From Bacteroides cutis (GTDB lineage: Bacteria > Bacteroidota > Bacteroidia > Bacteroidales > Bacteroidaceae), in contig NZ_OEST01000003.1 of assembly GCF_900241005.1 (NCBI RefSeq), forward strand, positions 62,001 through 126,000: DNA of 64,000 nt. The letters run 5' to 3'. Shown one piece after another: positions 1-64,000 of the stretch (position 1 is the stretch's first letter; every line of letters starts with the position of its first letter). Below the pieces are notes generated by a model. The model was not told the DNA's origin and did not search any database. It worked only from the letters and a program-made list of their open reading frames with translations. The translations under genes and the position numbers were made by a program.

Positions 1-54
1 AACTTGCCAGCCTAATTGTTCAGCTATGGCGATAATCTGTTCTATTGCTGTCAT
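1..54 (-). CDS. N-terminus of an accessory gene cut by the window edge
   Basis: An ATG at 54-52 on the minus strand opens 18 codons (MTAIEQIIAIAEQLGWQV) that run off the left edge without a stop. Two things support the start: the A/T-rich stretch before it, and folded-promoter element E1 about 60 nt upstream, the spacing seen at the other genes with such an element. The product is unknown because too little is visible. Confidence 0.55.
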   Translation of the reverse strand, partial: MTAIEQIIAIAEQLGWQV

Positions 55-112
55 TGTTCTGTTTTTTTATTTCCCTTTTCTTGAAGCCTTCCGACTTCGC
101 CCAAAGGGTTGA

Positions 113-286
113 TTTTTACGTGCAATTCCCAACGGCGAAAGCAAGAACAGCAGGCAAGGAACGGAGGTTAAAATTTTATGAAATGCCGCAATCTGCGATT
201 GCGGAAAGTTTGCGTCAAATTTTATCCGGAGTAGCGAAGCGGTACTTGACACGCTGTTCGTTCGCCGTACCTTTGCTGCGTAAAAA
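113..286 (-). promoter_or_regulatory. Element E1: candidate single-strand (Frpo-like) promoter
   Basis: On the + strand, 113-120 (TTTTTACG) pairs with 279-286 (CGTAAAAA), 132-139 (ACGGCGAA) with 261-268, 145-151 (GAACAGC) with 253-259, and 169-176 with 217-224; 186-193 and 197-204 close a perfect terminal hairpin. The distal arm has TTG at 246-248, 19 nt, then TACCTTTG at 268-275; the -7 box faces an unpaired bubble. Folded, it would transcribe leftward into the gene at 1-54. The predicted mRNA leader has a second hairpin at 73-108. That hairpin is stable only as minus-strand RNA: its inner stem needs a G-U pair that is a C-A mismatch on the + strand. Confidence 0.6.
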
Positions 287-515
287 CAGGCCGTGGCGAT
301 AGTGGAGATTCCATGAAATGATACGCCCAAGCATACAAAGGGAATGGAGGCAAAGATCTCCGGCCGTTACAACAGGAAACGACGGCAGTATGTGTCTGGG
401 GTATAAAGGGCAAAAAAAACGTCGAACGATTGTCCATCGGACAAAATGTAAGGGAATGGAAAAAGAATTGTCTGTATAACAGAATGTTCGACATGGCCTT
501 TATCGGGAATATGAA

Positions 516-545
516 CAACCACCTGTCCCGATTGGCAGGTGGTTG
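516..545. terminator. 10-bp perfect hairpin after the pcfJ-like gene
   Basis: CAACCACCTG at 516-525 and CAGGTGGTTG at 536-545 form a perfect stem 3' of the gene ending at 571. There is no clear T-run on either side, so terminator function is inferred from position. The rest of 287-570 has no credible gene; it would be the transcribed region if the E1 distal-arm promoter fired rightward as ordinary duplex DNA, and it holds a GTATAAAGGG-type motif near 398. Confidence 0.5.
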
Positions 546-570
546 CCCGATATAACTTCCGCAGCCGGTA

Positions 571-1836
571 TCAGGCGGCCATGCGCTTTCGGATAAGGGC
601 GATGTTCTTATGCACGAGGTTCATAATCCGCTTGTGATATTTCGTATTTTTATTACACAGTCCTCTCGACTGCAGCACCTTGAATGTTTCGAGGCTCAAT
701 TCTACGGTCTCGACCCTCTTGTCCTCTATCCGTGCGGAGAATACCAGCGTATCCGGTTTGAGGTAATATTCGCACTGTCCCACGCAGTGGTGCAACGCAT
801 TACCCTCGTCGTAGTAGGCTTCCACGCTATCCAGTACACGGACGACTATCGTTCCGTCCGTGAACTCCAGACCGAAGAACTTGCCTTTCAACTCCCTAAA
901 ACGTGCCTCGTTTTCCCTCGCCCGTTTCATCTGCTCCTTGCGTTTTTCCTGCTCTTGGAGAATACGCACCTTGTTCTGATACTTGTCATGCTCGGCTTTC
1001 AAATCGGCGGGGCAAACATAGTGGGCGTTGTGCAAGTCCTTGCCGCATCTGTCGAGCATACGGAGATAATCCACCCATATTCCAATGTCCGTTATCCGAT
1101 ACTTCTGGCGTAACACGATTTTGTAGGACGGCCAACAGAAATCCAAATCCTGCGGGTGGTCGATGAAGTGCTTGAGGTCTCGTTTGCGTCCACTTTTAAG
1201 TATTGTCTCCACTCGGCTGTCCGATAGCAGGGCTTTCATCAGCTTTTGCGGGGCGATGTCGGCAAACGACCCTTTCAGCCCGTTGCGCCGTAACTTCGGG
1301 ATAACCGTGTAGCCCGGACAGACATAACAGTCGGCTATGCGTTGGTACACGTAATTGTCGTTCCGCAGTTCCAATCCCGACCCGTACAGAAAGCTGTCCA
1401 AATAACACCCCATTGTCCGTTGCAAGGCTGTCAAAGCGGTTTTCCCGTTCTCGTCCAACCAGTATCTCGCCACTTCGCACACGTCTGTCCATGCGTTCTT
1501 GCCTTTGCGGTAACAGACATTCATTCTGAAAATCCGCTGCACCTGAAATCCGTCCTGCGTGGTGATGACAGAAAAATAGCTTTTCTCATCTGTCTTGCGG
1601 CAAAGCGTGTCTTTGAGCGTCAGTTTGGCGTGGCAGTTCGGGCAATGGCAACGCTTCGCCTTTGTCTCGTTCCACCTATGACCGCAATCGAGGCAGGTCG
1701 TTTGTCCGCTCGGTGTACGAAAAGCGTAATGTCCGACGGTATGCCGGAACGCCCATTCTGCCTGTTTCTCCGTGATAGGCAGCAACCGCCCGTTGGCGGC
1801 TACTACCTGATGCTGAAATTTTGTCCGTGCTTTCAT
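571..1836 (-). CDS. PcfJ-like conjugation-accessory protein
   Basis: A 421-residue protein. I chose the start at 1836 (MKARTKFQHQ) because it lies two bases past the stop of the PcfK-like gene; the longer reading frame to 2025 runs through that gene. Residues about 48-70 form a four-cysteine zinc ribbon (CLDCG and CPNCH). The C-terminal third has the PcfJ-domain feature ALHHCVGQCEYYL followed by a pattern resembling an RNase/nuclease fold. PcfJ-type proteins are found on conjugative plasmids and ICEs; their biochemical role is poorly known. It is the last gene of a three-gene operon behind element E2. Confidence 0.8.
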   Translation of the reverse strand: MKARTKFQHQVVAANGRLLPITEKQAEWAFRHTVGHYAFRTPSGQTTCLDCGHRWNETKAKRCHCPNCHAKLTLKDTLCRKTDEKSYFSVITTQDGFQVQRIFRMNVCYRKGKNAWTDVCEVARYWLDENGKTALTALQRTMGCYLDSFLYGSGLELRNDNYVYQRIADCYVCPGYTVIPKLRRNGLKGSFADIAPQKLMKALLSDSRVETILKSGRKRDLKHFIDHPQDLDFCWPSYKIVLRQKYRITDIGIWVDYLRMLDRCGKDLHNAHYVCPADLKAEHDKYQNKVRILQEQEKRKEQMKRARENEARFRELKGKFFGLEFTDGTIVVRVLDSVEAYYDEGNALHHCVGQCEYYLKPDTLVFSARIEDKRVETVELSLETFKVLQSRGLCNKNTKYHKRIMNLVHKNIALIRKRMAA

Positions 1837-1838
1837 GG

Positions 1839-2264
1839 TCAGAAATCGAAGAGTGAGAGTTCCGTTTGGGTATTCTGTACAGCTTTGGCGGTCGGCTTCG
1901 GCCTGCTGTGGCGTTGCTGTATCTTGCGCATTTCTTCCTCCTGATAGGCTTTCAGCGCGTCTTTTCGGGCTTGCGCCTTTTCTTCTTCGGTCAGCTCCAC
2001 CTTGTGATTGACCACGACGCCACAACTGATAGGTTTGCCCACGTCGATGTTGTCCTCATCATAGTAATGAATGGCGAGCGACCACACCTCGTCGTCGGTC
2101 ATTCCGCAACAGCCGCTTGCCTTGACTTGATTGAGAATGAATGTGATACAATCGTCCAAGTTTTTGTTTTCTTTGGCATAGGAGACGGCGAAAAGTTCGT
2201 CCGTCCGTGCCTTGCCGTCCAAGTATTCCTTGATAGTCCGTTTGAAATGTTCCGTACCTTTCAT
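1839..2264 (-). CDS. PcfK-like protein
   Basis: A 141-residue protein matching the PcfK-like family by its start (MKGTEHFKRTIKEYLDGKA), the acidic central part with the DNIDVGKPIS segment, and a charged helical tail ending in ELSLFDF. PcfK and PcfJ are normally neighbours, as here, and both occur in conjugative elements of Firmicutes and Bacteroidetes. No catalytic motif is visible. The stop is followed two bases later by the pcfJ-like start, so the pair is probably translationally coupled. Confidence 0.8.
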   Translation of the reverse strand: MKGTEHFKRTIKEYLDGKARTDELFAVSYAKENKNLDDCITFILNQVKASGCCGMTDDEVWSLAIHYYDEDNIDVGKPISCGVVVNHKVELTEEEKAQARKDALKAYQEEEMRKIQQRHSRPKPTAKAVQNTQTELSLFDF

Positions 2265-2281
2265 CGTTCAGCGTTTTGAGG

Positions 2282-2767
2282 TTAAAAATGATAGTCGATG
2301 ACACCGCCGATGTAAAGCAGCGTACCGGGTTTAAATTCACATGCCTGCCGCAGGAACTCGTAGGATTGCTCGGCGTTGGATTGCAGCCCCTCCTCGTCCA
2401 TGTAGAACCAGTAAGCGGTATCGAGCGGGTTTTTCAGGAACTTTTCGAGTTGATAGACCGGGCCAATCCAGTCCTGCACGCTTTCGGGGGTAAGGGCTTC
2501 CGCCCTGCTTCGAATGTCTGCGATGAAATCTTCTCTCCATCGTTCCGCACCGCCTTTGTAGCGTATGGTATCGTCGGAAACAAGCTCGAACATGCCTTTG
2601 GGCAGAATGTTGTTTACCAAGTTGTCGATATGGAACTGGCGTTCCTCATCGTCAATCTCCGCACAATAGTCGAAGAAACTATCGTCGCCCTGCGTGAGGG
2701 TGTCCTCGTTCAGGTAGTTGTCCTTGCTCACCCGTGTTTCGGTAATTTGAAAAATCTTGCTGTGCAT
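2282..2767 (-). CDS. Conserved ICE protein of unknown function (161 aa)
   Basis: An acidic soluble protein starting MHSKIFQITETRVSKDNYLN, with no signal peptide, membrane segment or recognisable catalytic motif. It is the first gene of the operon with the PcfK-like and PcfJ-like genes (17-nt gap) and sits 80-90 nt from the base of element E2, so it would be the first product made from that promoter. I do not recognise a function; small acidic leading-region proteins of other elements are often anti-defence or DNA mimics, but nothing here shows that directly. Confidence 0.75.
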   Translation of the reverse strand: MHSKIFQITETRVSKDNYLNEDTLTQGDDSFFDYCAEIDDEERQFHIDNLVNNILPKGMFELVSDDTIRYKGGAERWREDFIADIRSRAEALTPESVQDWIGPVYQLEKFLKNPLDTAYWFYMDEEGLQSNAEQSYEFLRQACEFKPGTLLYIGGVIDYHF

Positions 2768-2846
2768 AACTTTAAATTTTTAATTTGTTGAACTTGCTTT
2801 TTTCTTCTCCCTGCTTTCGGAGCCTTTCGGCTTCCTTGGCGGGAGA

Positions 2847-3054
2847 GATTTTACATGCAAGCCAGACAGCGGGGAAAGGACGGAAAGGCAAGCAAACGGC
2901 CGGAGAATTTCACGGAATACCCAACCCGTCGAGGTACGAGGCGGGGGCTGAAAGGCCATCTTCGATTTGCGGAAGGCTGCCGGGCAAATCCGCGAGCCGT
3001 TAGCATAGTGGTGCTTGACGCCGGACGACCGCTGTACCTTTGCATGAGAAAATC
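2847..3054 (-). promoter_or_regulatory. Element E2: candidate single-strand promoter of the pcfK/pcfJ operon
   Basis: Self-pairing of the + strand: GATTTT 2847-2852 with AAAATC 3049-3054; CATGCAA 2854-2860 with TTGCATG 3040-3046; ACAGCGG 2866-2872 with CCGCTGT 3029-3035; CAAGCA 2889-2894 with TGCTTG 3012-3017; AACGGC 2895-2900 with GCCGTT 2996-3001; and an inner GATTTG/CAAATC hairpin at 2964-2990. The promoter on the distal arm is TTG 3015-3017, 17 nt, TACCTTTG 3035-3042; its ACCT is unpaired against GCCAG. The leader hairpin between element and gene is 2806-2846 (stem TCTCCC/GGGAGA). Confidence 0.65.
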
Positions 3055-3194
3055 CAACCGGCGAGGAGGCAACGGGGGCGAGATCAGGGAAAGAATGGGA
3101 TAACCGGAATAAAAGAGGAAGAAGCCCGATTGTATATAGAAGTGGGAATAACGGCTAAAAAAGAAAATCTGCCTGTGAGGGCGATTGACAAAAA

Positions 3195-3229
3195 AAGCCC
3201 CCTGAACCTTTTGACCGTCCAAGGGACTT
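3195..3229. terminator. Stem-loop terminator
   Basis: AAGCCCCCTG (3195-3204) pairs with CAAGGGACTT (3220-3229) using two wobble positions. A run of A precedes it, giving a T-run on the minus strand, so it can end the GNAT transcript. It would also stop any rightward transcript from the E2 distal arm. A related loop is found at 5856-5890 beyond E3. Confidence 0.55.
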
Positions 3230-3270
3230 CACGTGCCCGGCAAAGCGGAATTTTCGGAACGCGAGCCGGA

Positions 3271-3759
3271 TTATAAGGTGGCTTTTAATCGTAATGCATA
3301 ATTCAACAGATATTTTCCTGAATCGGAAAACTCTTTTTTATTTCCTGTATAGACATACCCGTGGCTCTCATAAAATTTTCTTGCTGCAAAATTTTCTTCC
3401 AACACCCACAGGTAAACCTCTTTTACATCGTGACTTTTTGCTGTTGTAAGGAAATGGCGCATAAGTTTTGTCCCAACACCTTCTCCTTGAAAGAACGGAT
3501 CTACATACAACTCTTTCAATTCCCATATACTGTTTTTACAATCCAGTTTCATCATCCCCTTTACAATCCCGTCATCAAAAACATATATATCGTCCAAAGC
3601 TCCTATAACATCCTGATAATATAATGCAAGACGCAATACCGACATTTCATTAAAGGAAACATCATCGTTTTGAAAAATAGGGCGAAAGGCTTTTCTTTTA
3701 GAGAAAATCTGTATTTCCGCAAGTCTTGAAGCATCCTTTATCGTGGCAACTCTAATCAT
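3271..3759 (-). CDS. GNAT-family N-acetyltransferase
   Basis: A 162-residue protein with the usual GNAT layout: an N-terminal helix-rich part, then strands leading to the acetyl-CoA-binding motif FFQGEGVGTKLMRHF (about residues 95-110), followed by EVYLWVLEENFAARKFYESHGY, the standard motif B. The substrate cannot be told. The gene and its flanks (about 3280-3950) are clearly more A/T-rich than the surrounding ICE and sit between two accessory modules, so it looks like a later insertion. A -7 box TATATTTG lies on the minus strand at 3867-3860. Confidence 0.88.
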   Translation of the reverse strand: MIRVATIKDASRLAEIQIFSKRKAFRPIFQNDDVSFNEMSVLRLALYYQDVIGALDDIYVFDDGIVKGMMKLDCKNSIWELKELYVDPFFQGEGVGTKLMRHFLTTAKSHDVKEVYLWVLEENFAARKFYESHGYVYTGNKKEFSDSGKYLLNYALRLKATL

Positions 3760-3779
3760 TTTTTTGTTTTTATAATTTT

Positions 3780-4159
3780 GTATTTACATATTATTTTCCC
3801 AAAAGTTTCTGTTCTTCACATACTATCCGGCACTGTTTCCAGTATGTTTTTTTCAGAAGCAAATATATAAAAATCAATTCCACAAGGTGCCATGAACGAC
3901 TTTTTTTATTAAGATTCACAGGAATGTGATATAAAAGAGTTTAACTCCTCCGACGTTCCTTTGCAGCTGCATAGGGTGTCGTGTGTCTTGCCTTGATTTG
4001 TCGGGTAACGTCAGGAGCAAAAACGGGAAACGCTATCGGGAGGTAGAAAGGAATGGAAATGGGGTATAAGGGTTATAACAGGTGGACGTCCGCTTAAAAA
4101 GGAATTTCTTGTGACATGCCGGGTATGGCATATAACTGGAGAGACGACCTTGCGGAATA
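3780..4159. other. Intergenic region, no gene seen
   Basis: About 380 nt between the GNAT start and the terminator of the next operon. It holds the GNAT promoter box (3860-3867) and A/T-rich DNA to about 3950. After that comes a G/C-richer stretch with TTCCTTTGCAGC near 3956 and GGTATAAGGG near 4059, both resembling the distal arm and downstream motif of the E elements. I could not find a matching proximal arm, so it may be an element remnant split by the GNAT insertion. Confidence 0.4.
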
Positions 4160-4195
4160 AAGCCCCCGAAACCGGCTTTGCAGGTTCGGAGGCTT
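4160..4195. terminator. Bidirectional terminator
   Basis: AAGCCCCCGAA at 4160-4170 pairs with TTCGGAGGCTT at 4185-4195 (two-base bulge), just 3' of the minus-strand gene ending at 4216. Confidence 0.55.
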
Positions 4196-4215
4196 GTGCC
4201 GCATGAGGCTATTTA

Positions 4216-5130
4216 TCAGCGTTTGCCGTGCGCCTGTCCCAGAAGATAGTCTTGCAGGGATTGGTAGCGGTTTTGAATATTAGCGTTTTCATTGAAACCG
4301 TTCAGGCAATGAAGCAATGCTTTTTCGAGCGTGATGTATCGGCGGCTGAAAGTCTGTACGTTATCCAAGCAACAGGCTTCCAAAGCGTATTTGAACGGTG
4401 CAAAATTTTCAGGTTCTTTCCGAATCCGCACATGCCACAGGAAGAACAACTGAATCGTGAAACTGTCGGATTCACCTGCTTTCATCAAATGTTCTTCATC
4501 GAGCAACCGTCGGACAAGCTCCGGGGTAAGCTGGCAATCATTTTTCCGGTAATACATGCGTTTTGCCGTATTATAGGCTGCAAACTGTTCGATGTCCTGT
4601 GCCGTCAGCCTGTATACTTCCGAGTAAAATGCACGTACTTCTTTACCTGTAACAACGATTTTCTCGTCTCCGAACTCGTATTCATACGCTTTTTCATCGG
4701 AGATTTCCTCTTCTGTTAAGGTCTTGAACCCGTAACATTCCGTTACGATGAACGGTTCTTTTCCGAACTCCGCCAGAGATTCGAGGGCATGGAGGCTGTT
4801 GCAGGAGAAGAACATGTCGTTTCCAATACTTTCACCGCTTTCCAGCAGCCGGATTTTTACGTCTTCGGAATCGTTGGTGTACTTCCATACTATCCGACAA
4901 CTTGCATAATGGGGCTTCCTGCCGTTCGCCTCGACAAATCCGGCAAATCCGCTCTTGATGGCGGCCTTTGTCTTCTCTACATCCGTCAGGACGCTTCGTG
5001 CCTTACAGGTTTCGCACCGGCCGAATTGCAAAGAATCGTCGGAAATTTCCGTTATCACTTTGGTGTTGGGGTTTACTGTGGCTTCGCATACTACCTGCGT
5101 ACCGCCACATCGTGTACATATTATACTCAT
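4216..5130 (-). CDS. Unknown protein with N-terminal zinc ribbon (304 aa)
   Basis: The N-terminus carries two CxxC pairs (Cys5/Cys8 and Cys39/Cys42), a probable zinc ribbon, followed by about 250 residues with no recognised domain. The C-terminal half is rich in helices and aromatic residues. There is no signal peptide or membrane segment, so it is expected in the cytoplasm. It is the second gene after a 68-residue cysteine-rich protein (87-nt gap), both behind element E3. Function unknown. Confidence 0.75.
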   Translation of the reverse strand: MSIICTRCGGTQVVCEATVNPNTKVITEISDDSLQFGRCETCKARSVLTDVEKTKAAIKSGFAGFVEANGRKPHYASCRIVWKYTNDSEDVKIRLLESGESIGNDMFFSCNSLHALESLAEFGKEPFIVTECYGFKTLTEEEISDEKAYEYEFGDEKIVVTGKEVRAFYSEVYRLTAQDIEQFAAYNTAKRMYYRKNDCQLTPELVRRLLDEEHLMKAGESDSFTIQLFFLWHVRIRKEPENFAPFKYALEACCLDNVQTFSRRYITLEKALLHCLNGFNENANIQNRYQSLQDYLLGQAHGKR

Positions 5131-5217
5131 ATCTTGTCAAGATTAAAAATTAATATATCTTTCTATCCGCTATATTGAACTTGTCGATAAGGTTCAGCCA
5201 ATGGCTGCAATTCCTTT

Positions 5218-5424
5218 TCAACAAAACAATTTATCCAGATTCTGCTTAAAGCGTAGCATTAGGCGACACTTCCCATCGCATTTACGAACCGACCCCATAT
5301 AGGCGCATTGACCGCTTGTTTCATCAAACAAAAAACATGACTGCCGGAATGCCTCAAAAATTCTTATCTTAACCTGTTCGTCCAGAACTTTCCCTTCCAT
5401 AATTTGATTACCATTTGCGTGCAT
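5218..5424 (-). CDS. Small cysteine-rich protein (68 aa)
   Basis: The start ATG at 5424 sits about 90 nt from the base of element E3, the same spacing as in the other modules. The protein has five cysteines, three of them grouped in CAYMGSVRKCDGKC, which could bind a metal. No family recognised. An internal ATG eight codons later (MEGKVLDEQ) is an alternative start. It is the first gene of the operon with the zinc-ribbon protein. Confidence 0.6.
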   Translation of the reverse strand: MHANGNQIMEGKVLDEQVKIRIFEAFRQSCFLFDETSGQCAYMGSVRKCDGKCRLMLRFKQNLDKLFC

Positions 5425-5503
5425 AATACATAAAAGTTAAATTAAACTCCGAGTTATTTATTTCCCTCCTCTCGGAAGCTTTTCAGCTTTCCTTGCCGGG
5501 AGA

Positions 5504-5711
5504 GATTTTACATGCAGATCAGACAGCGGGGAAAGGACGGGAAGGCAAGCAAACAGCCGGGGATTTCACGGAATACCCAACCCGACAGGCGCAGCAAGGA
5601 GGGAACTGAAAGGACATCTTCGATTTGGGAAGGCTGCCGGGCAAATCCACGAGCGGTTAGCATGGCGGTACTTGACACCGGACGACCGCTGTACCTTTGC
5701 ATGGGAAAATC
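5504..5711 (-). promoter_or_regulatory. Element E3: candidate single-strand promoter
   Basis: Closely related to E2. GATTTT 5504-5509 pairs with AAAATC 5706-5711, CATGCA 5511-5516 with TGCATG 5698-5703, ACAGCGG 5523-5529 with CCGCTGT 5686-5692. The distal promoter is TTG 5672-5674, 17 nt, TACCTTTG 5692-5699, with an internal loop opposite the -7 box. The leader hairpin lies at 5464-5502; its inner stem is GGAAAGCT/AGCTTCC on the minus strand where E2 has AGCC/GGCT, a compensatory change. Confidence 0.65.
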
Positions 5712-5855
5712 CAACCGGCGAGAAAGTGGCGGAAACGAGATAAGGGAAAGAAGGAGATACGATAGTGGAGTAAAAGGGGAAGAAGCCGGACTGTATAAAA
5801 AAGCCGGAACATTGGCTAAAAAAGGAGGTCGTTCCGTGGAAACGGCGTACAGAGA

Positions 5856-5890
5856 AAGTCCTCTCGAACTTTTACTGTCCGAGAGGGCTT
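5856..5890. terminator. Stem-loop terminator
   Basis: AAGTCCTCTCG (5856-5866) pairs with CGAGAGGGCTT (5880-5890). It lies just 3' of the minus-strand gene ending at 5896 and at the end of the rightward region beyond E3. Loop and outer bases resemble the 3195-3229 terminator. Confidence 0.6.
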
Positions 5891-5895
5891 ATCGT

Positions 5896-6597
5896 CTACT
5901 CTATAAAATGGTAATGGGCATTTTGGCATTCTCCGTTCGATTGTGTCTTTTGCAAAACGTCATCGACGCTGGAATATCGGCTAAAACAGCCGTTATATAT
6001 CTGCTTGCCGTCGAGCGTTATCCGTTGCAGGTAACAGCCGCATACTCCGTCACGGCTACGGTCAGCGACAAAATAGAACACGATACCGTTGCTGTACGAC
6101 AATCGCAATTCCGTATAGTTTATCTCGGTTTTGGGCTGTTCGGTCGGCAGACGGGTATTGAAATAACCCGTAGCCAGCATGACCTGTCCGGCGAAACGCA
6201 TGGCTTCTGCCCGATATTTTTTCATGGCCGAAGCCACGGGGCTTTCGTCCCGACCGTTTCCGACAAACGATGCGGGCAGGCTTCTGTTCCTGTAAGACAG
6301 TTTGAACATGCCGACCTCTTCCTGCACCACGGGCAGGCCGACAGCTTCGTACTCCTCTTTCGTCATTTCGATGAAACGTGTGCGTTCCTCGTCCAGATAG
6401 AGGCGGTAAGCGGGTTTCACCCGCTCCCGCTTCTCTTCATATTCCGCCTGTTCCCGTGCGTTCATGCAGTTATAAACGTGTCGGGACACTCTCCGCACCG
6501 CATTGACGAAAGTCGGGCTTTTGCATATCCCGAAATGCCGGGCGAAGTCGGGTACAGTCCCGATAAAGCCGTACTCTTTCCAATGATAGGTTCTCAT
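5896..6597 (-). CDS. Unknown ICE protein (233 aa)
   Basis: Starts MRTYHWKEYGFIGTVPDFARHFGICKSPTF, with a highly charged, helical middle (EQAEYEEKRERVKPAYRL) and a C-terminal half with alternating hydrophobic residues that looks like beta structure. No signal peptide, membrane segment or known motif. It follows the YubB-like gene by 15 nt and would be co-expressed with it from element E4. Function not recognised. Confidence 0.72.
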   Translation of the reverse strand: MRTYHWKEYGFIGTVPDFARHFGICKSPTFVNAVRRVSRHVYNCMNAREQAEYEEKRERVKPAYRLYLDEERTRFIEMTKEEYEAVGLPVVQEEVGMFKLSYRNRSLPASFVGNGRDESPVASAMKKYRAEAMRFAGQVMLATGYFNTRLPTEQPKTEINYTELRLSYSNGIVFYFVADRSRDGVCGCYLQRITLDGKQIYNGCFSRYSSVDDVLQKTQSNGECQNAHYHFIE

Positions 6598-6612
6598 GGC
6601 TGTCTGTCCGAT

Positions 6613-7194
6613 TTAATCCACGACCACATATTCATTGATACTGCAGCAAGAATCGGGGTTTTCCTGCGCCCATTCTTCAAACAGAGCCTTGGCATCCTGT
6701 TCCGAGCGGACGGTTTTTCCTGCGACCTCGCCAAGCCACGCAAACAGGCTCTCCCTGTCGGCAAAATATTCGCAGAAGTATTTGCCTTTGGCAGTACATA
6801 AATCGACTATGTATTTGTCGGTAAAATACTTGCCTTCGCTGTCGTTGGTCTCGTAGAAGCCCATTCCCGGCTCTTCGGTCTGGTAATAATAACGGAGCGA
6901 TGGGAATTTCTCGCACACGAGGTCGAATGTCTCGTTGCATGGCCCCCATGCCGTCTCCGTCGTAAAGCGGAGGGTTTCGCCCACCATTTCGAGGTTTGCC
7001 CAATCTCCCCGACAACTCACCTTGTCCCAGTCCTTGCCCAAGGCATCCACAAGACACCCCAGCCATGATGTCCCGAAGCCGTTTTTCACGGCAGGCGTTT
7101 TTCTGTCCTGCAAATCTTTCATCAACTCATAGAGGCTTTTGATTTCCTGCGCGTCGCCCTCTATCACATACGCTGTTGAACACCAGTTTGGCAT
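6613..7194 (-). CDS. YubB/DUF1281-like ferredoxin-fold protein
   Basis: The start MPNWCSTAYVIEGDAQEIKSL is characteristic of the DUF1281/YubB ferredoxin-like domain family, and the WGPCNETFDLVCEKFPSLRYYY segment fits its second half. Members are encoded in leading regions of conjugative plasmids such as F (yubB/ycfA region) and in ICEs; their molecular role is not established. It lies directly behind element E4. A second family member is at 39478-40167, also behind such an element. The cytoplasmic location is inferred from lack of a signal. Confidence 0.8.
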   Translation of the reverse strand: MPNWCSTAYVIEGDAQEIKSLYELMKDLQDRKTPAVKNGFGTSWLGCLVDALGKDWDKVSCRGDWANLEMVGETLRFTTETAWGPCNETFDLVCEKFPSLRYYYQTEEPGMGFYETNDSEGKYFTDKYIVDLCTAKGKYFCEYFADRESLFAWLGEVAGKTVRSEQDAKALFEEWAQENPDSCCSINEYVVVD

Positions 7195-7267
7195 AATCGT
7201 TAATTTTTATTCGTTAAACTTTTTCTTCCCTTTTTTCGGAAGCTGTTCCGGCTTCCTTATCGGGATA

Positions 7268-7475
7268 GATTTTACATGCAGGCCAGACAGCGGGAAAATG
7301 AGGAAAAGGCAAGGAAACCGCCGGGGATTGAACGGAATACCCAACCCGACAGCGCAGCACGGCGGGGACCGAAAGGTCATCTTCGATTTGGGAAGGCTGC
7401 CGGGCAAATCCGCGAGCCGGTTAGCGGAGCGGTACTTGACGACCGAATGACGCTGTACCTTCGCATGGGAAAATC
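7268..7475 (-). promoter_or_regulatory. Element E4: candidate single-strand promoter of the yubB-like operon
   Basis: GATTTT 7268-7273 pairs with AAAATC 7470-7475, CATGC 7275-7279 with GCATG 7463-7467, ACAGCG 7287-7292 with CGCTGT 7451-7456. The distal promoter is TTG 7436-7438, 17 nt, TACCTTCG 7456-7463, a T-to-C variant of the -7 box. The leader hairpin is 7227-7265, inner stem GGAAGC/GCTTCC. The middle part (GATTTGGG..CAAATC, 7385-7410) is nearly identical to E2 and E3. Confidence 0.65.
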
Positions 7476-7747
7476 ACACCGACAAGGGAGTGCGGCAGGG
7501 AGCGATAAGAACGAGAATAAATAAAAAGGAGAGGTGAACGGGATATAACGGGTATAGAATATGGACTTGAAAAGGAAATTTTTCGGTATAATTATAATAA
7601 GGTGTTTCCGGACACGAGGCCGGGTAGCCGTCTTGTCTCTGCCATAACCGAAAGGTCCAGCGAACAATGAATAACGCAGCATCGTTCAGCAGTCAGAAAC
7701 AGTAACTATGCCGTCGTACTGATTTACGACAATGCCGATAAAATAAG
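7476..7747. other. Intergenic region beyond E4, no gene seen
   Basis: Rightward-transcribed region if the E4 distal promoter acts in duplex DNA. It contains GATATAACGGGTATAG near 7540 and an A/T-rich patch at 7570-7600. No open frame of credible composition; the short frame after the -7 box is not conserved between copies. Confidence 0.4.
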
Positions 7748-7788
7748 GAAAAGCCGAAAAGAGGGGCTTGCCTTCTTTCCGGCTTTTC
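7748..7788. terminator. Terminator at the end of the ABC-transporter operon
   Basis: GAAAAGCCG at 7748-7756 and CGGCTTTTC at 7780-7788 form a 9-bp stem, 34 nt past the stop of the gene ending at 7822. Short T-runs on both strands make it usable from either side. Confidence 0.65.
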
Positions 7789-7821
7789 GTGAAAGTCCTA
7801 TTATCCGGGCTTCCCGTTATT

Positions 7822-9552
7822 CTATACGGTCCAGCCTGCGGACTTCTCTTGAATCGTCCACAGACGGGCATAAAGCCCCTCGTGCCGCATCAGTTCGTCG
7901 TGCGTGCCTTGTTCTTTTACCCGTCCGTCTTCCAGAACGACGATCCGGTCCGCATTCATGATCGTCTTAAGCTTGTGGGCGATGACGATGACGGTGCGTC
8001 CCTTGATAAGCGTGTCGATGGCTTTCTGCACCTCCACCTCGTTTTCCGGGTCGAGCGATGCGGTCGCCTCGTCCAGCAGGATAATCGGCGCATCCTTCAA
8101 GATGGCGCGGGCGATGGATATGCGCTGTTTCTCGCCGCCGGACAGCGTGCAACCGCCCTCACCCACCATCGTGTCGTATCCCTGCGGCAGGCGCATGATG
8201 AAATCGTGGCAGCAGGCTTTCTCGGCTGCCGCGATGATCTCCTCGTCCGTCGCACCGGGCTTTCCGAAACGGATATTGTCGCGTATCGTGTCCTGAAACA
8301 GATAGACGTCCTGGAACACCATCGAGATGCGGCTCATCAGACTTTCAGGTTCTATATCTTTCATCGGAACGCCATCGAAAAGGACACGCCCCTGCTGCGG
8401 GTCGTAGAATCGGGCGCAAAGTTTCATCACCGTACTTTTCCCGCTCCCCGAAGGACCGACGAGAGCCGTCAGCGTGTTTCTCGGAAACGCGATGGAAACG
8501 TCCTGAAGCACCTTCTTGTCCTGATAGGCGAACGACACATGCTCGAACCGGATGTCGCCGGTGGCCGGCGCCTGCCGTTCGCCTTCCATCTCCGGCTCGT
8601 TCATCAGCGTGAGAATACGCCCTCCGGCAATGGAGAAGTAGCGGAACTCCGCAAAGTTGGTCAGCGCCGAAGTCAGCGGGTCGAACACGCGCGAGCCGAC
8701 CACGAGGAACAGCACGAAGACGAGCAGCGAGAGTTCGCCTCCCAACAGCAGGTAGGTTCCGCACAGCACCATCAGGGTCAGTCCGGCCCGCACCAATGTA
8801 ATGCTCAGCAGCACGAAAGGCCCCAGCATGGCTTCCTGACGGATACAGGCACGGCGCAGTTCCGCAAAAGCATCGCGCAGGCGGACAAAGCGGTCGCCCA
8901 GCAGGTTGTAGGCTTTCATCACGCGAATGCCCTGCAAGTATTCCTCCAAGCGGTTCCCGGCATTGATTTTGGCTTGTATCTGCCTGCCGCTCAACTTTTT
9001 CTGCACACTCGTGCTCATCCATAGGACAAGCAAGGCGACCGGCAGTGCGGCGAACATGGCAACGGCCATCCGCCAGTCGATCCATACCAGCGAGAGGAAT
9101 GCCAGCACGGGCATGACGACGGCTCCCATCAGTTGGGGCAAATGGTGGGAAATGCCCGTCTCGGCCATCGTGAAATCGGTAACGAGCATGGACGAAAGAT
9201 CGCCGGGGTCGCGCCGGGAAAGAAATCCGAGAGAGAGTTTCCGCAGATGTTCCGCCAGTGCAATGCGCCCCGACGCACTCATTTCGTAGGCTCCTCTGAA
9301 ATTGGCCCGGTAGGAGGCCCGTTCGGCCAAAGCCATCACCAGCATATAGACAGCCAATATGCCGAAAATGCACCACAGTCTTGCCGTGTCGAGCGGTCGT
9401 CCGCTGCCGTCGAACGCGGCGAAGATGATGCGCACCGCCTCGATGGAGAGGCAGAAAGGTATGATGTTGACCAGATTGGCGAGCATGGTATAGCCCACGG
9501 GCTTGTAAAGACGTTCCGTATGGCCTATCGTAATGTTTTTAATCGCATTCAT
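7822..9552 (-). CDS. ABC half-transporter, type IV exporter fold (IrtB/YbtQ-like)
   Basis: A 576-residue fusion of a six-helix membrane domain (about 15-310) and an ATP-binding domain with Walker A GPSGSGKST, signature LSGGEKQR, Walker B IILLDEATASLD and the H-loop histidine (IAHKLKTI). By size and layout it pairs with the second half-transporter at 10196-12001. Such pairs include siderophore importers (YbtPQ, IrtAB) and peptide or drug exporters; sequence alone does not settle direction. It ends a five-gene operon read leftward from 13578. Confidence 0.88.
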   Translation of the reverse strand: MNAIKNITIGHTERLYKPVGYTMLANLVNIIPFCLSIEAVRIIFAAFDGSGRPLDTARLWCIFGILAVYMLVMALAERASYRANFRGAYEMSASGRIALAEHLRKLSLGFLSRRDPGDLSSMLVTDFTMAETGISHHLPQLMGAVVMPVLAFLSLVWIDWRMAVAMFAALPVALLVLWMSTSVQKKLSGRQIQAKINAGNRLEEYLQGIRVMKAYNLLGDRFVRLRDAFAELRRACIRQEAMLGPFVLLSITLVRAGLTLMVLCGTYLLLGGELSLLVFVLFLVVGSRVFDPLTSALTNFAEFRYFSIAGGRILTLMNEPEMEGERQAPATGDIRFEHVSFAYQDKKVLQDVSIAFPRNTLTALVGPSGSGKSTVMKLCARFYDPQQGRVLFDGVPMKDIEPESLMSRISMVFQDVYLFQDTIRDNIRFGKPGATDEEIIAAAEKACCHDFIMRLPQGYDTMVGEGGCTLSGGEKQRISIARAILKDAPIILLDEATASLDPENEVEVQKAIDTLIKGRTVIVIAHKLKTIMNADRIVVLEDGRVKEQGTHDELMRHEGLYARLWTIQEKSAGWTV

Positions 9553-9564
9553 GTTCCACTCCTT

Positions 9565-10185
9565 TCATTTATGTGCGACGATATGCAGTTCTTCTTTTTT
9601 CTGAATTACCCGGATGTCGGAAAAGCCGGCTTGGGACAGCAACTGTTTCAGTTCTTCGGCTCCGTACACCGTCATTCCCTTTATCCGCTCCGTCCACGCC
9701 TTTCCGAGTTCGGGGTCGCTCGCTTCCAGACTGATGAGAAAGCAGCCCCCTTTCCGGATCACGCGGAAGACTTCGGCCAGCGCCTTGCTGACGGAAGACC
9801 AGAAATAGACGGTCTCGAAGGCCGTAACGGCATCGAAGGCCCCGTCCCCGTAAGGCAGGGAGCAGACATCGCCCTGCTGTATGAAACATCGGCGGTCCAG
9901 TTCTCCCGCATTGTGCCTGCGGGCGAAGGCGACGCTCTCCTCCGACAGGTCCATGCCGTAAACTTTTCCCTGCGGACACAGCTTCAGCAGACGCTTCACG
10001 TTGGCGCCGCCCCCGCATCCGATGTCCAGCACATTCCATTCCGGCCGCCAGTCCACCTGTTTCATGCCGCGATGGGCCAGCGAAGCGTGGAAACAGTTCA
10101 TTCCCCGCAAAATCATCCGTCCCCAGAATCCCTGCGGACAACTCGTATTCTGTAAAATATCGTTCAAGAAACTATTCTTTTTCAT
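9565..10185 (-). CDS. Class I SAM-dependent methyltransferase
   Basis: A 206-residue Rossmann methyltransferase. Motif I is VLDIGCGGGANVKRLL (about residues 52-67), followed by the acidic VYGMDLSEESV that holds the SAM ribose, and a DAVTAFETVYFW segment typical of the UbiE/Methyltransf_11 group. The substrate is unknown. It lies between two ABC half-transporter genes with gaps of 12 and 10 nt, so it probably acts on the transported molecule or a precursor. Confidence 0.88.
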   Translation of the reverse strand: MKKNSFLNDILQNTSCPQGFWGRMILRGMNCFHASLAHRGMKQVDWRPEWNVLDIGCGGGANVKRLLKLCPQGKVYGMDLSEESVAFARRHNAGELDRRCFIQQGDVCSLPYGDGAFDAVTAFETVYFWSSVSKALAEVFRVIRKGGCFLISLEASDPELGKAWTERIKGMTVYGAEELKQLLSQAGFSDIRVIQKKEELHIVAHK

Positions 10186-10195
10186 ATCTCCGTAT

Positions 10196-12001
10196 TCAAT
10201 TTTTGTTCAACTTCCAATGATAAGCGCTCGTATAGGCATCCCACATGTTCTTGTAGAGCCCCTCGGCGACGGATAAGTCGTCGTGCTGGCCCTGCTGTAC
10301 GATCCGTCCCTGCTGCAAGACCACGATGTTGTCCGCCGAGACGATGGACGACAGCCGGTGGGCGATAATAATCACGGTCTTGCCTTTTATCAGGGATTGA
10401 AGGGCCTGCTGCATCTTGTATTCGTTCTCCGGATCGGCGAAGGCCGTGGCTTCGTCCAGTACCAGTATCGGCGCATTCTTCAGAATGGCGCGGGCCACGC
10501 ATACCCGCTGCGCCTCGCCGCCCGACAGATACACGCCCTCGTCGCCTATTCTCGTCTCGTAGCCTTGCGGCAGCCGCTCGATGAACTCGTGGCACTGGGC
10601 GGCTTTGGCCGCCGCCACGACCGTTTCTTTCGTTGCGGCGGGGGAACCGACGGCGATGTTCTCGTACAGCGTGTCGTAGAACAGGAACGTATCCTGAAAG
10701 ACGAATGAAACGGTATCCATCAACTGCGTCGTAGCGATGTTCTTGATGTTCACGCCACCGATGAGAATCTCGCCCTGCTCCACGTCCCAGAAACGGGGAA
10801 TCAGGTTCGCGACGGTGGACTTGCCGCTTCCCGAAGGCCCCACGAGCGCCGTAATCCGGCCTTGCGGCGCCGTGAAGCAAACATCGCGCAGCGCCTCGGT
10901 ACGTGTGCCCTGTTCCGTATTTTCGTAGGAGAATGACACGTGGCGGAACTCCACCTCATACGACTGCGGCACTTCGGGGTGTTCCGGTTCGGGAACGGGC
11001 TTTTTCTCCAGAATGCGGTCGATACGCGCCACGCCTTCGTCGATCTCCTTGGTGTTTCCGCCCAGGAACGTCAGTTTGTAGATGGGCGAAGCCACACCCG
11101 GTCCCATGATGATGAAAAACAGCCATACGGCGGCCAATGCGAGCGACTGCGGATTCCCTTGTATCAGCAGGATACCCACGGGAAGAATGAACGTCACCAT
11201 CGAACCCAGCAGGACGGTGAACGCGATCATCCCGTTCTGGTAGGTGTCGCAGCATTTCAGGGCGAACGTCTTGTAAGCCTGTATCTCGGCGTTGAACTGC
11301 CGGAACGAGCGGACGCTCTGTCCGAATATCTTCACCACGGGCATTCCCCTGACGTACTGCACGGCGGAGGCGCTCATCTTTTCCTGCGCATCATAGTAAA
11401 TACTCATGAACTCCCGTGCCTTCTTCCCCATGAAATTGGAGAATTGCAGGGCGAAGCTCAACAGCACCACGGCCAGACAGACCGCCGTCAGCCATGTATC
11501 CAGCGAGAAAAAGATGACGAGCATCACCACGACCGTCGCCACTACGTTCACCAAATCGGGAATCGTGTGGGCGATGAATCCCTCGATTTTCTCGATGTTC
11601 TGCTCCATCGTCTTCTTGATGGCTCCGGTAGAGGTGTTGTTGAGATAACCCAGCGACAGCTTGCCGATATGCTCGGACAGCCGGACACGCAATCCGTACA
11701 GAATGCGGAATGCAGCCACGTGCGAGGACATCAGGGCGGCGTACAGCAGCACCAGTCCGCCGATAAGCCCGCAGAAGGCGATCCAGCCCCAACGAATCAT
11801 GCCGGCTTCGTCCACCGAAGCCGGGCTTGTACCGTGCGTCAGCAGCTCTTTCAACACCTCGTACACCGCCCAATAGGGTACGAGCATACACACGGCGCTG
11901 CCTGCCGACAGCAGACCCGCCAGAAAAAGCAGCCCTTTCTTCTGCCCCGCGATCTCGAACAGGCGGGACAGACCTTCTTTCTTCTTTTCTTTTGTTTCCA
12001 T
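10196..12001 (-). CDS. ABC half-transporter (IrtA/YbtP-like partner)
   Basis: A 601-residue membrane plus ATPase fusion. The membrane domain runs to about 330; the ATPase carries GPSGSGKST, LSGGEAQR, ILVLDEATAFADPE and IAHRLSSI. The 'ATAFAD' after Walker B replaces the common 'ATSALD', as in the YbtP/IrtA-type partner of heterodimers. It is expected to pair with the product of 7822-9552. Genes on both sides are closely spaced on the same strand. Confidence 0.88.
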   Translation of the reverse strand: METKEKKKEGLSRLFEIAGQKKGLLFLAGLLSAGSAVCMLVPYWAVYEVLKELLTHGTSPASVDEAGMIRWGWIAFCGLIGGLVLLYAALMSSHVAAFRILYGLRVRLSEHIGKLSLGYLNNTSTGAIKKTMEQNIEKIEGFIAHTIPDLVNVVATVVVMLVIFFSLDTWLTAVCLAVVLLSFALQFSNFMGKKAREFMSIYYDAQEKMSASAVQYVRGMPVVKIFGQSVRSFRQFNAEIQAYKTFALKCCDTYQNGMIAFTVLLGSMVTFILPVGILLIQGNPQSLALAAVWLFFIIMGPGVASPIYKLTFLGGNTKEIDEGVARIDRILEKKPVPEPEHPEVPQSYEVEFRHVSFSYENTEQGTRTEALRDVCFTAPQGRITALVGPSGSGKSTVANLIPRFWDVEQGEILIGGVNIKNIATTQLMDTVSFVFQDTFLFYDTLYENIAVGSPAATKETVVAAAKAAQCHEFIERLPQGYETRIGDEGVYLSGGEAQRVCVARAILKNAPILVLDEATAFADPENEYKMQQALQSLIKGKTVIIIAHRLSSIVSADNIVVLQQGRIVQQGQHDDLSVAEGLYKNMWDAYTSAYHWKLNKN

Positions 12002-12025
12002 ATATTGAATTTTATCCGATTCTCT

Positions 12026-12727
12026 CTATCCGTTGTTGGTAAATTCCTGTAAATCTTCCGGCCGGATTACAACAGCCCCGTCAGCCGCTCCCCGCTCTTT
12101 TGTCAGCCGGAAATCGCAGCACGAAGCACCGTGTGCCAATGTGCGGGTCCGTGTCAGCCGGATACCGAGTACATCGTGTGTGATATAATCATTCACGCAG
12201 AAATAGGGAAAAAAGCACTCGACGCCAATACGGGAACAGAGTTCGGCGACCGGGCACCGGGCAATGTCCATACCGACATCGAACGTATCGTCCGCATTCG
12301 GCAACACGCAATCGAACAGCCAATCGTCCTCTGTGGAAACATGCGAAGCGGAAGCGATGCGACGCACATAGTCGGGCGAACACAACATTTCGCGTATTTC
12401 CGAAATTTTTTCAGAAGGGATACTCGACAACGTGAGCTTTTTCAATGCTTTCTGCGTAACAATGGAAAGTTCTGCCGGACTCCATCCTCTGGCCGACAGT
12501 TCTTGCCACAGACCGATCTCATAGGCTATACCGATAATGTTTTTCACCCATGGTGATGTCGGCGGGACATCCGGAATGATTGCGGAGATACGATGAAAAT
12601 TCTCGACAGCCGCTTCCATCACGGAATCAACGGATTCGACCGACAAACGGGATGCCAGTTCTTCCCTGAAAAATTCTTCGAACCGTTCCAACATTGGGAG
12701 ATAAGGTTCAATCGTCGTCTCTTTCAT
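12026..12727 (-). CDS. L-2-amino-thiazoline-4-carboxylate hydrolase-like protein
   Basis: A 233-residue protein resembling the ATC-hydrolase family by its C-terminal half: CPVAELCSRIGVECFFPYFC, then NDYITHDVLGIRLTRTRTLAHGASCCDFRL. These Cys/Asp-rich segments are the conserved core of that family, whose founding member opens the ring of 2-aminothiazoline-4-carboxylate. Whether this protein does so is not shown. Its start overlaps the stop of the upstream methyltransferase by 4 nt, so the two are translationally coupled. Confidence 0.72.
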   Translation of the reverse strand: MKETTIEPYLPMLERFEEFFREELASRLSVESVDSVMEAAVENFHRISAIIPDVPPTSPWVKNIIGIAYEIGLWQELSARGWSPAELSIVTQKALKKLTLSSIPSEKISEIREMLCSPDYVRRIASASHVSTEDDWLFDCVLPNADDTFDVGMDIARCPVAELCSRIGVECFFPYFCVNDYITHDVLGIRLTRTRTLAHGASCCDFRLTKERGAADGAVVIRPEDLQEFTNNG

Positions 12728-13578
12728 CTTTCATGGAGAATTGCCGCCGTGTCACGGGAATTCGATACGATTTCATATCCCAACATCGAACTGAACTTGT
12801 AGCACAGCCGCGTCATCCGTCCCAATATTTGCCCGAAGAAGAAGCCCCAGCGCGGACGGAAAAACTTCATGTAATTGGCCTGTTCCAAAAGGCGTAGGCG
12901 GGGTTCCCATTGTTCTACCAGACGCCCGTCGCTCAGACCGGAGCGGATTTGCGCCTCGTGTTCACGGAGCGAATCGGGTTTCACTCCGTGACGGCTCATC
13001 ATCGTACCGCAGACGTCGAACCACAGTTCGCCGCCCCCGAAACGCTCGGCCACATGGTGCAGAAATGTTTTTACCTGCTTTTCATAGAAATACATCAGCA
13101 CGCCTTCGACCACGAAGATGAAATGCGCATCGGGATGCCGGCGACGCAGGTCGTCCAGCCAGCCGGCATCCAGCAGGGAGGCCGCAATGTAGGGGTTGCC
13201 CGGCTGCTCCGGAATCAGCTCGCGGCGCAGCGCGATGACTTCCGGCAGGTCCATGTCGTAGAATACGGCCTTCCCGTCGCCGATACGCTGGAAACGGGTG
13301 TCCAGACCACAGCCCACATTCACCACCACCGCATCGGCGTGCTTCCCTATGAAGCGGCGCACGGCACGGTCGAAAAACCACCCGCGCACGACGCAGCCGA
13401 CCTCGCTCAACTTCGCCCCGTCGAAACGGGAGTAGTCGTATTCCAGACTGTCCACCAGCCCCTCCGCAACCTTGTCGTTCAGAATCGGGTTCTTTCGGCG
13501 GCTCTCTTTCGCCCTGTAATAGAGCGGAATGAGCAATGTCTCGGCGACAATGCTCTCGAATTTATGTCTCTGTTTCAT
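12724..13578 (-). CDS. SAM-dependent methyltransferase, leucine-carboxyl (TcmP/LCM) type
   Basis: A 284-residue protein with VVNVGCGLDTRFQRIG (motif I, about 85-100) and VFYDMDLPEVIALRREL, the hallmark of the LCM/TcmP family that methylates carboxyl groups on small molecules or C-termini. It also has HFIFVVEGVLMYFYEKQVK, another family signature. It is the first gene of the cargo operon, about 130 nt downstream of the tetR gene and its terminator. Confidence 0.85.
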   Translation of the reverse strand: MKQRHKFESIVAETLLIPLYYRAKESRRKNPILNDKVAEGLVDSLEYDYSRFDGAKLSEVGCVVRGWFFDRAVRRFIGKHADAVVVNVGCGLDTRFQRIGDGKAVFYDMDLPEVIALRRELIPEQPGNPYIAASLLDAGWLDDLRRRHPDAHFIFVVEGVLMYFYEKQVKTFLHHVAERFGGGELWFDVCGTMMSRHGVKPDSLREHEAQIRSGLSDGRLVEQWEPRLRLLEQANYMKFFRPRWGFFFGQILGRMTRLCYKFSSMLGYEIVSNSRDTAAILHER

Positions 13579-13594
13579 TTGTTATGATATTTAT

Positions 13595-13608
13595 TAATGA
13601 ACGATATT
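13595..13608. promoter_or_regulatory. Putative TetR operator upstream of the cargo operon
   Basis: TAATGAACGATATT here matches 13 of 14 bases with TAATGAACGATGTT at 14326-14339 in front of the tetR gene. Both are in the leader or promoter zone of minus-strand units, which fits one regulator controlling both. Confidence 0.5.
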
Positions 13609-13631
13609 CAGATTTGTTCACGAATAAAAAA

Positions 13632-13661
13632 AGAGGAAACCTTTGTGAAGATTTCCTCTTT
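13632..13661 (-). terminator. Terminator of the tetR gene
   Basis: On the minus strand GAGGAAA and TTTCCTC form a stem around a 12-nt loop, followed by seven T (positions 13631 to 13625). It separates the tetR transcript from the cargo operon, so the operon needs its own promoter; I see no good TAnnTTTG box there. Confidence 0.75.
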
Positions 13662-13710
13662 TCCCGCTGCCCCGTTACGGCAGCTTGTCCGTATGTGTCT
13701 TTTCTATCTG

Positions 13711-14322
13711 TCATACCTTGATAATGGCCCTCCAACCTTGAATTTCAAACAGAATATAGTCATGCAGAATGGATTCCATTTCCTGTTTGGGCACCGCGTG
13801 CATCAACAGCTCCTCGAACAGCGTGAACATCCACACCGTATGCAGGTGAATGATAAAATCGGACACAGCCGTATTTATATTCGGGTACTTCTTCTTCATG
13901 GCGGCGAACCATGCCTTGACCAGCCCGGTCGAACGGTCGGTGTAGCTTTCGCGAAAATGTTCCAGCGAAGAGCCTTGGGCACGGAACAACAGGATCTCCA
14001 GCAGGCTGCGATGCGTTTCGATGAGCGAAACGTATTCGTCGATACAGGCTTTCAGGTATTTTTCGGAACGCATCGTCATCACGTCCTCGCCGCGTATGCC
14101 GTGATGCTCCTGCAACATGGCTTCCATAGCGTGCAGGACGGGACGGACCACTTCACAGAACAATTCGTCCTTGTTCCGGAAATAATTATATATGTTCCCC
14201 ACACCGACACCGACGGCTCCGGCAATCTCGCGCATGGAGGTCTTGGAATACCCCTGCTGCCCGAATCGCTGTTCGGCGACTGCCAATATGCGGCCGCGTA
14301 TGTCTTCTTTGAGTACCTGCAT
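13711..14322 (-). CDS. TetR/AcrR-family transcriptional regulator
   Basis: A 203-residue protein. The start at 14322 (MQVLKEDIRGRILAVAEQRF) is preferred over the longer frame to 14622, whose extra 100 residues read through the promoter. The N-terminal helix-turn-helix is GYSKTSMREIAGAVGVGVGNIYNYFRNKDELF; the C-terminal ligand domain is helical. It probably represses itself and the transporter/methyltransferase operon, because the same 14-bp sequence lies in both leaders. The inducer is unknown but could be the transported compound. Confidence 0.88.
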   Translation of the reverse strand: MQVLKEDIRGRILAVAEQRFGQQGYSKTSMREIAGAVGVGVGNIYNYFRNKDELFCEVVRPVLHAMEAMLQEHHGIRGEDVMTMRSEKYLKACIDEYVSLIETHRSLLEILLFRAQGSSLEHFRESYTDRSTGLVKAWFAAMKKKYPNINTAVSDFIIHLHTVWMFTLFEELLMHAVPKQEMESILHDYILFEIQGWRAIIKV

Positions 14323-14325
14323 AAA

Positions 14326-14386
14326 TAATGAACGATGTTTCCGTTTATATTTTTGCAAAAGTACGGGGTTTGAATTTACTGGACAA
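14326..14386 (-). promoter_or_regulatory. tetR promoter and operator
   Basis: Read on the minus strand, TTG at 14386-14384, a 20-nt spacer, and TACTTTTG at 14363-14356 make a standard σABfr promoter. The putative operator TAATGAACGATGTT (14326-14339 on the + strand) lies at or just after the expected start of transcription, a position suited to repression. Confidence 0.7.
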
Positions 14387-14514
14387 TACCTATTTATGGT
14401 GATTTTACATGATTGAAATAAGGGAAAAGCAGGTATTACCGGAGGTAGCGAAATACCTTGTCTATATCCTTGTCTATATCCGAAAGGAAAAGTCATATTG
14501 TTCATTGAAAAGGA

Positions 14515-14543
14515 GAAAGTCTCATAGATTATAATTACTTTTG
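14515..14543 (+). promoter_or_regulatory. Promoter of the KilA-N gene
   Basis: TTG at 14515-14517, 18 nt, TACTTTTG at 14536-14543; the gene starts 30 nt further on. Confidence 0.65.
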
Positions 14544-14572
14544 TACATAAAACCCAAAGAATCAAATATAAA

Positions 14573-15382
14573 ATGGCAAAGATTACAGTAAAAGACACAA
14601 GTGTCACAATTATATCAGTCAACGAGAATGATTATATCAGCCTGACAGACATAGCAAGATACAAAAGCGATGACCCGACTGCGGTTATCGGGAACTGGCT
14701 GCGTAACCGGAATACAATAGAATATCTGGGTATTTGGGAGAGTTTGTACAACCCGAGTTTTAAACCCCTCGAATTCGAGGGGTTTAAAAAGGAAGCCGGG
14801 CTGAACGCCTTTACCTTATCACCGACAAAATGGATAAGTACGACAAACGCAATAGGCATACTCTCCAAATCGGGACGCTACGGCGGCACTTACGCTCACA
14901 AGGATATAGCATTTAAGTTTGCAAGCTGGATTTCCGTTGAATTTGAACTGTATATTATAAAGGAGTTCCAACGATTAAAGACCGAGGAACAACAGCAACT
15001 CGGTTGGTCAGCCAAACGGGAACTGTCGAAAATCAACTACCGCATACATACCGATGCCATAAAACAGAACCTTATCCCGGCAGAGGTAACCGCCAAACAA
15101 GCCAGTATTATCTATGCCGATGAAGCCGATATGCTGAATGTGGCGATGTTCGGTATGACCGCCAAGATGTGGCGTGAGCAACACCCCGAACTGAAAGGGA
15201 ATATCCGGGACTATGCCACAATCAATGAGCTTATTTGCCTCTCAAATATGGAAAACCTCAATGCAGTATTTATAGACCAAGGTATTCCGCAGGGTGAGCG
15301 GTTGATTAAACTCAATCAGATAGCCATTCAACAGATGAGAATATTGGGAACTGGCGGCAGCGAACGCAAGTTATTAAAGTAG
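14573..15382 (+). CDS. KilA-N domain protein
   Basis: A 269-residue protein. The N-terminal 110 residues (YISLTDIARYKSDDPTAVIGNWLRNRNTIEYLGIWESL and WISTTNAIGILSKSGRYGGTYAHKDIAFKFASWIS) are a KilA-N DNA-binding domain as in phage and N1R/P1-type proteins. The C-terminal part is common in Bacteroidetes homologues and has no known role. Within the gene, 14758-14789 is a perfect 32-bp palindrome encoding FKPLEFEGFKK, unusual in a coding frame. Confidence 0.85.
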   Translation: MAKITVKDTSVTIISVNENDYISLTDIARYKSDDPTAVIGNWLRNRNTIEYLGIWESLYNPSFKPLEFEGFKKEAGLNAFTLSPTKWISTTNAIGILSKSGRYGGTYAHKDIAFKFASWISVEFELYIIKEFQRLKTEEQQQLGWSAKRELSKINYRIHTDAIKQNLIPAEVTAKQASIIYADEADMLNVAMFGMTAKMWREQHPELKGNIRDYATINELICLSNMENLNAVFIDQGIPQGERLIKLNQIAIQQMRILGTGGSERKLLK

Positions 15383-15438
15383 ATGAGTCTCTATCAGAAT
15401 TTGTGCCGAGTACGTGATGAACAATACACTATCAAACC

Positions 15439-15993
15439 ATGACGAATAAAGATGAAATGACAATGAACTCTGATAAAAACGCCTATTTTCTATCGCTTCC
15501 GGAGATAACCGAATTATCCGTTCCTCCTAAAACGATATTGTTGGAAGAAGGCAAGGTAGCCGACAGAATGTACCTGATCCGGAAAGGTTGCCTGCGCCTG
15601 TTTTTCAACAACGAAGGACGGGACATCACTTTCCAGTTCTTTTTCGAAGGGGATTTCGTCGCGTCATTCGACAGCCTGTATCAACGGACACCGAGCCTTT
15701 TTTCCCTGGAAAGCATAGAGCCGGCAGAACTGTCGGTTATGAAGCGGGAAGATTTTTTCAGAAACCTCGGACAGAAGCCCGCGCTACGGCAGATATATGA
15801 GGAAAAAATCATCGAACGCTTCCATGTTTATCAGCGGCTCTTCCTTTCCCGCATAAAGAACACCCCCCAACAACGGTATGAAGAACTGCTGAAAGAACAC
15901 CCCTCTATCATACAGCGGATTCCCCAGCATTATATTGCCTCCTATTTGGGGATTACTTCTGTTTCCCTGTCGAGGATCAGAAACAGGCGATAG
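15439..15993 (+). CDS. Crp/Fnr-family transcriptional regulator
   Basis: A 184-residue protein with an N-terminal cyclic-nucleotide-binding-type beta barrel (LLEEGKVADRMYLIRKGCLRLFFNNEGRDITFQFFFEGDFVASFDSL) and a C-terminal winged helix with the recognition helix HYIASYLGITSVSLSRIRNRR. The effector is unknown; many Bacteroidetes members lack cAMP-binding residues. A second ATG 15 nt inside could also be used. It precedes a membrane-protein gene by 79 nt on the same strand. Confidence 0.87.
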   Translation: MTNKDEMTMNSDKNAYFLSLPEITELSVPPKTILLEEGKVADRMYLIRKGCLRLFFNNEGRDITFQFFFEGDFVASFDSLYQRTPSLFSLESIEPAELSVMKREDFFRNLGQKPALRQIYEEKIIERFHVYQRLFLSRIKNTPQQRYEELLKEHPSIIQRIPQHYIASYLGITSVSLSRIRNRR

Positions 15994-16072
15994 TTCATTT
16001 CTTTACATTTGTTATCGTCCGGTTCCAGTCGAAGATGCGAACTTTGCCGCATCTATTAAAACCGAAAGACAG

Positions 16073-16492
16073 ATGAAAAAGATTTTTATAATAGACTGGA
16101 GCCTGATTCCCGTGTTTGTCCTGTCCGCATACTCCGGAATCGAATTGCATGTGGCCGACTATGAAGGCAATCACGAGGTATGGCATAATTGGGCAGTTTT
16201 CCATGTCCTGACGAGCCTGCTGTTCCTCATGGCCTCCATATTTCATATAGCGACGCATTGGGGCTGGTACAAGGGAACTGCCAAGAACGGAATAGGCCGG
16301 AAAAGCAAGGTCACGGCGGTACTGTCGGTCCTGTTCCTGTCCGTGGTTCTGACCGGATTTGCCCTGTTAGGCATAGAAGGAGCAGGTTCCCCGGTCGGGC
16401 AATGTCATTTTTGGGCAGGAATCGTTACAACTGTCCTTTCTATCGGCCATATACTGAAACGCCTTCCGTTGCTACGCAAATCATTGAAATAA
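16073..16492 (+). CDS. Small membrane protein, DUF4405-like
   Basis: A 139-residue protein; the start at 16073 (MKKIFIIDWSLIPVF) is chosen because the longer frame overlaps the Crp/Fnr gene. Four hydrophobic segments are visible, with paired histidines in two of them (HNWAVFHVLTSLLFLMASIFHIATHWGWY and GQCHFWAGIVTTVLSIGHIL). That pattern resembles DUF4405 or cytochrome-b-like heme-binding membrane proteins. It is probably regulated by the adjacent Crp/Fnr protein. Confidence 0.75.
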   Translation: MKKIFIIDWSLIPVFVLSAYSGIELHVADYEGNHEVWHNWAVFHVLTSLLFLMASIFHIATHWGWYKGTAKNGIGRKSKVTAVLSVLFLSVVLTGFALLGIEGAGSPVGQCHFWAGIVTTVLSIGHILKRLPLLRKSLK

Positions 16493-16626
16493 GCACAACC
16501 TATTCAACGGACAACTTCCGGACAAAGCGTTCTTACAGAAATCGGGGTACTTATTACAAATGCGGCTTCTTGCTTACTGTCGAGAAGACCGCATTTTTCT
16601 TTATTTTTCGGCATATCATTCGATTT

Positions 16627-16833
16627 CAGCATTGCTCGTCCAACCATTTGGGGCATCCGGTCCATTCGTTGCCCCTTCAAATCCGGCATCAGAGAATGGC
16701 TGTTGTCATAGGCACCGACTTCATGCAGTTCCACGAATGAGGCATTTCCTCCGTAACGGTTTATGTTTTTCACGAGCTTACGGCCTGTCCGGAGAAAACA
16801 TACGTGCCAGTTTTTCCCGACGAGATTCCGAAA
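16627..16833 (-). pseudogene. Relic of an alpha/beta-hydrolase C-terminus
   Basis: In the minus-strand frame the segment FRNLVGKNWHVCF…INRYGGNASFVELHEVGAYDNSHSLMPDLKGQRMDRMPQMV reads like the end of a secreted alpha/beta hydrolase, with the catalytic-histidine motif usually GNSHFLMQDLNN. There is no N-terminal domain, start or nucleophile elbow, so this is a fragment. The remaining parts of 16493-16962 show no gene. Confidence 0.5.
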
Positions 16834-16962
16834 AGACATTAAAATAGTTGAAGAATAAAATGTTACGCATACAATTATGTACAGAATCCTTTCATTTCGA
16901 ACCATCATGCCTTATTTATACCGGACGGGGGCAATGTCGCTCCCGTAAAATAATTAAGGATT

Positions 16963-17622
16963 ATGATAATAGGTTATTTAAGGGTCAGCACGGGCAAACA
17001 GAACCCGGCTAACCAACAAGACGAGATCCGGCGTTTCGCCGACAGTAGAAATCTTTCCGTCAGCCAGTGGGTGACGGAGGTCGCCAGCGGCAAGAAGAAG
17101 GGGTGCGACCGCAAATTAGGGGGACTGATACGGCGCATGAAACGGGGCGACACGCTGATTGTCACGGAAGTTTCGCGGCTAAGCCGCACGCTGACGGACC
17201 TCATGGCCATCATGGGCAAGTGTCTGGAGAAGGGAATCAACCTTTACACAACCAAGGAGGGGTATTCGTTCGACAACTCCATCAACAGCAAGGTACTTTG
17301 TTTCGCGTTCGGTCTGGTAGCGGAAATTGAACGCAACCTGATTTCGATGCGCACGAAGGAGGCTCTCGCCCTCCGGAAAGCCGAGGGTGTCGTCCTTGGT
17401 CGGAAAAAAGGCAGCTACACGAAAATGAACGTGCTGATCGAAAACCGAAAGGTCATCGTTGGCATGTTGAAGCGGAACTGTACGATTGCCGATATATGCA
17501 GGCGTTTCGACATTTCGCGGGATACATTCATGAAATTCCGTAGCCGCTATAAGGAAATAGATAAGGCCATGAAAGAGAAAGAGATAAGACGGAAAGGGGA
17601 GTTGCAAAAACGGAGGGTATGA
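16963..17622 (+). CDS. mpi: Mpi-like serine DNA invertase
   Basis: A 219-residue serine recombinase. MIIGYLRVSTGKQNPANQQ gives the catalytic serine (Ser9), TLIVTEVSRLSRTLTDL the conserved arginines, and the C-terminus a helix-turn-helix (CTIADICRRFDISRDTFMKFRSRY). Size and sequence fit the Bacteroides Mpi family, which flips capsule and fimbria promoters. It sits 6 nt from the left inverted repeat of a 171-bp invertible segment in front of a fimbrial operon, which is probably its local substrate. It may also act elsewhere in the genome. Confidence 0.85.
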   Translation: MIIGYLRVSTGKQNPANQQDEIRRFADSRNLSVSQWVTEVASGKKKGCDRKLGGLIRRMKRGDTLIVTEVSRLSRTLTDLMAIMGKCLEKGINLYTTKEGYSFDNSINSKVLCFAFGLVAEIERNLISMRTKEALALRKAEGVVLGRKKGSYTKMNVLIENRKVIVGMLKRNCTIADICRRFDISRDTFMKFRSRYKEIDKAMKEKEIRRKGELQKRRV

Positions 17623-17628
17623 TTTTAC

Positions 17629-17799
17629 GTTGGTTAAATCGTTCGTTTTCAGCCACAAAATTACAAAAACACGAATTATCCACAAAAAAAATCTGCAAAA
17701 AATTGCGTTTCAGTTCTTTGAGTAGGACAAATTTTCCCGGAGTGTCCGAATAATACGACCTTTTTTCCGATAGTCTTTTTAACGAACGATTAAACCAAC
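17629..17799. promoter_or_regulatory. Invertible promoter, OFF orientation
   Basis: 17-bp inverted repeats GTTGGTTAAATCGTTCG (17629-17645) and CGAACGATTAAACCAAC (17783-17799) match at 16 positions. Between them a consensus σABfr promoter reads on the minus strand: TTTG at 17686-17683, 19 nt, TAATTTTG at 17663-17656. It points left, toward the 3' end of the invertase gene and away from the fimbrial operon. Inversion would place it facing 17945. Confidence 0.85.
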
Positions 17800-17859
17800 A
17801 AATAAATCGGCATAACTGACAGTTATCCGGCTGATTATTTGTTGGTTCGGTGCTTTTTT
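17795..17859 (+). promoter_or_regulatory. Long hairpin in the fimbrial-operon leader
   Basis: CCAACAAATAA (17795-17805) pairs with TTATTTGTTGG (17835-17845); inside, ATAACTG pairs with CAGTTAT. Six T follow at 17854-17859. It overlaps the right inverted repeat of the invertible segment. Any transcript from the switched-ON promoter must cross it, so it may attenuate or insulate. Confidence 0.55.
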
Positions 17860-17944
17860 ACCTCTAAAGAAAGAAGCACGGCACGGACAAACGTACAGAG
17901 ATTGAATAAATAGCTGATATAAATAAATTGGCATAGACAGAATT

Positions 17945-19195
17945 ATGACAATGAAACGAATACTGTTATTATTTCTTTTATTCTGCGGCGGGTATGTTCA
18001 TGCGCAAGAGTTGGACTCGGCCCGTATCCATTACCGGCAGGGCCACAGGGAAGTGGACATGCTCTTCCGGGACAACCGCGCGGAACTGGAGCGTTTTATC
18101 CGCACCCTGCGTGAAGAACACGGTGCGGACCGCCTTGAAAGCGTCGTGATACGCTCGTGGGCATCGCCCGAAGGTGTGAACCGTCTCAACGGGGTGCTGT
18201 CAGAGCGCAGGGCCGACTCCCTGAAATCCTATCTCGTGCGCCACGCCGGAATCCCCGACAGTTTGATCTGCATACATGGAGAAGGTATTGCGTGGGACAT
18301 GCTGCGCCAAATGGTCGCCGCCTCGGACATATTATACAAGGAAGAGGTGCTGCATATCCTTGACCATACGCCCGTATGGGTGTTCGACAAGGCAGGTCGC
18401 GTAGTGGACGGACGCAAGAAACAGCTCATGGACCTGCGGGGCGGTATGCCGTACACCTACATGCTGGAGAATTTCTTTCCCGAACTGCGCTCCAGCCTCT
18501 CGGTGGCCTGCTACCGGAAACCCGAACCGCCCGTAAAAGTCATTTCCCAAAAAGAGACGAAAGTGAAAGAGCCGGAACCGGCCCTGCAACCCGATAGCGT
18601 GGCGGAACCGGCCTCCGAGCCGGCAACGGTGCGGAAGGAAGCGACCGTGCAACCGCATAGACCGACAGTACAGCGGTTGGCCGTTAAGACCAACCTGCTC
18701 TACGATGCGATACTGATGCCTTCGCTCGAAGTGGAGTACCGTATCGCCGACCGTTGGACGGTGAACCTCGAAGGCGACATGGCATGGTGGAATAATGACG
18801 GCAAGCACAAATGTTACCAAGTAGCTACAATCAGCCCGGAGGGACGCTGGTGGTTCGGACAGAAGCAAGGCAGCCCGTGGCACGGCCACTACCTCGGCGT
18901 GTTCGGCGGCTTCACGTGGTACGACCTTGAAAACGGCAAAGAGGGCTATCAGGGCGAGGCCGAAATGGTGGGTGTCAGCTACGGCTACATGTTCCCCATC
19001 GGACGGCGGCTCTCGCTGGAAGCCGGTATCGGTCTGGGGTACATGCACAGCAAGTACGAAGAATATCTTCCCATCGACGGGCACTACGTGTACCAGCAGA
19101 CAAACCGAATGAATTACTTCGGTCCGTTGAAACTGAAGTTTGCCCTTGTGTGGCGGTTGTGGGATACCGATAAAAAGAAAGGAGGCGCACGATGA
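17945..19195 (+). CDS. DUF3575-type outer-membrane protein of a fimbrial operon
   Basis: A 416-residue exported protein with a signal peptide ending near VHAQE. Residues 25-150 resemble an OmpA-like or Mfa-associated periplasmic part (LESVVIRSWASPEGVNRLNGVLSERRADSLKSYLV), then a proline/glutamate-rich linker (about 195-240). The C-terminal half is a predicted beta-barrel of the DUF3575 type (KTNLLYDAILMPSLEVEYRIADRWTVNLEGD). First genes of Bacteroides fimbrillin operons are often of this type. It overlaps the next gene by 4 nt. Confidence 0.8.
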   Translation: MTMKRILLLFLLFCGGYVHAQELDSARIHYRQGHREVDMLFRDNRAELERFIRTLREEHGADRLESVVIRSWASPEGVNRLNGVLSERRADSLKSYLVRHAGIPDSLICIHGEGIAWDMLRQMVAASDILYKEEVLHILDHTPVWVFDKAGRVVDGRKKQLMDLRGGMPYTYMLENFFPELRSSLSVACYRKPEPPVKVISQKETKVKEPEPALQPDSVAEPASEPATVRKEATVQPHRPTVQRLAVKTNLLYDAILMPSLEVEYRIADRWTVNLEGDMAWWNNDGKHKCYQVATISPEGRWWFGQKQGSPWHGHYLGVFGGFTWYDLENGKEGYQGEAEMVGVSYGYMFPIGRRLSLEAGIGLGYMHSKYEEYLPIDGHYVYQQTNRMNYFGPLKLKFALVWRLWDTDKKKGGAR

Positions 19196-20220
19196 AAGCA
19201 ACGCTACGATATACCCTCATGGGGCTTACGTTTGCAGGATTGACATTCCTTTCCACGAGCTGCCGGAAAGACCTGTGTTACGACCACGACGAGCATGGTC
19301 TTTCCGTGAAGGTGAATCTCTCTTCCGACTGGGAACAGGAATGGGAACGTACTTACGCCTATGACTGGGAAAAATTGTGGGAAGAGGACTGGAAGTACGA
19401 CTATGAAGATTTGTGTCCTGCTCCGGCCGACGGAATACGTGTCCAAGTCTATACCAGCGACGGACAGCGTATAGAGAGCAATCTGCCCGATGAAGGAGGA
19501 CGGATCGCCATGCCGGAAGGCACGCACGAACTGTTGTTCTACAACAATGATACGGAATATATCGTGTTCGATGGCGTGGCCGCTTCGGAATCCGCCACAG
19601 CCACCACACGCGGCGTGACCCGGAGTTCTTTCCATGAATTGCACGCGGGGGAACGTACCGTGAACCAGCCCGACATGCTTTACGGGGCATACATGGAAGA
19701 ATACACGGCAGAAAAAACACTTGCCCCGACGGAGCTGCCGGTTACCTTGCGTCCATTGGTTTACACCTATATGATACGTTACGAGTTCGAAAGCGGACAA
19801 CAATACGTGGCCTTGGCACGCGGAGCCTTGGCAGGCATGGCCGAAACGGTCTATCTGAACGATGGGCATACCGGAGAAACCGCAGCCACGGTAATGTTCG
19901 ACTGTACGCTGGAAGATTACGGAGCGGAAGCGCTGGTACAGTCGTTCGGCGTACCCGACTATCCGGGTGAACATTACGGACGAAACGGTACGGACGGGCG
20001 AAGGTACAGCCTGAACTTGGAGGTGAGAATGGTGAACGGCAAGTTCAAGACCTTCGAGTTCGATGTCACAGACCAAGTGAAAGGACAACCACGGGGTGGC
20101 GTTATCGTCGTGAGCGGGCTGTCGATTTCCAACGACGAGGGGCTGGAAGGCGGAGGCAGCTTTGACGTAGATGTGGACGGCTGGGGAGAATGGGTGGACA
20201 TACCGCTGCCCATTGACTGA
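19192..20220 (+). CDS. FimB/Mfa2-like lipoprotein (DUF5119)
   Basis: A 342-residue lipoprotein with lipobox LSTSC (Cys24). The following region has an unusual W/E/D-rich stretch (SDWEQEWERTYAYDWEKLWEEDWKYDYEDL), typical of DUF5119 proteins, which are thought to anchor or limit fimbriae in the outer membrane. It is translationally coupled to the upstream gene. The C-terminus ends in a short acidic strand. Confidence 0.82.
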   Translation: MKATLRYTLMGLTFAGLTFLSTSCRKDLCYDHDEHGLSVKVNLSSDWEQEWERTYAYDWEKLWEEDWKYDYEDLCPAPADGIRVQVYTSDGQRIESNLPDEGGRIAMPEGTHELLFYNNDTEYIVFDGVAASESATATTRGVTRSSFHELHAGERTVNQPDMLYGAYMEEYTAEKTLAPTELPVTLRPLVYTYMIRYEFESGQQYVALARGALAGMAETVYLNDGHTGETAATVMFDCTLEDYGAEALVQSFGVPDYPGEHYGRNGTDGRRYSLNLEVRMVNGKFKTFEFDVTDQVKGQPRGGVIVVSGLSISNDEGLEGGGSFDVDVDGWGEWVDIPLPID

Positions 20221-20278
20221 AACGAATAAAACAACAGGTACTAAATAACCAAATTTTTAATTTAATTTTTTACATCTT

Positions 20279-21307
20279 ATGAAGAAAAGTTTTTTTGTGC
20301 TTGGAGTGGCTGTAGCAGCACTGGCAAGCTGTACGAACGAAGAAGTTGTGGATATGCCGCAGAGCCGGGCGATCCAGTTCGGAACTTTCGTGAACCATTC
20401 AACGAGAAGTAGTGTGACTGAAACAACGGAGCAGAATCTTCAGAAGTTCTTCGTATTCGGAAACTATGATGATTCATGGACTTCCGTATATACCAATGTT
20501 CAGGTAGACGGAGGCACTGTAGGAGCGGAGGGGACGGTTTGGAATCCCACACAGACTGCTTATTGGATAAATGGCAAGAAGTACCGTTTTGGCGCTTACT
20601 CCAATGGTGGTAATAAAATTGAGAATGCAGAGTTTAATGCAACCTCTCGAGTGTTGACATTCCCAAATTACTCGGTAGACAATACGAAAGATTTGATTGT
20701 GGCTATACCCCAAGAGGTGACTGCAAAAGAAGCTAATAATGGTCCGGTAAACTTATCTTTCTACCATATGTTGTCGCAGGTGAAGTTCACGTTCAAGAAC
20801 ACGGACGCTTATGACTACACCATGAAAATCTCCGACATCAAGGTGAATGCAGTAAAAACAACTAATGTTACAGCGACTTATGCCGAAAGCGGGAAACCAG
20901 ATATCAATTGGACTACTCAAAGTGTTTCAACAGAGGACTATGATTTCGGAGCATTAGGGGATATTGCCGAAGAATTTAAGGACGCTACCCACACTACGAC
21001 CTGCTTTGTCATTCCACAAAGCAACGAAAATCTGGAAGTAACCTTTACCGCAACTTTCTATGATGCAGCAAATAAACAATTAAGTGAAAATCAGTTCAAA
21101 GGAAAATTGGCATATAAAGGCGATGTTAGCGGCACAGTACAGAACCAATGGACTGAAGGTTTCAAATATAACTATACAGTAGAAATCAACGGTAGCACGA
21201 TTGATCCGGAGTTGAAGGAGCAGGTAATTGAGTTCAAAGTTATTGATGTAGATGAATGGGCTGACGCATCAAATAGTGATGTAACCCCGGAAAACGCCGG
21301 AGAGTAA
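20279..21307 (+). CDS. Fimbrillin-family lipoprotein, probable stalk subunit
   Basis: A 342-residue protein with lipobox ALASC (Cys18), residues typical of FimA/Mfa1 maturation (after lipidation an arginine protease cuts; candidate RSSVTETTEQNLQKF near residue 43), and the fold-typical HMLSQVKFTFKN segment. The C-terminal strand (IEFKVIDVDEWADASNSDV) matches the donor or accessory strand of fimbrillins. The gene is noticeably more A/T-rich than the neighbouring fimbrial genes, suggesting separate replacement of the subunit. Confidence 0.82.
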   Translation: MKKSFFVLGVAVAALASCTNEEVVDMPQSRAIQFGTFVNHSTRSSVTETTEQNLQKFFVFGNYDDSWTSVYTNVQVDGGTVGAEGTVWNPTQTAYWINGKKYRFGAYSNGGNKIENAEFNATSRVLTFPNYSVDNTKDLIVAIPQEVTAKEANNGPVNLSFYHMLSQVKFTFKNTDAYDYTMKISDIKVNAVKTTNVTATYAESGKPDINWTTQSVSTEDYDFGALGDIAEEFKDATHTTTCFVIPQSNENLEVTFTATFYDAANKQLSENQFKGKLAYKGDVSGTVQNQWTEGFKYNYTVEINGSTIDPELKEQVIEFKVIDVDEWADASNSDVTPENAGE

Positions 21308-21446
21308 TCGCTTGCATCAATAGCCGAAAAGACATCACATCAGGCTATGAGGGGTTGAATGTCCCCTCATAGCCACTAACGGGAGTGTTGCTCCTTATTT
21401 ACGCTACCGGTAGCGTCAGAAATAACCGGATATAAAGAAACAATGT

Positions 21447-22421
21447 ATGATTATGAATAACAACCTATTCAAAACCTTGTTCATACCGGCTGTCGCCTGC
21501 CTGCTGGGAGCCTGTACGGAAAGCACGGGCCCGGACATGGAAACAAGCGGCAACAGCGGGGCGATCCGTTTTGCCGGTCCCGCCGTGACACGGGCCGCCA
21601 TCGACGACGCGGACGGAATGTTGACCGATGGAAACTCGTTCAGCGTATGGGGGAACTACACCGACGGAACGGGCGGTACGGCCACGAGCGTGTTTAACGC
21701 CGAAAAAGTGACATACGTTTCCGGCATGTGGGGTTACGAGGGCACGAGATACTGGCTCCCCGGTAATACCTACGACTTCTACGCCCTTTATCCGTCTGTG
21801 GAAACGCTGGGCGATGCCGTGTCCTCCGCCACCTGCACGGACGGCACATTTACCGTCAAGGGCTTCGACGCCACGAAAGGACACGACCTGATGACGGCGA
21901 AAAAGACGGGTATCTCCGTCATGGCAGGCCAGACAGAGCCTCCCGGTCCGGTAGCCCTCAAATTCCAACATTTGCTGGCACGCATCACCTTTGCGGCACG
22001 CAGTGAGGGTGGCAACGCCACGGTACATTCCATCTCCCTTGAGGGGCTGGATGTCAAGGGAGATTACGACAGCGGCAAGGAACCCCTGTGGAGCAACACG
22101 GCAGAGGGAACCGTCAGCGTGGAGAAAGAGACTTCCGTAACTCCAGCCGGAAATGCGGACGTGTCGGGCGACCTGCTACTCATTCCGCAATCGCTCACGG
22201 ACGGGGTGAAACTGACTGTCACCTACGATACCGATGCCGAGAGGGGAAAGACCGCTTCCTACACCTTGCCTGCCACCACCGTGAGCATGTGGGAGGCGGC
22301 GAACCATTACCGTTACTCGTTCACCCTCACCGGCGGAGGCTATATCGTGTTCGACCCGCCCACGGTCAACGCATGGAGCGACGCCATAGGCGGGAACGTA
22401 ACCATCGACGTGACCCAATAA
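21447..22421 (+). CDS. Fimbrillin-family lipoprotein, probable accessory subunit
   Basis: A 324-residue lipoprotein with lipobox LLGAC (Cys24 from the 21447 start; an in-frame ATG at 21453 is as likely). The central HLLARITFAARSEGGNATVHSISLEGL and C-terminal FTLTGGGYIVFDPPTVNAWSDAIGGNVTIDV are fimbrillin-fold features. It is 35 nt from the next gene. It is G/C-richer than the upstream fimbrillin gene. Confidence 0.82.
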   Translation: MIMNNNLFKTLFIPAVACLLGACTESTGPDMETSGNSGAIRFAGPAVTRAAIDDADGMLTDGNSFSVWGNYTDGTGGTATSVFNAEKVTYVSGMWGYEGTRYWLPGNTYDFYALYPSVETLGDAVSSATCTDGTFTVKGFDATKGHDLMTAKKTGISVMAGQTEPPGPVALKFQHLLARITFAARSEGGNATVHSISLEGLDVKGDYDSGKEPLWSNTAEGTVSVEKETSVTPAGNADVSGDLLLIPQSLTDGVKLTVTYDTDAERGKTASYTLPATTVSMWEAANHYRYSFTLTGGGYIVFDPPTVNAWSDAIGGNVTIDVTQ

Positions 22422-22455
22422 CCCAATTATAAGCTATCTGTAACTTGACGATAAA

Positions 22456-23610
22456 ATGAACATCCAAATGAAGCAACGATACATACTTCCGGCTCTCCTG
22501 CTTCTCTGCTCCGCCTGCCAGCAGGAGGAATGGGCGCAGCCCGAAGCCGACAGTCCCGACGCCATCCACTTTGCCGCCCCGGTCATTACCGTGGAGAAAC
22601 TCACCCGGAGCACGTTCCACGACGCATTCCCCACCGGCGGCACGTTCGGCGTACTGGGCTACTGCGTGCCTTATCAGCGTGGCAGTAACACCGAAAAGGA
22701 CTGGGCATCGGGCAGCGCGAACTGGGGTAACAAGAGCGGCAACGCCTTCCCCGACGTGTTCTTCAATCAAGCCGTCACCTACAACGGCTCGGCCTGCACT
22801 TATGACTATAATAACAGTGGCGGCCCGCGAAAATGGTACAACACGACGGAAAATCCGGCGGCGACCTCCCCCGACAGCTATCGGTACACCTTTTTCGCCT
22901 ATTACCCGAAGGACGGTTTTACAGTGGAAAGTCCCGCCAGCGCCACCACACGGGGCGTGCCGAAACTGACGTTCACCATGCCGTTCGGCGAGACGGGCGA
23001 TGTAGCGACTACCACGTTGAACGACATGCAGACACCCGACGCGATGGTTTCCGTCGTCTATAACCACCTGCGTACCACGGGGAACGTGGGCTTCAATTTC
23101 AGCCACATCATGACGGGCTTGGGCTTCGCCGTGAACAACTACAATTACGGAGATGAAAAGAAGGAAACTGTTACCGTCAAGCGTGTTACCTTGTCGGGCC
23201 ACTTCACCCGCTCGATTACCATCGATTTCAGCAAGAATACCAACGAAGAGGGATTCTACACCTACAGCGGCACCTATCCCGGCACATACGAGATATATAA
23301 CAACGAGACAGGGCTTGCAGTAGCTCCCAACAGTTCCGTCAGCCCGATAGGCGACAAGCACCTGCTTCTGTTGAGCAACGCCACGGACGGCACTTATTTC
23401 GGCAAGGACGTGGAGGTTTCCGTCGAATATACCTACAAAGGGGCGGATAAGACCGCTACAGCCGAACGTCCGACACAGTTCCAGCCCCGTGCGGGTGTCC
23501 GCTATACGGCGCAGCTCAACTTCGTGGGCGAAACCTTCGCGCTGAACTTTATTGCCGCCGATAACGAGTTCTGGGAAGACGGGGGCGACAGCGACGTCTC
23601 TATCCAATAA
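22456..23610 (+). CDS. Fimbrillin-family lipoprotein, probable tip/accessory subunit
   Basis: A 384-residue lipoprotein with lipobox LLCSAC (an in-frame ATG at 22465 is a possible start). It shows two fimbrillin-like halves, including NFSHIMTGLGFAVNNY and the C-terminal strand ALNFIAADNEFWEDGGDSDVSIQ. The last strand ends in the same 'W-x-D/E-GGDSDVSI' style as stalk and accessory fimbrillins. It is followed after 25 nt by the largest fimbrial gene. Confidence 0.8.
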   Translation: MNIQMKQRYILPALLLLCSACQQEEWAQPEADSPDAIHFAAPVITVEKLTRSTFHDAFPTGGTFGVLGYCVPYQRGSNTEKDWASGSANWGNKSGNAFPDVFFNQAVTYNGSACTYDYNNSGGPRKWYNTTENPAATSPDSYRYTFFAYYPKDGFTVESPASATTRGVPKLTFTMPFGETGDVATTTLNDMQTPDAMVSVVYNHLRTTGNVGFNFSHIMTGLGFAVNNYNYGDEKKETVTVKRVTLSGHFTRSITIDFSKNTNEEGFYTYSGTYPGTYEIYNNETGLAVAPNSSVSPIGDKHLLLLSNATDGTYFGKDVEVSVEYTYKGADKTATAERPTQFQPRAGVRYTAQLNFVGETFALNFIAADNEFWEDGGDSDVSIQ

Positions 23611-23635
23611 AACAACAACCGAAAACAGCATAAAG

Positions 23636-25990
23636 ATGAAAAAGATACTTTATTATTTCCTGCCGGTGGCCTCCATGCTCTTGCCGGCAGCCTGCACCAC
23701 GGAGGAGGACTTTGGCGGCGGTACCGTTCCGCCCGGCGACGGATTCACCATCGAGGCCGTCTGCCAGAACATGCTGCCGCAGCAAGTCGTCACCCGCTCG
23801 GCCATCGCCAAGGACGACAAGGAGAAGCGCATCAACCAGCTCTACCTGTTCTTCTTCGACGAAAACGGCGACTATCTGGAATCGAGCAACACGAAAGTAT
23901 TCTCGCCGTATATGGCTCCGTCGGCGAATACGACCAATGTCAGCATTCCTACGGACGTGTTTAAAGATCCGGCACTCGCAAAAAAAACTACCATCTACGC
24001 TTTGGCCAACGTGACTCCGGAGGTGGTAACTGATGCCAACGGCGACGGTTATCCCGATAATTTCCCCCAATATAGCAAAGACGGGAAAAAGCCCAAGGAG
24101 CTGCTCGAAGCGTTCGTGTACGATCCTGCCAATTATACTCCTAACACCCGCGATGACATCACGACCCTGCCCAGCACGGGAATGCCGATGGCGGGCAAGA
24201 GCGCGACCGTGAACCTCACCGAGAAGGGAAGCCTCACGATGCAGCTCAAGGCACTGATGGCCCGCATCGACATCAACATCAGTATCGATTCCGACCACTC
24301 GGACGAGAGCGGACAACTGCCCCGCCTTTCCATTGCGGAATGGGGCGTGTACAACATGCCTACCGCCGTACCCCTGACCGAGCCTGCCGATGGCCAGACC
24401 AGCCTGACTACCGATGAGCCATACCGCAATGTAGAAAACATACAGAGCGATGCCGTCGTTTACAACCACGGCGGGGCCGCCTCCCTGACCTTCTACATGT
24501 TCGAGAACATGATTGAACCGGACGAAGATCCGGAAAACTATCAGTATCCGGCTGGAGTAGAGGACGATGTTGACAAGCAGCGGTGGAAGCCGAGACTTGT
24601 AGGCGAAAACAGTAAGGCTACCTATTTCAAGATGAGAGCCTACTACACTACCTATAACGGCGACCCCTCCCTGCCCGCAAATCAGGATAACACCACCATC
24701 GAGGCCGAATATACCTTCTATCTCGGAGGCAACCCGGTGAATGACTTCAAGGTGATACGCAACAGGCACTACGCCAACAACATCGTCATCAGCGGACTGA
24801 CCCATGTGGGCAACAACCCGGACCACATCACCTTCGATGCCCGCGTCAACATCACCGAGCAGAACAACCCGTTCTACCTGTCCATGCTGCGCGAGCGTGA
24901 CCACGACGCCCACTTCTGTATCACACCTTTGGACGTGTACCTCTTCGAGGAAGATGAGAATCCAAAGATGAAAGTCAGCATAGCCGACCCGGAAAGTCAC
25001 ACTTGGATACGCATGGAACGTGTGCCAGCCGAAAATATGGAGAATGGAACACTCTCTGCCGACATGAGTACAGATACCCATTTGGCGACCGGACAGAAAT
25101 GGACTGCGGGAAACGGCAAACGCAAATACTTCACCACGGACTTGGTGACCAACACCCTTGCCCAAAACACCGAATACACCATCAGCAGGAGCCGTGACCG
25201 CATCTATTTCTACTTGGACGAAAACCTAAGCACGAAAGACCGCACCGCCACCGTCAACATCTCGTACACCGACAACAACACGCAGACGCCACGTACCCGT
25301 ACCATTGAAATCGTACAGCACGGTCTGTTGCCGGTACAGTGGTATTATGAAGGCAGACTTCAAGGCACTATCTACGTGGAAGCCTATGAGGAATATATAT
25401 CCCATTACGACCCCCTGAACGAGTTTGAAGGGGATTATATCTATGACGGTTTGGAATGGGGTTGTAATGGTGAATACATCGGAGGTCCGCTAAATAACGA
25501 ATGGACGGAAGGAAACAAACATGGGGCGGCAGCTACCCGGCGCATTATTACCCAAGCTGGACAATCAGAAATGAACCTGAACGAAAAACCCCGCTCAGCG
25601 GCGGAATATTGCTATAACAAGAACAAGCGCAATGCCAATGGAGCCGTACAGGGCATGAGCAATTCTTCCGGTTGGTTCCTGCCCGGTATCTCCCAACTGG
25701 AAAGTATTCTTACCTCTTATTACAATACATACACGGAGTTCCAGAACAATTTCTACTGGTCATCGGCGGCAGCAAAAGATAGAACAGGAATATGGCCTGC
25801 GTATATCTATCCAGAGAGCACCAGCTATGCCCGTGCCACCAAGGCCCTGCCAGACGGTGGTTATGCAGAAAGTGATTGGGACGATATATACACGAATGAT
25901 AACGGCACTACCGGTAAAGCACCCCGCATCAATAGACCTCTCCGCATCCGTGCAGCCTACGTACCGCCCAGTGGCGTAACTATCCAGTGA
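23636..25990 (+). CDS. Large fimbrial tip protein (DUF4906/Mfa-like)
   Basis: A 784-residue lipoprotein; the start at 23636 (MKKILYYFLPVASMLLPAAC) is used because the longer frame extends into the previous gene. An N-terminal fimbrillin-like part (INQLYLFFFDENGDYLESSNTKVF, about 60-180) is followed by Ig-like or BACON-type segments (VSYTDNNTQTPRTRTIEIVQHG). The C-terminal domain (GWFLPGISQLESIL…YWSSAAAKDRTG…RPLRIRAAY) is like those on adhesive or carbohydrate-binding tips. Last gene before a strong terminator. Confidence 0.8.
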   Translation: MKKILYYFLPVASMLLPAACTTEEDFGGGTVPPGDGFTIEAVCQNMLPQQVVTRSAIAKDDKEKRINQLYLFFFDENGDYLESSNTKVFSPYMAPSANTTNVSIPTDVFKDPALAKKTTIYALANVTPEVVTDANGDGYPDNFPQYSKDGKKPKELLEAFVYDPANYTPNTRDDITTLPSTGMPMAGKSATVNLTEKGSLTMQLKALMARIDINISIDSDHSDESGQLPRLSIAEWGVYNMPTAVPLTEPADGQTSLTTDEPYRNVENIQSDAVVYNHGGAASLTFYMFENMIEPDEDPENYQYPAGVEDDVDKQRWKPRLVGENSKATYFKMRAYYTTYNGDPSLPANQDNTTIEAEYTFYLGGNPVNDFKVIRNRHYANNIVISGLTHVGNNPDHITFDARVNITEQNNPFYLSMLRERDHDAHFCITPLDVYLFEEDENPKMKVSIADPESHTWIRMERVPAENMENGTLSADMSTDTHLATGQKWTAGNGKRKYFTTDLVTNTLAQNTEYTISRSRDRIYFYLDENLSTKDRTATVNISYTDNNTQTPRTRTIEIVQHGLLPVQWYYEGRLQGTIYVEAYEEYISHYDPLNEFEGDYIYDGLEWGCNGEYIGGPLNNEWTEGNKHGAAATRRIITQAGQSEMNLNEKPRSAAEYCYNKNKRNANGAVQGMSNSSGWFLPGISQLESILTSYYNTYTEFQNNFYWSSAAAKDRTGIWPAYIYPESTSYARATKALPDGGYAESDWDDIYTNDNGTTGKAPRINRPLRIRAAYVPPSGVTIQ

Positions 25991-26021
25991 CAACCGCCAA
26001 ACTTTAATTCCGTGTCTTACT

Positions 26022-26070
26022 CACTGCCCGTCTGTAGGAAACCCCTCTACAGGCGGGCAGTGCTGTTTTT
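26022..26070 (+). terminator. Terminator of the fimbrial operon
   Basis: CACTGCCCGTCTGTAG (from 26022) pairs with CTACAGGCGGGCAGTG (26047-26062) with one wobble, followed by TGCTGTTTTTA. Confidence 0.85.
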
Positions 26071-26199
26071 ATTCTCCCGGTATGTCTTTGGCCTGTACAA
26101 CCGACATGCACACGCACGTTTTATACGTCGGTCGGGATAGAAAAAGGTGTGACAATATCAAAAGAACCTATTCAACAAAAAGAGGTTTGTAGCCTCCCC

Positions 26200-26241
26200 A
26201 AAAGCCCCTCAAACCTATGGCAAAGGCATCAAGGGGCTTTT
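26200..26241. terminator. Second stem-loop, convergent side
   Basis: AAAAGCCCCT (26200-26209) pairs with AGGGGCTTTT (26232-26241). It lies between the fimbrial operon and the acyltransferase gene and has T-runs in both directions. The remainder of 26071-26379 shows no gene. Confidence 0.65.
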
Positions 26242-26379
26242 CTTCTATCAGCGAAACAGTAATAGACATTTGGGTTCGCGTTATCTGATTGTGTCGTCCG
26301 CAAAACACCTTCGGCGTCGGAACTTTATCTGTCATCCGACAGAAATACGATAATAAATATAGGATTTCTTTACCGCTTT

Positions 26380-27510
26380 TTATTTCTTCTTCAAGAAACG
26401 TTCCGTGAGCCATTTGCGCACCGGGAGATCATAGCACTTCAGGCAGGCATAGGCAAGCGCGAACGCCCCGACGAACGTGAGCAGCATGTAAGGAAGGCCT
26501 TCGGCAAGTGTCGCCTGACGGTTGAACGCCCATGCCGTATAAATATAGACCAGCGGATAGTGGGTGATATAGACGGGATAGGATATGTCGCCCAGAAACT
26601 TGCATACGGCAGCGGAGCGTTTGCCCGTTATCCTGCCTCCCGCTCCCATCGAGACGATAACCGGGAAAATGCAGATGATGCAGAAAGCCTCGTAAAGCCC
26701 GTTCATCCAATACCCGTCCTCCCCACCGATACGGGGCGCGGAAAGCACGGCGATTATCATCAGGCTGCACCACCCAAAAGCATTCTTGCGGGTGCGTATC
26801 AGCCAGCCAAGCCGGGACAGGAGCAGTCCGCCAAAGAAGGGGTACATCAGCCGGACCAGTCCCACGTACTGCTGTTCCCAGTTCAAAGCCCATCCGCCCA
26901 CGATGTCGCCGGCAGGTGCGGTAAGGCAGCGGTGTACCGTGAAGCACGCCGCTATCGCCACGAGGACAGTCAATGCCGTCTTGCTGAACTTGCGGATGAA
27001 CAAGGCGTACAATATGTTGCCGATGTATTCGTAGTAAAGCGACCATGCCGGCCCGTTCAGCGGGTGCATTTCCATCCATCCCCGGACGTCCCACTTCAGC
27101 GGCAGAGGCAGTAACGTACAACCCAGCAGCATGACCAGCAGCACCGCACCGGCGGACACGCCCTCCATTGCCGGATAACAGGGGGCATCCTGAAACCAAA
27201 AGAGCGCGGCTCCCACGATACTCCCCATGATCACCATAGGCTGTAGCCGGATAAGACGACGCTTGAAGAAGGTTCCCGTGCTCATCCGGTTCCAACGGTC
27301 ATCGTATGCGTAGCCGATGACGAAACCCGAAAGCATGAAGAAGAAATCGACTGCCAGATAGCCATGATTGATAATCTGGTTCAGATGGTTGCCGCCGGAA
27401 TGCGCTTCCAGCAGATGAAAGGCCACTACCATAGCAGCCGCCACACCGCGCAGTCCGTCCAGAATCTCGTAGTGCGGCTTCGAGGTCAGATAAGAGTTTT
27501 GCATGTTCAT
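26380..27510 (-). CDS. Membrane acyltransferase, acyltransferase-3 family
   Basis: A 376-residue protein with about ten hydrophobic helices. The N-terminal HYEILDGLRGVAAAMVVAFHL, with the family's catalytic-type histidine, and FFFMLSGFVIGYAYDDRW are classic for acyltransferase 3 (OafA/NodX type). Members O-acetylate or acylate surface sugars. It stands alone: a terminator follows its neighbour at 27616-27643 and no cell-wall genes adjoin. It may decorate host or ICE-encoded surface glycans. Confidence 0.87.
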   Translation of the reverse strand: MNMQNSYLTSKPHYEILDGLRGVAAAMVVAFHLLEAHSGGNHLNQIINHGYLAVDFFFMLSGFVIGYAYDDRWNRMSTGTFFKRRLIRLQPMVIMGSIVGAALFWFQDAPCYPAMEGVSAGAVLLVMLLGCTLLPLPLKWDVRGWMEMHPLNGPAWSLYYEYIGNILYALFIRKFSKTALTVLVAIAACFTVHRCLTAPAGDIVGGWALNWEQQYVGLVRLMYPFFGGLLLSRLGWLIRTRKNAFGWCSLMIIAVLSAPRIGGEDGYWMNGLYEAFCIICIFPVIVSMGAGGRITGKRSAAVCKFLGDISYPVYITHYPLVYIYTAWAFNRQATLAEGLPYMLLTFVGAFALAYACLKCYDLPVRKWLTERFLKKK

Positions 27511-27615
27511 GAATTATACCGGTAAAAGACTGAATGCAAAGATAGTATATAATAAATAATTACGATGTTCGTTACCGATTAGAAAATATCAAACAGTCAG
27601 ATTTCCGTTTAAAAA

Positions 27616-27643
27616 GAGAGCCGATCTTCACAGACAGGCTCTC
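27616..27643. terminator. Terminator of the mobilisation transcription unit
   Basis: GAGAGCC (27616-27622) and GGCTCTC (27637-27643) close a stem flanked by A and T runs; it is 45 nt beyond the stop of the OmpA-family gene. Confidence 0.65.
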
Positions 27644-27687
27644 CATAAACGAAAAAAAATGTTTTTATATCGTATGAACAAAAAGTA

Positions 27688-29094
27688 TTATTTGAGATGC
27701 AGCATAACCTTTGTATGGCGGTTGGCCTCATTGGGCGCATAATCGGAAATGCCGCCTTGGTGAGTTTTGGTTATCTTGTCGCCCGACACCCCACGTTTGA
27801 TTAATTCTTCAGCGATATAATCGGCTCTTGATGCACTCAAGACATTGTTTACGGATGCTGTTCCGGTCATACTGTCAGCTGCACCAATGACGCTTACCGA
27901 TAACCCGTACTTCTTCGCTACTCTTGCCAACTCGTCGAGATTAAGCGTCTGGGAGGTATCCGTGAGACGCGCCGTATTGAGTTGGAAGAAGAAATACACG
28001 GGTGAGCCGATACACTCTTTTCCGTTCTGCATACGAGCCAAATATTGCATACAGAGTGTGTCTTGACCCGCACAAAGGGGAATTGTGTCGGCAGATTGTG
28101 TACCCTTCCCATCCAAGGGAGATTTCCCGTCCCACTTCCGGTTCTTAAGTCTCGCTTGAAGCGAGTTCAGACCGCTGTAATTGTTTTTGGGATAACGGTT
28201 GCCGTCGAATGCATCGTCGTCATCAAAAAGATGGCTGTACTTGTCGAGCAATCCTTCGATTTCCAGAATCTTTTTCAGCTCAGCGAGTGTCCGTCGGTCT
28301 CTGTCATGCTGCCCTGCATAAAGACGGTTCTCTTCCGACAAAGCATTTACGCGCTCGACAAGCCACTGATCGCGGCGGATATAAGGACTTGGGTCTATGG
28401 CGCGTTTCCAACCGACCCTGCCGATATGAAAAGAAAATCCGGCGGTAAGCGATAACATGTGGTCACCAAAACGGTTCTCCTTACCATACCCGTCGAAATC
28501 TTGGAAAGTGGTTGCGCCGGAGAGTTCCACGAGGGCGCTTACCCTTTTGGAAATCCGGTACTGCCCCTGTATACCATAAGAGACTGCAAACGGGTTATGC
28601 CCGTTGGTCGCATGATGCAGCAGCCCGATACCGGCAAAGGGAGCCAGATGCCAGCGTACCTGTTCCTGACGGGAATAACTGCCGCCGAGCACATTCCATA
28701 GCAGATCCGCATGGAGGTGGTGGTATTCCTGCACGGCCAGCGTACCGTCCTTGAACTGCAAGCCGCTATAATTTATGCGTGCGCCTACCCACGGGGTGAA
28801 CCACTTGCCAATGGCAAGGCTATACGAGGGTTTCAACCTCCCGAACAGGTCTTCGCAGCCAAGCGGGGTGCCGAGAAAGGCCGTCGTGCCTCCGGCGATA
28901 CTGACGAACCAGTTGCCGTTTCCCCGTGCCGGGACGACCACTCCGTCAAGATATGAGGGCTGTAACGGCTGCAGCAGTTCAGTGTCATCGTAACGGAACA
29001 TGCAGCGTACAGTATCCTTCTCCGTGGGTTGTACATCCGCACGGGCTTGCAGCGTACAGAACGCCGCAAAGATAAAGATGATATTCTTTGTCAT
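27688..29094 (-). CDS. OmpA-family outer-membrane protein
   Basis: A 468-residue exported protein with signal peptide MTKNIIFIFAAFCTLQARA. Residues 50-240 look like an eight-stranded beta-barrel; residues about 260-290 are a helical linker. The C-terminal 120 residues form an OmpA-type peptidoglycan-binding domain with IGAADSMTGTASVNNVLSASRADYIAEELIKRGV. It lies 52 nt downstream of the relaxase gene on the same strand, so it probably belongs to the mobilisation unit and may help mating-pair contact; that role is inferred. Confidence 0.82.
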   Translation of the reverse strand: MTKNIIFIFAAFCTLQARADVQPTEKDTVRCMFRYDDTELLQPLQPSYLDGVVVPARGNGNWFVSIAGGTTAFLGTPLGCEDLFGRLKPSYSLAIGKWFTPWVGARINYSGLQFKDGTLAVQEYHHLHADLLWNVLGGSYSRQEQVRWHLAPFAGIGLLHHATNGHNPFAVSYGIQGQYRISKRVSALVELSGATTFQDFDGYGKENRFGDHMLSLTAGFSFHIGRVGWKRAIDPSPYIRRDQWLVERVNALSEENRLYAGQHDRDRRTLAELKKILEIEGLLDKYSHLFDDDDAFDGNRYPKNNYSGLNSLQARLKNRKWDGKSPLDGKGTQSADTIPLCAGQDTLCMQYLARMQNGKECIGSPVYFFFQLNTARLTDTSQTLNLDELARVAKKYGLSVSVIGAADSMTGTASVNNVLSASRADYIAEELIKRGVSGDKITKTHQGGISDYAPNEANRHTKVMLHLK

Positions 29095-29146
29095 AATTCC
29101 AATTTTTTAATTGTAATCTATTCAGTTTTCAGGCAATCTTTGCCAT

Positions 29147-30604
29147 TTATCGTTTGGGCTTTTTGCCGATGGCCGGACGCATCATGCGGCTCGCCATTCT
29201 CATGCAGCGGAGCGCCCATGCCCGGTTGTCCTCGTCGTCATCGCGTCCCCATTTGAGGTCACTGCCGCCACCACCTCCGCCACGTGTTTCGGCAAATGTA
29301 GTGGCATCATCGACCATGCCGAGGAACAACAGTGTGGCGCAGTGCATGACTTCCGTGCCTTGTTCTGCCACGGAGCGCACGAGGGTGCCATCGAACAGTT
29401 GCCGTTCGGAGGGCTTCATACGTGCCGACAGTTCCCGCCACTCATCGACCATGTTTTCCAGCATGGCATCCTTGAGCAGGCTGTCCACTTTGGAATGTAC
29501 ATCACGGGTGTATTCGTAGGCTTCTTCCTTAAGCTGTTCCGTGCGTTCCTGAATGGCATCCATATTCTCTTTGAGGTCGGAAAGCTGTCGGTCGGCAGTC
29601 TGTAACTTCTCCTGTTTGTCTGCCAGTTTCCCTTGGATAGCGACCAGTTCTTTTTCGAGTTTCTCTTTCTCGGCGGATATGGCCAAGGCATCGTCTTTTC
29701 GGGAGTTCATGTCATTTTCGAGTGCTGCCAGTTGGGCCTCCTTTTCGGATTTCTCTCGTCGCAGGTTTTCCACCATTGAAGTGAGACCCTTTACCCTGCG
29801 CTCTGCCAGCCGTATATCCGAATGAAGATCGGAAAGCACTTTTTGGTGGCGGTCAATATTCTCCTCGATAGTTGTACACTCTTCCGAGAGCATACGGCGG
29901 TATTCTTCCGTCGTCCTGTGCCGTGCGCCGGTCTCGGCGACGCTCCGGCCTCTCGCCATTCCCCATTTCGTGTTGACCTCGGCGAAAAAGTCCGTATGGA
30001 GCTGTTTCATTCTCGCACTATATTCGAACTTGTCCTTTCCGGCGAATATCTCCTTGTACGCAAACTTCCCGTCTTTGATTGGCAGAAGCGTGCAATGCAC
30101 GTGCGGATTCAACTCGTCGAGGTGTACAATGAAGGCGGCAACATTCTGCTCTCCGTATCTGCCACAAACGAATGAATAGACATCCTTTGCCCAACGTTCG
30201 ATGTCGCTCTTCCTTTTGATGCTGGTATTGTCCGCACCTTTTTCAAAATCCACCTTCTGCGTACCGAATGCGAGTTCGTGCATCCGCTCCCGCGAACCTC
30301 CAAAGATGATGTTTACCACCGTGCGGTATTTCGGTTCGATCAGTCCCTCGTTGGGGTCCTTTATTCCGCGACGGCCCAATATGTCCGCCATCCGTTCCGG
30401 GATATTACGGCTCGTGTCAATAGGGCGTATCTTGCCTCCGGACGCAATCTCGAAGTTCAGATGTTTGCGAGTGGGATCGTAGTTGCCCTTACTCATGGCG
30501 TACTTCTCTGCCTCTTTGCTGCGATTGCGCAGATGTTCGTTGCCTTGGGCGGCGGTGATTCCTTTCGACACTTGAACGTCAAGAACCTGTTTTGCATTTG
30601 CCAT
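29147..30604 (-). CDS. MobV-family relaxase (Mob/Pre)
   Basis: A 485-residue relaxase. The N-terminal half has the MobV features MANAKQVLDVQVSKGITAAQGNEHLRNRSKEAEKYA and motif III FIVHLDELNPHVHCTLLPIKDG (HxDE…PHVH), which binds the metal at the nicking site. The C-terminal half (about 235-370) is a long coiled coil, followed by a glycine-rich turn. It nicks oriT and pilots the strand during transfer. It is the sixth gene of a minus-strand unit starting at about 34,200. A likely oriT is directly upstream. Confidence 0.88.
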   Translation of the reverse strand: MANAKQVLDVQVSKGITAAQGNEHLRNRSKEAEKYAMSKGNYDPTRKHLNFEIASGGKIRPIDTSRNIPERMADILGRRGIKDPNEGLIEPKYRTVVNIIFGGSRERMHELAFGTQKVDFEKGADNTSIKRKSDIERWAKDVYSFVCGRYGEQNVAAFIVHLDELNPHVHCTLLPIKDGKFAYKEIFAGKDKFEYSARMKQLHTDFFAEVNTKWGMARGRSVAETGARHRTTEEYRRMLSEECTTIEENIDRHQKVLSDLHSDIRLAERRVKGLTSMVENLRREKSEKEAQLAALENDMNSRKDDALAISAEKEKLEKELVAIQGKLADKQEKLQTADRQLSDLKENMDAIQERTEQLKEEAYEYTRDVHSKVDSLLKDAMLENMVDEWRELSARMKPSERQLFDGTLVRSVAEQGTEVMHCATLLFLGMVDDATTFAETRGGGGGGSDLKWGRDDDEDNRAWALRCMRMASRMMRPAIGKKPKR

Positions 30605-30826
30605 ACTGCTTCCGTGTTATTTCGGACAATCCCCCGTGTCCCCAGCTTGCTGCTTGTACGGACACCCTTCCCACCGACGAATGTCGGTCGGGGTATTAGG
30701 CTCCCCCTTCCCTTTGTTCAGTGGCAGACGGGCAAGCCCGGATGCCTGCTATAACTGGAAGGATATTTGAACCTGAACCGGGGAGAATTGCCCGTGGTTA
30801 TACAATCTTTGTCTGCGAATCCCTGT
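30605..30826. other. Candidate oriT
   Basis: 222 nt between the relaxase start and the stop of the upstream gene, with a cluster of small hairpins: GTGTCC 30636-30641 with GGACAC 30660-30665; ACCGAC 30673-30678 with GTCGGT 30683-30688; and GGCA..CGGGC at 30723-30733 with GCCCG..TGCC at 30736-30746. Such inverted repeats next to a mob gene are typical of origins of transfer. The nick site is not identified. Confidence 0.55.
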
Positions 30827-31669
30827 TCAACTTTCTTCCTGCGCCTTCGCTAAAAGCGATAGAAAGGGTTTACGAAGCGATTCGAGGCGTTCCGTCTCTT
30901 CGTCCATACCGAAATCCGTTCCATCCGGCTTTCCGTCGATAACAAGCTCTGCAAGCTCTTTCGAGGCTTCGATGAACGCCGCCCATTCCCCACCGAGATC
31001 GGACCGGAAGAACTGCACGAGCGGTGAGCCGTCGTCGAATCTCGACTTGCGCAGAACCCGCCATAGGGCGGCATGGGCGATACACTCCAAAACGGTCTCA
31101 CGCAATTGTTCTTCTGATCGGAGGGTATGCACGGATGTCGTGCCGGAATGGTTGTCCGGATAGGCCCGGCTGTCCTGTCCGGTTATCTCCGCCAAGGTCT
31201 GACGCATGATTTGTCCGCATGATTTGCCGACATCGAAAGAAGTTGCTTTGCCAATCACCCAATCGTACAATATTCCTTGTATTCTTGTGGCAAAGTCCGT
31301 TTCTTTCTGCCCACTGTCCGGCATGTCAGGCGTGCCGATTCGCAGGTGCATGGTAATGATGACGCTTTTCGCCAGCCGGATACGTTCCAACTGCCCGAAT
31401 GCTTCGAGCGTGTCCAGAAACGAGCGGACGGTGGCGCGGTGCCAATGCCACTCGGATGCAAGGTCGGAAACGGTCACATGGCACTGGCAGGGACCGAGGT
31501 CGTAGTCTTGTTTCCTTAAAAACGGGGAGACGAAACCTGCCAGCGATTTATCCAACAGGTCGCAGTAGGCTTCTGTTCTTGTTTTCCGCTCGCCGACTTT
31601 TTCTTTCAGATAGTCGAACACTTCCGTGTTGGCCAGTATGGTGGCGGGTGCTTCATTTCTATTTCTCAT
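30827..31669 (-). CDS. Unknown protein of the mobilisation unit (280 aa)
   Basis: A soluble protein starting MRNRNEAPATILANTEVFDYLKEKVG. The segment VTVSDLASEWHWHRATVRSFLDTLEAFGQLERIRL looks like a winged-helix DNA-binding domain (residues about 70-105). A role as an oriT-binding accessory or regulator is plausible from its place next to the candidate oriT and relaxase gene, but no family was recognised. It overlaps the upstream membrane-protein gene by 11 nt. Confidence 0.72.
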   Translation of the reverse strand: MRNRNEAPATILANTEVFDYLKEKVGERKTRTEAYCDLLDKSLAGFVSPFLRKQDYDLGPCQCHVTVSDLASEWHWHRATVRSFLDTLEAFGQLERIRLAKSVIITMHLRIGTPDMPDSGQKETDFATRIQGILYDWVIGKATSFDVGKSCGQIMRQTLAEITGQDSRAYPDNHSGTTSVHTLRSEEQLRETVLECIAHAALWRVLRKSRFDDGSPLVQFFRSDLGGEWAAFIEASKELAELVIDGKPDGTDFGMDEETERLESLRKPFLSLLAKAQEES

Positions 31670-32249
31670 TTTCGTTCTGTTTTTGATGATTCATATCGTG
31701 CGGATTGTATGGACTGCCATTATCCGCATTATCATGGCAGTCTTGCGTGATGATACTATGATAACTGTCGGCTAATGCTCCGGGATATTCCAGCCATTCG
31801 AGGAATTTGCGCATGTCTGTCCTTTCGGACATGACCCTTGCCGACGGGTAGAACAGGGCAGCCAAAAGAATAAAGGCGATGGTTACGGACATCGTGTACA
31901 GATGCGGCACGAAGCCGATGACCAATGCCAAGAGCGCAAACCAGACGAAACGTTTCGGCCGGTCGAGCAAACAGCGCATCCATCGGTCCGCCCGCCGGAA
32001 AGAGGCCCATGCGGCACACACAATGGTGGATGGCACAACACCGAACTCGCCGGGGTGTCCGCTCGTATAGACATAATGGAAGAGGAGCAATACGATAAGC
32101 AGCACATGGGTGTACAACCTGCGGGCCTTTTCGCTCCATATCATTTTATCGTAGAATTTTGCCATGAAGTAACGTCTGCTCCTGTACAACAGTGCCGGAA
32201 GGACGACAGGCATTGCAAGAAACACAAACTGTAATATAATCCAAGTCAT
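31659..32249 (-). CDS. Membrane protein of unknown function (196 aa)
   Basis: Four to five hydrophobic segments (for example WIILQFVFLAMPVVLPALLY, LYTHVLLIVLLLFHYVY, VWFALLALVIGFVPHLYTM, VTIAFILLAALFY) followed by a hydrophilic tail rich in His and Asn. No family recognised. It overlaps its neighbours at both ends (4 and 11 nt), so it is translated as part of the same operon as the relaxase. Confidence 0.72.
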   Translation of the reverse strand: MTWIILQFVFLAMPVVLPALLYRSRRYFMAKFYDKMIWSEKARRLYTHVLLIVLLLFHYVYTSGHPGEFGVVPSTIVCAAWASFRRADRWMRCLLDRPKRFVWFALLALVIGFVPHLYTMSVTIAFILLAALFYPSARVMSERTDMRKFLEWLEYPGALADSYHSIITQDCHDNADNGSPYNPHDMNHQKQNENEK

Positions 32250-32644
32250 AACAGGTAATAGGGTTTTGAAGGTATGTGAACGGGCCGTACCACGAGTTCC
32301 AAGCGGACAATCCCGTGGGTGGCCAAGCGGATAATGTTCTCGGTGTCTTCAGCTGTCAGGGACGATGCGCCTTTCTTCATCCGGGACTTGAATATGCCGT
32401 TCTGCTTGCGGTATGTAGCCAGTGCCGCGTCCAGATCATGCTCCGGAATCGTCCACGTCATGCCCCGGTCGTATGTGCCATGCGGTTTGCAAGCACGCAG
32501 TACCAGCGTGCGGGAAACCAGGAAATCGGTCCGGTTGTTCCTCGGAATGACGTGCTCCTTGTAGAGGTTGTCATCGGCCACCTCTATCCATGTGCGGTAT
32601 GTGTCGATGCAGAAAATCATCTGGCGATATATCGTGTTTCGCAT
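32246..32644 (-). CDS. Unknown small protein (132 aa)
   Basis: Starts MRNTIYRQMIFCIDTYRTWIEVADDNLY; basic and probably cytoplasmic, without recognisable motifs. It is 10 nt downstream of the 150-residue gene and overlaps the next by 4 nt (ATGA). Operon membership with the relaxase suggests a transfer-related role, not established. Confidence 0.7.
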   Translation of the reverse strand: MRNTIYRQMIFCIDTYRTWIEVADDNLYKEHVIPRNNRTDFLVSRTLVLRACKPHGTYDRGMTWTIPEHDLDAALATYRKQNGIFKSRMKKGASSLTAEDTENIIRLATHGIVRLELVVRPVHIPSKPYYLL

Positions 32645-32654
32645 AGGAACTGTT

Positions 32655-33107
32655 TTACATGAAATCCAACAGCACGTCTTCCAGCTCCTTCTTGTACTTG
32701 AAGCTGCCGTTTCCGGTGTGGAGTTTCAAGTCGAGAGACAGGTCGCCGTACATCAGTTCCAACGAATCGTAAACGGTCGCGATGACGCGGTTTACCTTAC
32801 CGTCCGCGTCTGTCCGGGCGTTCATCTTGAACATTTGTCCGAAAGCGGGATTGGAGTAGGCACAGGTGCTATGACCGGATTTTTCCAATCCGACCGGCAC
32901 ATGGTGGTAGAGCGTGATCAGCTCCATGTCGTCCTCGAATATGTCCATGACCTCCTCCAAATCATAGGGGTCCCGCAACGGGAACGTGAGCAGAACGTAG
33001 TCGCCGTAAAACTGCGGCTCCTCCATTGTCGCCACATTGAGAAGCTGCGGCATTTGCAGGGGTACGAACGACATGAAGTCATCCAGAAAGTGTCGTAACA
33101 TAATCAT
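32655..33107 (-). CDS. Unknown protein (150 aa)
   Basis: Begins MIMLRHFLDDFMSFVPLQMPQLLNVA and is acidic, with a hydrophobic N-terminal helix but no obvious export signal. Segments such as YVLLTFPLRDPYDLEEVMDIFEDDMELITLYHHVPVG suggest an alternating alpha/beta fold. No family recognised. 26 nt separate it from the upstream lipoprotein-like gene. Confidence 0.7.
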   Translation of the reverse strand: MIMLRHFLDDFMSFVPLQMPQLLNVATMEEPQFYGDYVLLTFPLRDPYDLEEVMDIFEDDMELITLYHHVPVGLEKSGHSTCAYSNPAFGQMFKMNARTDADGKVNRVIATVYDSLELMYGDLSLDLKLHTGNGSFKYKKELEDVLLDFM

Positions 33108-33133
33108 ATATCGTTTATTTTATGAATAGGCTT

Positions 33134-34183
33134 TTACAAAGAGGCGATGAATATCTCCATGAGCATACCGGGCAGCTCGTCCAACCGGTTGTTCTCTGAC
33201 GACAGGATTTTACGCAGTGTCTCGAAAGCGCCGGGTGTTTCGGTCGCAATCCGGTCGAGGGCTTTCTTATCCTCTGGGGAAAGAAGCGTCATACAGAGGC
33301 CGTCCAAGGAAGCGTAGGGCTGGAGTATCATCCAGATGTAGGCGTGCGCCTGTTCGGGTGTCGCGATTTCGCCCCGATGTATGTCGTCGAGACAGGTACG
33401 CACGTTCTGTATCAGTCGGCGGTCGGCACGCAGGGCCATGTATATCAGGGCCTCCTTGTAGGTAATCTCTTTGCGTCCGGCAGCGAGAAACACCTCGGAA
33501 CAGCACTTCTCCGTGTCGCGGGTAATGTCGGCCATGTTTGCACTGCCGGAATCGTGCAGACCGGACAGAAAAGCGCGAAAAACGGCGTCTTCTTTCTCGA
33601 TGAATCTCTTGAGGTCACGACTGTCGTGTATGCCGTTGTTCAGGGTTCCGGCAAGCAACTTACGATATGCCGACAGCGTTTGCTCCTTGTTGCCACGGTA
33701 GGCAGGCCGTTTATCCAGCGCTGCGAAAAACGGGCGGATCTCCTCGGCGGAACGGTGTAGTTCCACGTCTCCGGCATAGGGAGAGAACCGCTCTTTTAAG
33801 CTCAACACTTCCTTGTAGGTGCGCGGTTTCGACAGGGCCAACCGGGAAAGTTCCGAGCAAATGGAGTCGTGTAACAGACGACATTCTTCCCGTGTGCCGG
33901 AATGGGCCTGACGGGCCGTGTCCTGCCGAATGGCTGCAGCCACGGAATCTTTCAAGGTTTGCCATTCCCCGATACATACAGTCAGCTCTTCAAAGGAAAG
34001 TTCTTGGGACTTGCGTATCTCGGAGAGGTACTCTCTGTACAGACCGGCAGGCGTGTCTTGGGGTTCCGCCAGTGATTTGCCGTTCGGACTGTCGCATGAC
34101 GGGAATGTGAAAACGGCAATCGAAGCGGCAGAAAGTCCAGCAATGGGAAGTATGATTTTTAAGTATGATTTTCTACTATTCAT
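33134..34183 (-). CDS. Putative lipoprotein, first gene of the mobilisation unit (349 aa)
   Basis: An N-terminal membrane segment (KIILPIAGLSAASIAVFTFPSC) ends in a lipobox-like FPSC at residue 30. The rest is almost entirely helical and charged (ALSKPRTYKEVLSLKERFSPYAG and others). No domain recognised. It is preceded by a consensus σABfr promoter, so it heads the unit that continues through the relaxase. A surface or periplasmic role in mating is possible. Confidence 0.72.
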   Translation of the reverse strand: MNSRKSYLKIILPIAGLSAASIAVFTFPSCDSPNGKSLAEPQDTPAGLYREYLSEIRKSQELSFEELTVCIGEWQTLKDSVAAAIRQDTARQAHSGTREECRLLHDSICSELSRLALSKPRTYKEVLSLKERFSPYAGDVELHRSAEEIRPFFAALDKRPAYRGNKEQTLSAYRKLLAGTLNNGIHDSRDLKRFIEKEDAVFRAFLSGLHDSGSANMADITRDTEKCCSEVFLAAGRKEITYKEALIYMALRADRRLIQNVRTCLDDIHRGEIATPEQAHAYIWMILQPYASLDGLCMTLLSPEDKKALDRIATETPGAFETLRKILSSENNRLDELPGMLMEIFIASL

Positions 34184-34207
34184 TGTTCAATTTTGAATTT
34201 TACAGCG

Positions 34208-34237
34208 CAAATCTAAGTATTATTTTCAAGATGGCAA
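34208..34237 (-). promoter_or_regulatory. Promoter of the mobilisation unit
   Basis: On the minus strand, TTG at 34237-34235, a 19-nt spacer, and TAGATTTG at 34215-34208, a near-perfect σABfr promoter 25 nt upstream of the first gene. Confidence 0.78.
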
Positions 34238-34380
34238 GTGTTGAAATTTGTTTTATAAGCTATTTTTAACATTACACTTAATAGTTTGATTTTCAATGAA
34301 AACAAGTGAAAAAAACGGGAGATTTAAGTGCTTTATTCGATTTTCCGTTCAAAGTATGGTTTAGTTTAAAATAAAACTGT

Positions 34381-34388
34381 TATATTTG
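34381..34388 (+). promoter_or_regulatory. -7 box of the degenerate recombinase gene
   Basis: TATATTTG fits TAnnTTTG and lies 30 nt before the ATG at 34418. No TTG is found at the usual distance, so the promoter may be weak or activated. Confidence 0.5.
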
Positions 34389-34417
34389 TACTTGTTATCA
34401 TAGAAGTGTACAATGAG

Positions 34418-35065
34418 ATGGCAAAAGTAGGTTACATATTTAAGGCGGATCGTTACGACGGGTTCGAGGCTGACAAAGAATGGATGCAGAAGTACGGCTG
34501 TGTACAAGTGATAGAGGAACCGGTCGAAAGCGAGGCGCTACGGCCTAAATGGAAACAGCTTGTGGCGAGCCTCGAAAGGGGTGACGAGGTAGTGGTGGCC
34601 AAATTCAGCAATGCCCTCCGAGGGTCGCGCGAACTGTCGGCTTTCATTGAGTTGTGCCGTATCAAGGTGGTACGCATCATATCCATCCATGACCGGATCG
34701 ACTCACGGGGTAAACTGTTTCCCGAAACGACGGTTGCCGATGTGCTGGAGATGTTCGGGGCGCTTCCCGAAGAGGTGGCGATACTGCGATATTCGTCCGC
34801 ACGTGTCTTGAACCTGCAACAGAACGCGAAGATTCCGAAGAAAACGATGAAGGCTATGGATAAGGCCGACAAGGAAAATACTATTGTTGACATGTATGTC
34901 AACGGCCATTCATTCGAGGACATCATGGCGGTAAGCGGGTACAGCAGTCGGAGTTCGGTATTCAGCGTGCTCCACAGGCATGGGGTAAAACTCAACAGGG
35001 GGAAATTCAGCGGCCCCTTGGGAACCCGGAAAAAGAAAAAGGACGACAGTCCGGCGGAAGAATAA
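34418..35065 (+). CDS. Serine-recombinase-like protein lacking the catalytic serine
   Basis: A 215-residue protein; ATG at 34418 (MAKVGYIFKADRYDGFEADK) is preferred to a GTG 12 nt earlier. Overall it follows the small serine recombinase plan: an N-terminal resolvase fold (RGDEVVVAKFSNALRGSRELSAFIELC) and a C-terminal helix-turn-helix (SFEDIMAVSGYSSRSSVFSVL). The usual YLRVS motif reads YIFKAD, so the nucleophile is missing, and the RLSRS arginines are altered. It is probably a DNA-binding regulator or relic rather than an enzyme. Confidence 0.75.
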   Translation: MAKVGYIFKADRYDGFEADKEWMQKYGCVQVIEEPVESEALRPKWKQLVASLERGDEVVVAKFSNALRGSRELSAFIELCRIKVVRIISIHDRIDSRGKLFPETTVADVLEMFGALPEEVAILRYSSARVLNLQQNAKIPKKTMKAMDKADKENTIVDMYVNGHSFEDIMAVSGYSSRSSVFSVLHRHGVKLNRGKFSGPLGTRKKKKDDSPAEE

Positions 35066-35205
35066 CCCGTAAAACGAAAAGGGCGGCGGCAACTACCGCT
35101 TATAAACGGTTTAACTGTCGGAAAACAAGATTGAAAGGGATTCGCACTCTTGGTAACAAACAGCAGATGTTTAATTTATTAATACAGGTTAAATAAAAAC
35201 GTAGT

Positions 35206-35307
35206 ATGGAAGTAATATTGATAATCGTTGTGTTCTGGGTAGTGGGTAAACTTCTGAAAGCGGTGTTCGGCGGTTTTAGCAAGAGCGACTACCGGCGTGA
35301 CCAGTAA
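35206..35307 (+). CDS. 33-residue membrane peptide
   Basis: An ATG at 35206 opens MEVILIIVVFWVVGKLLKAV followed by FGGFSKSDYRRDQ and stop. It is one hydrophobic helix with a basic-polar tail. The A/T-rich leader GGTTAAATAAAAACG suits a Bacteroides translation start. Function unknown; it is 140 nt past the degenerate recombinase gene on the same strand. Confidence 0.5.
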   Translation: MEVILIIVVFWVVGKLLKAVFGGFSKSDYRRDQ

Positions 35308-35400
35308 CACGTATGAGGCAACGGCGGCATTGTCTTGCCGGTTCTTTCGTGTCAGGAGTCGGAATATGATTCGTATAAATCAAAAGATGAATGTAGATAA

Positions 35401-35733
35401 ATGAAAACTTACCTTATCTTGTTTTTGGCTATCGTTTTTGAAACTGTAGCCACTTCTTTCTTGAAACAGAGCGAACAGTTTACCAAACTCGTTCCGTCCG
35501 TATTGACCGTTCTGGGGTACGCGGCGGCTTTCTATTGCTTGAGTGTCGTACTGAAGAGCATTCCGGTAGGCATAGCTTACGCCATTTGGTCGGGAGTGGG
35601 TATCATTCTTATCGCGCTTATCGGCTTTTTCGTTTTCAAACAGCACCTCGACCTGGCTGCCATCATCGGGCTGGTCCTGATTATTGCCGGAGTGGTCGTC
35701 ATCAATGTCTTCTCCAACTCGGTCTCTCATTGA
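35401..35733 (+). CDS. SMR-family multidrug efflux transporter
   Basis: A 110-residue protein with four membrane helices and the conserved glutamate Glu14 (FLAIVFETVATSFLKQSEQF). The loop-4 IWSGVGIILIALIGFFVFKQHLD is the SMR signature. Works as an antiparallel dimer that exports cations or guanidinium-type compounds in exchange for protons. It is a single gene ending at the terminator 35769-35815. Confidence 0.9.
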   Translation: MKTYLILFLAIVFETVATSFLKQSEQFTKLVPSVLTVLGYAAAFYCLSVVLKSIPVGIAYAIWSGVGIILIALIGFFVFKQHLDLAAIIGLVLIIAGVVVINVFSNSVSH

Positions 35734-35768
35734 TGGAAGTGTCCCGTCATTGTGTTCTATACCAAACG

Positions 35769-35815
35769 AAAAGAAAGAAATCATGTTTTTCATCAGCATG
35801 GTTTCTTTCTTTTTT
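35769..35815. terminator. Terminator after the SMR gene
   Basis: AAAAGAAAGAAATCATG (35769-35785) pairs with CATGGTTTCTTTCTTTT (from 35797) with one wobble, ending in a T-run. It can serve the convergent wHTH gene too. Confidence 0.75.
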
Positions 35816-35833
35816 CAGCATTATAGGAAGGAG

Positions 35834-36070
35834 TCAAATATATACATTCAACATAAGATACAAGTATGCCTTTTCGTCCTTACTGTTATGATGTTCAAGT
35901 TCGAATTGTACCTTATCTTCACGGGCCAACCAGCCAATAGCACTACCCAACTCGGCATCATCCATCCCTGTAATTTTCTTTATCTCTGAAAATTCCCATT
36001 TACGGAGATGGTCACTATTCAATAAACGCCAAACTTTACCAGCGTTCTCGCCAATGATGTATTTATCCAT
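35834..36070 (-). CDS. Winged-helix DNA-binding protein (78 aa)
   Basis: The whole protein is one winged helix-turn-helix: MDKYIIGENAGKVWRLLNS, the recognition part SEIKKITGMDDAELGSAIGWLAREDKV and a beta wing (QFELEHHNSKDEKAYLYLML). It resembles the wHTH_10 group common in Bacteroidetes. A -7 box TACATTTG is on the minus strand at 36121-36114. Target unknown. Confidence 0.82.
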   Translation of the reverse strand: MDKYIIGENAGKVWRLLNSDHLRKWEFSEIKKITGMDDAELGSAIGWLAREDKVQFELEHHNSKDEKAYLYLMLNVYI

Positions 36071-36213
36071 AAATTATAATATATTTATTGTTATATGTAT
36101 ATAATATGCTATGCAAATGTACAGTTTTGATAACGAATTATTGCTTACGACCCATTAATGTTTATTAATACATCATGCATTTGGCGGAATTTTTATTCCG
36201 GATAACTGCTCAG

Positions 36214-36254
36214 AATGCCGCTACCAATCTTTAAACTTTTTTGATAGCGGCATT
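36214..36254. terminator. Terminator of the MATE gene
   Basis: AATGCCGCTA (36214-36223) pairs with TAGCGGCATT (36245-36254), 27 nt past the stop of the MATE gene. Confidence 0.75.
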
Positions 36255-36280
36255 TTACATGGAACCTAAATCCGAAAAAA

Positions 36281-37645
36281 TTACCTGCAAATTATGGCAC
36301 GTTGCCGGGAATATATCCAAAATGTAACGACAATCACTAAAGTCGTCAGAATTTCAGACAACGGTAAGGCGAGCCAAATTCCTTTTACTCCCATTATGGC
36401 AGGTAATGCCATGAAGCACGGAACCAGAAAAACAAGTCCGCGCAAGACAGCAAATGTGATGGCCGGCTTTACTTGTTCCATGCTCTGATAATATCCGATA
36501 ATGGAGAGGTTCAAAATAAAGAAGATGAACCCCGTGCCATAATAAGGGAATCCTTCTATCGCTATGCGTGCGGCAGTATTGTCAATGCGCAAGAATAGTC
36601 CGACAAGCAATTCAGGAAACAGGATAAAGGCGGCAGTAGAAATGACTCCGCAAACTAATGCCGCAAACACGGAAACGCGTAAGGCGGAACGAACTCTTTC
36701 CGTGCTTCCTGTGCCGAAATTGTAACTGATAATAGGCTGGGCAGATTGGGCAATGGCGTTACCTATCATGAAGACGAACGGGAGATAATAACAGCTTACT
36801 CCGAAAGCACCTACTCCGTCATCTCCCAAATGGCGCATGAATACCTGGTTGCCGATGAACAGCAATATCGCCATTGTCAATTCGCCTAACAAGGCGGATG
36901 ATCCTATCTTACACTGCATTCCTATATCATGGAAGAAGAATAAAATCTTTTTTCTACCCGGACGAAGAGAATGCAAACGAGTGTCACGGGCATAGAACAA
37001 CAAGTAACCCATCGCCACCGCTGCCCCGGCCAAACAACTCAGGGAGGTAGCAAATGCCGCCCCCATCACTCCCCAGCCCAGCGGGAAGATGAACAGCCAG
37101 TCGAGAACGACATTCACCGCTGCGGCTATGATGCTGCACCACATGGCGAGTTTCGGAGCGCCGTCCAGGCGCATGGCAAACAAGGCGACGGCAATCCACA
37201 ACTCGAACAGCAGAGACGGGGAAAACCAGACCAGATAATCGACAACCAGCGGCAGCAAATGCTCCGACGAGCCAAGCATACGGGCGGTTTCTTCGGGAAA
37301 CGCCAGAATGAATCCTCCGACGGTTACGGATATGAGCGTCACGAAAAGCATGGCTTGGGTGATGGTCGCACGTGCCAAAACGGTTTTTCCTTTCGACAAG
37401 TAAATGGAAGCGATTACGGAACAACCTGCCCCCATCATCAGTCCAACACCCATGAGTGACATCAGTAGAGGGACGCAGATATTTACAGCTGCAATCCCGT
37501 CGCTGCCCACGCCGTGTCCCACGAAAATCCCGTCGATAGTCGTTACCGCCGACATACTCAACATTCCCAACAGAGTGGGGAAAAACAGTTTCTTAAACAG
37601 AACGGAAACTCTCTCATTCCCAAAATCAATCACTTTTTCTTTCAT
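36281..37645 (-). CDS. MATE-family efflux transporter
   Basis: A 454-residue protein with twelve hydrophobic segments. The start FFPTLLGMLSMSAVTTIDGIFVGHGVGSDGIAAVNICVPLL and the mid-protein GNAIAQSAQPIISYNFGTGS are typical of the MATE (MepA-like) group, which exports drugs using a sodium or proton gradient. It has its own promoter about 145 nt upstream and a 15-bp hairpin in the leader, which suggests control by attenuation. Confidence 0.9.
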   Translation of the reverse strand: MKEKVIDFGNERVSVLFKKLFFPTLLGMLSMSAVTTIDGIFVGHGVGSDGIAAVNICVPLLMSLMGVGLMMGAGCSVIASIYLSKGKTVLARATITQAMLFVTLISVTVGGFILAFPEETARMLGSSEHLLPLVVDYLVWFSPSLLFELWIAVALFAMRLDGAPKLAMWCSIIAAAVNVVLDWLFIFPLGWGVMGAAFATSLSCLAGAAVAMGYLLFYARDTRLHSLRPGRKKILFFFHDIGMQCKIGSSALLGELTMAILLFIGNQVFMRHLGDDGVGAFGVSCYYLPFVFMIGNAIAQSAQPIISYNFGTGSTERVRSALRVSVFAALVCGVISTAAFILFPELLVGLFLRIDNTAARIAIEGFPYYGTGFIFFILNLSIIGYYQSMEQVKPAITFAVLRGLVFLVPCFMALPAIMGVKGIWLALPLSEILTTLVIVVTFWIYSRQRAIICR

Positions 37646-37693
37646 ACGTCTTTGTATTTTATATTATATGGTTTACTTCCGGCAGAAAACGAC

Positions 37694-37742
37694 GGAAGCC
37701 GGATAAGACGATGGTTTTACCCAGTCATCTTATCCGGCTTCC
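37694..37742 (-). promoter_or_regulatory. 15-bp perfect hairpin in the MATE leader
   Basis: GGAAGCCGGATAAGA (37694-37708) and TCTTATCCGGCTTCC (37728-37742) form a perfect stem with a 19-nt loop, between the promoter and the start codon of the MATE gene. On the minus strand it is followed by GTCGTTTTC, a weak T-run; it could be an attenuator. Confidence 0.6.
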
Positions 37743-37790
37743 ATAGCCCTCCGATGAGGATTATAAAATGTCCTTTGCGTTATTTCGCCG

Positions 37791-37821
37791 CAAAGGTGGG
37801 CCAAAGATTTGACTTATCCAA
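37791..37821 (-). promoter_or_regulatory. Promoter of the MATE gene
   Basis: On the minus strand TTG at 37821-37819, 20 nt, CACCTTTG at 37798-37791 (first base of the -7 box C instead of T). Confidence 0.55.
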
Positions 37822-37862
37822 AAAAAGTTGCATTTTTGTACATTGCTATTTAATTCTTATAT

Positions 37863-38144
37863 ATGACAAAAGCAGAAATTGTTAGCCGGATTGCACAGCA
37901 GACCGGAATAGAGAAAGAGGTCGTAATGACCGTGGTCGAGGCATTCATGGAGAATGTAAAAGATGCGATGATTGCCGGGAACGAAGTGTTCCTGCGGGGT
38001 TTCGGTAGCTTCATTATCAAGCAAAGGGCAGAGAAGGTGGCCCGTAACATATCAAAGAACACAACTATTGTGATTCCGGCTCATTCCATCCCCGCCTTCA
38101 AACCGGCAAAAGTATTCCTGAATGCCGTAAAAGAGGGAAAATAA
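37863..38144 (+). CDS. HU-family DNA-binding protein
   Basis: A 93-residue protein of standard HU length and sequence: MTKAEIVSRIAQQTGIEKEVVMTVVEAFMENVKDAM, then EVFLRGFGSFIIKQRAEKVARNISKNTTIVIPAHSIPAFKPAK, with the beta-arm proline of HU. It bends and compacts DNA and may assist ICE recombination. It is divergent from the MATE gene. Confidence 0.92.
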   Translation: MTKAEIVSRIAQQTGIEKEVVMTVVEAFMENVKDAMIAGNEVFLRGFGSFIIKQRAEKVARNISKNTTIVIPAHSIPAFKPAKVFLNAVKEGK

Positions 38145-38241
38145 AGGACGTGTAAAAGTTTCATTTTATTTTGTAGATTTGTATCTATTAGCGATTTAAG
38201 AGGGATTAAGTTTTTAGTCTAAAAGATAATACAGAATTGTT

Positions 38242-38634
38242 ATGATTAAAGAATTGAGAGTTGGCAATTACGTTGCTTATAAAGGTAAACCATCTTTGGT
38301 TTGTGCATTGGATTATGATCCTAAGTTGAGAAAAGAGAATATATCCGTTGTTTATAAATGGGGAGAACCTCCGTATAAAACAAATGGAGACATTCAGCCA
38401 ATATTACTTACTGAAAAATTGGTTTTGCAATGCGGTTTTAATCAGCTTGACGATTATACATTTGACAATGATGAAATGGAGATTACACAAGACTGGGATG
38501 ATCAAACTGTATATTACATTACCACTCATGCTAATGAATATACGGTAAGCGGACACCGCATAGAATACTTACACCAGCTCCAGAATGCGTATTTTTGTTT
38601 ATCTGGTGGAAAAGAATTAGAAGTTAACCTATAA
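38242..38634 (+). CDS. Unknown protein (130 aa)
   Basis: Starts MIKELRVGNYVAYKGKPSLVCALDYDPKLR, rich in aromatic and acidic residues and probably all beta in its first half; no motif recognised. The -7 box TAGATTTG at 38174-38181 lies upstream. The region is A/T-rich compared with the central ICE. It is divergent from the leading-region-type genes that follow and has no element of the E family. Confidence 0.72.
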   Translation: MIKELRVGNYVAYKGKPSLVCALDYDPKLRKENISVVYKWGEPPYKTNGDIQPILLTEKLVLQCGFNQLDDYTFDNDEMEITQDWDDQTVYYITTHANEYTVSGHRIEYLHQLQNAYFCLSGGKELEVNL

Positions 38635-38670
38635 AGAAAAGAGGCTTTTAGAACTGCCTCTTTTTCTTTA
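38634..38670. terminator. Bidirectional terminator
   Basis: AAGAAAAGAGGC pairs with GCCTCTTTTTCTT around a short loop (38634-38670), between two converging genes. Confidence 0.75.
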
Positions 38671-38693
38671 TATCATGCGAGGGTATTATATAT

Positions 38694-39008
38694 TTAATCC
38701 GTCACCTCCCAGTAATAGCTTAACTCGTTCCCTTTCAGATTCTCTTTGGCGTATTGGTCGGCTTGTTCCCAAAGAGTATTGTAAAGTACCGCCATATCCG
38801 GTCTGTTTTCATAGTATTGCCATATCTTATGGTTAAGTACCAATGTCAGTTCCGTCAAGAACTTATAGTCCCCTTTCCACTCCCTGAAAGCCCGGTTGAA
38901 AGTGTCCAAAACAGCCGCCAACCCAAATCTGTCCGCTATTGAGAAGTCTTCCCAAAAGGTTGTTTGTAACTCATAACCGTTCTCTTGCATAAATTCTTTA
39001 AATGTCAT
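38694..39008 (-). CDS. Unknown leading-region-type protein (104 aa)
   Basis: Starts MTFKEFMQENGYELQTTFWEDFSIADRFGL, acidic, helical, rich in Trp and Tyr; no motif recognised. Aromatic-rich acidic proteins of this size occur among anti-restriction and DNA-mimic proteins, but the sequence gives no proof. Its start is 80 nt from the base of element E5 and the leader has the conserved hairpin. It ends at the bidirectional terminator 38634-38670. Confidence 0.72.
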   Translation of the reverse strand: MTFKEFMQENGYELQTTFWEDFSIADRFGLAAVLDTFNRAFREWKGDYKFLTELTLVLNHKIWQYYENRPDMAVLYNTLWEQADQYAKENLKGNELSYYWEVTD

Positions 39009-39078
39009 ACGCTCTAAATTTTAAGTTTGAACTATTTTTTGTTTTTCCCTTTGGTACAATCCTGTACCGAAAGGTTGA

Positions 39079-39235
39079 TTATTTTTCTGCCTATAGGATT
39101 GACGGTCGGTCCAGGCAAGAAGGCTGCGAAAAATACACTCTCCAACAAAGTCGGGGAGGAAGATTTTTCGACAGCAAGCGTAAGCGGTTCTTGACAGGAC
39201 AGACAAGCGGCAATCGAACTTTGCAGAAAAAATAA
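39079..39235 (-). promoter_or_regulatory. Element E5: candidate single-strand promoter
   Basis: TTATTTTTCTGC 39079-39090 pairs with GCAGAAAAAATAA 39223-39235 (one bulge); GATTG 39097-39101 with CAATC 39211-39215; CAAGAA 39116-39121 with TTCTTG 39188-39193; GCTG and GAAAAAT (39123-39134) with ATTTTTC and CAGC (39163-39175); CTCTCC 39138-39143 with GGGGAG 39153-39158. The distal promoter has TTG 39191-39193 and GAACTTTG 39216-39223, the latter partly in the bubble. Leader hairpin 39048-39074 with inner stem GGTACA/TGTACC. Its sequence is almost unlike E2-E4, but the same pairing geometry is kept. Confidence 0.62.
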
Positions 39236-39477
39236 GCGGGCTTTCGGCATGGAGTGTTGGGAAACGGCTGTAAGGAGGATAAAACGGGGGAAGCTAAAAT
39301 GTTATAAAAGGATTACTTTCCGGCTGGATAGTCACGGTACAAAGGGGAACGGACCGCGTTTCGATAAAAGGGAAAGAGCCATGAAGATATAAAGGGGGAA
39401 TTCCGGCAAAAGGATTCAGGACACATCCATTGTCAATGTATCCCGAACCTGCACCGGTCATTATCTGTACCGAATGT
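39236..39477. other. Region beyond E5, no gene seen
   Basis: Holds TATAAAAGG at 39303-39311 and similar GATAAAAGGG (near 39363) and GATATAAAGGGG (near 39387) motifs, like those downstream of the other E elements. No credible frame. Confidence 0.4.
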
Positions 39478-40167
39478 TTAGGAAACCCATTTGTAACCTT
39501 CGTCCGTCAGTTCAAAATATTCGTCCATTCCCGGTTTCACAAAAAACATGATTTCAAAGGCTTCGTTGCTTCTACCTTCGGGTATCGTCATGTTGATTTC
39601 TCCATTGCGGGCTGTTCCTCTTCCCGTATTGAAACCTAAGTCTTCGTCCGCATAGGCGTAATGGAATTCCACATCCGGAAATATCTCGGAAAGTTTTTGG
39701 ATAAGCAGTGGCACTCCATTCCATGCCGTATCGAACCAAAGTATGTTCGGCTCTTCAAAGTCTTGGTGATAGGCATTCCATTTTGTACCCCATGTGGCGG
39801 TAGACCACTCGTACCAAGTGGGATAACCGTACTTTTTCCGATTTTCCAAATACGATGCTCCAAGTTGCAGCGCTTCTTTTCTGTCCTTTTCCGCCAATCC
39901 TTCTATCCATTGAATGGTTCTCAAAGCATCATCGTCCAATAAAAAATAGAATGGCTTCAACTGCATTGCTTCAAGGTATTTCATACCCAAATCTCCACTG
40001 CTGCTTTTTTCTATCAACAGTTCTTCAGGCATAGGAATGATGTTGTTGAAGTCGATGTAACAAGGCGTATTGTCATCATCGGTTTTACCTTTTAAGAAAT
40101 TCATTACTTTTTGTACTGTTTCCCGGTCTGCGTTTATTTCTAAACGGTTTGTCACATGATTAGGCAT
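39478..40167 (-). CDS. YubB/DUF1281-like protein (229 aa)
   Basis: Starts MPNHVTNRLEINADRETVQKVMNFLKG, the typical DUF1281/YubB ferredoxin-fold beginning, with IDFNNIIPMPEELLIEKSSSG and the conserved WGTKWNAYHQDF and LWFDTAWNGVPLLIQKLSEIFPDVEFHYAYADED segments. Family members sit in leading regions of conjugative plasmids and are of unknown molecular role. It lies behind element E6 and is a distant relative of 6613-7194. Confidence 0.85.
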   Translation of the reverse strand: MPNHVTNRLEINADRETVQKVMNFLKGKTDDDNTPCYIDFNNIIPMPEELLIEKSSSGDLGMKYLEAMQLKPFYFLLDDDALRTIQWIEGLAEKDRKEALQLGASYLENRKKYGYPTWYEWSTATWGTKWNAYHQDFEEPNILWFDTAWNGVPLLIQKLSEIFPDVEFHYAYADEDLGFNTGRGTARNGEINMTIPEGRSNEAFEIMFFVKPGMDEYFELTDEGYKWVS

Positions 40168-40238
40168 AATCTTAGTTTTTTGAAATTGTTAATACTTATT
40201 TTCCCTTTTGTCGGTTCTTTCTTCCTGAACCGCTTTGG

Positions 40239-40393
40239 GGTTTTACGGATGCGGTACACGGCTGTCGGGAAAACTTCATACGGTGGCTTTCCTTGGAAAA
40301 TTACTCTTACCCCGGTAAGGAAGAATTTTGCAAGAAATGCACTTCAAGCCACCGGATCAAGTGCGACGGCCTACCTTTGCATCTGGTAAAACC
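40239..40393 (-). promoter_or_regulatory. Element E6: candidate single-strand promoter of the second yubB-like gene
   Basis: GGTTTTAC 40239-40246 pairs with GTAAAACC 40386-40393; GATGC 40248-40252 with GCATC 40379-40383; GGCTGTCG 40260-40267 with CGACGGCC 40364-40371 (one wobble); CGGTGGC 40281-40287 with GCCACCG 40348-40354; terminal hairpin CTTACC/GGTAAG within 40297-40328. The -7 box TACCTTTG is 40372-40379; no clear TTG at the -33 position. Leader hairpin 40203-40239, inner stem CGGTTC/GAACCG. Confidence 0.6.
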
Positions 40394-40542
40394 AAACCGG
40401 TGATGGAAAGAAGAAAAGACGGGAGATATACGAAAGACCGGGGTCGGTATAAAAGGCGGATATTGCTCCGTGAGTAGTGATAAAAAGGAATGGAGCTGAT
40501 TATAAAAGGAGACGGTTCTGTGTTTCGCCCATTCGATAAAGG

Positions 40543-40578
40543 ATACCGCAACCATCTCTGGCGGATGCGTTGCGGTAT
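40543..40578. terminator. Stem-loop terminator
   Basis: ATACCGCAAC (40543-40552) pairs with GTTGCGGTAT (40569-40578), 16 nt 3' of the gene ending at 40594. Two TATAAAAGG motifs (40448-40456, 40501-40509) lie between it and E6. Confidence 0.65.
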
Positions 40579-40593
40579 TTTGTGGACAGCATT

Positions 40594-41121
40594 TTATGCG
40601 GCCTTGTCCGGCTTGCGCTGCCTTGTTTTCCAGCCGTACACGGCGGCTACATACGGATAGAGGGAACGTGTTCTCCGGCGGAAACCTTCTTCGTCGATTT
40701 CACGGTTGTAAATCTTATCGGCGATACGCTCCGCTTCATCACGGTCTTTGGCGATACGATACAAGGTGTAGTTCGTACCGTCATGATGGCCCATCCGTCC
40801 GCGAATGTTATAGCCGTCGCCGTACCATTCTGCATCGTCGCACTGGGATTTCAAAATATCGGCAATGGTGCTGCCCAATATTTGATAGCCTTGTCTCCGG
40901 CCGTTCCATAATCCCAAGTTGCCGAACACGACAATAATGCCGTCCACTTCTTTATTCAGGTTGCTCCGTTCGTCGTCCAGCCAGCGATATACTTCTTCTG
41001 CCCATTCTTCATCGCTGACCTCGTAACAGTCATCGTCCAATATTTCCCGTTGTGAATTTTGATAGTATTCTTTTGCCGTTTCGTCCAACAGGTCATAGCT
41101 TGACCAAATCATCTGTTTCAT
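40594..41121 (-). CDS. Unknown acidic leading-region-type protein (175 aa)
   Basis: Starts MKQMIWSSYDLLDETAKEYYQNSQREILDDDCYEVSDEEWAEEVYRWLDDE. The first 60 residues are very acidic; a central beta-rich part (GIIVVFGNLGLWNGRRQGYQILG) leads to a basic C-terminus (RRTRSLYPYVAAVYGWKTRQRK). The acidic patch next to an SSB gene and behind element E7 makes an anti-restriction role conceivable, but it does not show the ArdA sequence pattern. No family recognised. Confidence 0.75.
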   Translation of the reverse strand: MKQMIWSSYDLLDETAKEYYQNSQREILDDDCYEVSDEEWAEEVYRWLDDERSNLNKEVDGIIVVFGNLGLWNGRRQGYQILGSTIADILKSQCDDAEWYGDGYNIRGRMGHHDGTNYTLYRIAKDRDEAERIADKIYNREIDEEGFRRRTRSLYPYVAAVYGWKTRQRKPDKAA

Positions 41122-41196
41122 ACGTCTTGAATTTTAAGTTTGACTTTTGTTTTTTTATCCCTGCCTTCGGAGGGTTTCCCTCGTCCGGCGGGATTT

Positions 41197-41380
41197 GATT
41201 TTACGTGCGGACCACAAGGCGGACAGAAGGGAAACAAGGCAAGGAGGAAGCGGATAGTCCTATGGACGATTTCATTTGTGTTGAACAAGTATTGACGAGC
41301 TTGCGAGTTGATGGTTGTTAACCTCAAATGAAGCCGCGCCTTGCCGGTTCCCGACCGCCTTAACTTTGCACGGGAAAATC
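41197..41380 (-). promoter_or_regulatory. Element E7: candidate single-strand promoter
   Basis: GATTTT 41197-41202 pairs with AAAATC 41375-41380; CGTGC 41204-41208 with GCACG 41368-41372; AAGGCGG 41216-41222 with CCGCCTT 41355-41361; GGCAAGG 41238-41244 with CCTTGCC 41339-41345; TTCATTTG 41271-41278 with CAAATGAA 41325-41332. Distal promoter TTG 41341-41343, 17 nt, TAACTTTG 41361-41368: the -33 lies in a perfect 7-bp duplex and AACTTT of the -7 faces GGACCAC unpaired. Leader hairpin 41157-41194. One of the clearest copies. Confidence 0.68.
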
Positions 41381-41461
41381 AATGGACGACGGCGGACTCT
41401 TCGTGTGGAGTATGAAGGAGTATAAAAGTATAGACGTTCCGGAACGGTAACGAGCAAAACA

Positions 41462-41483
41462 AAAGCGGCCTTCGGGCCGCTTT
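41462..41483. terminator. Terminator of the ssb gene
   Basis: AAAGCGGCC (41462-41470), loop TTCG, GGCCGCTTT (41475-41483): a very stable tetraloop hairpin 18 nt past the ssb stop. Confidence 0.8.
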
Positions 41484-41501
41484 GTCTCAAAAAGGCAGGA
41501 A

Positions 41502-41885
41502 TTACTTCTTGCCCTTCTTCGGTTTCTTTGCCGGTTCCGCAGGAACTTCCTCCTCTTTATCGACAGCCGGATAAAATTTGACTGCAACCGTCACGATGCG
41601 GTTGTGCAGCACGCCGTCTTTGTCGGTCCATTCTTCGGGTTTAAAATAGCCCTCCACGGTAAGCAGCGTGCCCTTGGTGAGCTGGTCGAACGACCCGGTA
41701 TTCTCGTTCTTGCGCCACGCTTCAATGTTCATGAAAGCGGATATACGCTTGGTATCTTCGCCGTTCTTCTCCTGACGGGCCACTGCCAGCGGGAAACGTG
41801 CGACACTTGTGGTGGTGAACTGACGGACTTCGGCATCTTTTGCCACGAATCCGGTTACTGCGAAATTGTTCTCGATCTTTTTCAT
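41502..41885 (-). CDS. ssb: Single-stranded DNA-binding protein
   Basis: A 127-residue OB-fold SSB: NNFAVTGFVAKDAEVRQFTTTSVARFPLAVARQEKNG, ISAFMNIEAWRKN, GTLLTVEGYFKPEEWTDKDG, RIVTVAVKFYP. The C-terminal tail is lysine-rich (KKPKKGKK) and lacks the acidic DDDIPF tip by which chromosomal SSBs recruit partners. Element-borne SSBs coat incoming single strands and can dampen the SOS response. Element E8 is 30 nt upstream. Confidence 0.9.
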   Translation of the reverse strand: MKKIENNFAVTGFVAKDAEVRQFTTTSVARFPLAVARQEKNGEDTKRISAFMNIEAWRKNENTGSFDQLTKGTLLTVEGYFKPEEWTDKDGVLHNRIVTVAVKFYPAVDKEEEVPAEPAKKPKKGKK

Positions 41886-41914
41886 TGCGATTGCTTTTTG
41901 AAGTTAATAAATCA

Positions 41915-42095
41915 GTTTTACGGTGCATAAAAGTAGGTGCAGTAAAGGGCTGCACCAAGGATAGCGCATAAATACTCTTTATTTTGGAGGCGAAGCCCCA
42001 AACCGCAAGCCCGATAAAGGAAGATTTGTGCGATACGCCATTGGTCAAGACCATCGGGTCGCGCCCGTCTGCATACTAACTTTGCAACGAAAAAC
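41915..42095 (-). promoter_or_regulatory. Element E8: candidate single-strand promoter of ssb (divergent copy)
   Basis: GTTTTACG 41915-41922 pairs with CGAAAAAC 42088-42095 (one mismatch); TGCA 41924-41927 with TGCA 42083-42086; TGCAG 41938-41942 with CTGCA 42069-42073; an inner hairpin TGGTC/GACCA at 42042-42053. The -7 box TAACTTTG is 42077-42084; no TTG lies at the usual distance. The spacing to the gene (about 39 nt) is shorter than elsewhere and the leader hairpin is missing, so this is the least certain copy. Confidence 0.42.
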
Positions 42096-42565
42096 GATAT
42101 GGCGACTTCAAATAGAAAGCGGTCGCGAAAAAGTCGAGGCGAAACAATCCGCAGCGGACTCGGAAACATGAAAGACCTGTCCGTCCACCGACACAAGACC
42201 GCTCCCGTTCCGGCAGGTGGGCGGGAAGAACATCAGGCGAGAAAGTGTATCGGCTGTTTGGGGTTGAAGCGGCAAGAACGATATACCGTTTAACAACCAT
42301 ATACGCTGCATCGTGGAAAATACTATCGGACGAAGATCCGGCAAAAGGCGTGTGCGACGTATCGATATCGCTGTCTCTATCCGGCAAGAGAAATGAGGGA
42401 AAGAAGAGGTAAAGGAAAAATGGCCGAAGTCTGCCTTGAAACAAAGCGGAGAAGCCGCCTTTGCATGAGTGGCCGTTCGATATAAAAGGATATGGCGCAG
42501 CCGAAATGTATAAAGGGGTATTTCCGAAGGAAACGGTATGAGTGTCTGTTCGGAAATAAAAGAGG
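42096..42565. other. Region between E8 and the IS, no confident gene
   Basis: Contains TTG 42436-42438, 17 nt, CGCCTTTG 42456-42463 followed by GCATGAG, like the distal arm of E2, and two downstream motifs TATAAAAGG (42481) and TATAAAGGGG (42508). No matching proximal arm was found. A 64-codon frame at 42099-42293 is open but has biased arginine-rich composition and no family. The region ends abruptly at the IS. Confidence 0.4.
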
Positions 42566-43812
42566 TGTAATAGTCAAGACTTGTTCTGACAGCTTGTTTA
42601 GTATCGGACAAAAAAACTGTCAGCTGTTTGTTGCGAAGTTACGCAACTTTCTTGACTCTCACAACCGGATGGTGTTATATTAACGCCATTCGGTTTTATT
42701 GTTTCCTGATTTTGGAGTTTGTATTTCCTTGCGACGGCAATCCCTTCGATAAAAGTCTGCATGGGTGTTTTTCCGAAACAGTACTTTCCGGAGTGGGTTC
42801 TTTGGGTGTTGTAGGAGTTCATCCACGCATCGAGGTCTGTTTGCAGTTGCTCAATAGAGGTATAGATTTTCTTTCTAAATGCGATTGCATAGAACTCGTT
42901 CTGCACGGTTCTGTTGAATCTCTCGCAGATGCCGTTTGTCTGCGGGCTTTTCGCCTTGATTTTAGAGTGGTCTATATCCTCCACAGCCAGATACAGTTCA
43001 TATTCGTGGTTTTCTCTGTTTCCGCAGTATTCCGTTCCTCTGTCTGTGAGCATACGCATCAGCTTCAGGTCATGCTGCTCGAAGAAAGGCACTATCCTGT
43101 CATTGAGCATATCGGCAGCGACAAGGGCGTTCTTCCTGTCGTATAGCTTAGCAAATCCGATTTTGGAGTAAGTGTCAATGACGGTCTGCTGATAAATGTG
43201 TCCGACACCTTTGATGTGTCCAACATAATAAGTATCCTGGGCGACAAGGAAACCGGGATAATAGGTTTCTATCTCTCCATGAGCCTGTTTCTCTTCCTTT
43301 GCTTTCTCCAATGCAGCCACTTGGTTCTCATCAAGGATAATGCCCTCTTGTTCCACTTTGGCAGACAATGCTTTCAGGCGTTTCTGGAAGGTCTCCATAT
43401 CGTGCCGCAGCCAAATGGAGCGTACTCCGCCCGGCGAAACAAGAATGCCTTTCTTCCGCAATTCATTGGATACACGCACCTGCCCCAATGCCGGATTGTC
43501 TATCGCCATCCCTACCACAGCCTGCTCGATGTGTTCTTCCACACGGTTCTTTATGACAGGCTTACGGCGTGAGATCTCCTGCAAGGCGATTTCACCTCCT
43601 TGTTCATACAGCTCCTTAAAACGATAAAAACTGTCACGGCTATAACCCATAATCTTGCAAGCACGTGATACGTTTCCTAACTGTTGGGAGAGTTCAAGCA
43701 ATCCCAGTTTGTTCTTGATGACTTTTTCTGATGTGGTCATAACTCAATCTGTTTTCTGTTACAAATTTATTCTTTTTATACGTAACTGTCAGATTAAGTC
43801 TTGACTATTACA
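42566..43812 (-). mobile_element. IS481-like insertion sequence
   Basis: A 1,247-bp element with about 27-bp imperfect inverted repeats: TGTAATAGTCAAGACTT(gt)TCTGACAG at the left end and the same with AATCTGACAG at the right. It encodes one transposase on the minus strand. The flanking bases (AAAAGAGG left, CATAATCC right) show no target duplication, and the right end truncates a gene while the left end abuts unrelated sequence. An IS-associated deletion is therefore likely. Confidence 0.85.
42598..43740 (-). CDS. IS481-like DDE transposase
   Basis: A 380-residue protein with N-terminal helix-turn-helix regions (LELSQQLGNVSRACKIMGYSRDSFYRF, then a second winged part) and an integrase catalytic core: Asp in QDTYYVGHIKGVGHIYQQTVIDTYS, Asp in LTDRGTEYCGN, Glu in SPQTNGICERFNRTVQNEF. 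It is nearly as long as the IS and appears complete, so the copy may be active. Confidence 0.9.
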   Translation of the reverse strand: MTTSEKVIKNKLGLLELSQQLGNVSRACKIMGYSRDSFYRFKELYEQGGEIALQEISRRKPVIKNRVEEHIEQAVVGMAIDNPALGQVRVSNELRKKGILVSPGGVRSIWLRHDMETFQKRLKALSAKVEQEGIILDENQVAALEKAKEEKQAHGEIETYYPGFLVAQDTYYVGHIKGVGHIYQQTVIDTYSKIGFAKLYDRKNALVAADMLNDRIVPFFEQHDLKLMRMLTDRGTEYCGNRENHEYELYLAVEDIDHSKIKAKSPQTNGICERFNRTVQNEFYAIAFRKKIYTSIEQLQTDLDAWMNSYNTQRTHSGKYCFGKTPMQTFIEGIAVARKYKLQNQETIKPNGVNITPSGCESQESCVTSQQTADSFFVRY

Positions 43813-44055
43813 CATAATCCGATGTTTGAAAATCCTGTTTTTATCGCTCGGTCGCCGTTGCTTTATCCAGATATGGTGTGCTCCGTATCCGAATATGAAA
43901 TAGTCGTCGAGCGTGGTTTCGTTCTTCAAGCGTTCCATACTTGCCCGAAGTTCGGTTTCGTCAGTTGCAAAAAGAATCGTGTTCATGATTCGGAAATAGA
44001 TTTCTTCCGCTTCATCGCTATAGCGGCAAAAGACGTGTTCGATTGTTACGTTCAT
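43813..44055 (-). pseudogene. Accessory gene truncated by the IS
   Basis: The start ATG at 44055 (MNVTIEHVFCRYSDEAEEIYFRIMN) lies 4 nt past the stop of the upstream gene; 81 codons remain, ending FGYGAHHIWIKQRRPSDKNRIFKHRIM at the IS boundary, after which the frame reads a few IS codons to a stop. The missing 3' part is not elsewhere in the window. The family is unknown. It was the last or a late gene of the operon behind element E9. Confidence 0.7.
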
Positions 44056-44059
44056 GGTT

Positions 44060-44356
44060 CTATTGGTTTGATTGAGGTGTTTCGGGTACATTAGTCATTA
44101 TTGATTCTCCGTCTTGATTGAAAATTTCTATTGTCGGGTTGCCGTCGTTTTCTTCGGGGAGCATAGATTCCGATGTATCGGTCAATGCTTGCCACTCTTC
44201 ATAGCAAAGACGGTTGTCAATGATGTTCGACACGTCCTCACAGTTCCATGAGCGGACGATTGCCTCGGCTTCTTCATAACTGTCCGCTTTCACACTGAAA
44301 TAATCCCGTTCCCAACTTGTAACCTTACGGTCTTGATAAAATTTGTATTCTCCCAT
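44060..44356 (-). CDS. Unknown small acidic protein (98 aa)
   Basis: Starts MGEYKFYQDRKVTSWERDYFSVKADSYEEAEAIVRSWNCEDV, then a very acidic tail (ESMLPEENDGNPTIEIFNQDGES). The N-terminal part resembles short beta-alpha units also seen in other leading-region proteins. It is in an operon with four others behind element E9. No function recognised. Confidence 0.68.
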   Translation of the reverse strand: MGEYKFYQDRKVTSWERDYFSVKADSYEEAEAIVRSWNCEDVSNIIDNRLCYEEWQALTDTSESMLPEENDGNPTIEIFNQDGESIMTNVPETPQSNQ

Positions 44357-44368
44357 ATCCTTGTTGTT

Positions 44369-44701
44369 TTAACCGCTTACTTCTACAATATCCTCTATTC
44401 TGCCGTACAGTATCGAGCGTAACGCTGTTTTGTCAATCGCATAATACTCGTGAATACTTCCGTGCTGTTTGACGAAATACCGTTTGAGGATGTCGGAAAA
44501 GTCAAAGTGATAACCGCTCAAGGCAATTCCACGTTTGAAATAGATACTTTCCCATACGTTACGGGTAATCCAGTTCTTTTCTTCCCGGTTTAACTTGCCT
44601 CCGTTGTTCAGGTGTACCCGCAATTTGTAAACCTTGCTGTCCTGCAATGTCGCCAGTTCGGGAATGTCCCATTTGACGAATTTTGTTGCTATCTGTGTCA
44701 T
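44369..44701 (-). CDS. Unknown small basic protein (110 aa)
   Basis: Starts MTQIATKFVKWDIPELATLQDSKVYKLRVHLNNGGKLNREEKNWITRNVWESIYFKRGIAL, with charged helices and no motif. The context is a minus-strand operon with 12-15 nt gaps behind element E9. It may be a nucleic-acid-binding accessory protein, inferred only from its charge and context. Confidence 0.68.
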   Translation of the reverse strand: MTQIATKFVKWDIPELATLQDSKVYKLRVHLNNGGKLNREEKNWITRNVWESIYFKRGIALSGYHFDFSDILKRYFVKQHGSIHEYYAIDKTALRSILYGRIEDIVEVSG

Positions 44702-44715
44702 ACGTTTGCTATCGT

Positions 44716-44892
44716 TTAATCATGGATAATCACTTCATCACGGTATTCTGAAATTTCCTTGCCGCTTTCAAGGCGGACAACTATGGTATTGCCATAGTCG
44801 CCCACGATTGTGCCTTCCATGTAACCTTTATATGGATTGAGCAACGTGCAGGACAAACCGATAATATCGCTATCTTCTTCGTATTCGTACAT
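44716..44892 (-). CDS. Small protein (58 aa) of the E9 operon
   Basis: The start at 44892 gives MYEYEEDSDIIGLSCTLLNP, continuing through YMEGTIVGDYGNTIVVRLESGKEIS to EYRDEVIIHD and a TAA at 44716. It is tucked between two genes with gaps of 14 and 18 nt. Alternating hydrophobic residues suggest a small beta barrel. Function unknown. Confidence 0.62.
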   Translation of the reverse strand: MYEYEEDSDIIGLSCTLLNPYKGYMEGTIVGDYGNTIVVRLESGKEISEYRDEVIIHD

Positions 44893-44910
44893 AGTGAATT
44901 GTGTTTAGGT

Positions 44911-45207
44911 TTAGGATAACTTAATGTTCCATTTACCTTGCGAGAATATCCGAAAGCTCACGTATTCGTCCTCTAACTCGTATGTCAGTATGCGGATATA
45001 GATTTTGTCTTTGGCTGCCAATAAGGCTATTAATTCGTTGATTGCTTTTTCCGGGTATTCCCAGCGGGAATCAAATTCGGCATCTACCGTGTCGCCATAC
45101 CGGTTGACAAAGCCGTTGAAATTATCGTCCAGAAATGCCTCTATCTTATTGAGGTCTTGTTTGTTTTCCGTACTTGCGTGGAAAATGTTTGTTGCGTAGT
45201 TTGCCAT
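44911..45207 (-). CDS. Unknown small protein (98 aa), first gene of the E9 operon
   Basis: Starts MANYATNIFHASTENKQDLNKIEAFLDDNFNGFVNRYGDTVDAEFDSRWEYPEKAINELIALL. The order of motifs (an N-terminal strand, then AEFDSRWEYPEKAI) recalls a minimal YubB/DUF1281-type ferredoxin fold, but this is tentative. It is 70-75 nt from the base of element E9, so it would be the first product. Confidence 0.68.
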   Translation of the reverse strand: MANYATNIFHASTENKQDLNKIEAFLDDNFNGFVNRYGDTVDAEFDSRWEYPEKAINELIALLAAKDKIYIRILTYELEDEYVSFRIFSQGKWNIKLS

Positions 45208-45277
45208 AACTTTGAATTTTAAGTTTTCTTTTTTCCCTCTTGTAGCATCCAGCTACTTTCGGGCTTGATTTAATTAT

Positions 45278-45420
45278 GTCGCTTCAAAAGGTGTCATGGC
45301 TCTTTATGCAAGGTTTCACGATTAAATACTACCCGTGCGGAACGGAGGGTGGAGATTTTGTCGTGAACCGTTAGGCTTTGACCTTGCATACAAGAAAGAC
45401 ATGACAAGTACCTTTGCGAC
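45278..45420 (-). promoter_or_regulatory. Element E9: candidate single-strand promoter
   Basis: GTCGC 45278-45282 pairs with GCGAC 45416-45420; AAAGGT 45287-45292 with ACCTTT 45410-45415; GTCATG 45293-45298 with CATGAC 45400-45405; ATGCAAGGT 45306-45314 with ACCTTGCAT 45381-45389; CACGA 45317-45321 with TCGTG 45361-45365. Distal promoter: TTG 45384-45386, 22 nt, TACCTTTG 45409-45416. Here the -7 is mostly paired, with asymmetric bulges TTCA and AAGT on either side. Leader hairpin 45236-45263 with stem GTAGC/GCTAC. Confidence 0.66.
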
Positions 45421-45956
45421 ACAATTCATATCAGGCAGCCCGAAAGCGGATGTGCGAACACAGGGAAGAGAAGATCTCGTGTAAAAGGTTGATGGTTTAT
45501 AAAAAGGGGGTTGCAGCGAAAAGAAAAATATGACGTGGAATGTTTTTTTCTTTTGGCTGTACAATGGGACCGGAGTGTTTTACGAAGTTCGGGAAAAGGT
45601 TTAGTTTAGTCCATTAGCCTATATATATGCTAAATCAAAGTAAACTATATTTAGGCAGCCAAATTTGCCTGCCTATAAGTTTTTCCTTATCTTTGTATGA
45701 ACTAAAGAATACTTGCTTTTTTCTTTTGGCTGCAGTGGTTCTTGGAAGCTCACATGCAACCATCGGACGAAAAAAATCTGGTGGGAAGCTGTTCAAGAAG
45801 TCCCGATTATAAGCAAGTGCAAAGAAAGAAACAGAGTGAAAACAAAAAATTGGGAAATACCTTTAATTAACGATTTTGTTTCTTGTTTGTTCCTTAATTA
45901 AAATCGTGAAATTTTCAACAATCTGATTTTCAAATCATTATATAAACTATTTTTGA
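45421..45956. other. Right end of the ICE and junction with the chromosome
   Basis: About 500 A/T-rich nt without a credible gene. They include a TATAAAAAGGGGG motif near 45499, a hairpin TAGGCAG..CTGCCTA at 45650-45679, a -7-like TATCTTTG near 45690 and an inverted pair CGATTTT..AAAATCG at about 45873-45907 with TTAATTAA on both sides (possible integrase arm sites). At 45954-45956 a TGA stops the frame of the regulator fragment that follows, so the ICE end lies at about 45,950. Confidence 0.5.
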
Positions 45957-47543
45957 GAGATTGAATTTATTACCAATATTTCACACGAATTCAGAACACC
46001 TTTGACGCTGATAATAGGGCAAATAGAAATGTTGTTGCAGTTGGATAAGTTATCTCCTACTCTGAATAAGCGCTTACATGGCATATACAAGAATGCAATG
46101 AATTTACGTTTTTTGATAACTGAGTTGTTGGATTTTAGAAAACAGGAGCAGGGTTTCCTGAAGTTGAAAGTTGAGTGTGTAGATATTATTCCATTCATGA
46201 AAGAAGTCTATCAGTCATTTATAGATCTTGCTCGAAAAAGGAATATCAGCTATACGTTCGAACATGCAGAAGAGAAAATAGACTTATGGTTTGATGCCAT
46301 ACAAATGCAGAAAGTATTGTTCAATTTATTGTCGAATGCCTTTAAGTATACACCCGAAGGAGGACACATTAAGATTTCTATTAAGCGGCAACAACGAACT
46401 GTTGAAATAGCAGTAGCAGATACTGGTTGCGGAATTCCCGAAGGATCTTTATCGAAAATATTTGAGCGTTTTTATCAGGTAAATGATGGTCCTGGGAAAA
46501 ATATTTTGGGAAGTGGCATTGGTTTGGCCTTTACAAAAGGTATTGTAGATGCTCACAAAGGCGAAATAAAAGTAGAAAGTGTATTAGGAGAGGGAAGCTG
46601 CTTCAAGATACAACTGTTATTGGGAAATGGACATTTTACTGCCGAAGAACTTGAATATGAGCAGACTGTAGTACACTCATTGGATTGGGAAGAAGAAGGT
46701 ATACTTATAGCGGAAGAAATATTGCCGGATAATACTGCCCTTGAAAATGATGATCCGCTGGAAGAAGAGAAGGAGGGACTACCTAGTATTTTGATTGTAG
46801 AAGATGATGAGGAGATGTTGGATATGTTGGTAGGAATATTTTCGCCCACCTATACGGTCCATAAAGCAATGAATGGGCAGATTGGATTTGATATGGCATG
46901 CCAACTACATCCTAATTTGATTGTGAGTGATGTTATGATGCCGGTAATGTCAGGTAGTGAATTGTGTAGTAAGATTAAAAATTCGTTGGAGTTATCTTAT
47001 ATTCCAGTTGTGTTACTTACGGCGCAATCTTCGGTAGATTATACGATAGAAGGATATATGTCAGGTGCTGATGATTATATCACAAAACCGTTTAATGTCA
47101 AGGTATTGTTGACACGTTGTAATAATTTGCTGAATAGCCGGAAAAAATTAATGGCTCGATTGAATATGGTTATAAAGGAAGAGCAGGATGTGAAGACTTT
47201 GGGTACCAGTATAGTCGATCAGAAACTATTGGATACTGCAACTGCTGTGATAAAACAGAACTTTGACAATCCGGATTTTGATATGAATATGTTGGCTTCC
47301 GAGTTGAATATGGGACGAAGTAAATTATTTCTTCGTTTTAAGGAAGTGGTAGGGCTTACTCCCAATGAGTTTACTTTAAAACTTAAATTGGAAGAAGCTT
47401 TGAGAATGTTGAAAGAAGAACCGCAATATAATGTTTCGGAAATATCTTATCGGTTAGGTTTTTCTTCTTCTCGTTATTTCAGTCGTTGCTTCAAAGATTT
47501 GTTCGGAGTTTCTCCTCAGAACTACCGAAAGAAAATTCATTAA
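45957..47543 (+). pseudogene. Hybrid two-component regulator cut by the ICE
   Basis: The frame starts after a TGA, directly with EIEFITNISHEFRTPLTLIIGQ, the histidine-kinase H-box; the sensor part that should precede it (several hundred residues) is absent. What follows is complete: ATPase (NAFKYTPEGG, DTGCGIP, GSGIGLAF), receiver with phospho-accepting Asp in NLIVSDVMMPVMSG, and an AraC-type DNA-binding end (YNVSEISYRLGFSSSRYFSRCFKD). Hybrid regulators of this class switch on an adjacent polysaccharide operon. This one can no longer sense its ligand. Confidence 0.85.
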
Positions 47544-47594
47544 CGAATATCCCCCCTAATAAGTTCATTATTCTTCTATTTGTTGCTGTGCACT

Positions 47595-47625
47595 TATAGT
47601 CCGAAGTGCGGCATATATAGTCCGA
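47595..47625 (+). promoter_or_regulatory. Direct repeat, probable binding site of the regulator
   Basis: TATAGTCCGA occurs at 47595-47604 and 47616-47625, exactly 21 bp apart, i.e. two helical turns, as expected for an AraC-type dimer. It lies about 170-200 nt upstream of the first susC-like start. A TTTATTTG box near 47684-47692 is a candidate -7. Confidence 0.6.
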
Positions 47626-47795
47626 CGTACTATTTGTGTCTTAGACAATTGTGTGAAGCTAAGTTTTTCATGTTTAATAATTCTTTATTTGCGCATCTTT
47701 TTGAGAGGTTTGAAAAGTGTCGGATTTTGATATTAAATTACATAAATATGTATATAGAGAATGAAGAACATGAATTTTAAATTAAAATCTAACTT

Positions 47796-50700
47796 ATGAG
47801 AAACAGAGTTTGGTTATTTGCTTTTGCTTTGTTAGTCTTGTATGCGGGTAAGACGTGGGGTAGTGATGTTCGCGTCCAATCGGTGAATACAACGCAACAG
47901 GCTAGAGAAAAAGTAGTGACGGGTACGGTCTCTGATGATATGGGACCGGTAGCGGGTGCTACAGTTATGGTAAAAGGTACCACACATGGTGTGATTACAG
48001 ACATGGATGGTAAGTTTACGTTGAAGCTTCCGGTAGGGAAGACTCTTGTTGTTTCTTTTGTAGGATATCAGGATAAAGAAATCGTCTACAAAGGAGAAAG
48101 TGAACTGAAGATTTTTATATCAGAAGATGTGACACAACTGGAAGAAGTGCAGGTCATAGCTTATGGTACTACTAAAAAGGTAACGGTAACAGGTGCTTTG
48201 GCTTCGGTGAAGTCGGACGAAATCATGAAATCTCCGGTAGGTAGTATTGCCAATGCTTTAAGTGGTAAAGTCCCGGGACTATCCAGTGTACAGACTAGTG
48301 GTCAACCGGGTGCCGATGATGCTACTTTGTATGTACGTGGAGTTGGTTCTTTAACTACCGGATTATCCAGTCCGTTATGTTTAGTTGATGGTGTGGAACG
48401 TTCGTTCACTCAGTTGGATCCTAATGAAATAGAAGATATCACTGTTTTGAAAGATGCTTCGGCTACTGCTGTGTTCGGTGTACGTGGTGCCAATGGTGTT
48501 ATTCTGGTTACTACTAAACGCGGACAACAAGGTAAAGCGAAAATATCGTTTTCTACCAGTATGGCAATTCAGATGCCTACCAATATTCCGGAGTTTGCCA
48601 ACAGTTACGATTATGCTACCACCTATAATGCTGCACAATTACGCGATGGAGTGGCAGAAGATAAGCTGATGTTCTCTGATGAAATTCTGGAAGCTTTCCG
48701 TACACATAGTAATCCTTTGATTTATGCGGATACAGACTGGACCGATCTTATGATAAGGAACACGGCGTTACAGACTCAGCATAACTTATCCATTTCCGGA
48801 GGTTCGGAACGGGTTCGTTATTTTGCATCGTTGGGTGTATTTACACAAGATGGCCTTTTCACTACGTTTGATAATGGCAATGACAAAGGTTTCAAATACA
48901 ACCGTTACAACTATCGTATCAATATGGATATAGACGTGACGAAGACTACTGCCATGAAAATCAACTTGGGAGGACGTCTGTCAGACCAACGTCAACCTAA
49001 CTATAATAACGGTACATATACAGACATTTCATATTTGTTTGACAATATTTACAGTGCCGTTCCTTTCTCAGGTGCCGGTATTGTAGACGGAAAATGGATA
49101 GTAGGTGATAAGGCTACTTTCGGCTCATTCGGTACATTGAATGACGGTTTAGGTGCCTATTATGGAAAAGGATATAACACAACGACCGGAAATACAATCA
49201 ATTTCGACTTTTCATTGGAGCAAAAACTGAATTTTATTACAAAAGGTCTGGTTGCTCATGTTAAGGGCGCTTATAATAGTGGTGTTACCTATAATAAACG
49301 TCGTGAGGGTCGTATTGAGAATTACCAGGCTGTGAAAGGCGAGAATGGTGAAGCCATTTTGAAGAAATCTCAGGAATCACAGACACTGGGATTTAGCCAG
49401 TCAACAGGACAAAGCCGTAACTGGTATCTGGAAGCAGCCTTGAATTATCAACGTAATTTCGGTGAACATCATGTGTCTGCTCTTGCCATGTATAATCAGA
49501 CCATGAAATATTATTTTAGTAATAATTATCCTGGTATTCCTCGTGCTTATGTTGGTTTTGTGGGTCGTCTTACTTATGACTGGAAGACACGCTACTTGCT
49601 CGATCTGAGCTTAGGTTATAATGGTTCCGAGAACTTTGCGGAAGGAAAGCGCTTTGGTACGTTCCCTGCCGGATCTATTGGCTGGATACTTTCTGAAGAA
49701 AAATTCATGCAAGCTTTAAAACCGGCGGTAAATTATCTGAAGATTCGTGCTTCTTTCGGTATTGTAGGTAATGATATTGTATCCAATAGTTCACGTTTTC
49801 TGTACTTGCCGGATAATTATACGCTCAGTACAGGATCTGTAAACTTTGGATCCATCACTAACAATAAATTGCCCGGTTCCAAAGAATCTCTGGTCGGTAA
49901 TCCAGATGTTACATGGGAAACTGCTGCTAAGCAGAATTATGGAGTTGATTTACATTTCTTCGACAGTCGTTTGAAGACTTCTTTTGATTACTTTATAGAA
50001 CATCGTAAGGATATCTTGATTTCCCGTCAGGTAAATCCCGGTTATCTTGCTATTTCTTTACCGATTGTCAACATGGGTAAGGTAGATAACAAAGGTTTTG
50101 AAGTAACAGCCCGTTGGGAAGATAGAATTCGTAACTTTAGTTATTATATCGGAACAAACTGGTCGTATGCCAAGAATAAAGTAATTTTTAAAGATGAAAT
50201 TCCTCAACCTTATGAGTGGATGTGCGAAACCGGACGTCCTGTAGGGCAGCAGTTCGGTTATGTAACCGATGGTTTCTTCTCAGAAACGGATGCGGAGAAC
50301 TATGAAAACGTGAAAGGTACGGAAGATGGAATTCCCGATCATGGTGCCGGTTTCTCACCCAAACCCGGTGACGTGAAGTATAAAGATTTGAATGGCGATC
50401 ACAAAATTGATATTAATGACAAGTCAGCCATTGGTTATCCTACCTATCCGCTTTTGAATGGTAACTTACAAGCAGGTTTTTCTTGGAAAGGTTTTGATTT
50501 CAGTATGACTTGGGCTGGCGCATTTAAAACTTCTCGTTTGGTGAGCAGCATTTATCGTACTCCTTTCGGACAGACTGGTACCAACTCACTGATGCAATAT
50601 ATGATCGACGATGCTTGGACACCGGAAAAGGGTAACAGTGCAAAAGCTCCTGCCATCTCTTTGACAGGTAGTAAAACAAATAACTATCAAGATTCTGATT

Positions 50701-50930
50701 TGTGGTTGCGCGATGCCTCTTATGTTCGTCTGAAGAATATCGAACTTGGTTATTCTTTCCCGAAACAGTTGTTGCAGAAGATACATATCAATTCTCTGCG
50801 TCTTTCAGTATCCGGATACAACCTGTTGACATTTAGCGATCTGGATTTTTGTGATCCGGAATCCAATGCAAACGGACGGGCATATCCGTTGATTAAGATC
50901 GTGAATTTCGGTTTGAAAGTTGGATTTTAA
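47796..50930 (+). CDS. SusC-like TonB-dependent glycan transporter
   Basis: A 1,044-residue outer-membrane transporter with signal peptide (MRNRVWLFAFALLVLYAGKTWG). Residues about 45-120 are a carboxypeptidase-regulatory-like domain (TGTVSDDMGPVAGATVMVKGTTHGVITDMDGKFTL), then the plug (ALSGKVPGLSSVQTSGQPG, VLKDASATAVFGVRGANGVILVTTKRG) and a 22-strand barrel ending in FGLKVGF. It imports an oligosaccharide with its SusD partner, which follows after 12 nt. First gene of the PUL operon. Confidence 0.93.
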   Translation: MRNRVWLFAFALLVLYAGKTWGSDVRVQSVNTTQQAREKVVTGTVSDDMGPVAGATVMVKGTTHGVITDMDGKFTLKLPVGKTLVVSFVGYQDKEIVYKGESELKIFISEDVTQLEEVQVIAYGTTKKVTVTGALASVKSDEIMKSPVGSIANALSGKVPGLSSVQTSGQPGADDATLYVRGVGSLTTGLSSPLCLVDGVERSFTQLDPNEIEDITVLKDASATAVFGVRGANGVILVTTKRGQQGKAKISFSTSMAIQMPTNIPEFANSYDYATTYNAAQLRDGVAEDKLMFSDEILEAFRTHSNPLIYADTDWTDLMIRNTALQTQHNLSISGGSERVRYFASLGVFTQDGLFTTFDNGNDKGFKYNRYNYRINMDIDVTKTTAMKINLGGRLSDQRQPNYNNGTYTDISYLFDNIYSAVPFSGAGIVDGKWIVGDKATFGSFGTLNDGLGAYYGKGYNTTTGNTINFDFSLEQKLNFITKGLVAHVKGAYNSGVTYNKRREGRIENYQAVKGENGEAILKKSQESQTLGFSQSTGQSRNWYLEAALNYQRNFGEHHVSALAMYNQTMKYYFSNNYPGIPRAYVGFVGRLTYDWKTRYLLDLSLGYNGSENFAEGKRFGTFPAGSIGWILSEEKFMQALKPAVNYLKIRASFGIVGNDIVSNSSRFLYLPDNYTLSTGSVNFGSITNNKLPGSKESLVGNPDVTWETAAKQNYGVDLHFFDSRLKTSFDYFIEHRKDILISRQVNPGYLAISLPIVNMGKVDNKGFEVTARWEDRIRNFSYYIGTNWSYAKNKVIFKDEIPQPYEWMCETGRPVGQQFGYVTDGFFSETDAENYENVKGTEDGIPDHGAGFSPKPGDVKYKDLNGDHKIDINDKSAIGYPTYPLLNGNLQAGFSWKGFDFSMTWAGAFKTSRLVSSIYRTPFGQTGTNSLMQYMIDDAWTPEKGNSAKAPAISLTGSKTNNYQDSDLWLRDASYVRLKNIELGYSFPKQLLQKIHINSLRLSVSGYNLLTFSDLDFCDPESNANGRAYPLIKIVNFGLKVGF

Positions 50931-50942
50931 TAAACTGTATTT

Positions 50943-52805
50943 ATGAAAAAGATAAAGAAACATTTTCATGTCATTATATTGATGTTGGGGTTGGTTACAA
51001 CCATCTCCTGTGAGGACTTGGCGTTTGGAGATAAATTCCTGCAGAAACCGCCCAGTACAGACGTTACTATCGATACTGTTTTCTCTACCGCTGAATATGC
51101 CCGCCGTGTATTGTGGTATAGTTATCAGTATCTGCCATACGGACTTGATACGAAGAACTATTGGACCGGTATGTGGTTGGGAAATTTGGAAGGACTGACA
51201 GATTTGAATTGCGATAATGTGGGATATTCCGGTGTACAAAAGATTTATTATAACGGCAATTACGATGCCGGAAAAGAAAATCGGCCACGCGCTACTTATA
51301 TGGCAACTAAGATGTGGTTTAACGATGCAGATACTCATATATGGTCTTCTATTCGTAACGCTTGGTTGGTAGTAGCCAATATAGATCGTGTGCCAGACAT
51401 GGACCAGGAGGAAAAAGAGCGCTTGAAAGCAGAGGCGAAAATGGTTGTGGCTGTTCAATATGCCAATATGCTACGCCACTATGGCGCATTGCCCATTATT
51501 GACCATGCGCTTGCGGCATCGGACGAAATGCCGGCACGTGCTACTCTGCAAGAAACGGTGGATTTCATTATTCGTTTGTTGGATGAAGCGATTAACTGTC
51601 CCCAATTCCCGTGGAGAGTTTCGGATGCGGATATGGCTCAGTGGGATGGACGCCTCTGCAAGGCAGGAGCCTATGGCTTAAAAGCGAGAGTACTGCTATT
51701 TGTCGCAAGTCCGCTATTTAATAGTGACCAACCTTATGCTGCAGGTGAAGCTTCCGAAAAATTGATGACTTGGTTTGGCGGTTATGACCACGAACGTTGG
51801 AAAAAGGCTATTGATGCCTGTGAAGCCTTTTTCACCGCATTGAATGCTAACGGCTATTTCCGGATGGTACAGAAAAGTGATGTTGCCGAGAATGAGTACC
51901 GTTATGCTTTCCGTAAGGCTTATTTTGATCGCGGTACTACTGAAACTTTGATATCTGTACACAGGAACATTTATAGCGCAAGTTTGAGTTCGGGAGATTT
52001 AATGTTATGGAACGCTATCCGTTGGGGTGGTTACAATCCGACCAAAGAATATTTCGACATGTTTCCTATGGCTGATGGTAGTGATTTTGACTGGAATAAT
52101 CCCGAACATACTAAAAATCCCTTTGTCAACCGTGATCCCCGTCTGAACGAAACTTTCCTGATGGATGGTGATATTTTTCAAGGAAGAACAGCGGGCTTGA
52201 CAGCTCCCAAGACAGATGATAAGGAAAATTATCCTGCAGGAAGAGATTGGGAAATAGGTGCCATGAACAAATTGAGCCTGAAGACCGGAATAGCTTGCCG
52301 GAAATGGGGACTGGATCGTGGTGCGGAACTGAAGGGACATGTCATTCAGTGGCCTTTCTTGCGCATAGCCGAACTTTATCTGACTTATGCGGAAGCATTG
52401 AATGAGTATCATCGAGGTCCTAATTCTACGGCATATAGCTATGTCAATCAGGTGCGCGCCCGTGTTGGTTTGGGAGGACTGAAGGAAGGAATGAACCAGG
52501 AACAGTTCCGTGCTGCCGTGCTTCGTGAACGTGCTTGTGAATTTGGTTATGAAGAAGTACGTTTCTTCGACTTAATTCGCTGGAAGATGGAAGAGAAGTT
52601 CACTACACCATTACATGGCCTGAATGTCTATAAAAACAAAAACGACGGTTCTTATATCTGTGAACCTTTCTCTCTTGCAAATTCAGACAGAAAGCGTGCT
52701 TGGTGGAATGCCGGTGGTTTCTCTCCAATCTGGTATCTAAGCGCTTTCCCTTCAGACGAGGTTAACAAACAATACGGATTGGTACAAAATCCGGGTTGGG
52801 AATAA
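50943..52805 (+). CDS. SusD-like surface glycan-binding lipoprotein
   Basis: A 620-residue lipoprotein with lipobox TTISC at residue 22 and the RagB/SusD fold: an N-terminal helical repeat region and the C-terminal WPFLRIAELYLTYAEALNEY and LRERACEFGYEEVRFFDLIRWK. It caps the SusC barrel encoded directly upstream and binds the substrate. It ends QNPGWE, as SusD proteins usually do. Confidence 0.92.
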   Translation: MKKIKKHFHVIILMLGLVTTISCEDLAFGDKFLQKPPSTDVTIDTVFSTAEYARRVLWYSYQYLPYGLDTKNYWTGMWLGNLEGLTDLNCDNVGYSGVQKIYYNGNYDAGKENRPRATYMATKMWFNDADTHIWSSIRNAWLVVANIDRVPDMDQEEKERLKAEAKMVVAVQYANMLRHYGALPIIDHALAASDEMPARATLQETVDFIIRLLDEAINCPQFPWRVSDADMAQWDGRLCKAGAYGLKARVLLFVASPLFNSDQPYAAGEASEKLMTWFGGYDHERWKKAIDACEAFFTALNANGYFRMVQKSDVAENEYRYAFRKAYFDRGTTETLISVHRNIYSASLSSGDLMLWNAIRWGGYNPTKEYFDMFPMADGSDFDWNNPEHTKNPFVNRDPRLNETFLMDGDIFQGRTAGLTAPKTDDKENYPAGRDWEIGAMNKLSLKTGIACRKWGLDRGAELKGHVIQWPFLRIAELYLTYAEALNEYHRGPNSTAYSYVNQVRARVGLGGLKEGMNQEQFRAAVLRERACEFGYEEVRFFDLIRWKMEEKFTTPLHGLNVYKNKNDGSYICEPFSLANSDRKRAWWNAGGFSPIWYLSAFPSDEVNKQYGLVQNPGWE

Positions 52806-52823
52806 TATTTCTGAAAATTAGAA

Positions 52824-55613
52824 ATGAAGATTATTATGAGTAAAAGATTAAATATACTATTAGCCGGTGTGTTGTGTTCATGTGGTATGATGGCACAACA
52901 AGATACTTTGACGGTTCATAAAAACCGGGAGGCAATAGAATTGGGACGTACTATTACCTATGACGCACAGGAAGTGACAGGTGCAATTTCTGTAGCTACT
53001 AATGACGCCCTTTCACATAAAAACAGTATCAAGCCTTCTAACCAATTGTTTGGTACAATTCCGGGCTTGCAGGTTTTACAAAACGCCGGTACAGTGTGGG
53101 AAAACGGAGCCACTATGTATATACGTGGACTTGGTACTACAAGTTCCAAAACTCCGCTCATCCTGGTCGATGGTTTTGAACGGTCTATTGACGAACTGAG
53201 TTCAGAAGAAATTGAATCTGTAAGTGTGTTGAAAGATGCTGTAGCCACTGCTTTGTATGGCATTCGCGGTGCCAATGGAGTGGTACTTGTGAAAACCAAA
53301 CGCGGAACAATGGGGGCACCCCGTATTAATTTCTCTTATGAGTTCAATATGGCTACTCCTAAATACTTACCGGATTTTGTAGATGGTTATACGTATGCCA
53401 ATGCCTTGAATGAGGCTATGAAAAATGACGGACTTGATCCTCGTTATTCTTCGGCCGAACTCGATGCTTTCAAAAACCAGACATATCCGAGTGTTTACCC
53501 GAATGTAGACTGGATGGATGAATCATTGAGAAATATGAGTTATGGAGATAATGTGAACTTCTCTGCACAAGGGGGTGGTAAGTTTGTACGTTATTATACA
53601 ATGTTGAACTTTTTGGATAATCGCGGTATTCTGAAACCTACGGAAGAAACCGATGGTTATTCTACTCAATTTAAGTATTCACGTTTGAATATCCGTACAA
53701 ATCTGGATATTACGGTGACTCCTACCACTACCGTACAGTTGAACTTGTTGGGTAATTTCTCTGAGCATAATCGTCCCGGAGAGTCGACAGGGAATATTTT
53801 CTCCGCATTGTATCAGGTTCCGTCAGGCGCTTTCCCTGTCAAGACAGATAGAGGCATTTATGGGGGTACAACAACTTATAGCAACAACCCGGTCGGTTTG
53901 ATTGCGGGCAGAGGATATGCCCGTTCACAAACTCGTGCCATGTATGCCGATATGCATTTGAAACAAGATTTGTCTGCCATTCTTCCCGGATGGTCGGCCG
54001 GTTTCAAAGTTGGTATCGACAATACGGCTTCCTATTGGGATAACAATACGAAGAACTTCGGTTATGAAGCAGCCACTATTGATTTGACAACTGGTGAAAA
54101 AGGGTATACAACACTTCGAAATGAAGGAACACTTTCTTTTTCAAAGAGTGTAGGTTCTGTAACGACCCACTTCAATTTGGAGGCATATACTAATTATATG
54201 AAGCAATGGAACAAGCATAACCTGAATGCTACTTTACTTTATTCAATGGATAAGAAGAACTCGAAAGACCAGAATACAGGACGTGCTTTTATGGACATAG
54301 TGGGTAGCGTACACTATGCTTACGACAACCGCTATTTGTTGGACTTCACAATGTCCGGTTCGGCTTCCAGTATCCTTGATCCGGATAAACGTTGGGGAAT
54401 TTTCCCGGCAGTAGGTGCCGGATGGGTTCTTTCTGAAGAAGACTTCATGAAGAATGACTGGTTGAACCTGTTGAAAGTAAGAGCGTCTTATGGTATTTCC
54501 GGACGTGCGGACTATGGTGTTAATCTTTTCCAGGATATTTATGGCAGTGGTAACTCATACTATTTCTGGACTACCAACCCAAGTTCTTCAAGTGGTATGA
54601 AGTTTACTCAATTAGGTATTGATAATATGACTTATGAAAAATCTCATAAACTGAATGTTGGTATAGATTTCAGAGCGTGGAATAAACTTTCTTTGACTTT
54701 GGATGCTTTCTACGATCATCGCACGGATATTCTGGTAGCCGGCAGTGGTGCCATTTCTCAGACATTCGGTATGTCTGTTCCCAGTATCAACGATGGTGTT
54801 GTAGATAATAAAGGAGTAGAAGTAGCTTTGAACTGGGATGATAAATTAGGTGATTTCTCTTATCATCTGGGCGGACAATTTACTTTTGCGCGCAATGAAA
54901 TTATCAATCAGAATGAGGAATATCGTCCTTATGATTATCTGAAACGTACAGGACGTCCTATCGGGCAGATTTATGGATATGAAGTTGTAGGAATATATCA
55001 GTCGCAAGAAGAAATTGATAATCGCGAAGTGAAACAATATTTGGGTAGTGTACGTCCGGGTGACTTGATGTTCAAAGATCAGAATGGAGATAACCGGGTT
55101 GACTCATACGACCAGGTGCCGTTGGGATATAATTCTACTTGTCCTGAGATTTATTATTCATTCGATTTAGGAGCTGAATATAAAGGTTTCGGTGTTTATG
55201 CGTTGTTCCAGGGAGTGGGTAATTATAGCCAAATATTGAACACACCGAGTCTTTACCGTCCTATCGTAAGTAATAATACAATTTCTACCTATTATTGGGA
55301 AAATCGCTGGAGCGAAACAAACCCGACCGGAACATTACCGCGTCTGACTTATTCCGGTTCAGATAATAACTACAGTACGAATTCGATGTGGGTGGCCGAT
55401 GCTTCTTATCTGAAATTGAGAACACTGGAGGTGTATTATAATTTCCCGTCCAGATTGCTCAAGAAAACTGGCTTCTTAGGGGGTGCTAAGCTTTTTGCCC
55501 GTGCACACGATTTGTTCAGCATTGATAATCTTGATCTTCGTGATCCGGAATCTATCGGTGCAGAACATCCTACGATGACTCAGTATACTTTCGGATTTAA
55601 TTTATCTTTCTAA
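52824..55613 (+). CDS. Second SusC-like transporter, lacking the regulatory-like domain
   Basis: A 929-residue TonB-dependent transporter, shorter than the first because the carboxypeptidase-regulatory-like domain is absent: the signal peptide (about 1-24) is followed after about 35 residues by the plug (NQLFGTIPGLQVLQNAGTVWENGA, VLKDAVATALYGIRGANGVVLVKTKRG). The rest is a normal barrel ending in FGFNLSF. An internal ATG at 52836 is an alternative start. It has its own SusD gene 13 nt downstream. Confidence 0.9.
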   Translation: MKIIMSKRLNILLAGVLCSCGMMAQQDTLTVHKNREAIELGRTITYDAQEVTGAISVATNDALSHKNSIKPSNQLFGTIPGLQVLQNAGTVWENGATMYIRGLGTTSSKTPLILVDGFERSIDELSSEEIESVSVLKDAVATALYGIRGANGVVLVKTKRGTMGAPRINFSYEFNMATPKYLPDFVDGYTYANALNEAMKNDGLDPRYSSAELDAFKNQTYPSVYPNVDWMDESLRNMSYGDNVNFSAQGGGKFVRYYTMLNFLDNRGILKPTEETDGYSTQFKYSRLNIRTNLDITVTPTTTVQLNLLGNFSEHNRPGESTGNIFSALYQVPSGAFPVKTDRGIYGGTTTYSNNPVGLIAGRGYARSQTRAMYADMHLKQDLSAILPGWSAGFKVGIDNTASYWDNNTKNFGYEAATIDLTTGEKGYTTLRNEGTLSFSKSVGSVTTHFNLEAYTNYMKQWNKHNLNATLLYSMDKKNSKDQNTGRAFMDIVGSVHYAYDNRYLLDFTMSGSASSILDPDKRWGIFPAVGAGWVLSEEDFMKNDWLNLLKVRASYGISGRADYGVNLFQDIYGSGNSYYFWTTNPSSSSGMKFTQLGIDNMTYEKSHKLNVGIDFRAWNKLSLTLDAFYDHRTDILVAGSGAISQTFGMSVPSINDGVVDNKGVEVALNWDDKLGDFSYHLGGQFTFARNEIINQNEEYRPYDYLKRTGRPIGQIYGYEVVGIYQSQEEIDNREVKQYLGSVRPGDLMFKDQNGDNRVDSYDQVPLGYNSTCPEIYYSFDLGAEYKGFGVYALFQGVGNYSQILNTPSLYRPIVSNNTISTYYWENRWSETNPTGTLPRLTYSGSDNNYSTNSMWVADASYLKLRTLEVYYNFPSRLLKKTGFLGGAKLFARAHDLFSIDNLDLRDPESIGAEHPTMTQYTFGFNLSF

Positions 55614-55626
55614 AACTTTGAATCGT

Positions 55627-57300
55627 ATGAAATTAAAGAAAATTTTTACAATACTACTCTTTGCAGGTTTATTGACGTCCTGTGACTTTATGGACTGCAA
55701 TGAATCGGATTATTACTCTTTGGAAGAGATCCGAGGAAGCTATAATCGTGTTAAGCAATTTGTAACGAATACCTACGGCTATCTGCCTTCAAACTTTTGT
55801 AATATTGACGGTGCTATGCTGGATGCAGCTACGGATGATGCCGTACATATTTATGAAACATCTGATATCCAACGTTTCGTGAATGGCACATGGTCGGCCA
55901 ACTATACGGTAGATGATAAGTTCAGTACTTATTACAATGGTATCCATGATGCAAATTTTTATCTGGAGAACCTGACAGGTTTGAAGTTTGAGACTTGGGA
56001 AAATAGTGATGACTACGAAGACTGGATGGTGAACTATCCAAACTTTGAAAATGAAATCCGCTTTTTGCGTGCTTACTTCTACTTTGAATTGGTAAGACGG
56101 TATCAGAATGTGCCTTTAATAACCAAAGTGATGACTATGGATGAGGCCAATGCTGCCGAGCCTGCTACAGCCGGACAAATTCTTGATTTTATAATCTCCG
56201 AATGTGCCGCGATAGCCGGTAAACTTCCGGTTAGTTATGCTAATATGCCGGGAGCGGAAAAGGGACACGCAACAAGAGCCACAGCTTTGGCATTGAAAGC
56301 GCGTGCAGCCCTCTATGCGGCAAGTCCGCTTTATAACACAAGCAACGATAATAGCAAATGGGTAGCTGCTGCAGAAGCTGCCTATGAAATAATCGGACAG
56401 AAATCAGAGTTGGGGGTTGACTTGGACGCATCATTCTCCAATCTGTTTGGGGCGACCAATTACAACAGTAAAGAGGTCATTTTGGTACGTGCCACCGGAA
56501 CAAGTTCGTCTTTTGAAAGTGCCAACTTCCCGAAAGGGGTGACTGGTGGAAATACCACTACTTGTCCGACGGAGAACCTGGCAAGTGCTTTTGAAATGAA
56601 TAATGGTACCGCTTTCGATTGGAACAATGCTGCCATGCGTGCGAACCCTTATAAAGACAGAGATCCGCGTTTTTATCTGACAATTGTTCACAACGGAATG
56701 GCATGGCCGTCGACCAAGGCCGTAGAAATATGGGAAGGGGGCGCTAACGGACTTCCTTTGACCAATGCCACTACTACCGGTTATTATTTGCGCAAGTATG
56801 TAGATAAGAGTATTACTTTTGATGCCGGTTCAGCTTCGGCAAGTACTAATCATAACTGGATTTTGTTCCGTTATGCTGAAGTATTGCTGAACTATGCGGA
56901 GGCTATGGTCAATGCTTATGGAGATATTAACCGTACAACTGCCAATTGCGCCATGAGTGCATTGGAGGCTGTCAATGCAGTGCGTGGTAGAACAGGTGTA
57001 AAGATGCCGCCTTTGCCGGGCAACTTGTCTGCAACCGATTTCTTGAAACGTGTGAAGAATGAACGCCGTGTGGAACTGGCTTTCGAGGGACATCGTTTCT
57101 GGGATTTGCGCCGCTGGAAAGAGTTGGATGAATCGAAGGACATCTATGCTGTAAAGATCACGAAGAATGGTGACGAGATATCTTATAAGAAAGCGACATT
57201 AGAATCTCGTACCATAGAAGACAAGTTATACTTCTATCCGATTGCTAATACAGAGTTGTTCAAGAATGGTAATCTGAAGCAAAATCCGGGTTGGAATTGA
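55627..57300 (+). CDS. Second SusD-like lipoprotein
   Basis: The ATG at 55627 (MKLKKIFTILLFAGLLTSC) is preferred over a TTG nine bases earlier. 557 residues, lipobox LLTSC (Cys19), the FLRAYFYFELVRRYQNVPLITKVM helical core and C-terminal NERRVELAFEGHRFWDLRRWKELD. It is the partner of the second SusC-like protein. A terminator follows 22 nt after the stop. Confidence 0.92.
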   Translation: MKLKKIFTILLFAGLLTSCDFMDCNESDYYSLEEIRGSYNRVKQFVTNTYGYLPSNFCNIDGAMLDAATDDAVHIYETSDIQRFVNGTWSANYTVDDKFSTYYNGIHDANFYLENLTGLKFETWENSDDYEDWMVNYPNFENEIRFLRAYFYFELVRRYQNVPLITKVMTMDEANAAEPATAGQILDFIISECAAIAGKLPVSYANMPGAEKGHATRATALALKARAALYAASPLYNTSNDNSKWVAAAEAAYEIIGQKSELGVDLDASFSNLFGATNYNSKEVILVRATGTSSSFESANFPKGVTGGNTTTCPTENLASAFEMNNGTAFDWNNAAMRANPYKDRDPRFYLTIVHNGMAWPSTKAVEIWEGGANGLPLTNATTTGYYLRKYVDKSITFDAGSASASTNHNWILFRYAEVLLNYAEAMVNAYGDINRTTANCAMSALEAVNAVRGRTGVKMPPLPGNLSATDFLKRVKNERRVELAFEGHRFWDLRRWKELDESKDIYAVKITKNGDEISYKKATLESRTIEDKLYFYPIANTELFKNGNLKQNPGWN

Positions 57301-57321
57301 TATATGTAGAATAGAAAATGA

Positions 57322-57358
57322 CCACACCGGTAAACTGTTGTCCCGGTGTGGTTTTTTT
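57322..57358 (+). terminator. Terminator between the Sus genes and the glycosidases
   Basis: CCACACCGG (57322-57330) pairs with CCGGTGTGG (57343-57351) and seven T follow. It may reduce expression of the glycosidase genes relative to the transporter genes. Confidence 0.88.
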
Positions 57359-57381
57359 ATAACTTAATTTGATTATTATTT

Positions 57382-58239
57382 ATGAAGTTATTTTGGAGTA
57401 CACTCTTTATAGGATGTTGTATAGTTATTTCTTGTGGAAACGATACTCACGGAGAGGAAGCGTCGGCTACTTCCCCTTGGGTGGATGTGGATACTCCTTC
57501 GGATGCTCTTCCCGTCAATACTCTGATCGGTAAAGGGTGGAAGTTGGCTTTCAGCGATGAGTTCAATGACAACAGAGTCGATTTCAATAAATGGGTAATT
57601 AAGGATGAATCGAGAGGTTCGCGTCCGAACTTAGGTATTAAGGAATGGTTTTTCAAACCGGAGAATGTGGTAGAGGCTGATGGAGACTTGGTCTTGAAAG
57701 TGACAAAGGTAGGTGAAGATGTGATGCATTGCAGTTCCGTCTATTCCAATGGAAAGTATTACATGAAATATGGTTATGCAGAAGCGCGGATTAAATTGGC
57801 GGACATGAACTCGGCGGCTCTGACTGCCTTCTGGTTGCAAAGCAATTCAATGAGTAAAGTCGATGGTACAGGTAATGACGGTGCTGAAATTGATGTCTTC
57901 GAGTCTGCGTATCTGGCAGATGAGGTGATTTCTACTATCCATATAGACGGTTATGGTGCCGACCATCAAGAGAAGAACTTCCGCTATGCTACTCCCGGTG
58001 TGTTTCAAGGATATCATGTGTGGGGTGTTTTATGGAATGAGAAGAGTGTAAAGATATACTATGACGGAGAATTTATGGCTGAGTTTGATGAAAAGTGGGT
58101 TCCTCGGGTGGAAGAATTTCTTTATTTATCCACAGTGGCAACTTTTAGCGGTCAGGGTGACTTTAAGGGAAAGCCTGCTGACTCTTGGCTAAGTGAAGCC
58201 CGTTTTGATTATGTTCGGGTATGGACTAATGATAAATAA
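57382..58239 (+). CDS. Glycoside hydrolase family 16 lipoprotein
   Basis: A 285-residue lipoprotein (lipobox VISC, Cys19) with the GH16 fold. The catalytic motif is GAEIDVFES (E-x-D-x-x-E, about residues 170-178), preceded by the family features AFSDEFNDNRVDFNKWVI and YGYAEARIKL, and followed by HVWGVLWNEKSVKIYYDGEF. GH16 enzymes split beta-1,3/1,4 glucans or galactans; the surface location suggests first attack on the polymer. It overlaps the next gene by one base (TAATG). Confidence 0.9.
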   Translation: MKLFWSTLFIGCCIVISCGNDTHGEEASATSPWVDVDTPSDALPVNTLIGKGWKLAFSDEFNDNRVDFNKWVIKDESRGSRPNLGIKEWFFKPENVVEADGDLVLKVTKVGEDVMHCSSVYSNGKYYMKYGYAEARIKLADMNSAALTAFWLQSNSMSKVDGTGNDGAEIDVFESAYLADEVISTIHIDGYGADHQEKNFRYATPGVFQGYHVWGVLWNEKSVKIYYDGEFMAEFDEKWVPRVEEFLYLSTVATFSGQGDFKGKPADSWLSEARFDYVRVWTNDK

Positions 58240-59489
58240 TGAAAGAAATTATGAGAATAAGATTGATGAGCATTGTATGCTTGGGGGCATTCCTTTTTTC
58301 GTGTAAGGGGAACAAGCAAGAAGCCGATTTCGTAGTGAATGGCTTTGCAAGGGCGGAGCAACAGTTATCCGCACAATTGAGTGAACTTCCCGAACCTACC
58401 GGGTATCCCCGTACAATAGATCGTAATGGAAACTTGAGGGTTACCCATAAAAATGATTGGACCGAAGGTTTCTATCCGGGATGTCTATGGTATATGTATG
58501 AGTATGAGGACGACAAAAAATGGAAGGATGCCGCTGTGAAATGGACGGAAGCGCTTGAATCCTTGAAGACACAAACCAATCATCATGATATAGGCTTTTT
58601 AATGTATTGTAGTTTTGGAAATGGTTATAGATTGACAGGTAATGAGGCATACAAAGAGATTTTGTTGGAATCTGCCCGTTCGTTATGTACCCGTTTCAAT
58701 GAAAAGATAGGTTGCATCGAGTCATGGAATTACCGGAAGGCTTGGAACGGAAAGGATGAGTGGTTTTACCCGGTGATTATAGATAATATGATGAACCTGG
58801 AGTTGCTCTATTTTGCTTCCAAGGTAACCGGTGATTCTATTTATGCCAGGATTGCCAACAAGCATGCTGAAACGACAGCCCTTAACCATTTCCGTAAAGA
58901 CTACAGTACCTATCATGTGGTTAATTATGACGAAACAACTGGCAGAGTGCTTCACCAGGCCACTTGTCAGGGATTTTCTGATAATTCAACATGGGCGCGC
59001 GGACAGGCATGGGCTATTTATGGTTATACAATGGCTTATCGTGAGACTCAAAGACATGATTTCCTGAATATGGCGATACATGCCGCCGACTTCTGGTTGA
59101 ACCATCCTAATTTACCCGAAGACGGAGTACCATATTGGGATTTTAATGCCGGTCAAGACGGTTATGTACCCGATTGGAATTATGATCCGCAGGCTTTCAA
59201 GATAATTCCCCGTGATGCATCGGCAGCGGCAATTGCAGCTTCTGCATTCTTGGAATTGGCAGATTATGTGGACGGCGGAGGAAAGTATGAACAAGCTGCA
59301 GAACACATATTGAAAAGTTTGTCTTCTCCGGCATACTTGGCGGAGCCAGGTACAAATTGCAACTTTGTTTTAATGCACAGTGTAGGCAGCATCCCTCATT
59401 CAAGTGAGATAGATGTTCCTTTGGTATATGCGGATTATTATTATCTGGAAGCACTGTTGAGGTATAATAATAGAAAGAATAAGAGGTAA
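58239..59489 (+). CDS. Glycoside hydrolase family 88 lipoprotein (unsaturated glucuronyl hydrolase)
   Basis: A 416-residue lipoprotein (lipobox LFSC) with the GH88 (alpha/alpha)6 barrel: NDWTEGFYPGCLWYMYEY, catalytic-type HHDIGFLMYCSFGNGYRLTG, and STWARGQAWAIYGYTMAYRETQ. GH88 removes unsaturated uronic acids left by polysaccharide lyases. No lyase gene is in the window, so one must act elsewhere or the substrate already has unsaturated ends. An ATG at 58251 is an alternative start. Confidence 0.9.
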   Translation: MKEIMRIRLMSIVCLGAFLFSCKGNKQEADFVVNGFARAEQQLSAQLSELPEPTGYPRTIDRNGNLRVTHKNDWTEGFYPGCLWYMYEYEDDKKWKDAAVKWTEALESLKTQTNHHDIGFLMYCSFGNGYRLTGNEAYKEILLESARSLCTRFNEKIGCIESWNYRKAWNGKDEWFYPVIIDNMMNLELLYFASKVTGDSIYARIANKHAETTALNHFRKDYSTYHVVNYDETTGRVLHQATCQGFSDNSTWARGQAWAIYGYTMAYRETQRHDFLNMAIHAADFWLNHPNLPEDGVPYWDFNAGQDGYVPDWNYDPQAFKIIPRDASAAAIAASAFLELADYVDGGGKYEQAAEHILKSLSSPAYLAEPGTNCNFVLMHSVGSIPHSSEIDVPLVYADYYYLEALLRYNNRKNKR

Positions 59490-59500
59490 TCAGATTGACG

Positions 59501-60220
59501 ATGCATCGTATCTGGAGAAAATTATCAAAAATAGTATTTCTGTTGCTGTTTGTAAATGTAATAGAACATGTTTGCGCTCAAAATGGCAGATTGTTTTTTT
59601 CTGTTTATTCCGACTATCTGTCTAAAGTATATGATATCTCATGGAAACGTCCGAAAGGATTTACGGATTTACATACATCTATCTATTGGAGTCCATGTGG
59701 AAAAAAATCTTCTACTCTAAGCTACAATTTCATTTTCAGATCGAAAGATGCCGATTGTATGATTATGTATCCGGAAATAGGACTTACCTATTTTCCTAAG
59801 AATAAAATTAAAATGATAAATATCAAGCGGTTGATATATGGAGATTTGGGATGTATAGGAAAAGACGGTATATTGCAGGAGAGTGCTGTTCGTGAATTCG
59901 AGGAGCGTGTCATTATCTTGAGTAGTGACGACGCCAAGAAGTTCTTCAATGCCGACTCTGTTCATGTTTGCACAATTCCTTTGGAACAACCTTATCAGGG
60001 AAAGTATCCATATTGTACTGGAATCTACGTTTCCAAACAGAACCGTCCGGACATGTACTTTAAATGCTTCTTTACCAAGAGAGGGAAGCAAAAAGAAGAT
60101 GAGTATTTGGGTAAGCTATATAAGGCTATCGGATATCGTAATGAGAATTGGACGTATGATGACGAAAAATATGTACAGGAAAACTATAAGTTATATTTGA
60201 AGAAGCGAAGTAATAAATAG
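59501..60220 (+). CDS. Unknown secreted protein (239 aa)
   Basis: The ATG at 59501 (MHRIWRKLSKIVFLLLFVNVIEHVCAQ) gives a clear signal peptide ending at VCAQ; a TTG six bases earlier is less likely. The rest has repeated aromatic segments and no recognised domain. It is 11 nt after the GH88 gene and may be in the same transcript. Possibly a surface or periplasmic accessory. Confidence 0.7.
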   Translation: MHRIWRKLSKIVFLLLFVNVIEHVCAQNGRLFFSVYSDYLSKVYDISWKRPKGFTDLHTSIYWSPCGKKSSTLSYNFIFRSKDADCMIMYPEIGLTYFPKNKIKMINIKRLIYGDLGCIGKDGILQESAVREFEERVIILSSDDAKKFFNADSVHVCTIPLEQPYQGKYPYCTGIYVSKQNRPDMYFKCFFTKRGKQKEDEYLGKLYKAIGYRNENWTYDDEKYVQENYKLYLKKRSNK

Positions 60221-60381
60221 AATATAGTATCAGTTTTCATTAGGCAATTATAATAGATTTAATAATTAGATTAACACTACAAGACTTCTAACCTTATTAT
60301 CAAACACTGGATAGATTTGATAAACGAACGTGGAGTGGGAGAGACCGTGAGGCCTTTCCCATTTTTGTCATTGATTGAGTC

Positions 60382-60514
60382 CGTTTCCCCTAATGGGAAC
60401 ACTCGTTTCCTATTGTGGGGAACGACAATTTCCCTTAATGGAAACGCTCGTTCCCTACCATGGAAACTGCCGTTTCTATCAATGGGAACTACCGTTTCTC
60501 TTAATGGGAACGGG
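60382..60514. repeat. Six 22-bp palindromic tandem repeats
   Basis: Units begin at about 60382, 60404, 60426, 60449, 60471 and 60493, with consensus CGTTTCCCTTAATGGGAACN. Each is itself a small palindrome (GTTTCCC..GGGAAC). They lie between the secreted-protein gene and the 3' end of the rhomboid gene. The rest of 60221-60559 shows no gene. Confidence 0.75.
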
Positions 60515-60559
60515 AGTGTCCACTTATGGAGAACAGATTAATCTTAAAAGACAAATAGG

Positions 60560-61234
60560 CTATTCAACGTTATTGTCTCCTTTCAACCCATTATCGGACT
60601 CTTCTTTTCCGGAAGATTCGTTTTCATTGTTTTCTTCATCCTCTTCGTCTGCAAAAGGATCGGGACGTCGAGGCCCGTGTCCCATGAATGCCAGTGCGCA
60701 AAGGGTGCCGGCTATCGCTCCGCTGAGATGCCCTTCCCAGGAGGTGGTCACTTTGGCGAACTGTGGAAACATGTTCCACACCAATCCTCCATAAAGGAAA
60801 GTAATCAGAAGGGATATGGCTATGAGTGGAACATGTTTACGCAATAACCCGCTGAAAAACAGAAAAAACGCCAGCCCGTAGATGATACCGCTTGCACCGA
60901 TATGCCATCCGGGTTTGCCTATAAGAAAAGTAAGAAGCCCGCAACCTGTCCAGATGGTAAAAAAAATGTAAGGTGCGAGGTGACGGTAAAAGTAAAACAG
61001 GCACCAAGACAGAAAAAACAATGGGATTGTGTTGGCAAAAAGATGTCTGAAACTGCTATGGACAAGCGGGTGTGCAAAAATTCCGAACACTCCGCGCTTC
61101 TCCATAGGATATACTCCTAATCGGGTAAAATCCCAGTCCATACCTATTTCCATAAATTTCAGTATATATAAGATGAGGAGCAGAAAAAGCGGAATGACCG
61201 CTGCCAGAACTATTCGTTGAAGGTCATGCTTCAT
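60560..61234 (-). CDS. Rhomboid-family intramembrane serine protease
   Basis: A 224-residue protein with six hydrophobic helices. The catalytic serine is in WHIGASGIIYGL and the histidine in SWEGHLSGAIAGTLCALAFMG; the N-terminal loop has GIFAHPLVHSSFRHLFANTIPLFFLSWCLF, the family's HPLxH..xHLxxN motif. It cleaves membrane-anchored substrates. The C-terminal tail (about 30 residues) is acidic and disordered. Confidence 0.9.
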   Translation of the reverse strand: MKHDLQRIVLAAVIPLFLLLILYILKFMEIGMDWDFTRLGVYPMEKRGVFGIFAHPLVHSSFRHLFANTIPLFFLSWCLFYFYRHLAPYIFFTIWTGCGLLTFLIGKPGWHIGASGIIYGLAFFLFFSGLLRKHVPLIAISLLITFLYGGLVWNMFPQFAKVTTSWEGHLSGAIAGTLCALAFMGHGPRRPDPFADEEDEENNENESSGKEESDNGLKGDNNVE

Positions 61235-61313
61235 ATATTGTACAAGGATTAATTATTTTCGCACAATGCTACGAATTATTTATTTGAAAAACGAAAAAAA
61301 ACTGACTTTTTAT

Positions 61314-61343
61314 TTTGCGTGTAGGCTTTAATTCGTATTTTTG
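61314..61343 (+). promoter_or_regulatory. Promoter of the glycogen-debranching gene
   Basis: TTTG at 61314-61317, 18 nt, TATTTTTG at 61336-61343; the start codon is 65 nt downstream. Confidence 0.7.
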
Positions 61344-61408
61344 GGCATCGCTACAGGGTTTGTAGCGCACAATGACCTGAATAATTAACCTTTAAATAAT
61401 GCACAACT

Positions 61409-63352
61409 ATGAGTTATTTACGATTTGACAAGACCCTGATGATTAATCTGGAAGAATCTTTGCCAAGGGAGATACTTCGGACTAATAAATCGGGTGCTTA
61501 TCATTGTACAACAATTGTAGATTGTAACACACGCAAATATCACGGTTTGTTGGTGATACCTGTACCAAACCTGGATGATGAAAACCATGTGCTGCTGTCT
61601 TCTTTGGATGAAACGGTAATTCAGCACGGTGCGGAGTTTAATCTGGGATTACATAAGTATCAAGGAAATCATTTTAGTCCGAACGGACATAAATATATCC
61701 GCGAATTCGATTGTGAACAAATCCCGGCTACAACTTACCGTGTAGGAGGTGTTATCCTCCGTAAAGAGAAAATCTTTGTACATCATGAGAACCGGATTTT
61801 GATACGTTATACCTTGGTCGACGCTCATTCTGCAACAACCCTCCGGTTCCGGCCCTTCCTGGCTTTCCGCAGTGTACGCGAATATACGCACGAAAATGCT
61901 CAGGCAAGCCGTGATTATCAAGAAGTGGAAAATGGTATTAAGACGTGTATGTACCCCGGATATCCGGAACTTTTTATGCAGTTGAATAAAAAGAATGAGT
62001 TCCATTTTGAACCCAACTGGTATCGGGGCATCGAATATCCTAAAGAACAGGAACGCGGGTATGATTTCAATGAAGATCTGTATGTGCCCGGTTACTTTGA
62101 GGTAGATATCAAGAAAGGTGAAAGCATCGTCTTCTCTGCCGGTATTTCCGAAACTTCCCCACGCAAGTTGAAACAGACGTTTGAAGCGGAAGTGGCCGAC
62201 CGGACACCGCGTGACAGCTTTTACCACTGTTTAAAAAATTCTGCGCATCAGTTCCACAACAAACAAGGTGAGGAGCATTATATACTTGCGGGATATCCCT
62301 GGTTTAAATGTCGTGCCCGTGACTTGTTTATCTCCCTGCCGGGTTTAACTCTGGCTGTAGACGAACAAGATGAGTTTGAAGATGTTATGAAAACAGCGGA
62401 AAAGGCTATACGTGATTTCATAGAAGACAAACCGGTAGGATATAAGATTTATGAAATGGAGCATCCTGATGTATTGCTATGGGCCTTATGGGCGTTGCAG
62501 CAGTATGCGAAGGAAACTTCCCGTAGCCAATGCCGCCTGAAATATGGCAAGTTGCTGGAAGATATCATGGATTATATTCGTGGTCGCAAACATGATAACC
62601 TTTTCTTGCATGAGAACGGTTTGCTTTATACCAATGGAACGGAGAAAGCCGTAACATGGATGAATTCTACAGCTAACGGGCGTCCGGTAATTCCTCGCAC
62701 CGGATATATTGTAGAGGTGAATGCTCTGTGGTATAATGCTTTGCGCTTCGTTGCAGATATGGTACGTGAAGGTGAAAACACAATTCTTGCAGATGAACTG
62801 GATGCGCAGGCTGAGATTACCGGAAAATCATTTGTGGAGGTCTTCCGTAATGAATACGGTTATCTGTTTGACTATGTAGATGGTTATATGATGGATTGGA
62901 GTGTTCGTCCGAATATGATATTTGCCGTTGCTTTCGATTATTCTCCGTTGGATAGGGCACAGAAGAAGCAAGTGCTCGATATCGTGACGAAAGAATTGCT
63001 CACACCGAAAGGTTTGCGTACGTTGAGTCCTAAGAGTGGTGGATATAATCCGAATTATGTCGGTCCCCAAATTCAACGGGATTACGCTTATCATCAGGGT
63101 ACGGCCTGGCCGTGGCTGATGGGATTTTATATGGAGGCCTATTTGCGTATTTATAAGATGAGCGGTATTTCTTTTGTAGAACGTTACTTGATTGGATTTG
63201 AAGATGAAATGACCAGTCACTGCATAAGTTCGCTTCCAGAACTGTTCGATGGCAATCCTCCTTTCAAAGGACGTGGGGCAGTGTCGTTTGCCATGAATAT
63301 AGCAGAAATACTACGTATTTTGAAGTTGTTATCTAAGTATTATAATTCATAA
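61409..63352 (+). CDS. Glycogen-debranching enzyme (amylo-alpha-1,6-glucosidase type)
   Basis: A 647-residue cytoplasmic protein. The N-terminal part (about 15-230) is a GDE N-terminal domain (LPREILRTNKSGAYHCTTIVDCNTRKYHGLLVIP); the C-terminal part is the GH133-like (alpha/alpha)6 domain with GYPWFKCRARDLFISLPGLTLA, GRPVIPRTGYIVEVNALWYNALRF and PWLMGFYMEAYLRIY. It removes alpha-1,6 branches from glycogen. The glycosyltransferase gene starts 11 nt later; in B. thetaiotaomicron the order debranching enzyme, synthase, amylase is similar. Confidence 0.9.
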   Translation: MSYLRFDKTLMINLEESLPREILRTNKSGAYHCTTIVDCNTRKYHGLLVIPVPNLDDENHVLLSSLDETVIQHGAEFNLGLHKYQGNHFSPNGHKYIREFDCEQIPATTYRVGGVILRKEKIFVHHENRILIRYTLVDAHSATTLRFRPFLAFRSVREYTHENAQASRDYQEVENGIKTCMYPGYPELFMQLNKKNEFHFEPNWYRGIEYPKEQERGYDFNEDLYVPGYFEVDIKKGESIVFSAGISETSPRKLKQTFEAEVADRTPRDSFYHCLKNSAHQFHNKQGEEHYILAGYPWFKCRARDLFISLPGLTLAVDEQDEFEDVMKTAEKAIRDFIEDKPVGYKIYEMEHPDVLLWALWALQQYAKETSRSQCRLKYGKLLEDIMDYIRGRKHDNLFLHENGLLYTNGTEKAVTWMNSTANGRPVIPRTGYIVEVNALWYNALRFVADMVREGENTILADELDAQAEITGKSFVEVFRNEYGYLFDYVDGYMMDWSVRPNMIFAVAFDYSPLDRAQKKQVLDIVTKELLTPKGLRTLSPKSGGYNPNYVGPQIQRDYAYHQGTAWPWLMGFYMEAYLRIYKMSGISFVERYLIGFEDEMTSHCISSLPELFDGNPPFKGRGAVSFAMNIAEILRILKLLSKYYNS

Positions 63353-63363
63353 GAGAGGAGGGA

Positions 63364-64000
63364 ATGAAGATGAAAGTTTTAATGTTTGGATGGGAATTTC
63401 CTCCCAAAATATATGGTGGTCTTGCAGTTGCCTCTTACGGTATTACTAAAGGACTGAGTTTGCAGGGTGATATGGATATTACGTTTTGTATGCCCAAGCC
63501 TTGTGGAGATGAAGAAAAGTTCCTGAAGATAATCAGTATGAGCCAGGTACCTATCGTTTGGCGTGATCCTGATTATAATTATCTGCAATCGCGTTTGTGT
63601 AACTGCATGACGCCGGAAGACTATTATTCTCTGCGTGATCATATTTATGCTGATTTTTCTTATATGCACGTCAATGATCTTGGTTGTATGGAGTTTGCCG
63701 GTGGTTATCCGGGAAACCTGCATGAGGAAATTAATAATTTCTCTGTAGTTGCCGGGGTTGTGGCGCGCCAACAGGAGTTTGATATCATTCATGCTCACGA
63801 CTGGTTGACGTATCCTGCCGGCGTACATGCCAAGATGGTGAGTGGTAAACCGCTCTGCATACATGTTCATGCTACAGATTTTGACCGTTCACGTGGAAAA
63901 GTCAATCCTACGGTTTACTCTATGGAGAAAAATGGTATGGATTATGCCGACTGCATTATGTGCGTATCCGAACTGACCCGCCGTACGGTTATCAATGAGT
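63364..64000 (+). CDS. Glycogen/starch-synthase-type glycosyltransferase, N-terminal part
   Basis: The frame starting at 63364 (MKMKVLMFGWEFPPKIYGGLAVASYGI), preceded by GAGAGGAGGG, remains open to the window edge (212 codons). The N-terminal KVLMFGWEFPPKIYGGL is the nucleotide-sugar site of GT5/GT4-type synthases, and FDIIHAHDWLTYPAG is the next family motif. It probably extends glycogen chains together with the upstream debranching enzyme. The C-terminal half is outside the window. Confidence 0.88.
   Translation, partial: MKMKVLMFGWEFPPKIYGGLAVASYGITKGLSLQGDMDITFCMPKPCGDEEKFLKIISMSQVPIVWRDPDYNYLQSRLCNCMTPEDYYSLRDHIYADFSYMHVNDLGCMEFAGGYPGNLHEEINNFSVVAGVVARQQEFDIIHAHDWLTYPAGVHAKMVSGKPLCIHVHATDFDRSRGKVNPTVYSMEKNGMDYADCIMCVSELTRRTVINE

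Follow-up and report, generated by a model that had tools for sequence, protein, structure and literature searches.

A mobile element of Bacteroides cutis contains 14 long hairpins, every one on the plus strand and fronting minus-strand genes. We read these hairpins as the Bacteroidales counterpart of Frpo: each is probably a folded single-stranded DNA (ssDNA) promoter, predicted to fire only while the plus strand is single. Promoters of this single-stranded kind have been demonstrated in Proteobacterial plasmids, and a few other elements are predicted to have them.

Fourteen hairpins front minus-strand genes

The analysed stretch (the window) spans 64,000 nucleotides of contig C16 and includes nine of the hairpins:

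113..286, plus strand: hairpin E1, class B, -7 box TACCTTTG at 268; fronts a 117-aa minus-strand ORF starting at window position 54
2847..3054, plus strand: hairpin E2, class B, -7 box at 3035, TTG 17 nt before; fronts 2282-2767 and the PcfJ gene 571-2025
5504..5711, plus strand: hairpin E3, class B, -7 box at 5692; fronts a 67-aa minus-strand ORF and 4216-5130
7268..7475, plus strand: hairpin E4, class B, -7 variant TACCTTCG at 7456; fronts 6613-7194 and 5896-6597
39079..39235, plus strand: hairpin E5, -7 variant GAACTTTG at 39216; fronts 38694-39008
40239..40393, plus strand: hairpin E6, -7 box at 40372, TTG absent at the usual place; fronts 39478-40167 (DUF1281_C, YubB-like)
41197..41380, plus strand: hairpin E7, -7 box TAACTTTG at 41361; fronts 40594-41121
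41915..42095, plus strand: hairpin E8, SSB class, -7 box at 42077, TTG absent at the usual place
45278..45420, plus strand: hairpin E9, -7 box at 45409, TTG 22 nt before; fronts 44911-45207

The sequence-only reading had described nine elements. All nine are in place, together with the arm pairs that it quoted, but the element continues to the left of the window and the total is 14. The five further hairpins are on the plus strand of C16 at 5344-5536, 7531-7688, 8407-8598, 10176-10382 and 15610-15774 (contig coordinates). The minus-strand gene is located beyond the hairpin base, mostly less than 100 nt away. That reading went too far in placing hairpins before all such operons: no hairpin immediately precedes the minus-strand ORFs at 43789-44701, and the promoter of the mob operon at 34183 is a conventional one.

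571..2025, minus strand: PcfJ-like gene, in the operon under E2 (PF14284)
41502..41885, minus strand: single-stranded DNA-binding protein (SSB) gene, under E8 (PF00436)
34184..34215, minus strand: conventional duplex promoter box of the mob operon, TAGATTTG 32 nt upstream, in contrast to the hairpin genes
34406..35065, plus strand: serine recombinase (Resolvase domain) gene, conventional TATATTTG 25 nt upstream

The leading-region-type genes proposed to lie behind the hairpins were found, namely SSB, PcfJ and DUF1281/YubB-like, plus a methylase-helicase. ORF 6613-7194, under E4, matches DUF1281_C below the cut-off.

The plus strand folds and the fold is conserved

With DNA energies, the plus strands of the nine window hairpins fold at -33.0 to -39.3 kcal/mol. 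Folding exceeds that of dinucleotide shuffles, with z from -2.09 to -8.26 in eight of the nine; 39079-39235, which has no exact -7 box, was outside the scored set, and the weakest values among the eight belong to 7268-7475 and 2847-3054. Across 61 hand-curated hairpins z is below -2 in 56, consistent with the long hairpin of a Frpo-type promoter, and the base of the stem is paired.

Diverged copies here and in other Bacteroidales retain the fold, which bears out the covariation suggested earlier. The class-B consensus, built on 11 sequences, comprises 39 pairs (those of RNAalifold and 4 added by hand). These pairs are formed in 92.1% of 429 cells, against 33.2-44.4% in slid controls, and both sides have changed in 54 cells, against 20.4 in shuffles (0/500). 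The diverged hairpin classes have an apical motif in common, which is 86.1% paired in 19 sequences (42.0-60.5% when slid) and has 47 both-side changes, against 17.0. In the class alignments, G.T combinations (57) are not significantly above A.C (46), which counts against the ssDNA-promoter reading.

In 45 of 61 hairpins the plus strand gives a better fold than the complementary strand does (p = 7e-7), and likewise in sets picked without regard to arm folding (20/20 and 11/13). The promoter strand is thus the better-folding strand, as the ssDNA-promoter idea needs. Most invariant columns of the apical alignment fall in the apical internal loop (AATAC.CT / AGGAAGATT), as would suit cruciforms extruded from supercoiled duplex and bound by a regulator via the apical motif, the hairpins then being duplex regulatory sites. 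Such sites should be constrained equally on both strands, yet one strand folds better, and we consider this reading very improbable.

The repeated units of gene and hairpin, uniform in orientation and shape but diverse in sequence, also recall integron-like attC sites that move gene cassettes. The hairpin class, however, tends to track the gene family, one class occurring with SSB-sized genes and another with the large methylase-helicase. The attC core sites RYYYAAC and GTTRRRY were found at the ends of 0/61 hairpins. We give this origin almost no credence.

The far arm carries Bacteroides promoter boxes

In agreement with the sequence-only reading, boxes of the host main sigma factor are present in the far (3') arm of the stem and read toward the hairpin base. 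In B. thetaiotaomicron the corresponding σABfr motif is described as preceding 81% of primary start sites (PMC7366714). An exact TAnnTTTG is found in 8 of the 14 hairpins; the other 6 are one base off, which counts against the assignment. Within the window the exact box is seen in 7/9, with E4 and E5 as the exceptions. Among the left-hand five, 7531 has an exact box, 15610 has TACCTTCG, and 5344, 8407 and 10176 have GACCTTTG or CAACTTTG. The TTG claimed to lie mostly 17-22 nt before the -7 box is there in 7/9 window hairpins, and a TTG 15-23 nt ahead of the box occurs in 46/61 hairpins, against 9.5 expected. The A of the -7 box is mostly unpaired in 44/61 and tends toward an internal loop.

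Predicted transcripts share a leader

Most predicted transcripts begin with a common leader of AGGGAA, an A-rich stretch and ATG.

2768..2846, minus strand: predicted transcript, example leader of E2, with stem-loop, AGGGAG, A-rich stretch and ATG

AGGGAA is exact behind E1, E3, E4, E5, E6 and E9, and replaced by AGGGAG behind E2 and AGGGAT behind E7. E8, 29 nt from the SSB start codon, has no leader motif. Within 90 nt of the hairpin base, AGGGAA occurs in 51/61 cases, compared to 63/3050 random places.

The leader also contains a second conserved stem-loop, directly before the genes, which makes regulation at the RNA level plausible. The functional form might then be RNA, an attenuator or other regulatory element within the 5' leader of the minus-strand genes, with the promoter further right. 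Several observations speak against such an arrangement. The plus strand, the complement of that RNA, is the one that folds better, an exact own-strand -7 box is found in the 130 nt right of the hairpin in just 4/61, and the conserved -7 box on the opposite strand is left unexplained. A search of the window against Rfam at E 0.5 matched 0 families. We therefore judge an RNA element improbable.

Promoters on the strand of the genes themselves were also compared. Within 250 nt, an exact -7 box on the gene's own strand is present in 0/21 hairpin genes, in 9/17 other genes of the P. distasonis element (Fisher, p = 1.5e-4) and in 6/13 others on C16. Two results count against this difference: widening the distance to 300 nt adds an exact box in 1/21 hairpin genes, and a relaxed promoter (one mismatch plus TTG, 300 nt) does not differ in frequency between hairpin genes (10/21) and others (6/17).

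Related hairpins in other genomes

At a fixed threshold, a count over 11 loci, some of which represent the same element, gives 67 hairpins on the strand opposite that of the mobV gene and 4 on the mobV coding strand itself. An independent search by apical sequence yielded 32 sites in named Bacteroidales genomes, of which 31 are readable. All 31 have a -7 box with arm pairing at -14.9 kcal/mol or lower, 30 have an ORF on the opposite strand, and 29 have AGGGAA or AGGGAG. The genes are on the opposite strand at the window hairpins and at 30/31 independent sites, so placed that the folded strand would be their template.

A further set of 20 loci (R1; one on our own contig C8, 19 in other genomes) counts against the ssDNA-promoter reading. 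In eight of the 20, TAnn[TC]T[TCA]G is missing from the 110 nt that follow the apex, AGGGAA is present in 1 of 15 inspected, and one (L116) fronts an hsdR gene that has a duplex TATCTTTG of its own.

At four checked loci (L115, L123, L126 and L128), a lone hairpin with the same apical motif is located within 2 kb of a tyrosine integrase, in one case 292 nt from another MobV gene. These lone copies would fit single-strand origins, one per element being enough there. In that case the RNA polymerase product would mainly be a second-strand primer, not mRNA, and many copies would speed duplexing. F's Frpo serves both transcription and primer RNA synthesis, according to a title cited in PMC11541004. 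In the large elements, however, the hairpins front genes with the conserved leader, which a primer site would not need. We regard single-strand origins as an unlikely, though not negligible, account of the hairpins.

The carrier element and the transferred strand

The carrier looks like a MobV mobilizable island rather than an integrative and conjugative element (ICE). It encodes a MobV relaxase, and upstream of this gene is a conserved inverted-repeat region, probably the origin of transfer:

29147..30604, minus strand: MobV family relaxase (PF01076, NF041497)
30634..30758, minus strand: conserved three-part inverted-repeat region upstream of mobV, putative origin of transfer, nick site not located

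The earlier label of ICE is unproven. Of the two type IV secretion families searched, neither TraM (PF12508) nor YWFCY/TraG-type (PF14293) has a match on C16; their matches are on contigs C5, C6 and C11. A tyrosine integrase was not matched in C16:1-145000, the ends of the carrier were not found, and several of its large proteins are without any Pfam match.

The ssDNA-promoter model requires transfer of the plus strand, and the evidence on this point is divided. MobM and MobSag, two MOBV1 relaxases, are described as nicking the relaxase coding strand (PMC5863519, PMC5090054). Here this is the minus strand, which points against plus-strand transfer. A GCAAGC hairpin near -60 of mobV is on the coding strand in this mobV family, judged by eye, and in several other MobV genes, and also counts against it. 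Strand grounds of this type were among those on which the pLS20 authors rejected ssDNA promoters (PMC8708921). The layout of plasmid F speaks for transfer of the plus strand: ssb, the leading genes and the tra genes inspected there are on one strand, likewise here.

Following the MOBV1 precedent, the plus strand might instead be retained. The hairpins would then act in the donor, where this strand is briefly single in transfer or rolling-circle copying, and turn genes on in conjugating donors. But SSB, PcfJ and methylase-type genes suit the needs of a recipient, and replacement synthesis normally covers the retained strand. We give action in the donor a small chance.

Proposed mechanism and known systems

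In the ssDNA-promoter model, the plus strand is predicted to be single just after entry into the recipient, and the hairpin would fire only in that state. Bacteroides RNA polymerase with the primary sigma factor would bind the stem, melt it where the -7 box is looped and run past the base, with the 5' flank of the plus strand as its template. The transcript would start with the conserved leader and continue into the minus-strand gene. In duplex the same promoter faces away from the gene, so the genes would be off after the second strand is made. Second-strand synthesis may also obtain its RNA primers from the same entry site. The genes concerned (SSB, PcfJ, DUF1281-like and methylase-helicase) suit an early role in the recipient.

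In Frpo/ssi of F and ColIb-P9, too, the stem of a long hairpin contains the promoter boxes, and the elements recur ahead of ssb operons (PMC9849209); F's Frpo was also folded in our analysis. They have sigma-70 boxes in place of the Bacteroides -7/-33 boxes, F has two copies compared to 14 in several diverged classes, and the shared apical motif and RNA leader are particular to the hairpins described here. Homology to F's Frpo was not found (best blastn E 0.62, 22-kb F region against 61 hairpins). The Frpo-like candidates of Samuel et al. 2024 are also predicted hairpin promoters, before leading-region anti-defence genes; unlike ours, new candidates were sought by sigma-70 consensus boxes, and the main text contains 0 words beginning with 'bacteroid' (PMC11541004). 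EGeRS of pLS20-type plasmids are similar in that they recur ahead of the establishment operons of a conjugative element. Their authors argued against ssDNA promoters, because no promoter was detected within the folded EGeRS and the non-template strand is the one transferred (PMC8708921). The sso of MobV plasmids and elements is, like the hairpins, a folded single-stranded entry site (ssoA, PMC5090054); the hairpins differ in their position before genes, their many copies and the mRNA leader.

More tentatively, and with slightly less than even confidence, we propose a single-strand-only regulon in Bacteroidales mobile elements. Its folded promoters, read by the Bacteroides sigma factor, would form a large family with as many as 14 members in one element, diverged arms, one apical recognition motif and one mRNA leader. 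Establishment operons would be on when the element arrives as ssDNA and off as duplex, small integrase elements would use a single copy as an RNA polymerase entry site, and the family would have an origin independent of F's Frpo.

If the hairpins are functional, a phylum whose primary sigma factor is a different one would have its own version of the ssDNA promoter, with more copies per element than the two of F and a conserved motif that eases finding them. They would allow the strand transferred by MobV elements of Bacteroidales to be tested directly, and would offer a searchable list of genes, many of unknown function, for the first minutes after entry of gut mobile elements. Should the promoters act as predicted, the recipient could make the helper proteins of the element at once.

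Hairpins of the element

Contig C16, of which the window covers positions 62001-126000, belongs to a 3.9-Mb draft genome. The mobile element on it carries hairpins that we consider candidate folded promoters, active while the + strand is single. All nine + strand hairpins claimed by the sequence-only reading are present in the window, and five more lie to its left, so the claim stands for the window while the count for the element rises to 14. All 14 are on the + strand, each ahead of a minus-strand ORF; the ORF behind C16 5344-5536 begins 226 nt off.

Hairpins of the element (coordinates, strand, feature)
C16 5344-5536, +, hairpin left of the window
C16 7531-7688, +, hairpin left of the window
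C16 8407-8598, +, hairpin left of the window
C16 10176-10382, +, hairpin left of the window
C16 15610-15774, +, hairpin left of the window
Window 113-286, +, hairpin E1
Window 2847-3054, +, hairpin E2
Window 5504-5711, +, hairpin E3
Window 7268-7475, +, hairpin E4
Window 39079-39235, +, hairpin E5
Window 40239-40393, +, hairpin E6
Window 41197-41380, +, hairpin E7
Window 41915-42095, +, hairpin E8, before the SSB gene
Window 45278-45420, +, hairpin E9

A Smith-Waterman scan proved too weak and was replaced by an energy scan. R1, a search model of the apical motif, was run against the entire own genome and gave nine matches with E no higher than 1. Eight are inside the element, all on the + strand, and four of these were used in building the model; the ninth is on contig C8, close to another MobV gene. 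An Rfam search of the window at E 0.5 returned no match. The element ends were judged by gene content alone, and no exact repeats of at least 12 bases marking them were found.

Several neighbouring genes can be described. Directly next to E8, at window 42108-43740, are a small ORF and a gene with HTH and rve domains that resembles a transposase; together they are probably an insertion sequence. The cargo at window 7822-13578 encodes two ABC transporters, methyltransferases and a protein similar to ATC hydrolase; it is possibly a small biosynthetic cluster. A 1658-aa methylase and helicase protein (C16 10587-15563, locus L006), which may act in anti-restriction or defence, follows its own hairpin here and in related elements. 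The + strand operon at C16 43.9-60.4 kb (L008) encodes toprim, M23, zincin/ArdC-like, glucosaminidase, SSB-like and large unnamed proteins; it is kept in the P. distasonis relative and may belong to an unrecognised transfer machinery.

A conserved fold

For many of the counts below, a set of 61 hairpins was curated by hand: 80 matches gave 73 distinct hairpins, of which 12 were dropped as chance-like, without class or relatives. The scan required an exact TAnnTT[TC]G, pairing between the arms and, at a distance of 15-130 nt, an ORF on the opposite strand; it thus partly builds in the tested features, and counts on the 61 lean toward the promoter model. E5 and three further element hairpins are outside the set. 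Relatives are also non-independent (Pm162, G197 and G123 carry one element, and G080 and G149 C2:1-80000 nearly one), and locus counts and p-values therefore overstate independence.

The outermost part of the + strand fold is a base stem that pairs the -7 box at its G end, and the TAnn portion of the box then lies in an internal loop; over the 61 hairpins, the mean pairing probability is 0.98 for the G of the box and 0.31 for the A. The second stem, of 6-8 pairs, varies in sequence among copies and retains its pairing. The apex is a hairpin with an asymmetric internal loop, where AATAC.CT faces AGGAAGATT in several classes. In class B, which includes E1-E4, a CAAG/CTTG pairing containing the -33 TTG is invariant (11/11), and the apical loop places AATACC opposite GGAAGG.

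Both the folding and the covariation expected from the sequence-only reading were found. With dinucleotide shuffles and DNA energies, z is below -2 in 56/61 curated hairpins (median -4.18). The class-B alignment holds 11 sequences, four from this element, six from the P. distasonis relative and one from P. massiliensis. Its 39-pair structure is formed in 92.1% of 429 cells, compared with 33.2-44.4% for slid versions, and double changes number 54 against 20.4 in shuffles (0/500 reach 54); the structure was derived from the same alignment, which favours it over slid versions and less so for double changes. For the apical motif (19 sequences), the corresponding values are 86.1% versus 42.0-60.5%, with 47 double changes versus 17.0.

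An origin as recent transposon copies was considered and rejected: blastn divides the 61 into six groups (26, 17, 7, 6, 4 and 1), so the common shape is not mere copy similarity. A reading as attC sites was considered and rejected as well; the integron core sites are present at the ends of 0/61 hairpins.

Promoter boxes and predicted transcript leader

The motif of the Bacteroides primary sigma factor is TAnnTTTG at -7 and TTTG near -33; in B. thetaiotaomicron it precedes 81% of primary start sites (PMC7366714). The hairpin boxes occupy the 3' arm, oriented toward the base. Among the 14, the -7 box is exact in eight, TACCTTCG in two, and GAACTTTG, GACCTTTG or CAACTTTG in four. A TTG is located 15-23 nt ahead of the box in 46/61 hairpins, with 9.5 expected from random places. 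In the single-stranded form, a polymerase leaving the base would move onto the 5' flank of the + strand and transcribe it, and this flank is the template of the minus-strand gene; in the duplex form, the same promoter would send it the opposite way.

Exact -7 boxes on the gene's own strand within 250 nt are absent from the hairpin genes (0/21), compared with 9/17 other genes in the P. distasonis element and 6/13 on C16. The mob operon, on the same strand as the hairpin genes, has one 32 nt upstream. Widening the range to 300 nt yields 1/21. The difference is gone in a relaxed search allowing one mismatch and requiring the TTG (10/21 hairpin genes versus 6/17 others), so hairpin genes may have weak duplex promoters.

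Past the base, predicted transcripts frequently show a leader in which a small stem-loop is followed by AGGGAA, an A-rich stretch and the ATG. In 51/61 hairpins, AGGGAA occurs no more than 90 nt from the base, compared with 63/3050 random places; its median distance is 29 nt to the base and 31 nt to the start codon that follows. It is found behind six of the nine window hairpins; E2 is followed by AGGGAG, E7 by AGGGAT and E8 by none of these. Spacers are short in the SSB-class relatives of E8 too, with the start codon 22-25 nt from the base.

The folding strand

Of the two strands, the promoter strand gives the lower z for 45/61 hairpins with DNA energies (p 7e-7) and for 39/61 with RNA energies (p 0.0025). 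Because the 61 had been found by folding that strand, the test was redone on other sets. The promoter strand folds better in 20/20 hairpins retrieved from named genomes by the apical sequence pattern (p 1.9e-6), which are close relatives of one another, and in 11/13 R1 matches of other classes (p 0.02), a subset of 20 fetched loci that omits L119, L122, L124, L125, L127, L132 and L133, mostly near copies. The column count of G.T versus A.C in the class alignments (57 versus 46) is not significant. A reading of the hairpins as minus-strand RNA leaders was considered and rejected.

Relatives and distribution

A backbone of MobV, OmpA-like, toprim, zincin, recombinase and SSB genes recurs in P. 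distasonis NZ_OY725765.1 and B. finegoldii NZ_OY725888.1. They share the label TSDC17.2-1.1 and identical protein accessions, suggesting that the transfer was recent. NZ_OY725888.1 (L054) is labelled a plasmid yet has ribosomal protein genes, and thus appears to be a piece of chromosome that the assembly turned into a circle. The unannotated P. massiliensis OY725994.1, with the same label, has the same hairpin arms, and OY726012.1 encodes a MobV 64% identical to that of the element.

At a fixed threshold, 11 loci with this mobV contain 67 hairpins opposite the mobV coding strand and four on it, a count that excludes three loci without a mobV match (G041, 1 and 4; G003, 0 and 1; G113, 0 and 1). 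The corresponding figures for three control stretches of the own genome that carry other ICEs are 1 and 1 in 250 kb.

Homologues, a search for which the sequence-only reading had proposed, were recovered with the apical pattern at 32 sites on 31 stretches of named genomes: Bacteroides, Phocaeicola, Parabacteroides, Duncaniella, Xylanibacter, Leyella, Mediterranea and Barnesiella, as well as Muribaculaceae, Rikenellaceae and Bacteroidales. One Barnesiella site is too close to an edge; the 31 readable sites represent 20 distinct hairpins. A -7 box with a paired arm is present at 31/31, an opposite ORF at 30/31, and AGGGAA or AGGGAG at 29/31. This set, independent of the curation choice, is the cleanest test, since the search used the apex alone.

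R1 matches 21/393 genomes across the order and, among 296 across the phylum, the own genome alone. Of 39 order-wide matches listed, 12 are in two MobV elements (here and in genome G033), 20 are the fetched loci, and seven weaker ones are in G411, G221, G489 (three), G220 and G364. The three in G489 (C1:597536, 906891 and 2926557) have equal scores on one strand and may be mobile-element copies or a chance repeat. Distant MobV genes (10 places, 9 genomes) show no clear hairpin set: two loci have no strong score, seven have between one and three when both strands are counted, and G409 has five on + and three on -. The hairpins are thus apparently not general to MobV.

Transferred strand

The model requires that the + strand is the one transferred. 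In favour, a promoter predicted to be productive exists on the + strand only, and this is the strand that folds. Leading and mob genes are co-stranded, as are ssb and the displayed tra genes in F. Against it, the nick made by MobM and MobSag falls in the strand that codes for the relaxase (PMC5863519, PMC5090054), which is the minus strand here. A small GCAAGC hairpin upstream of mobV also sits on the coding strand.

Window 30634-30758, intergenic block upstream of mobV, strongly conserved, with CGGGCTTGCCCG, AGCCTAATACCCC and TGTCC..AAGCAGCAAGCTGGGACA

This block is probably an origin of transfer. The MOBV1 nick motif has some matches in the wider region and none in the block. The MOBV1 precedent may therefore not apply here. 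An RP4-type nick motif has many matches in a relative and is uninformative.

Relation to Frpo and single copies

Frpo deletions in F abolished the early rise of leading-gene reporters (PMC9849209). The hairpins would work in a like manner, although no sequence homology with Frpo was found. Among the papers listed on Frpo, ssDNA promoters and leading regions, none describes such a promoter for this phylum. We consider the hairpins candidate Frpo-type promoters.

The 20 fetched R1 loci, one on the own contig C8 and 19 from other genomes, are found in other settings. A -7-like box follows the apex in 12/20 and is missing in 8/20, and AGGGAA is present in 1/15 leaders inspected (L115). A tyrosine integrase is located within 2 kb at the four loci checked (L115, L123, L126 and L128). 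L115 (C8:507598-507786 of the own genome) is a single, very long hairpin; it shares the apical motif and lies 292 nt upstream of a second MobV gene. The lone hairpin of L123 lies beside a SIR2/HerA-type defence operon; that of L116 is ahead of an hsdR (type I restriction) gene bearing its own duplex TATCTTTG. We infer a shared role in polymerase entry on single strands, which would serve priming in small elements and mRNA synthesis in large ones and so cover both.
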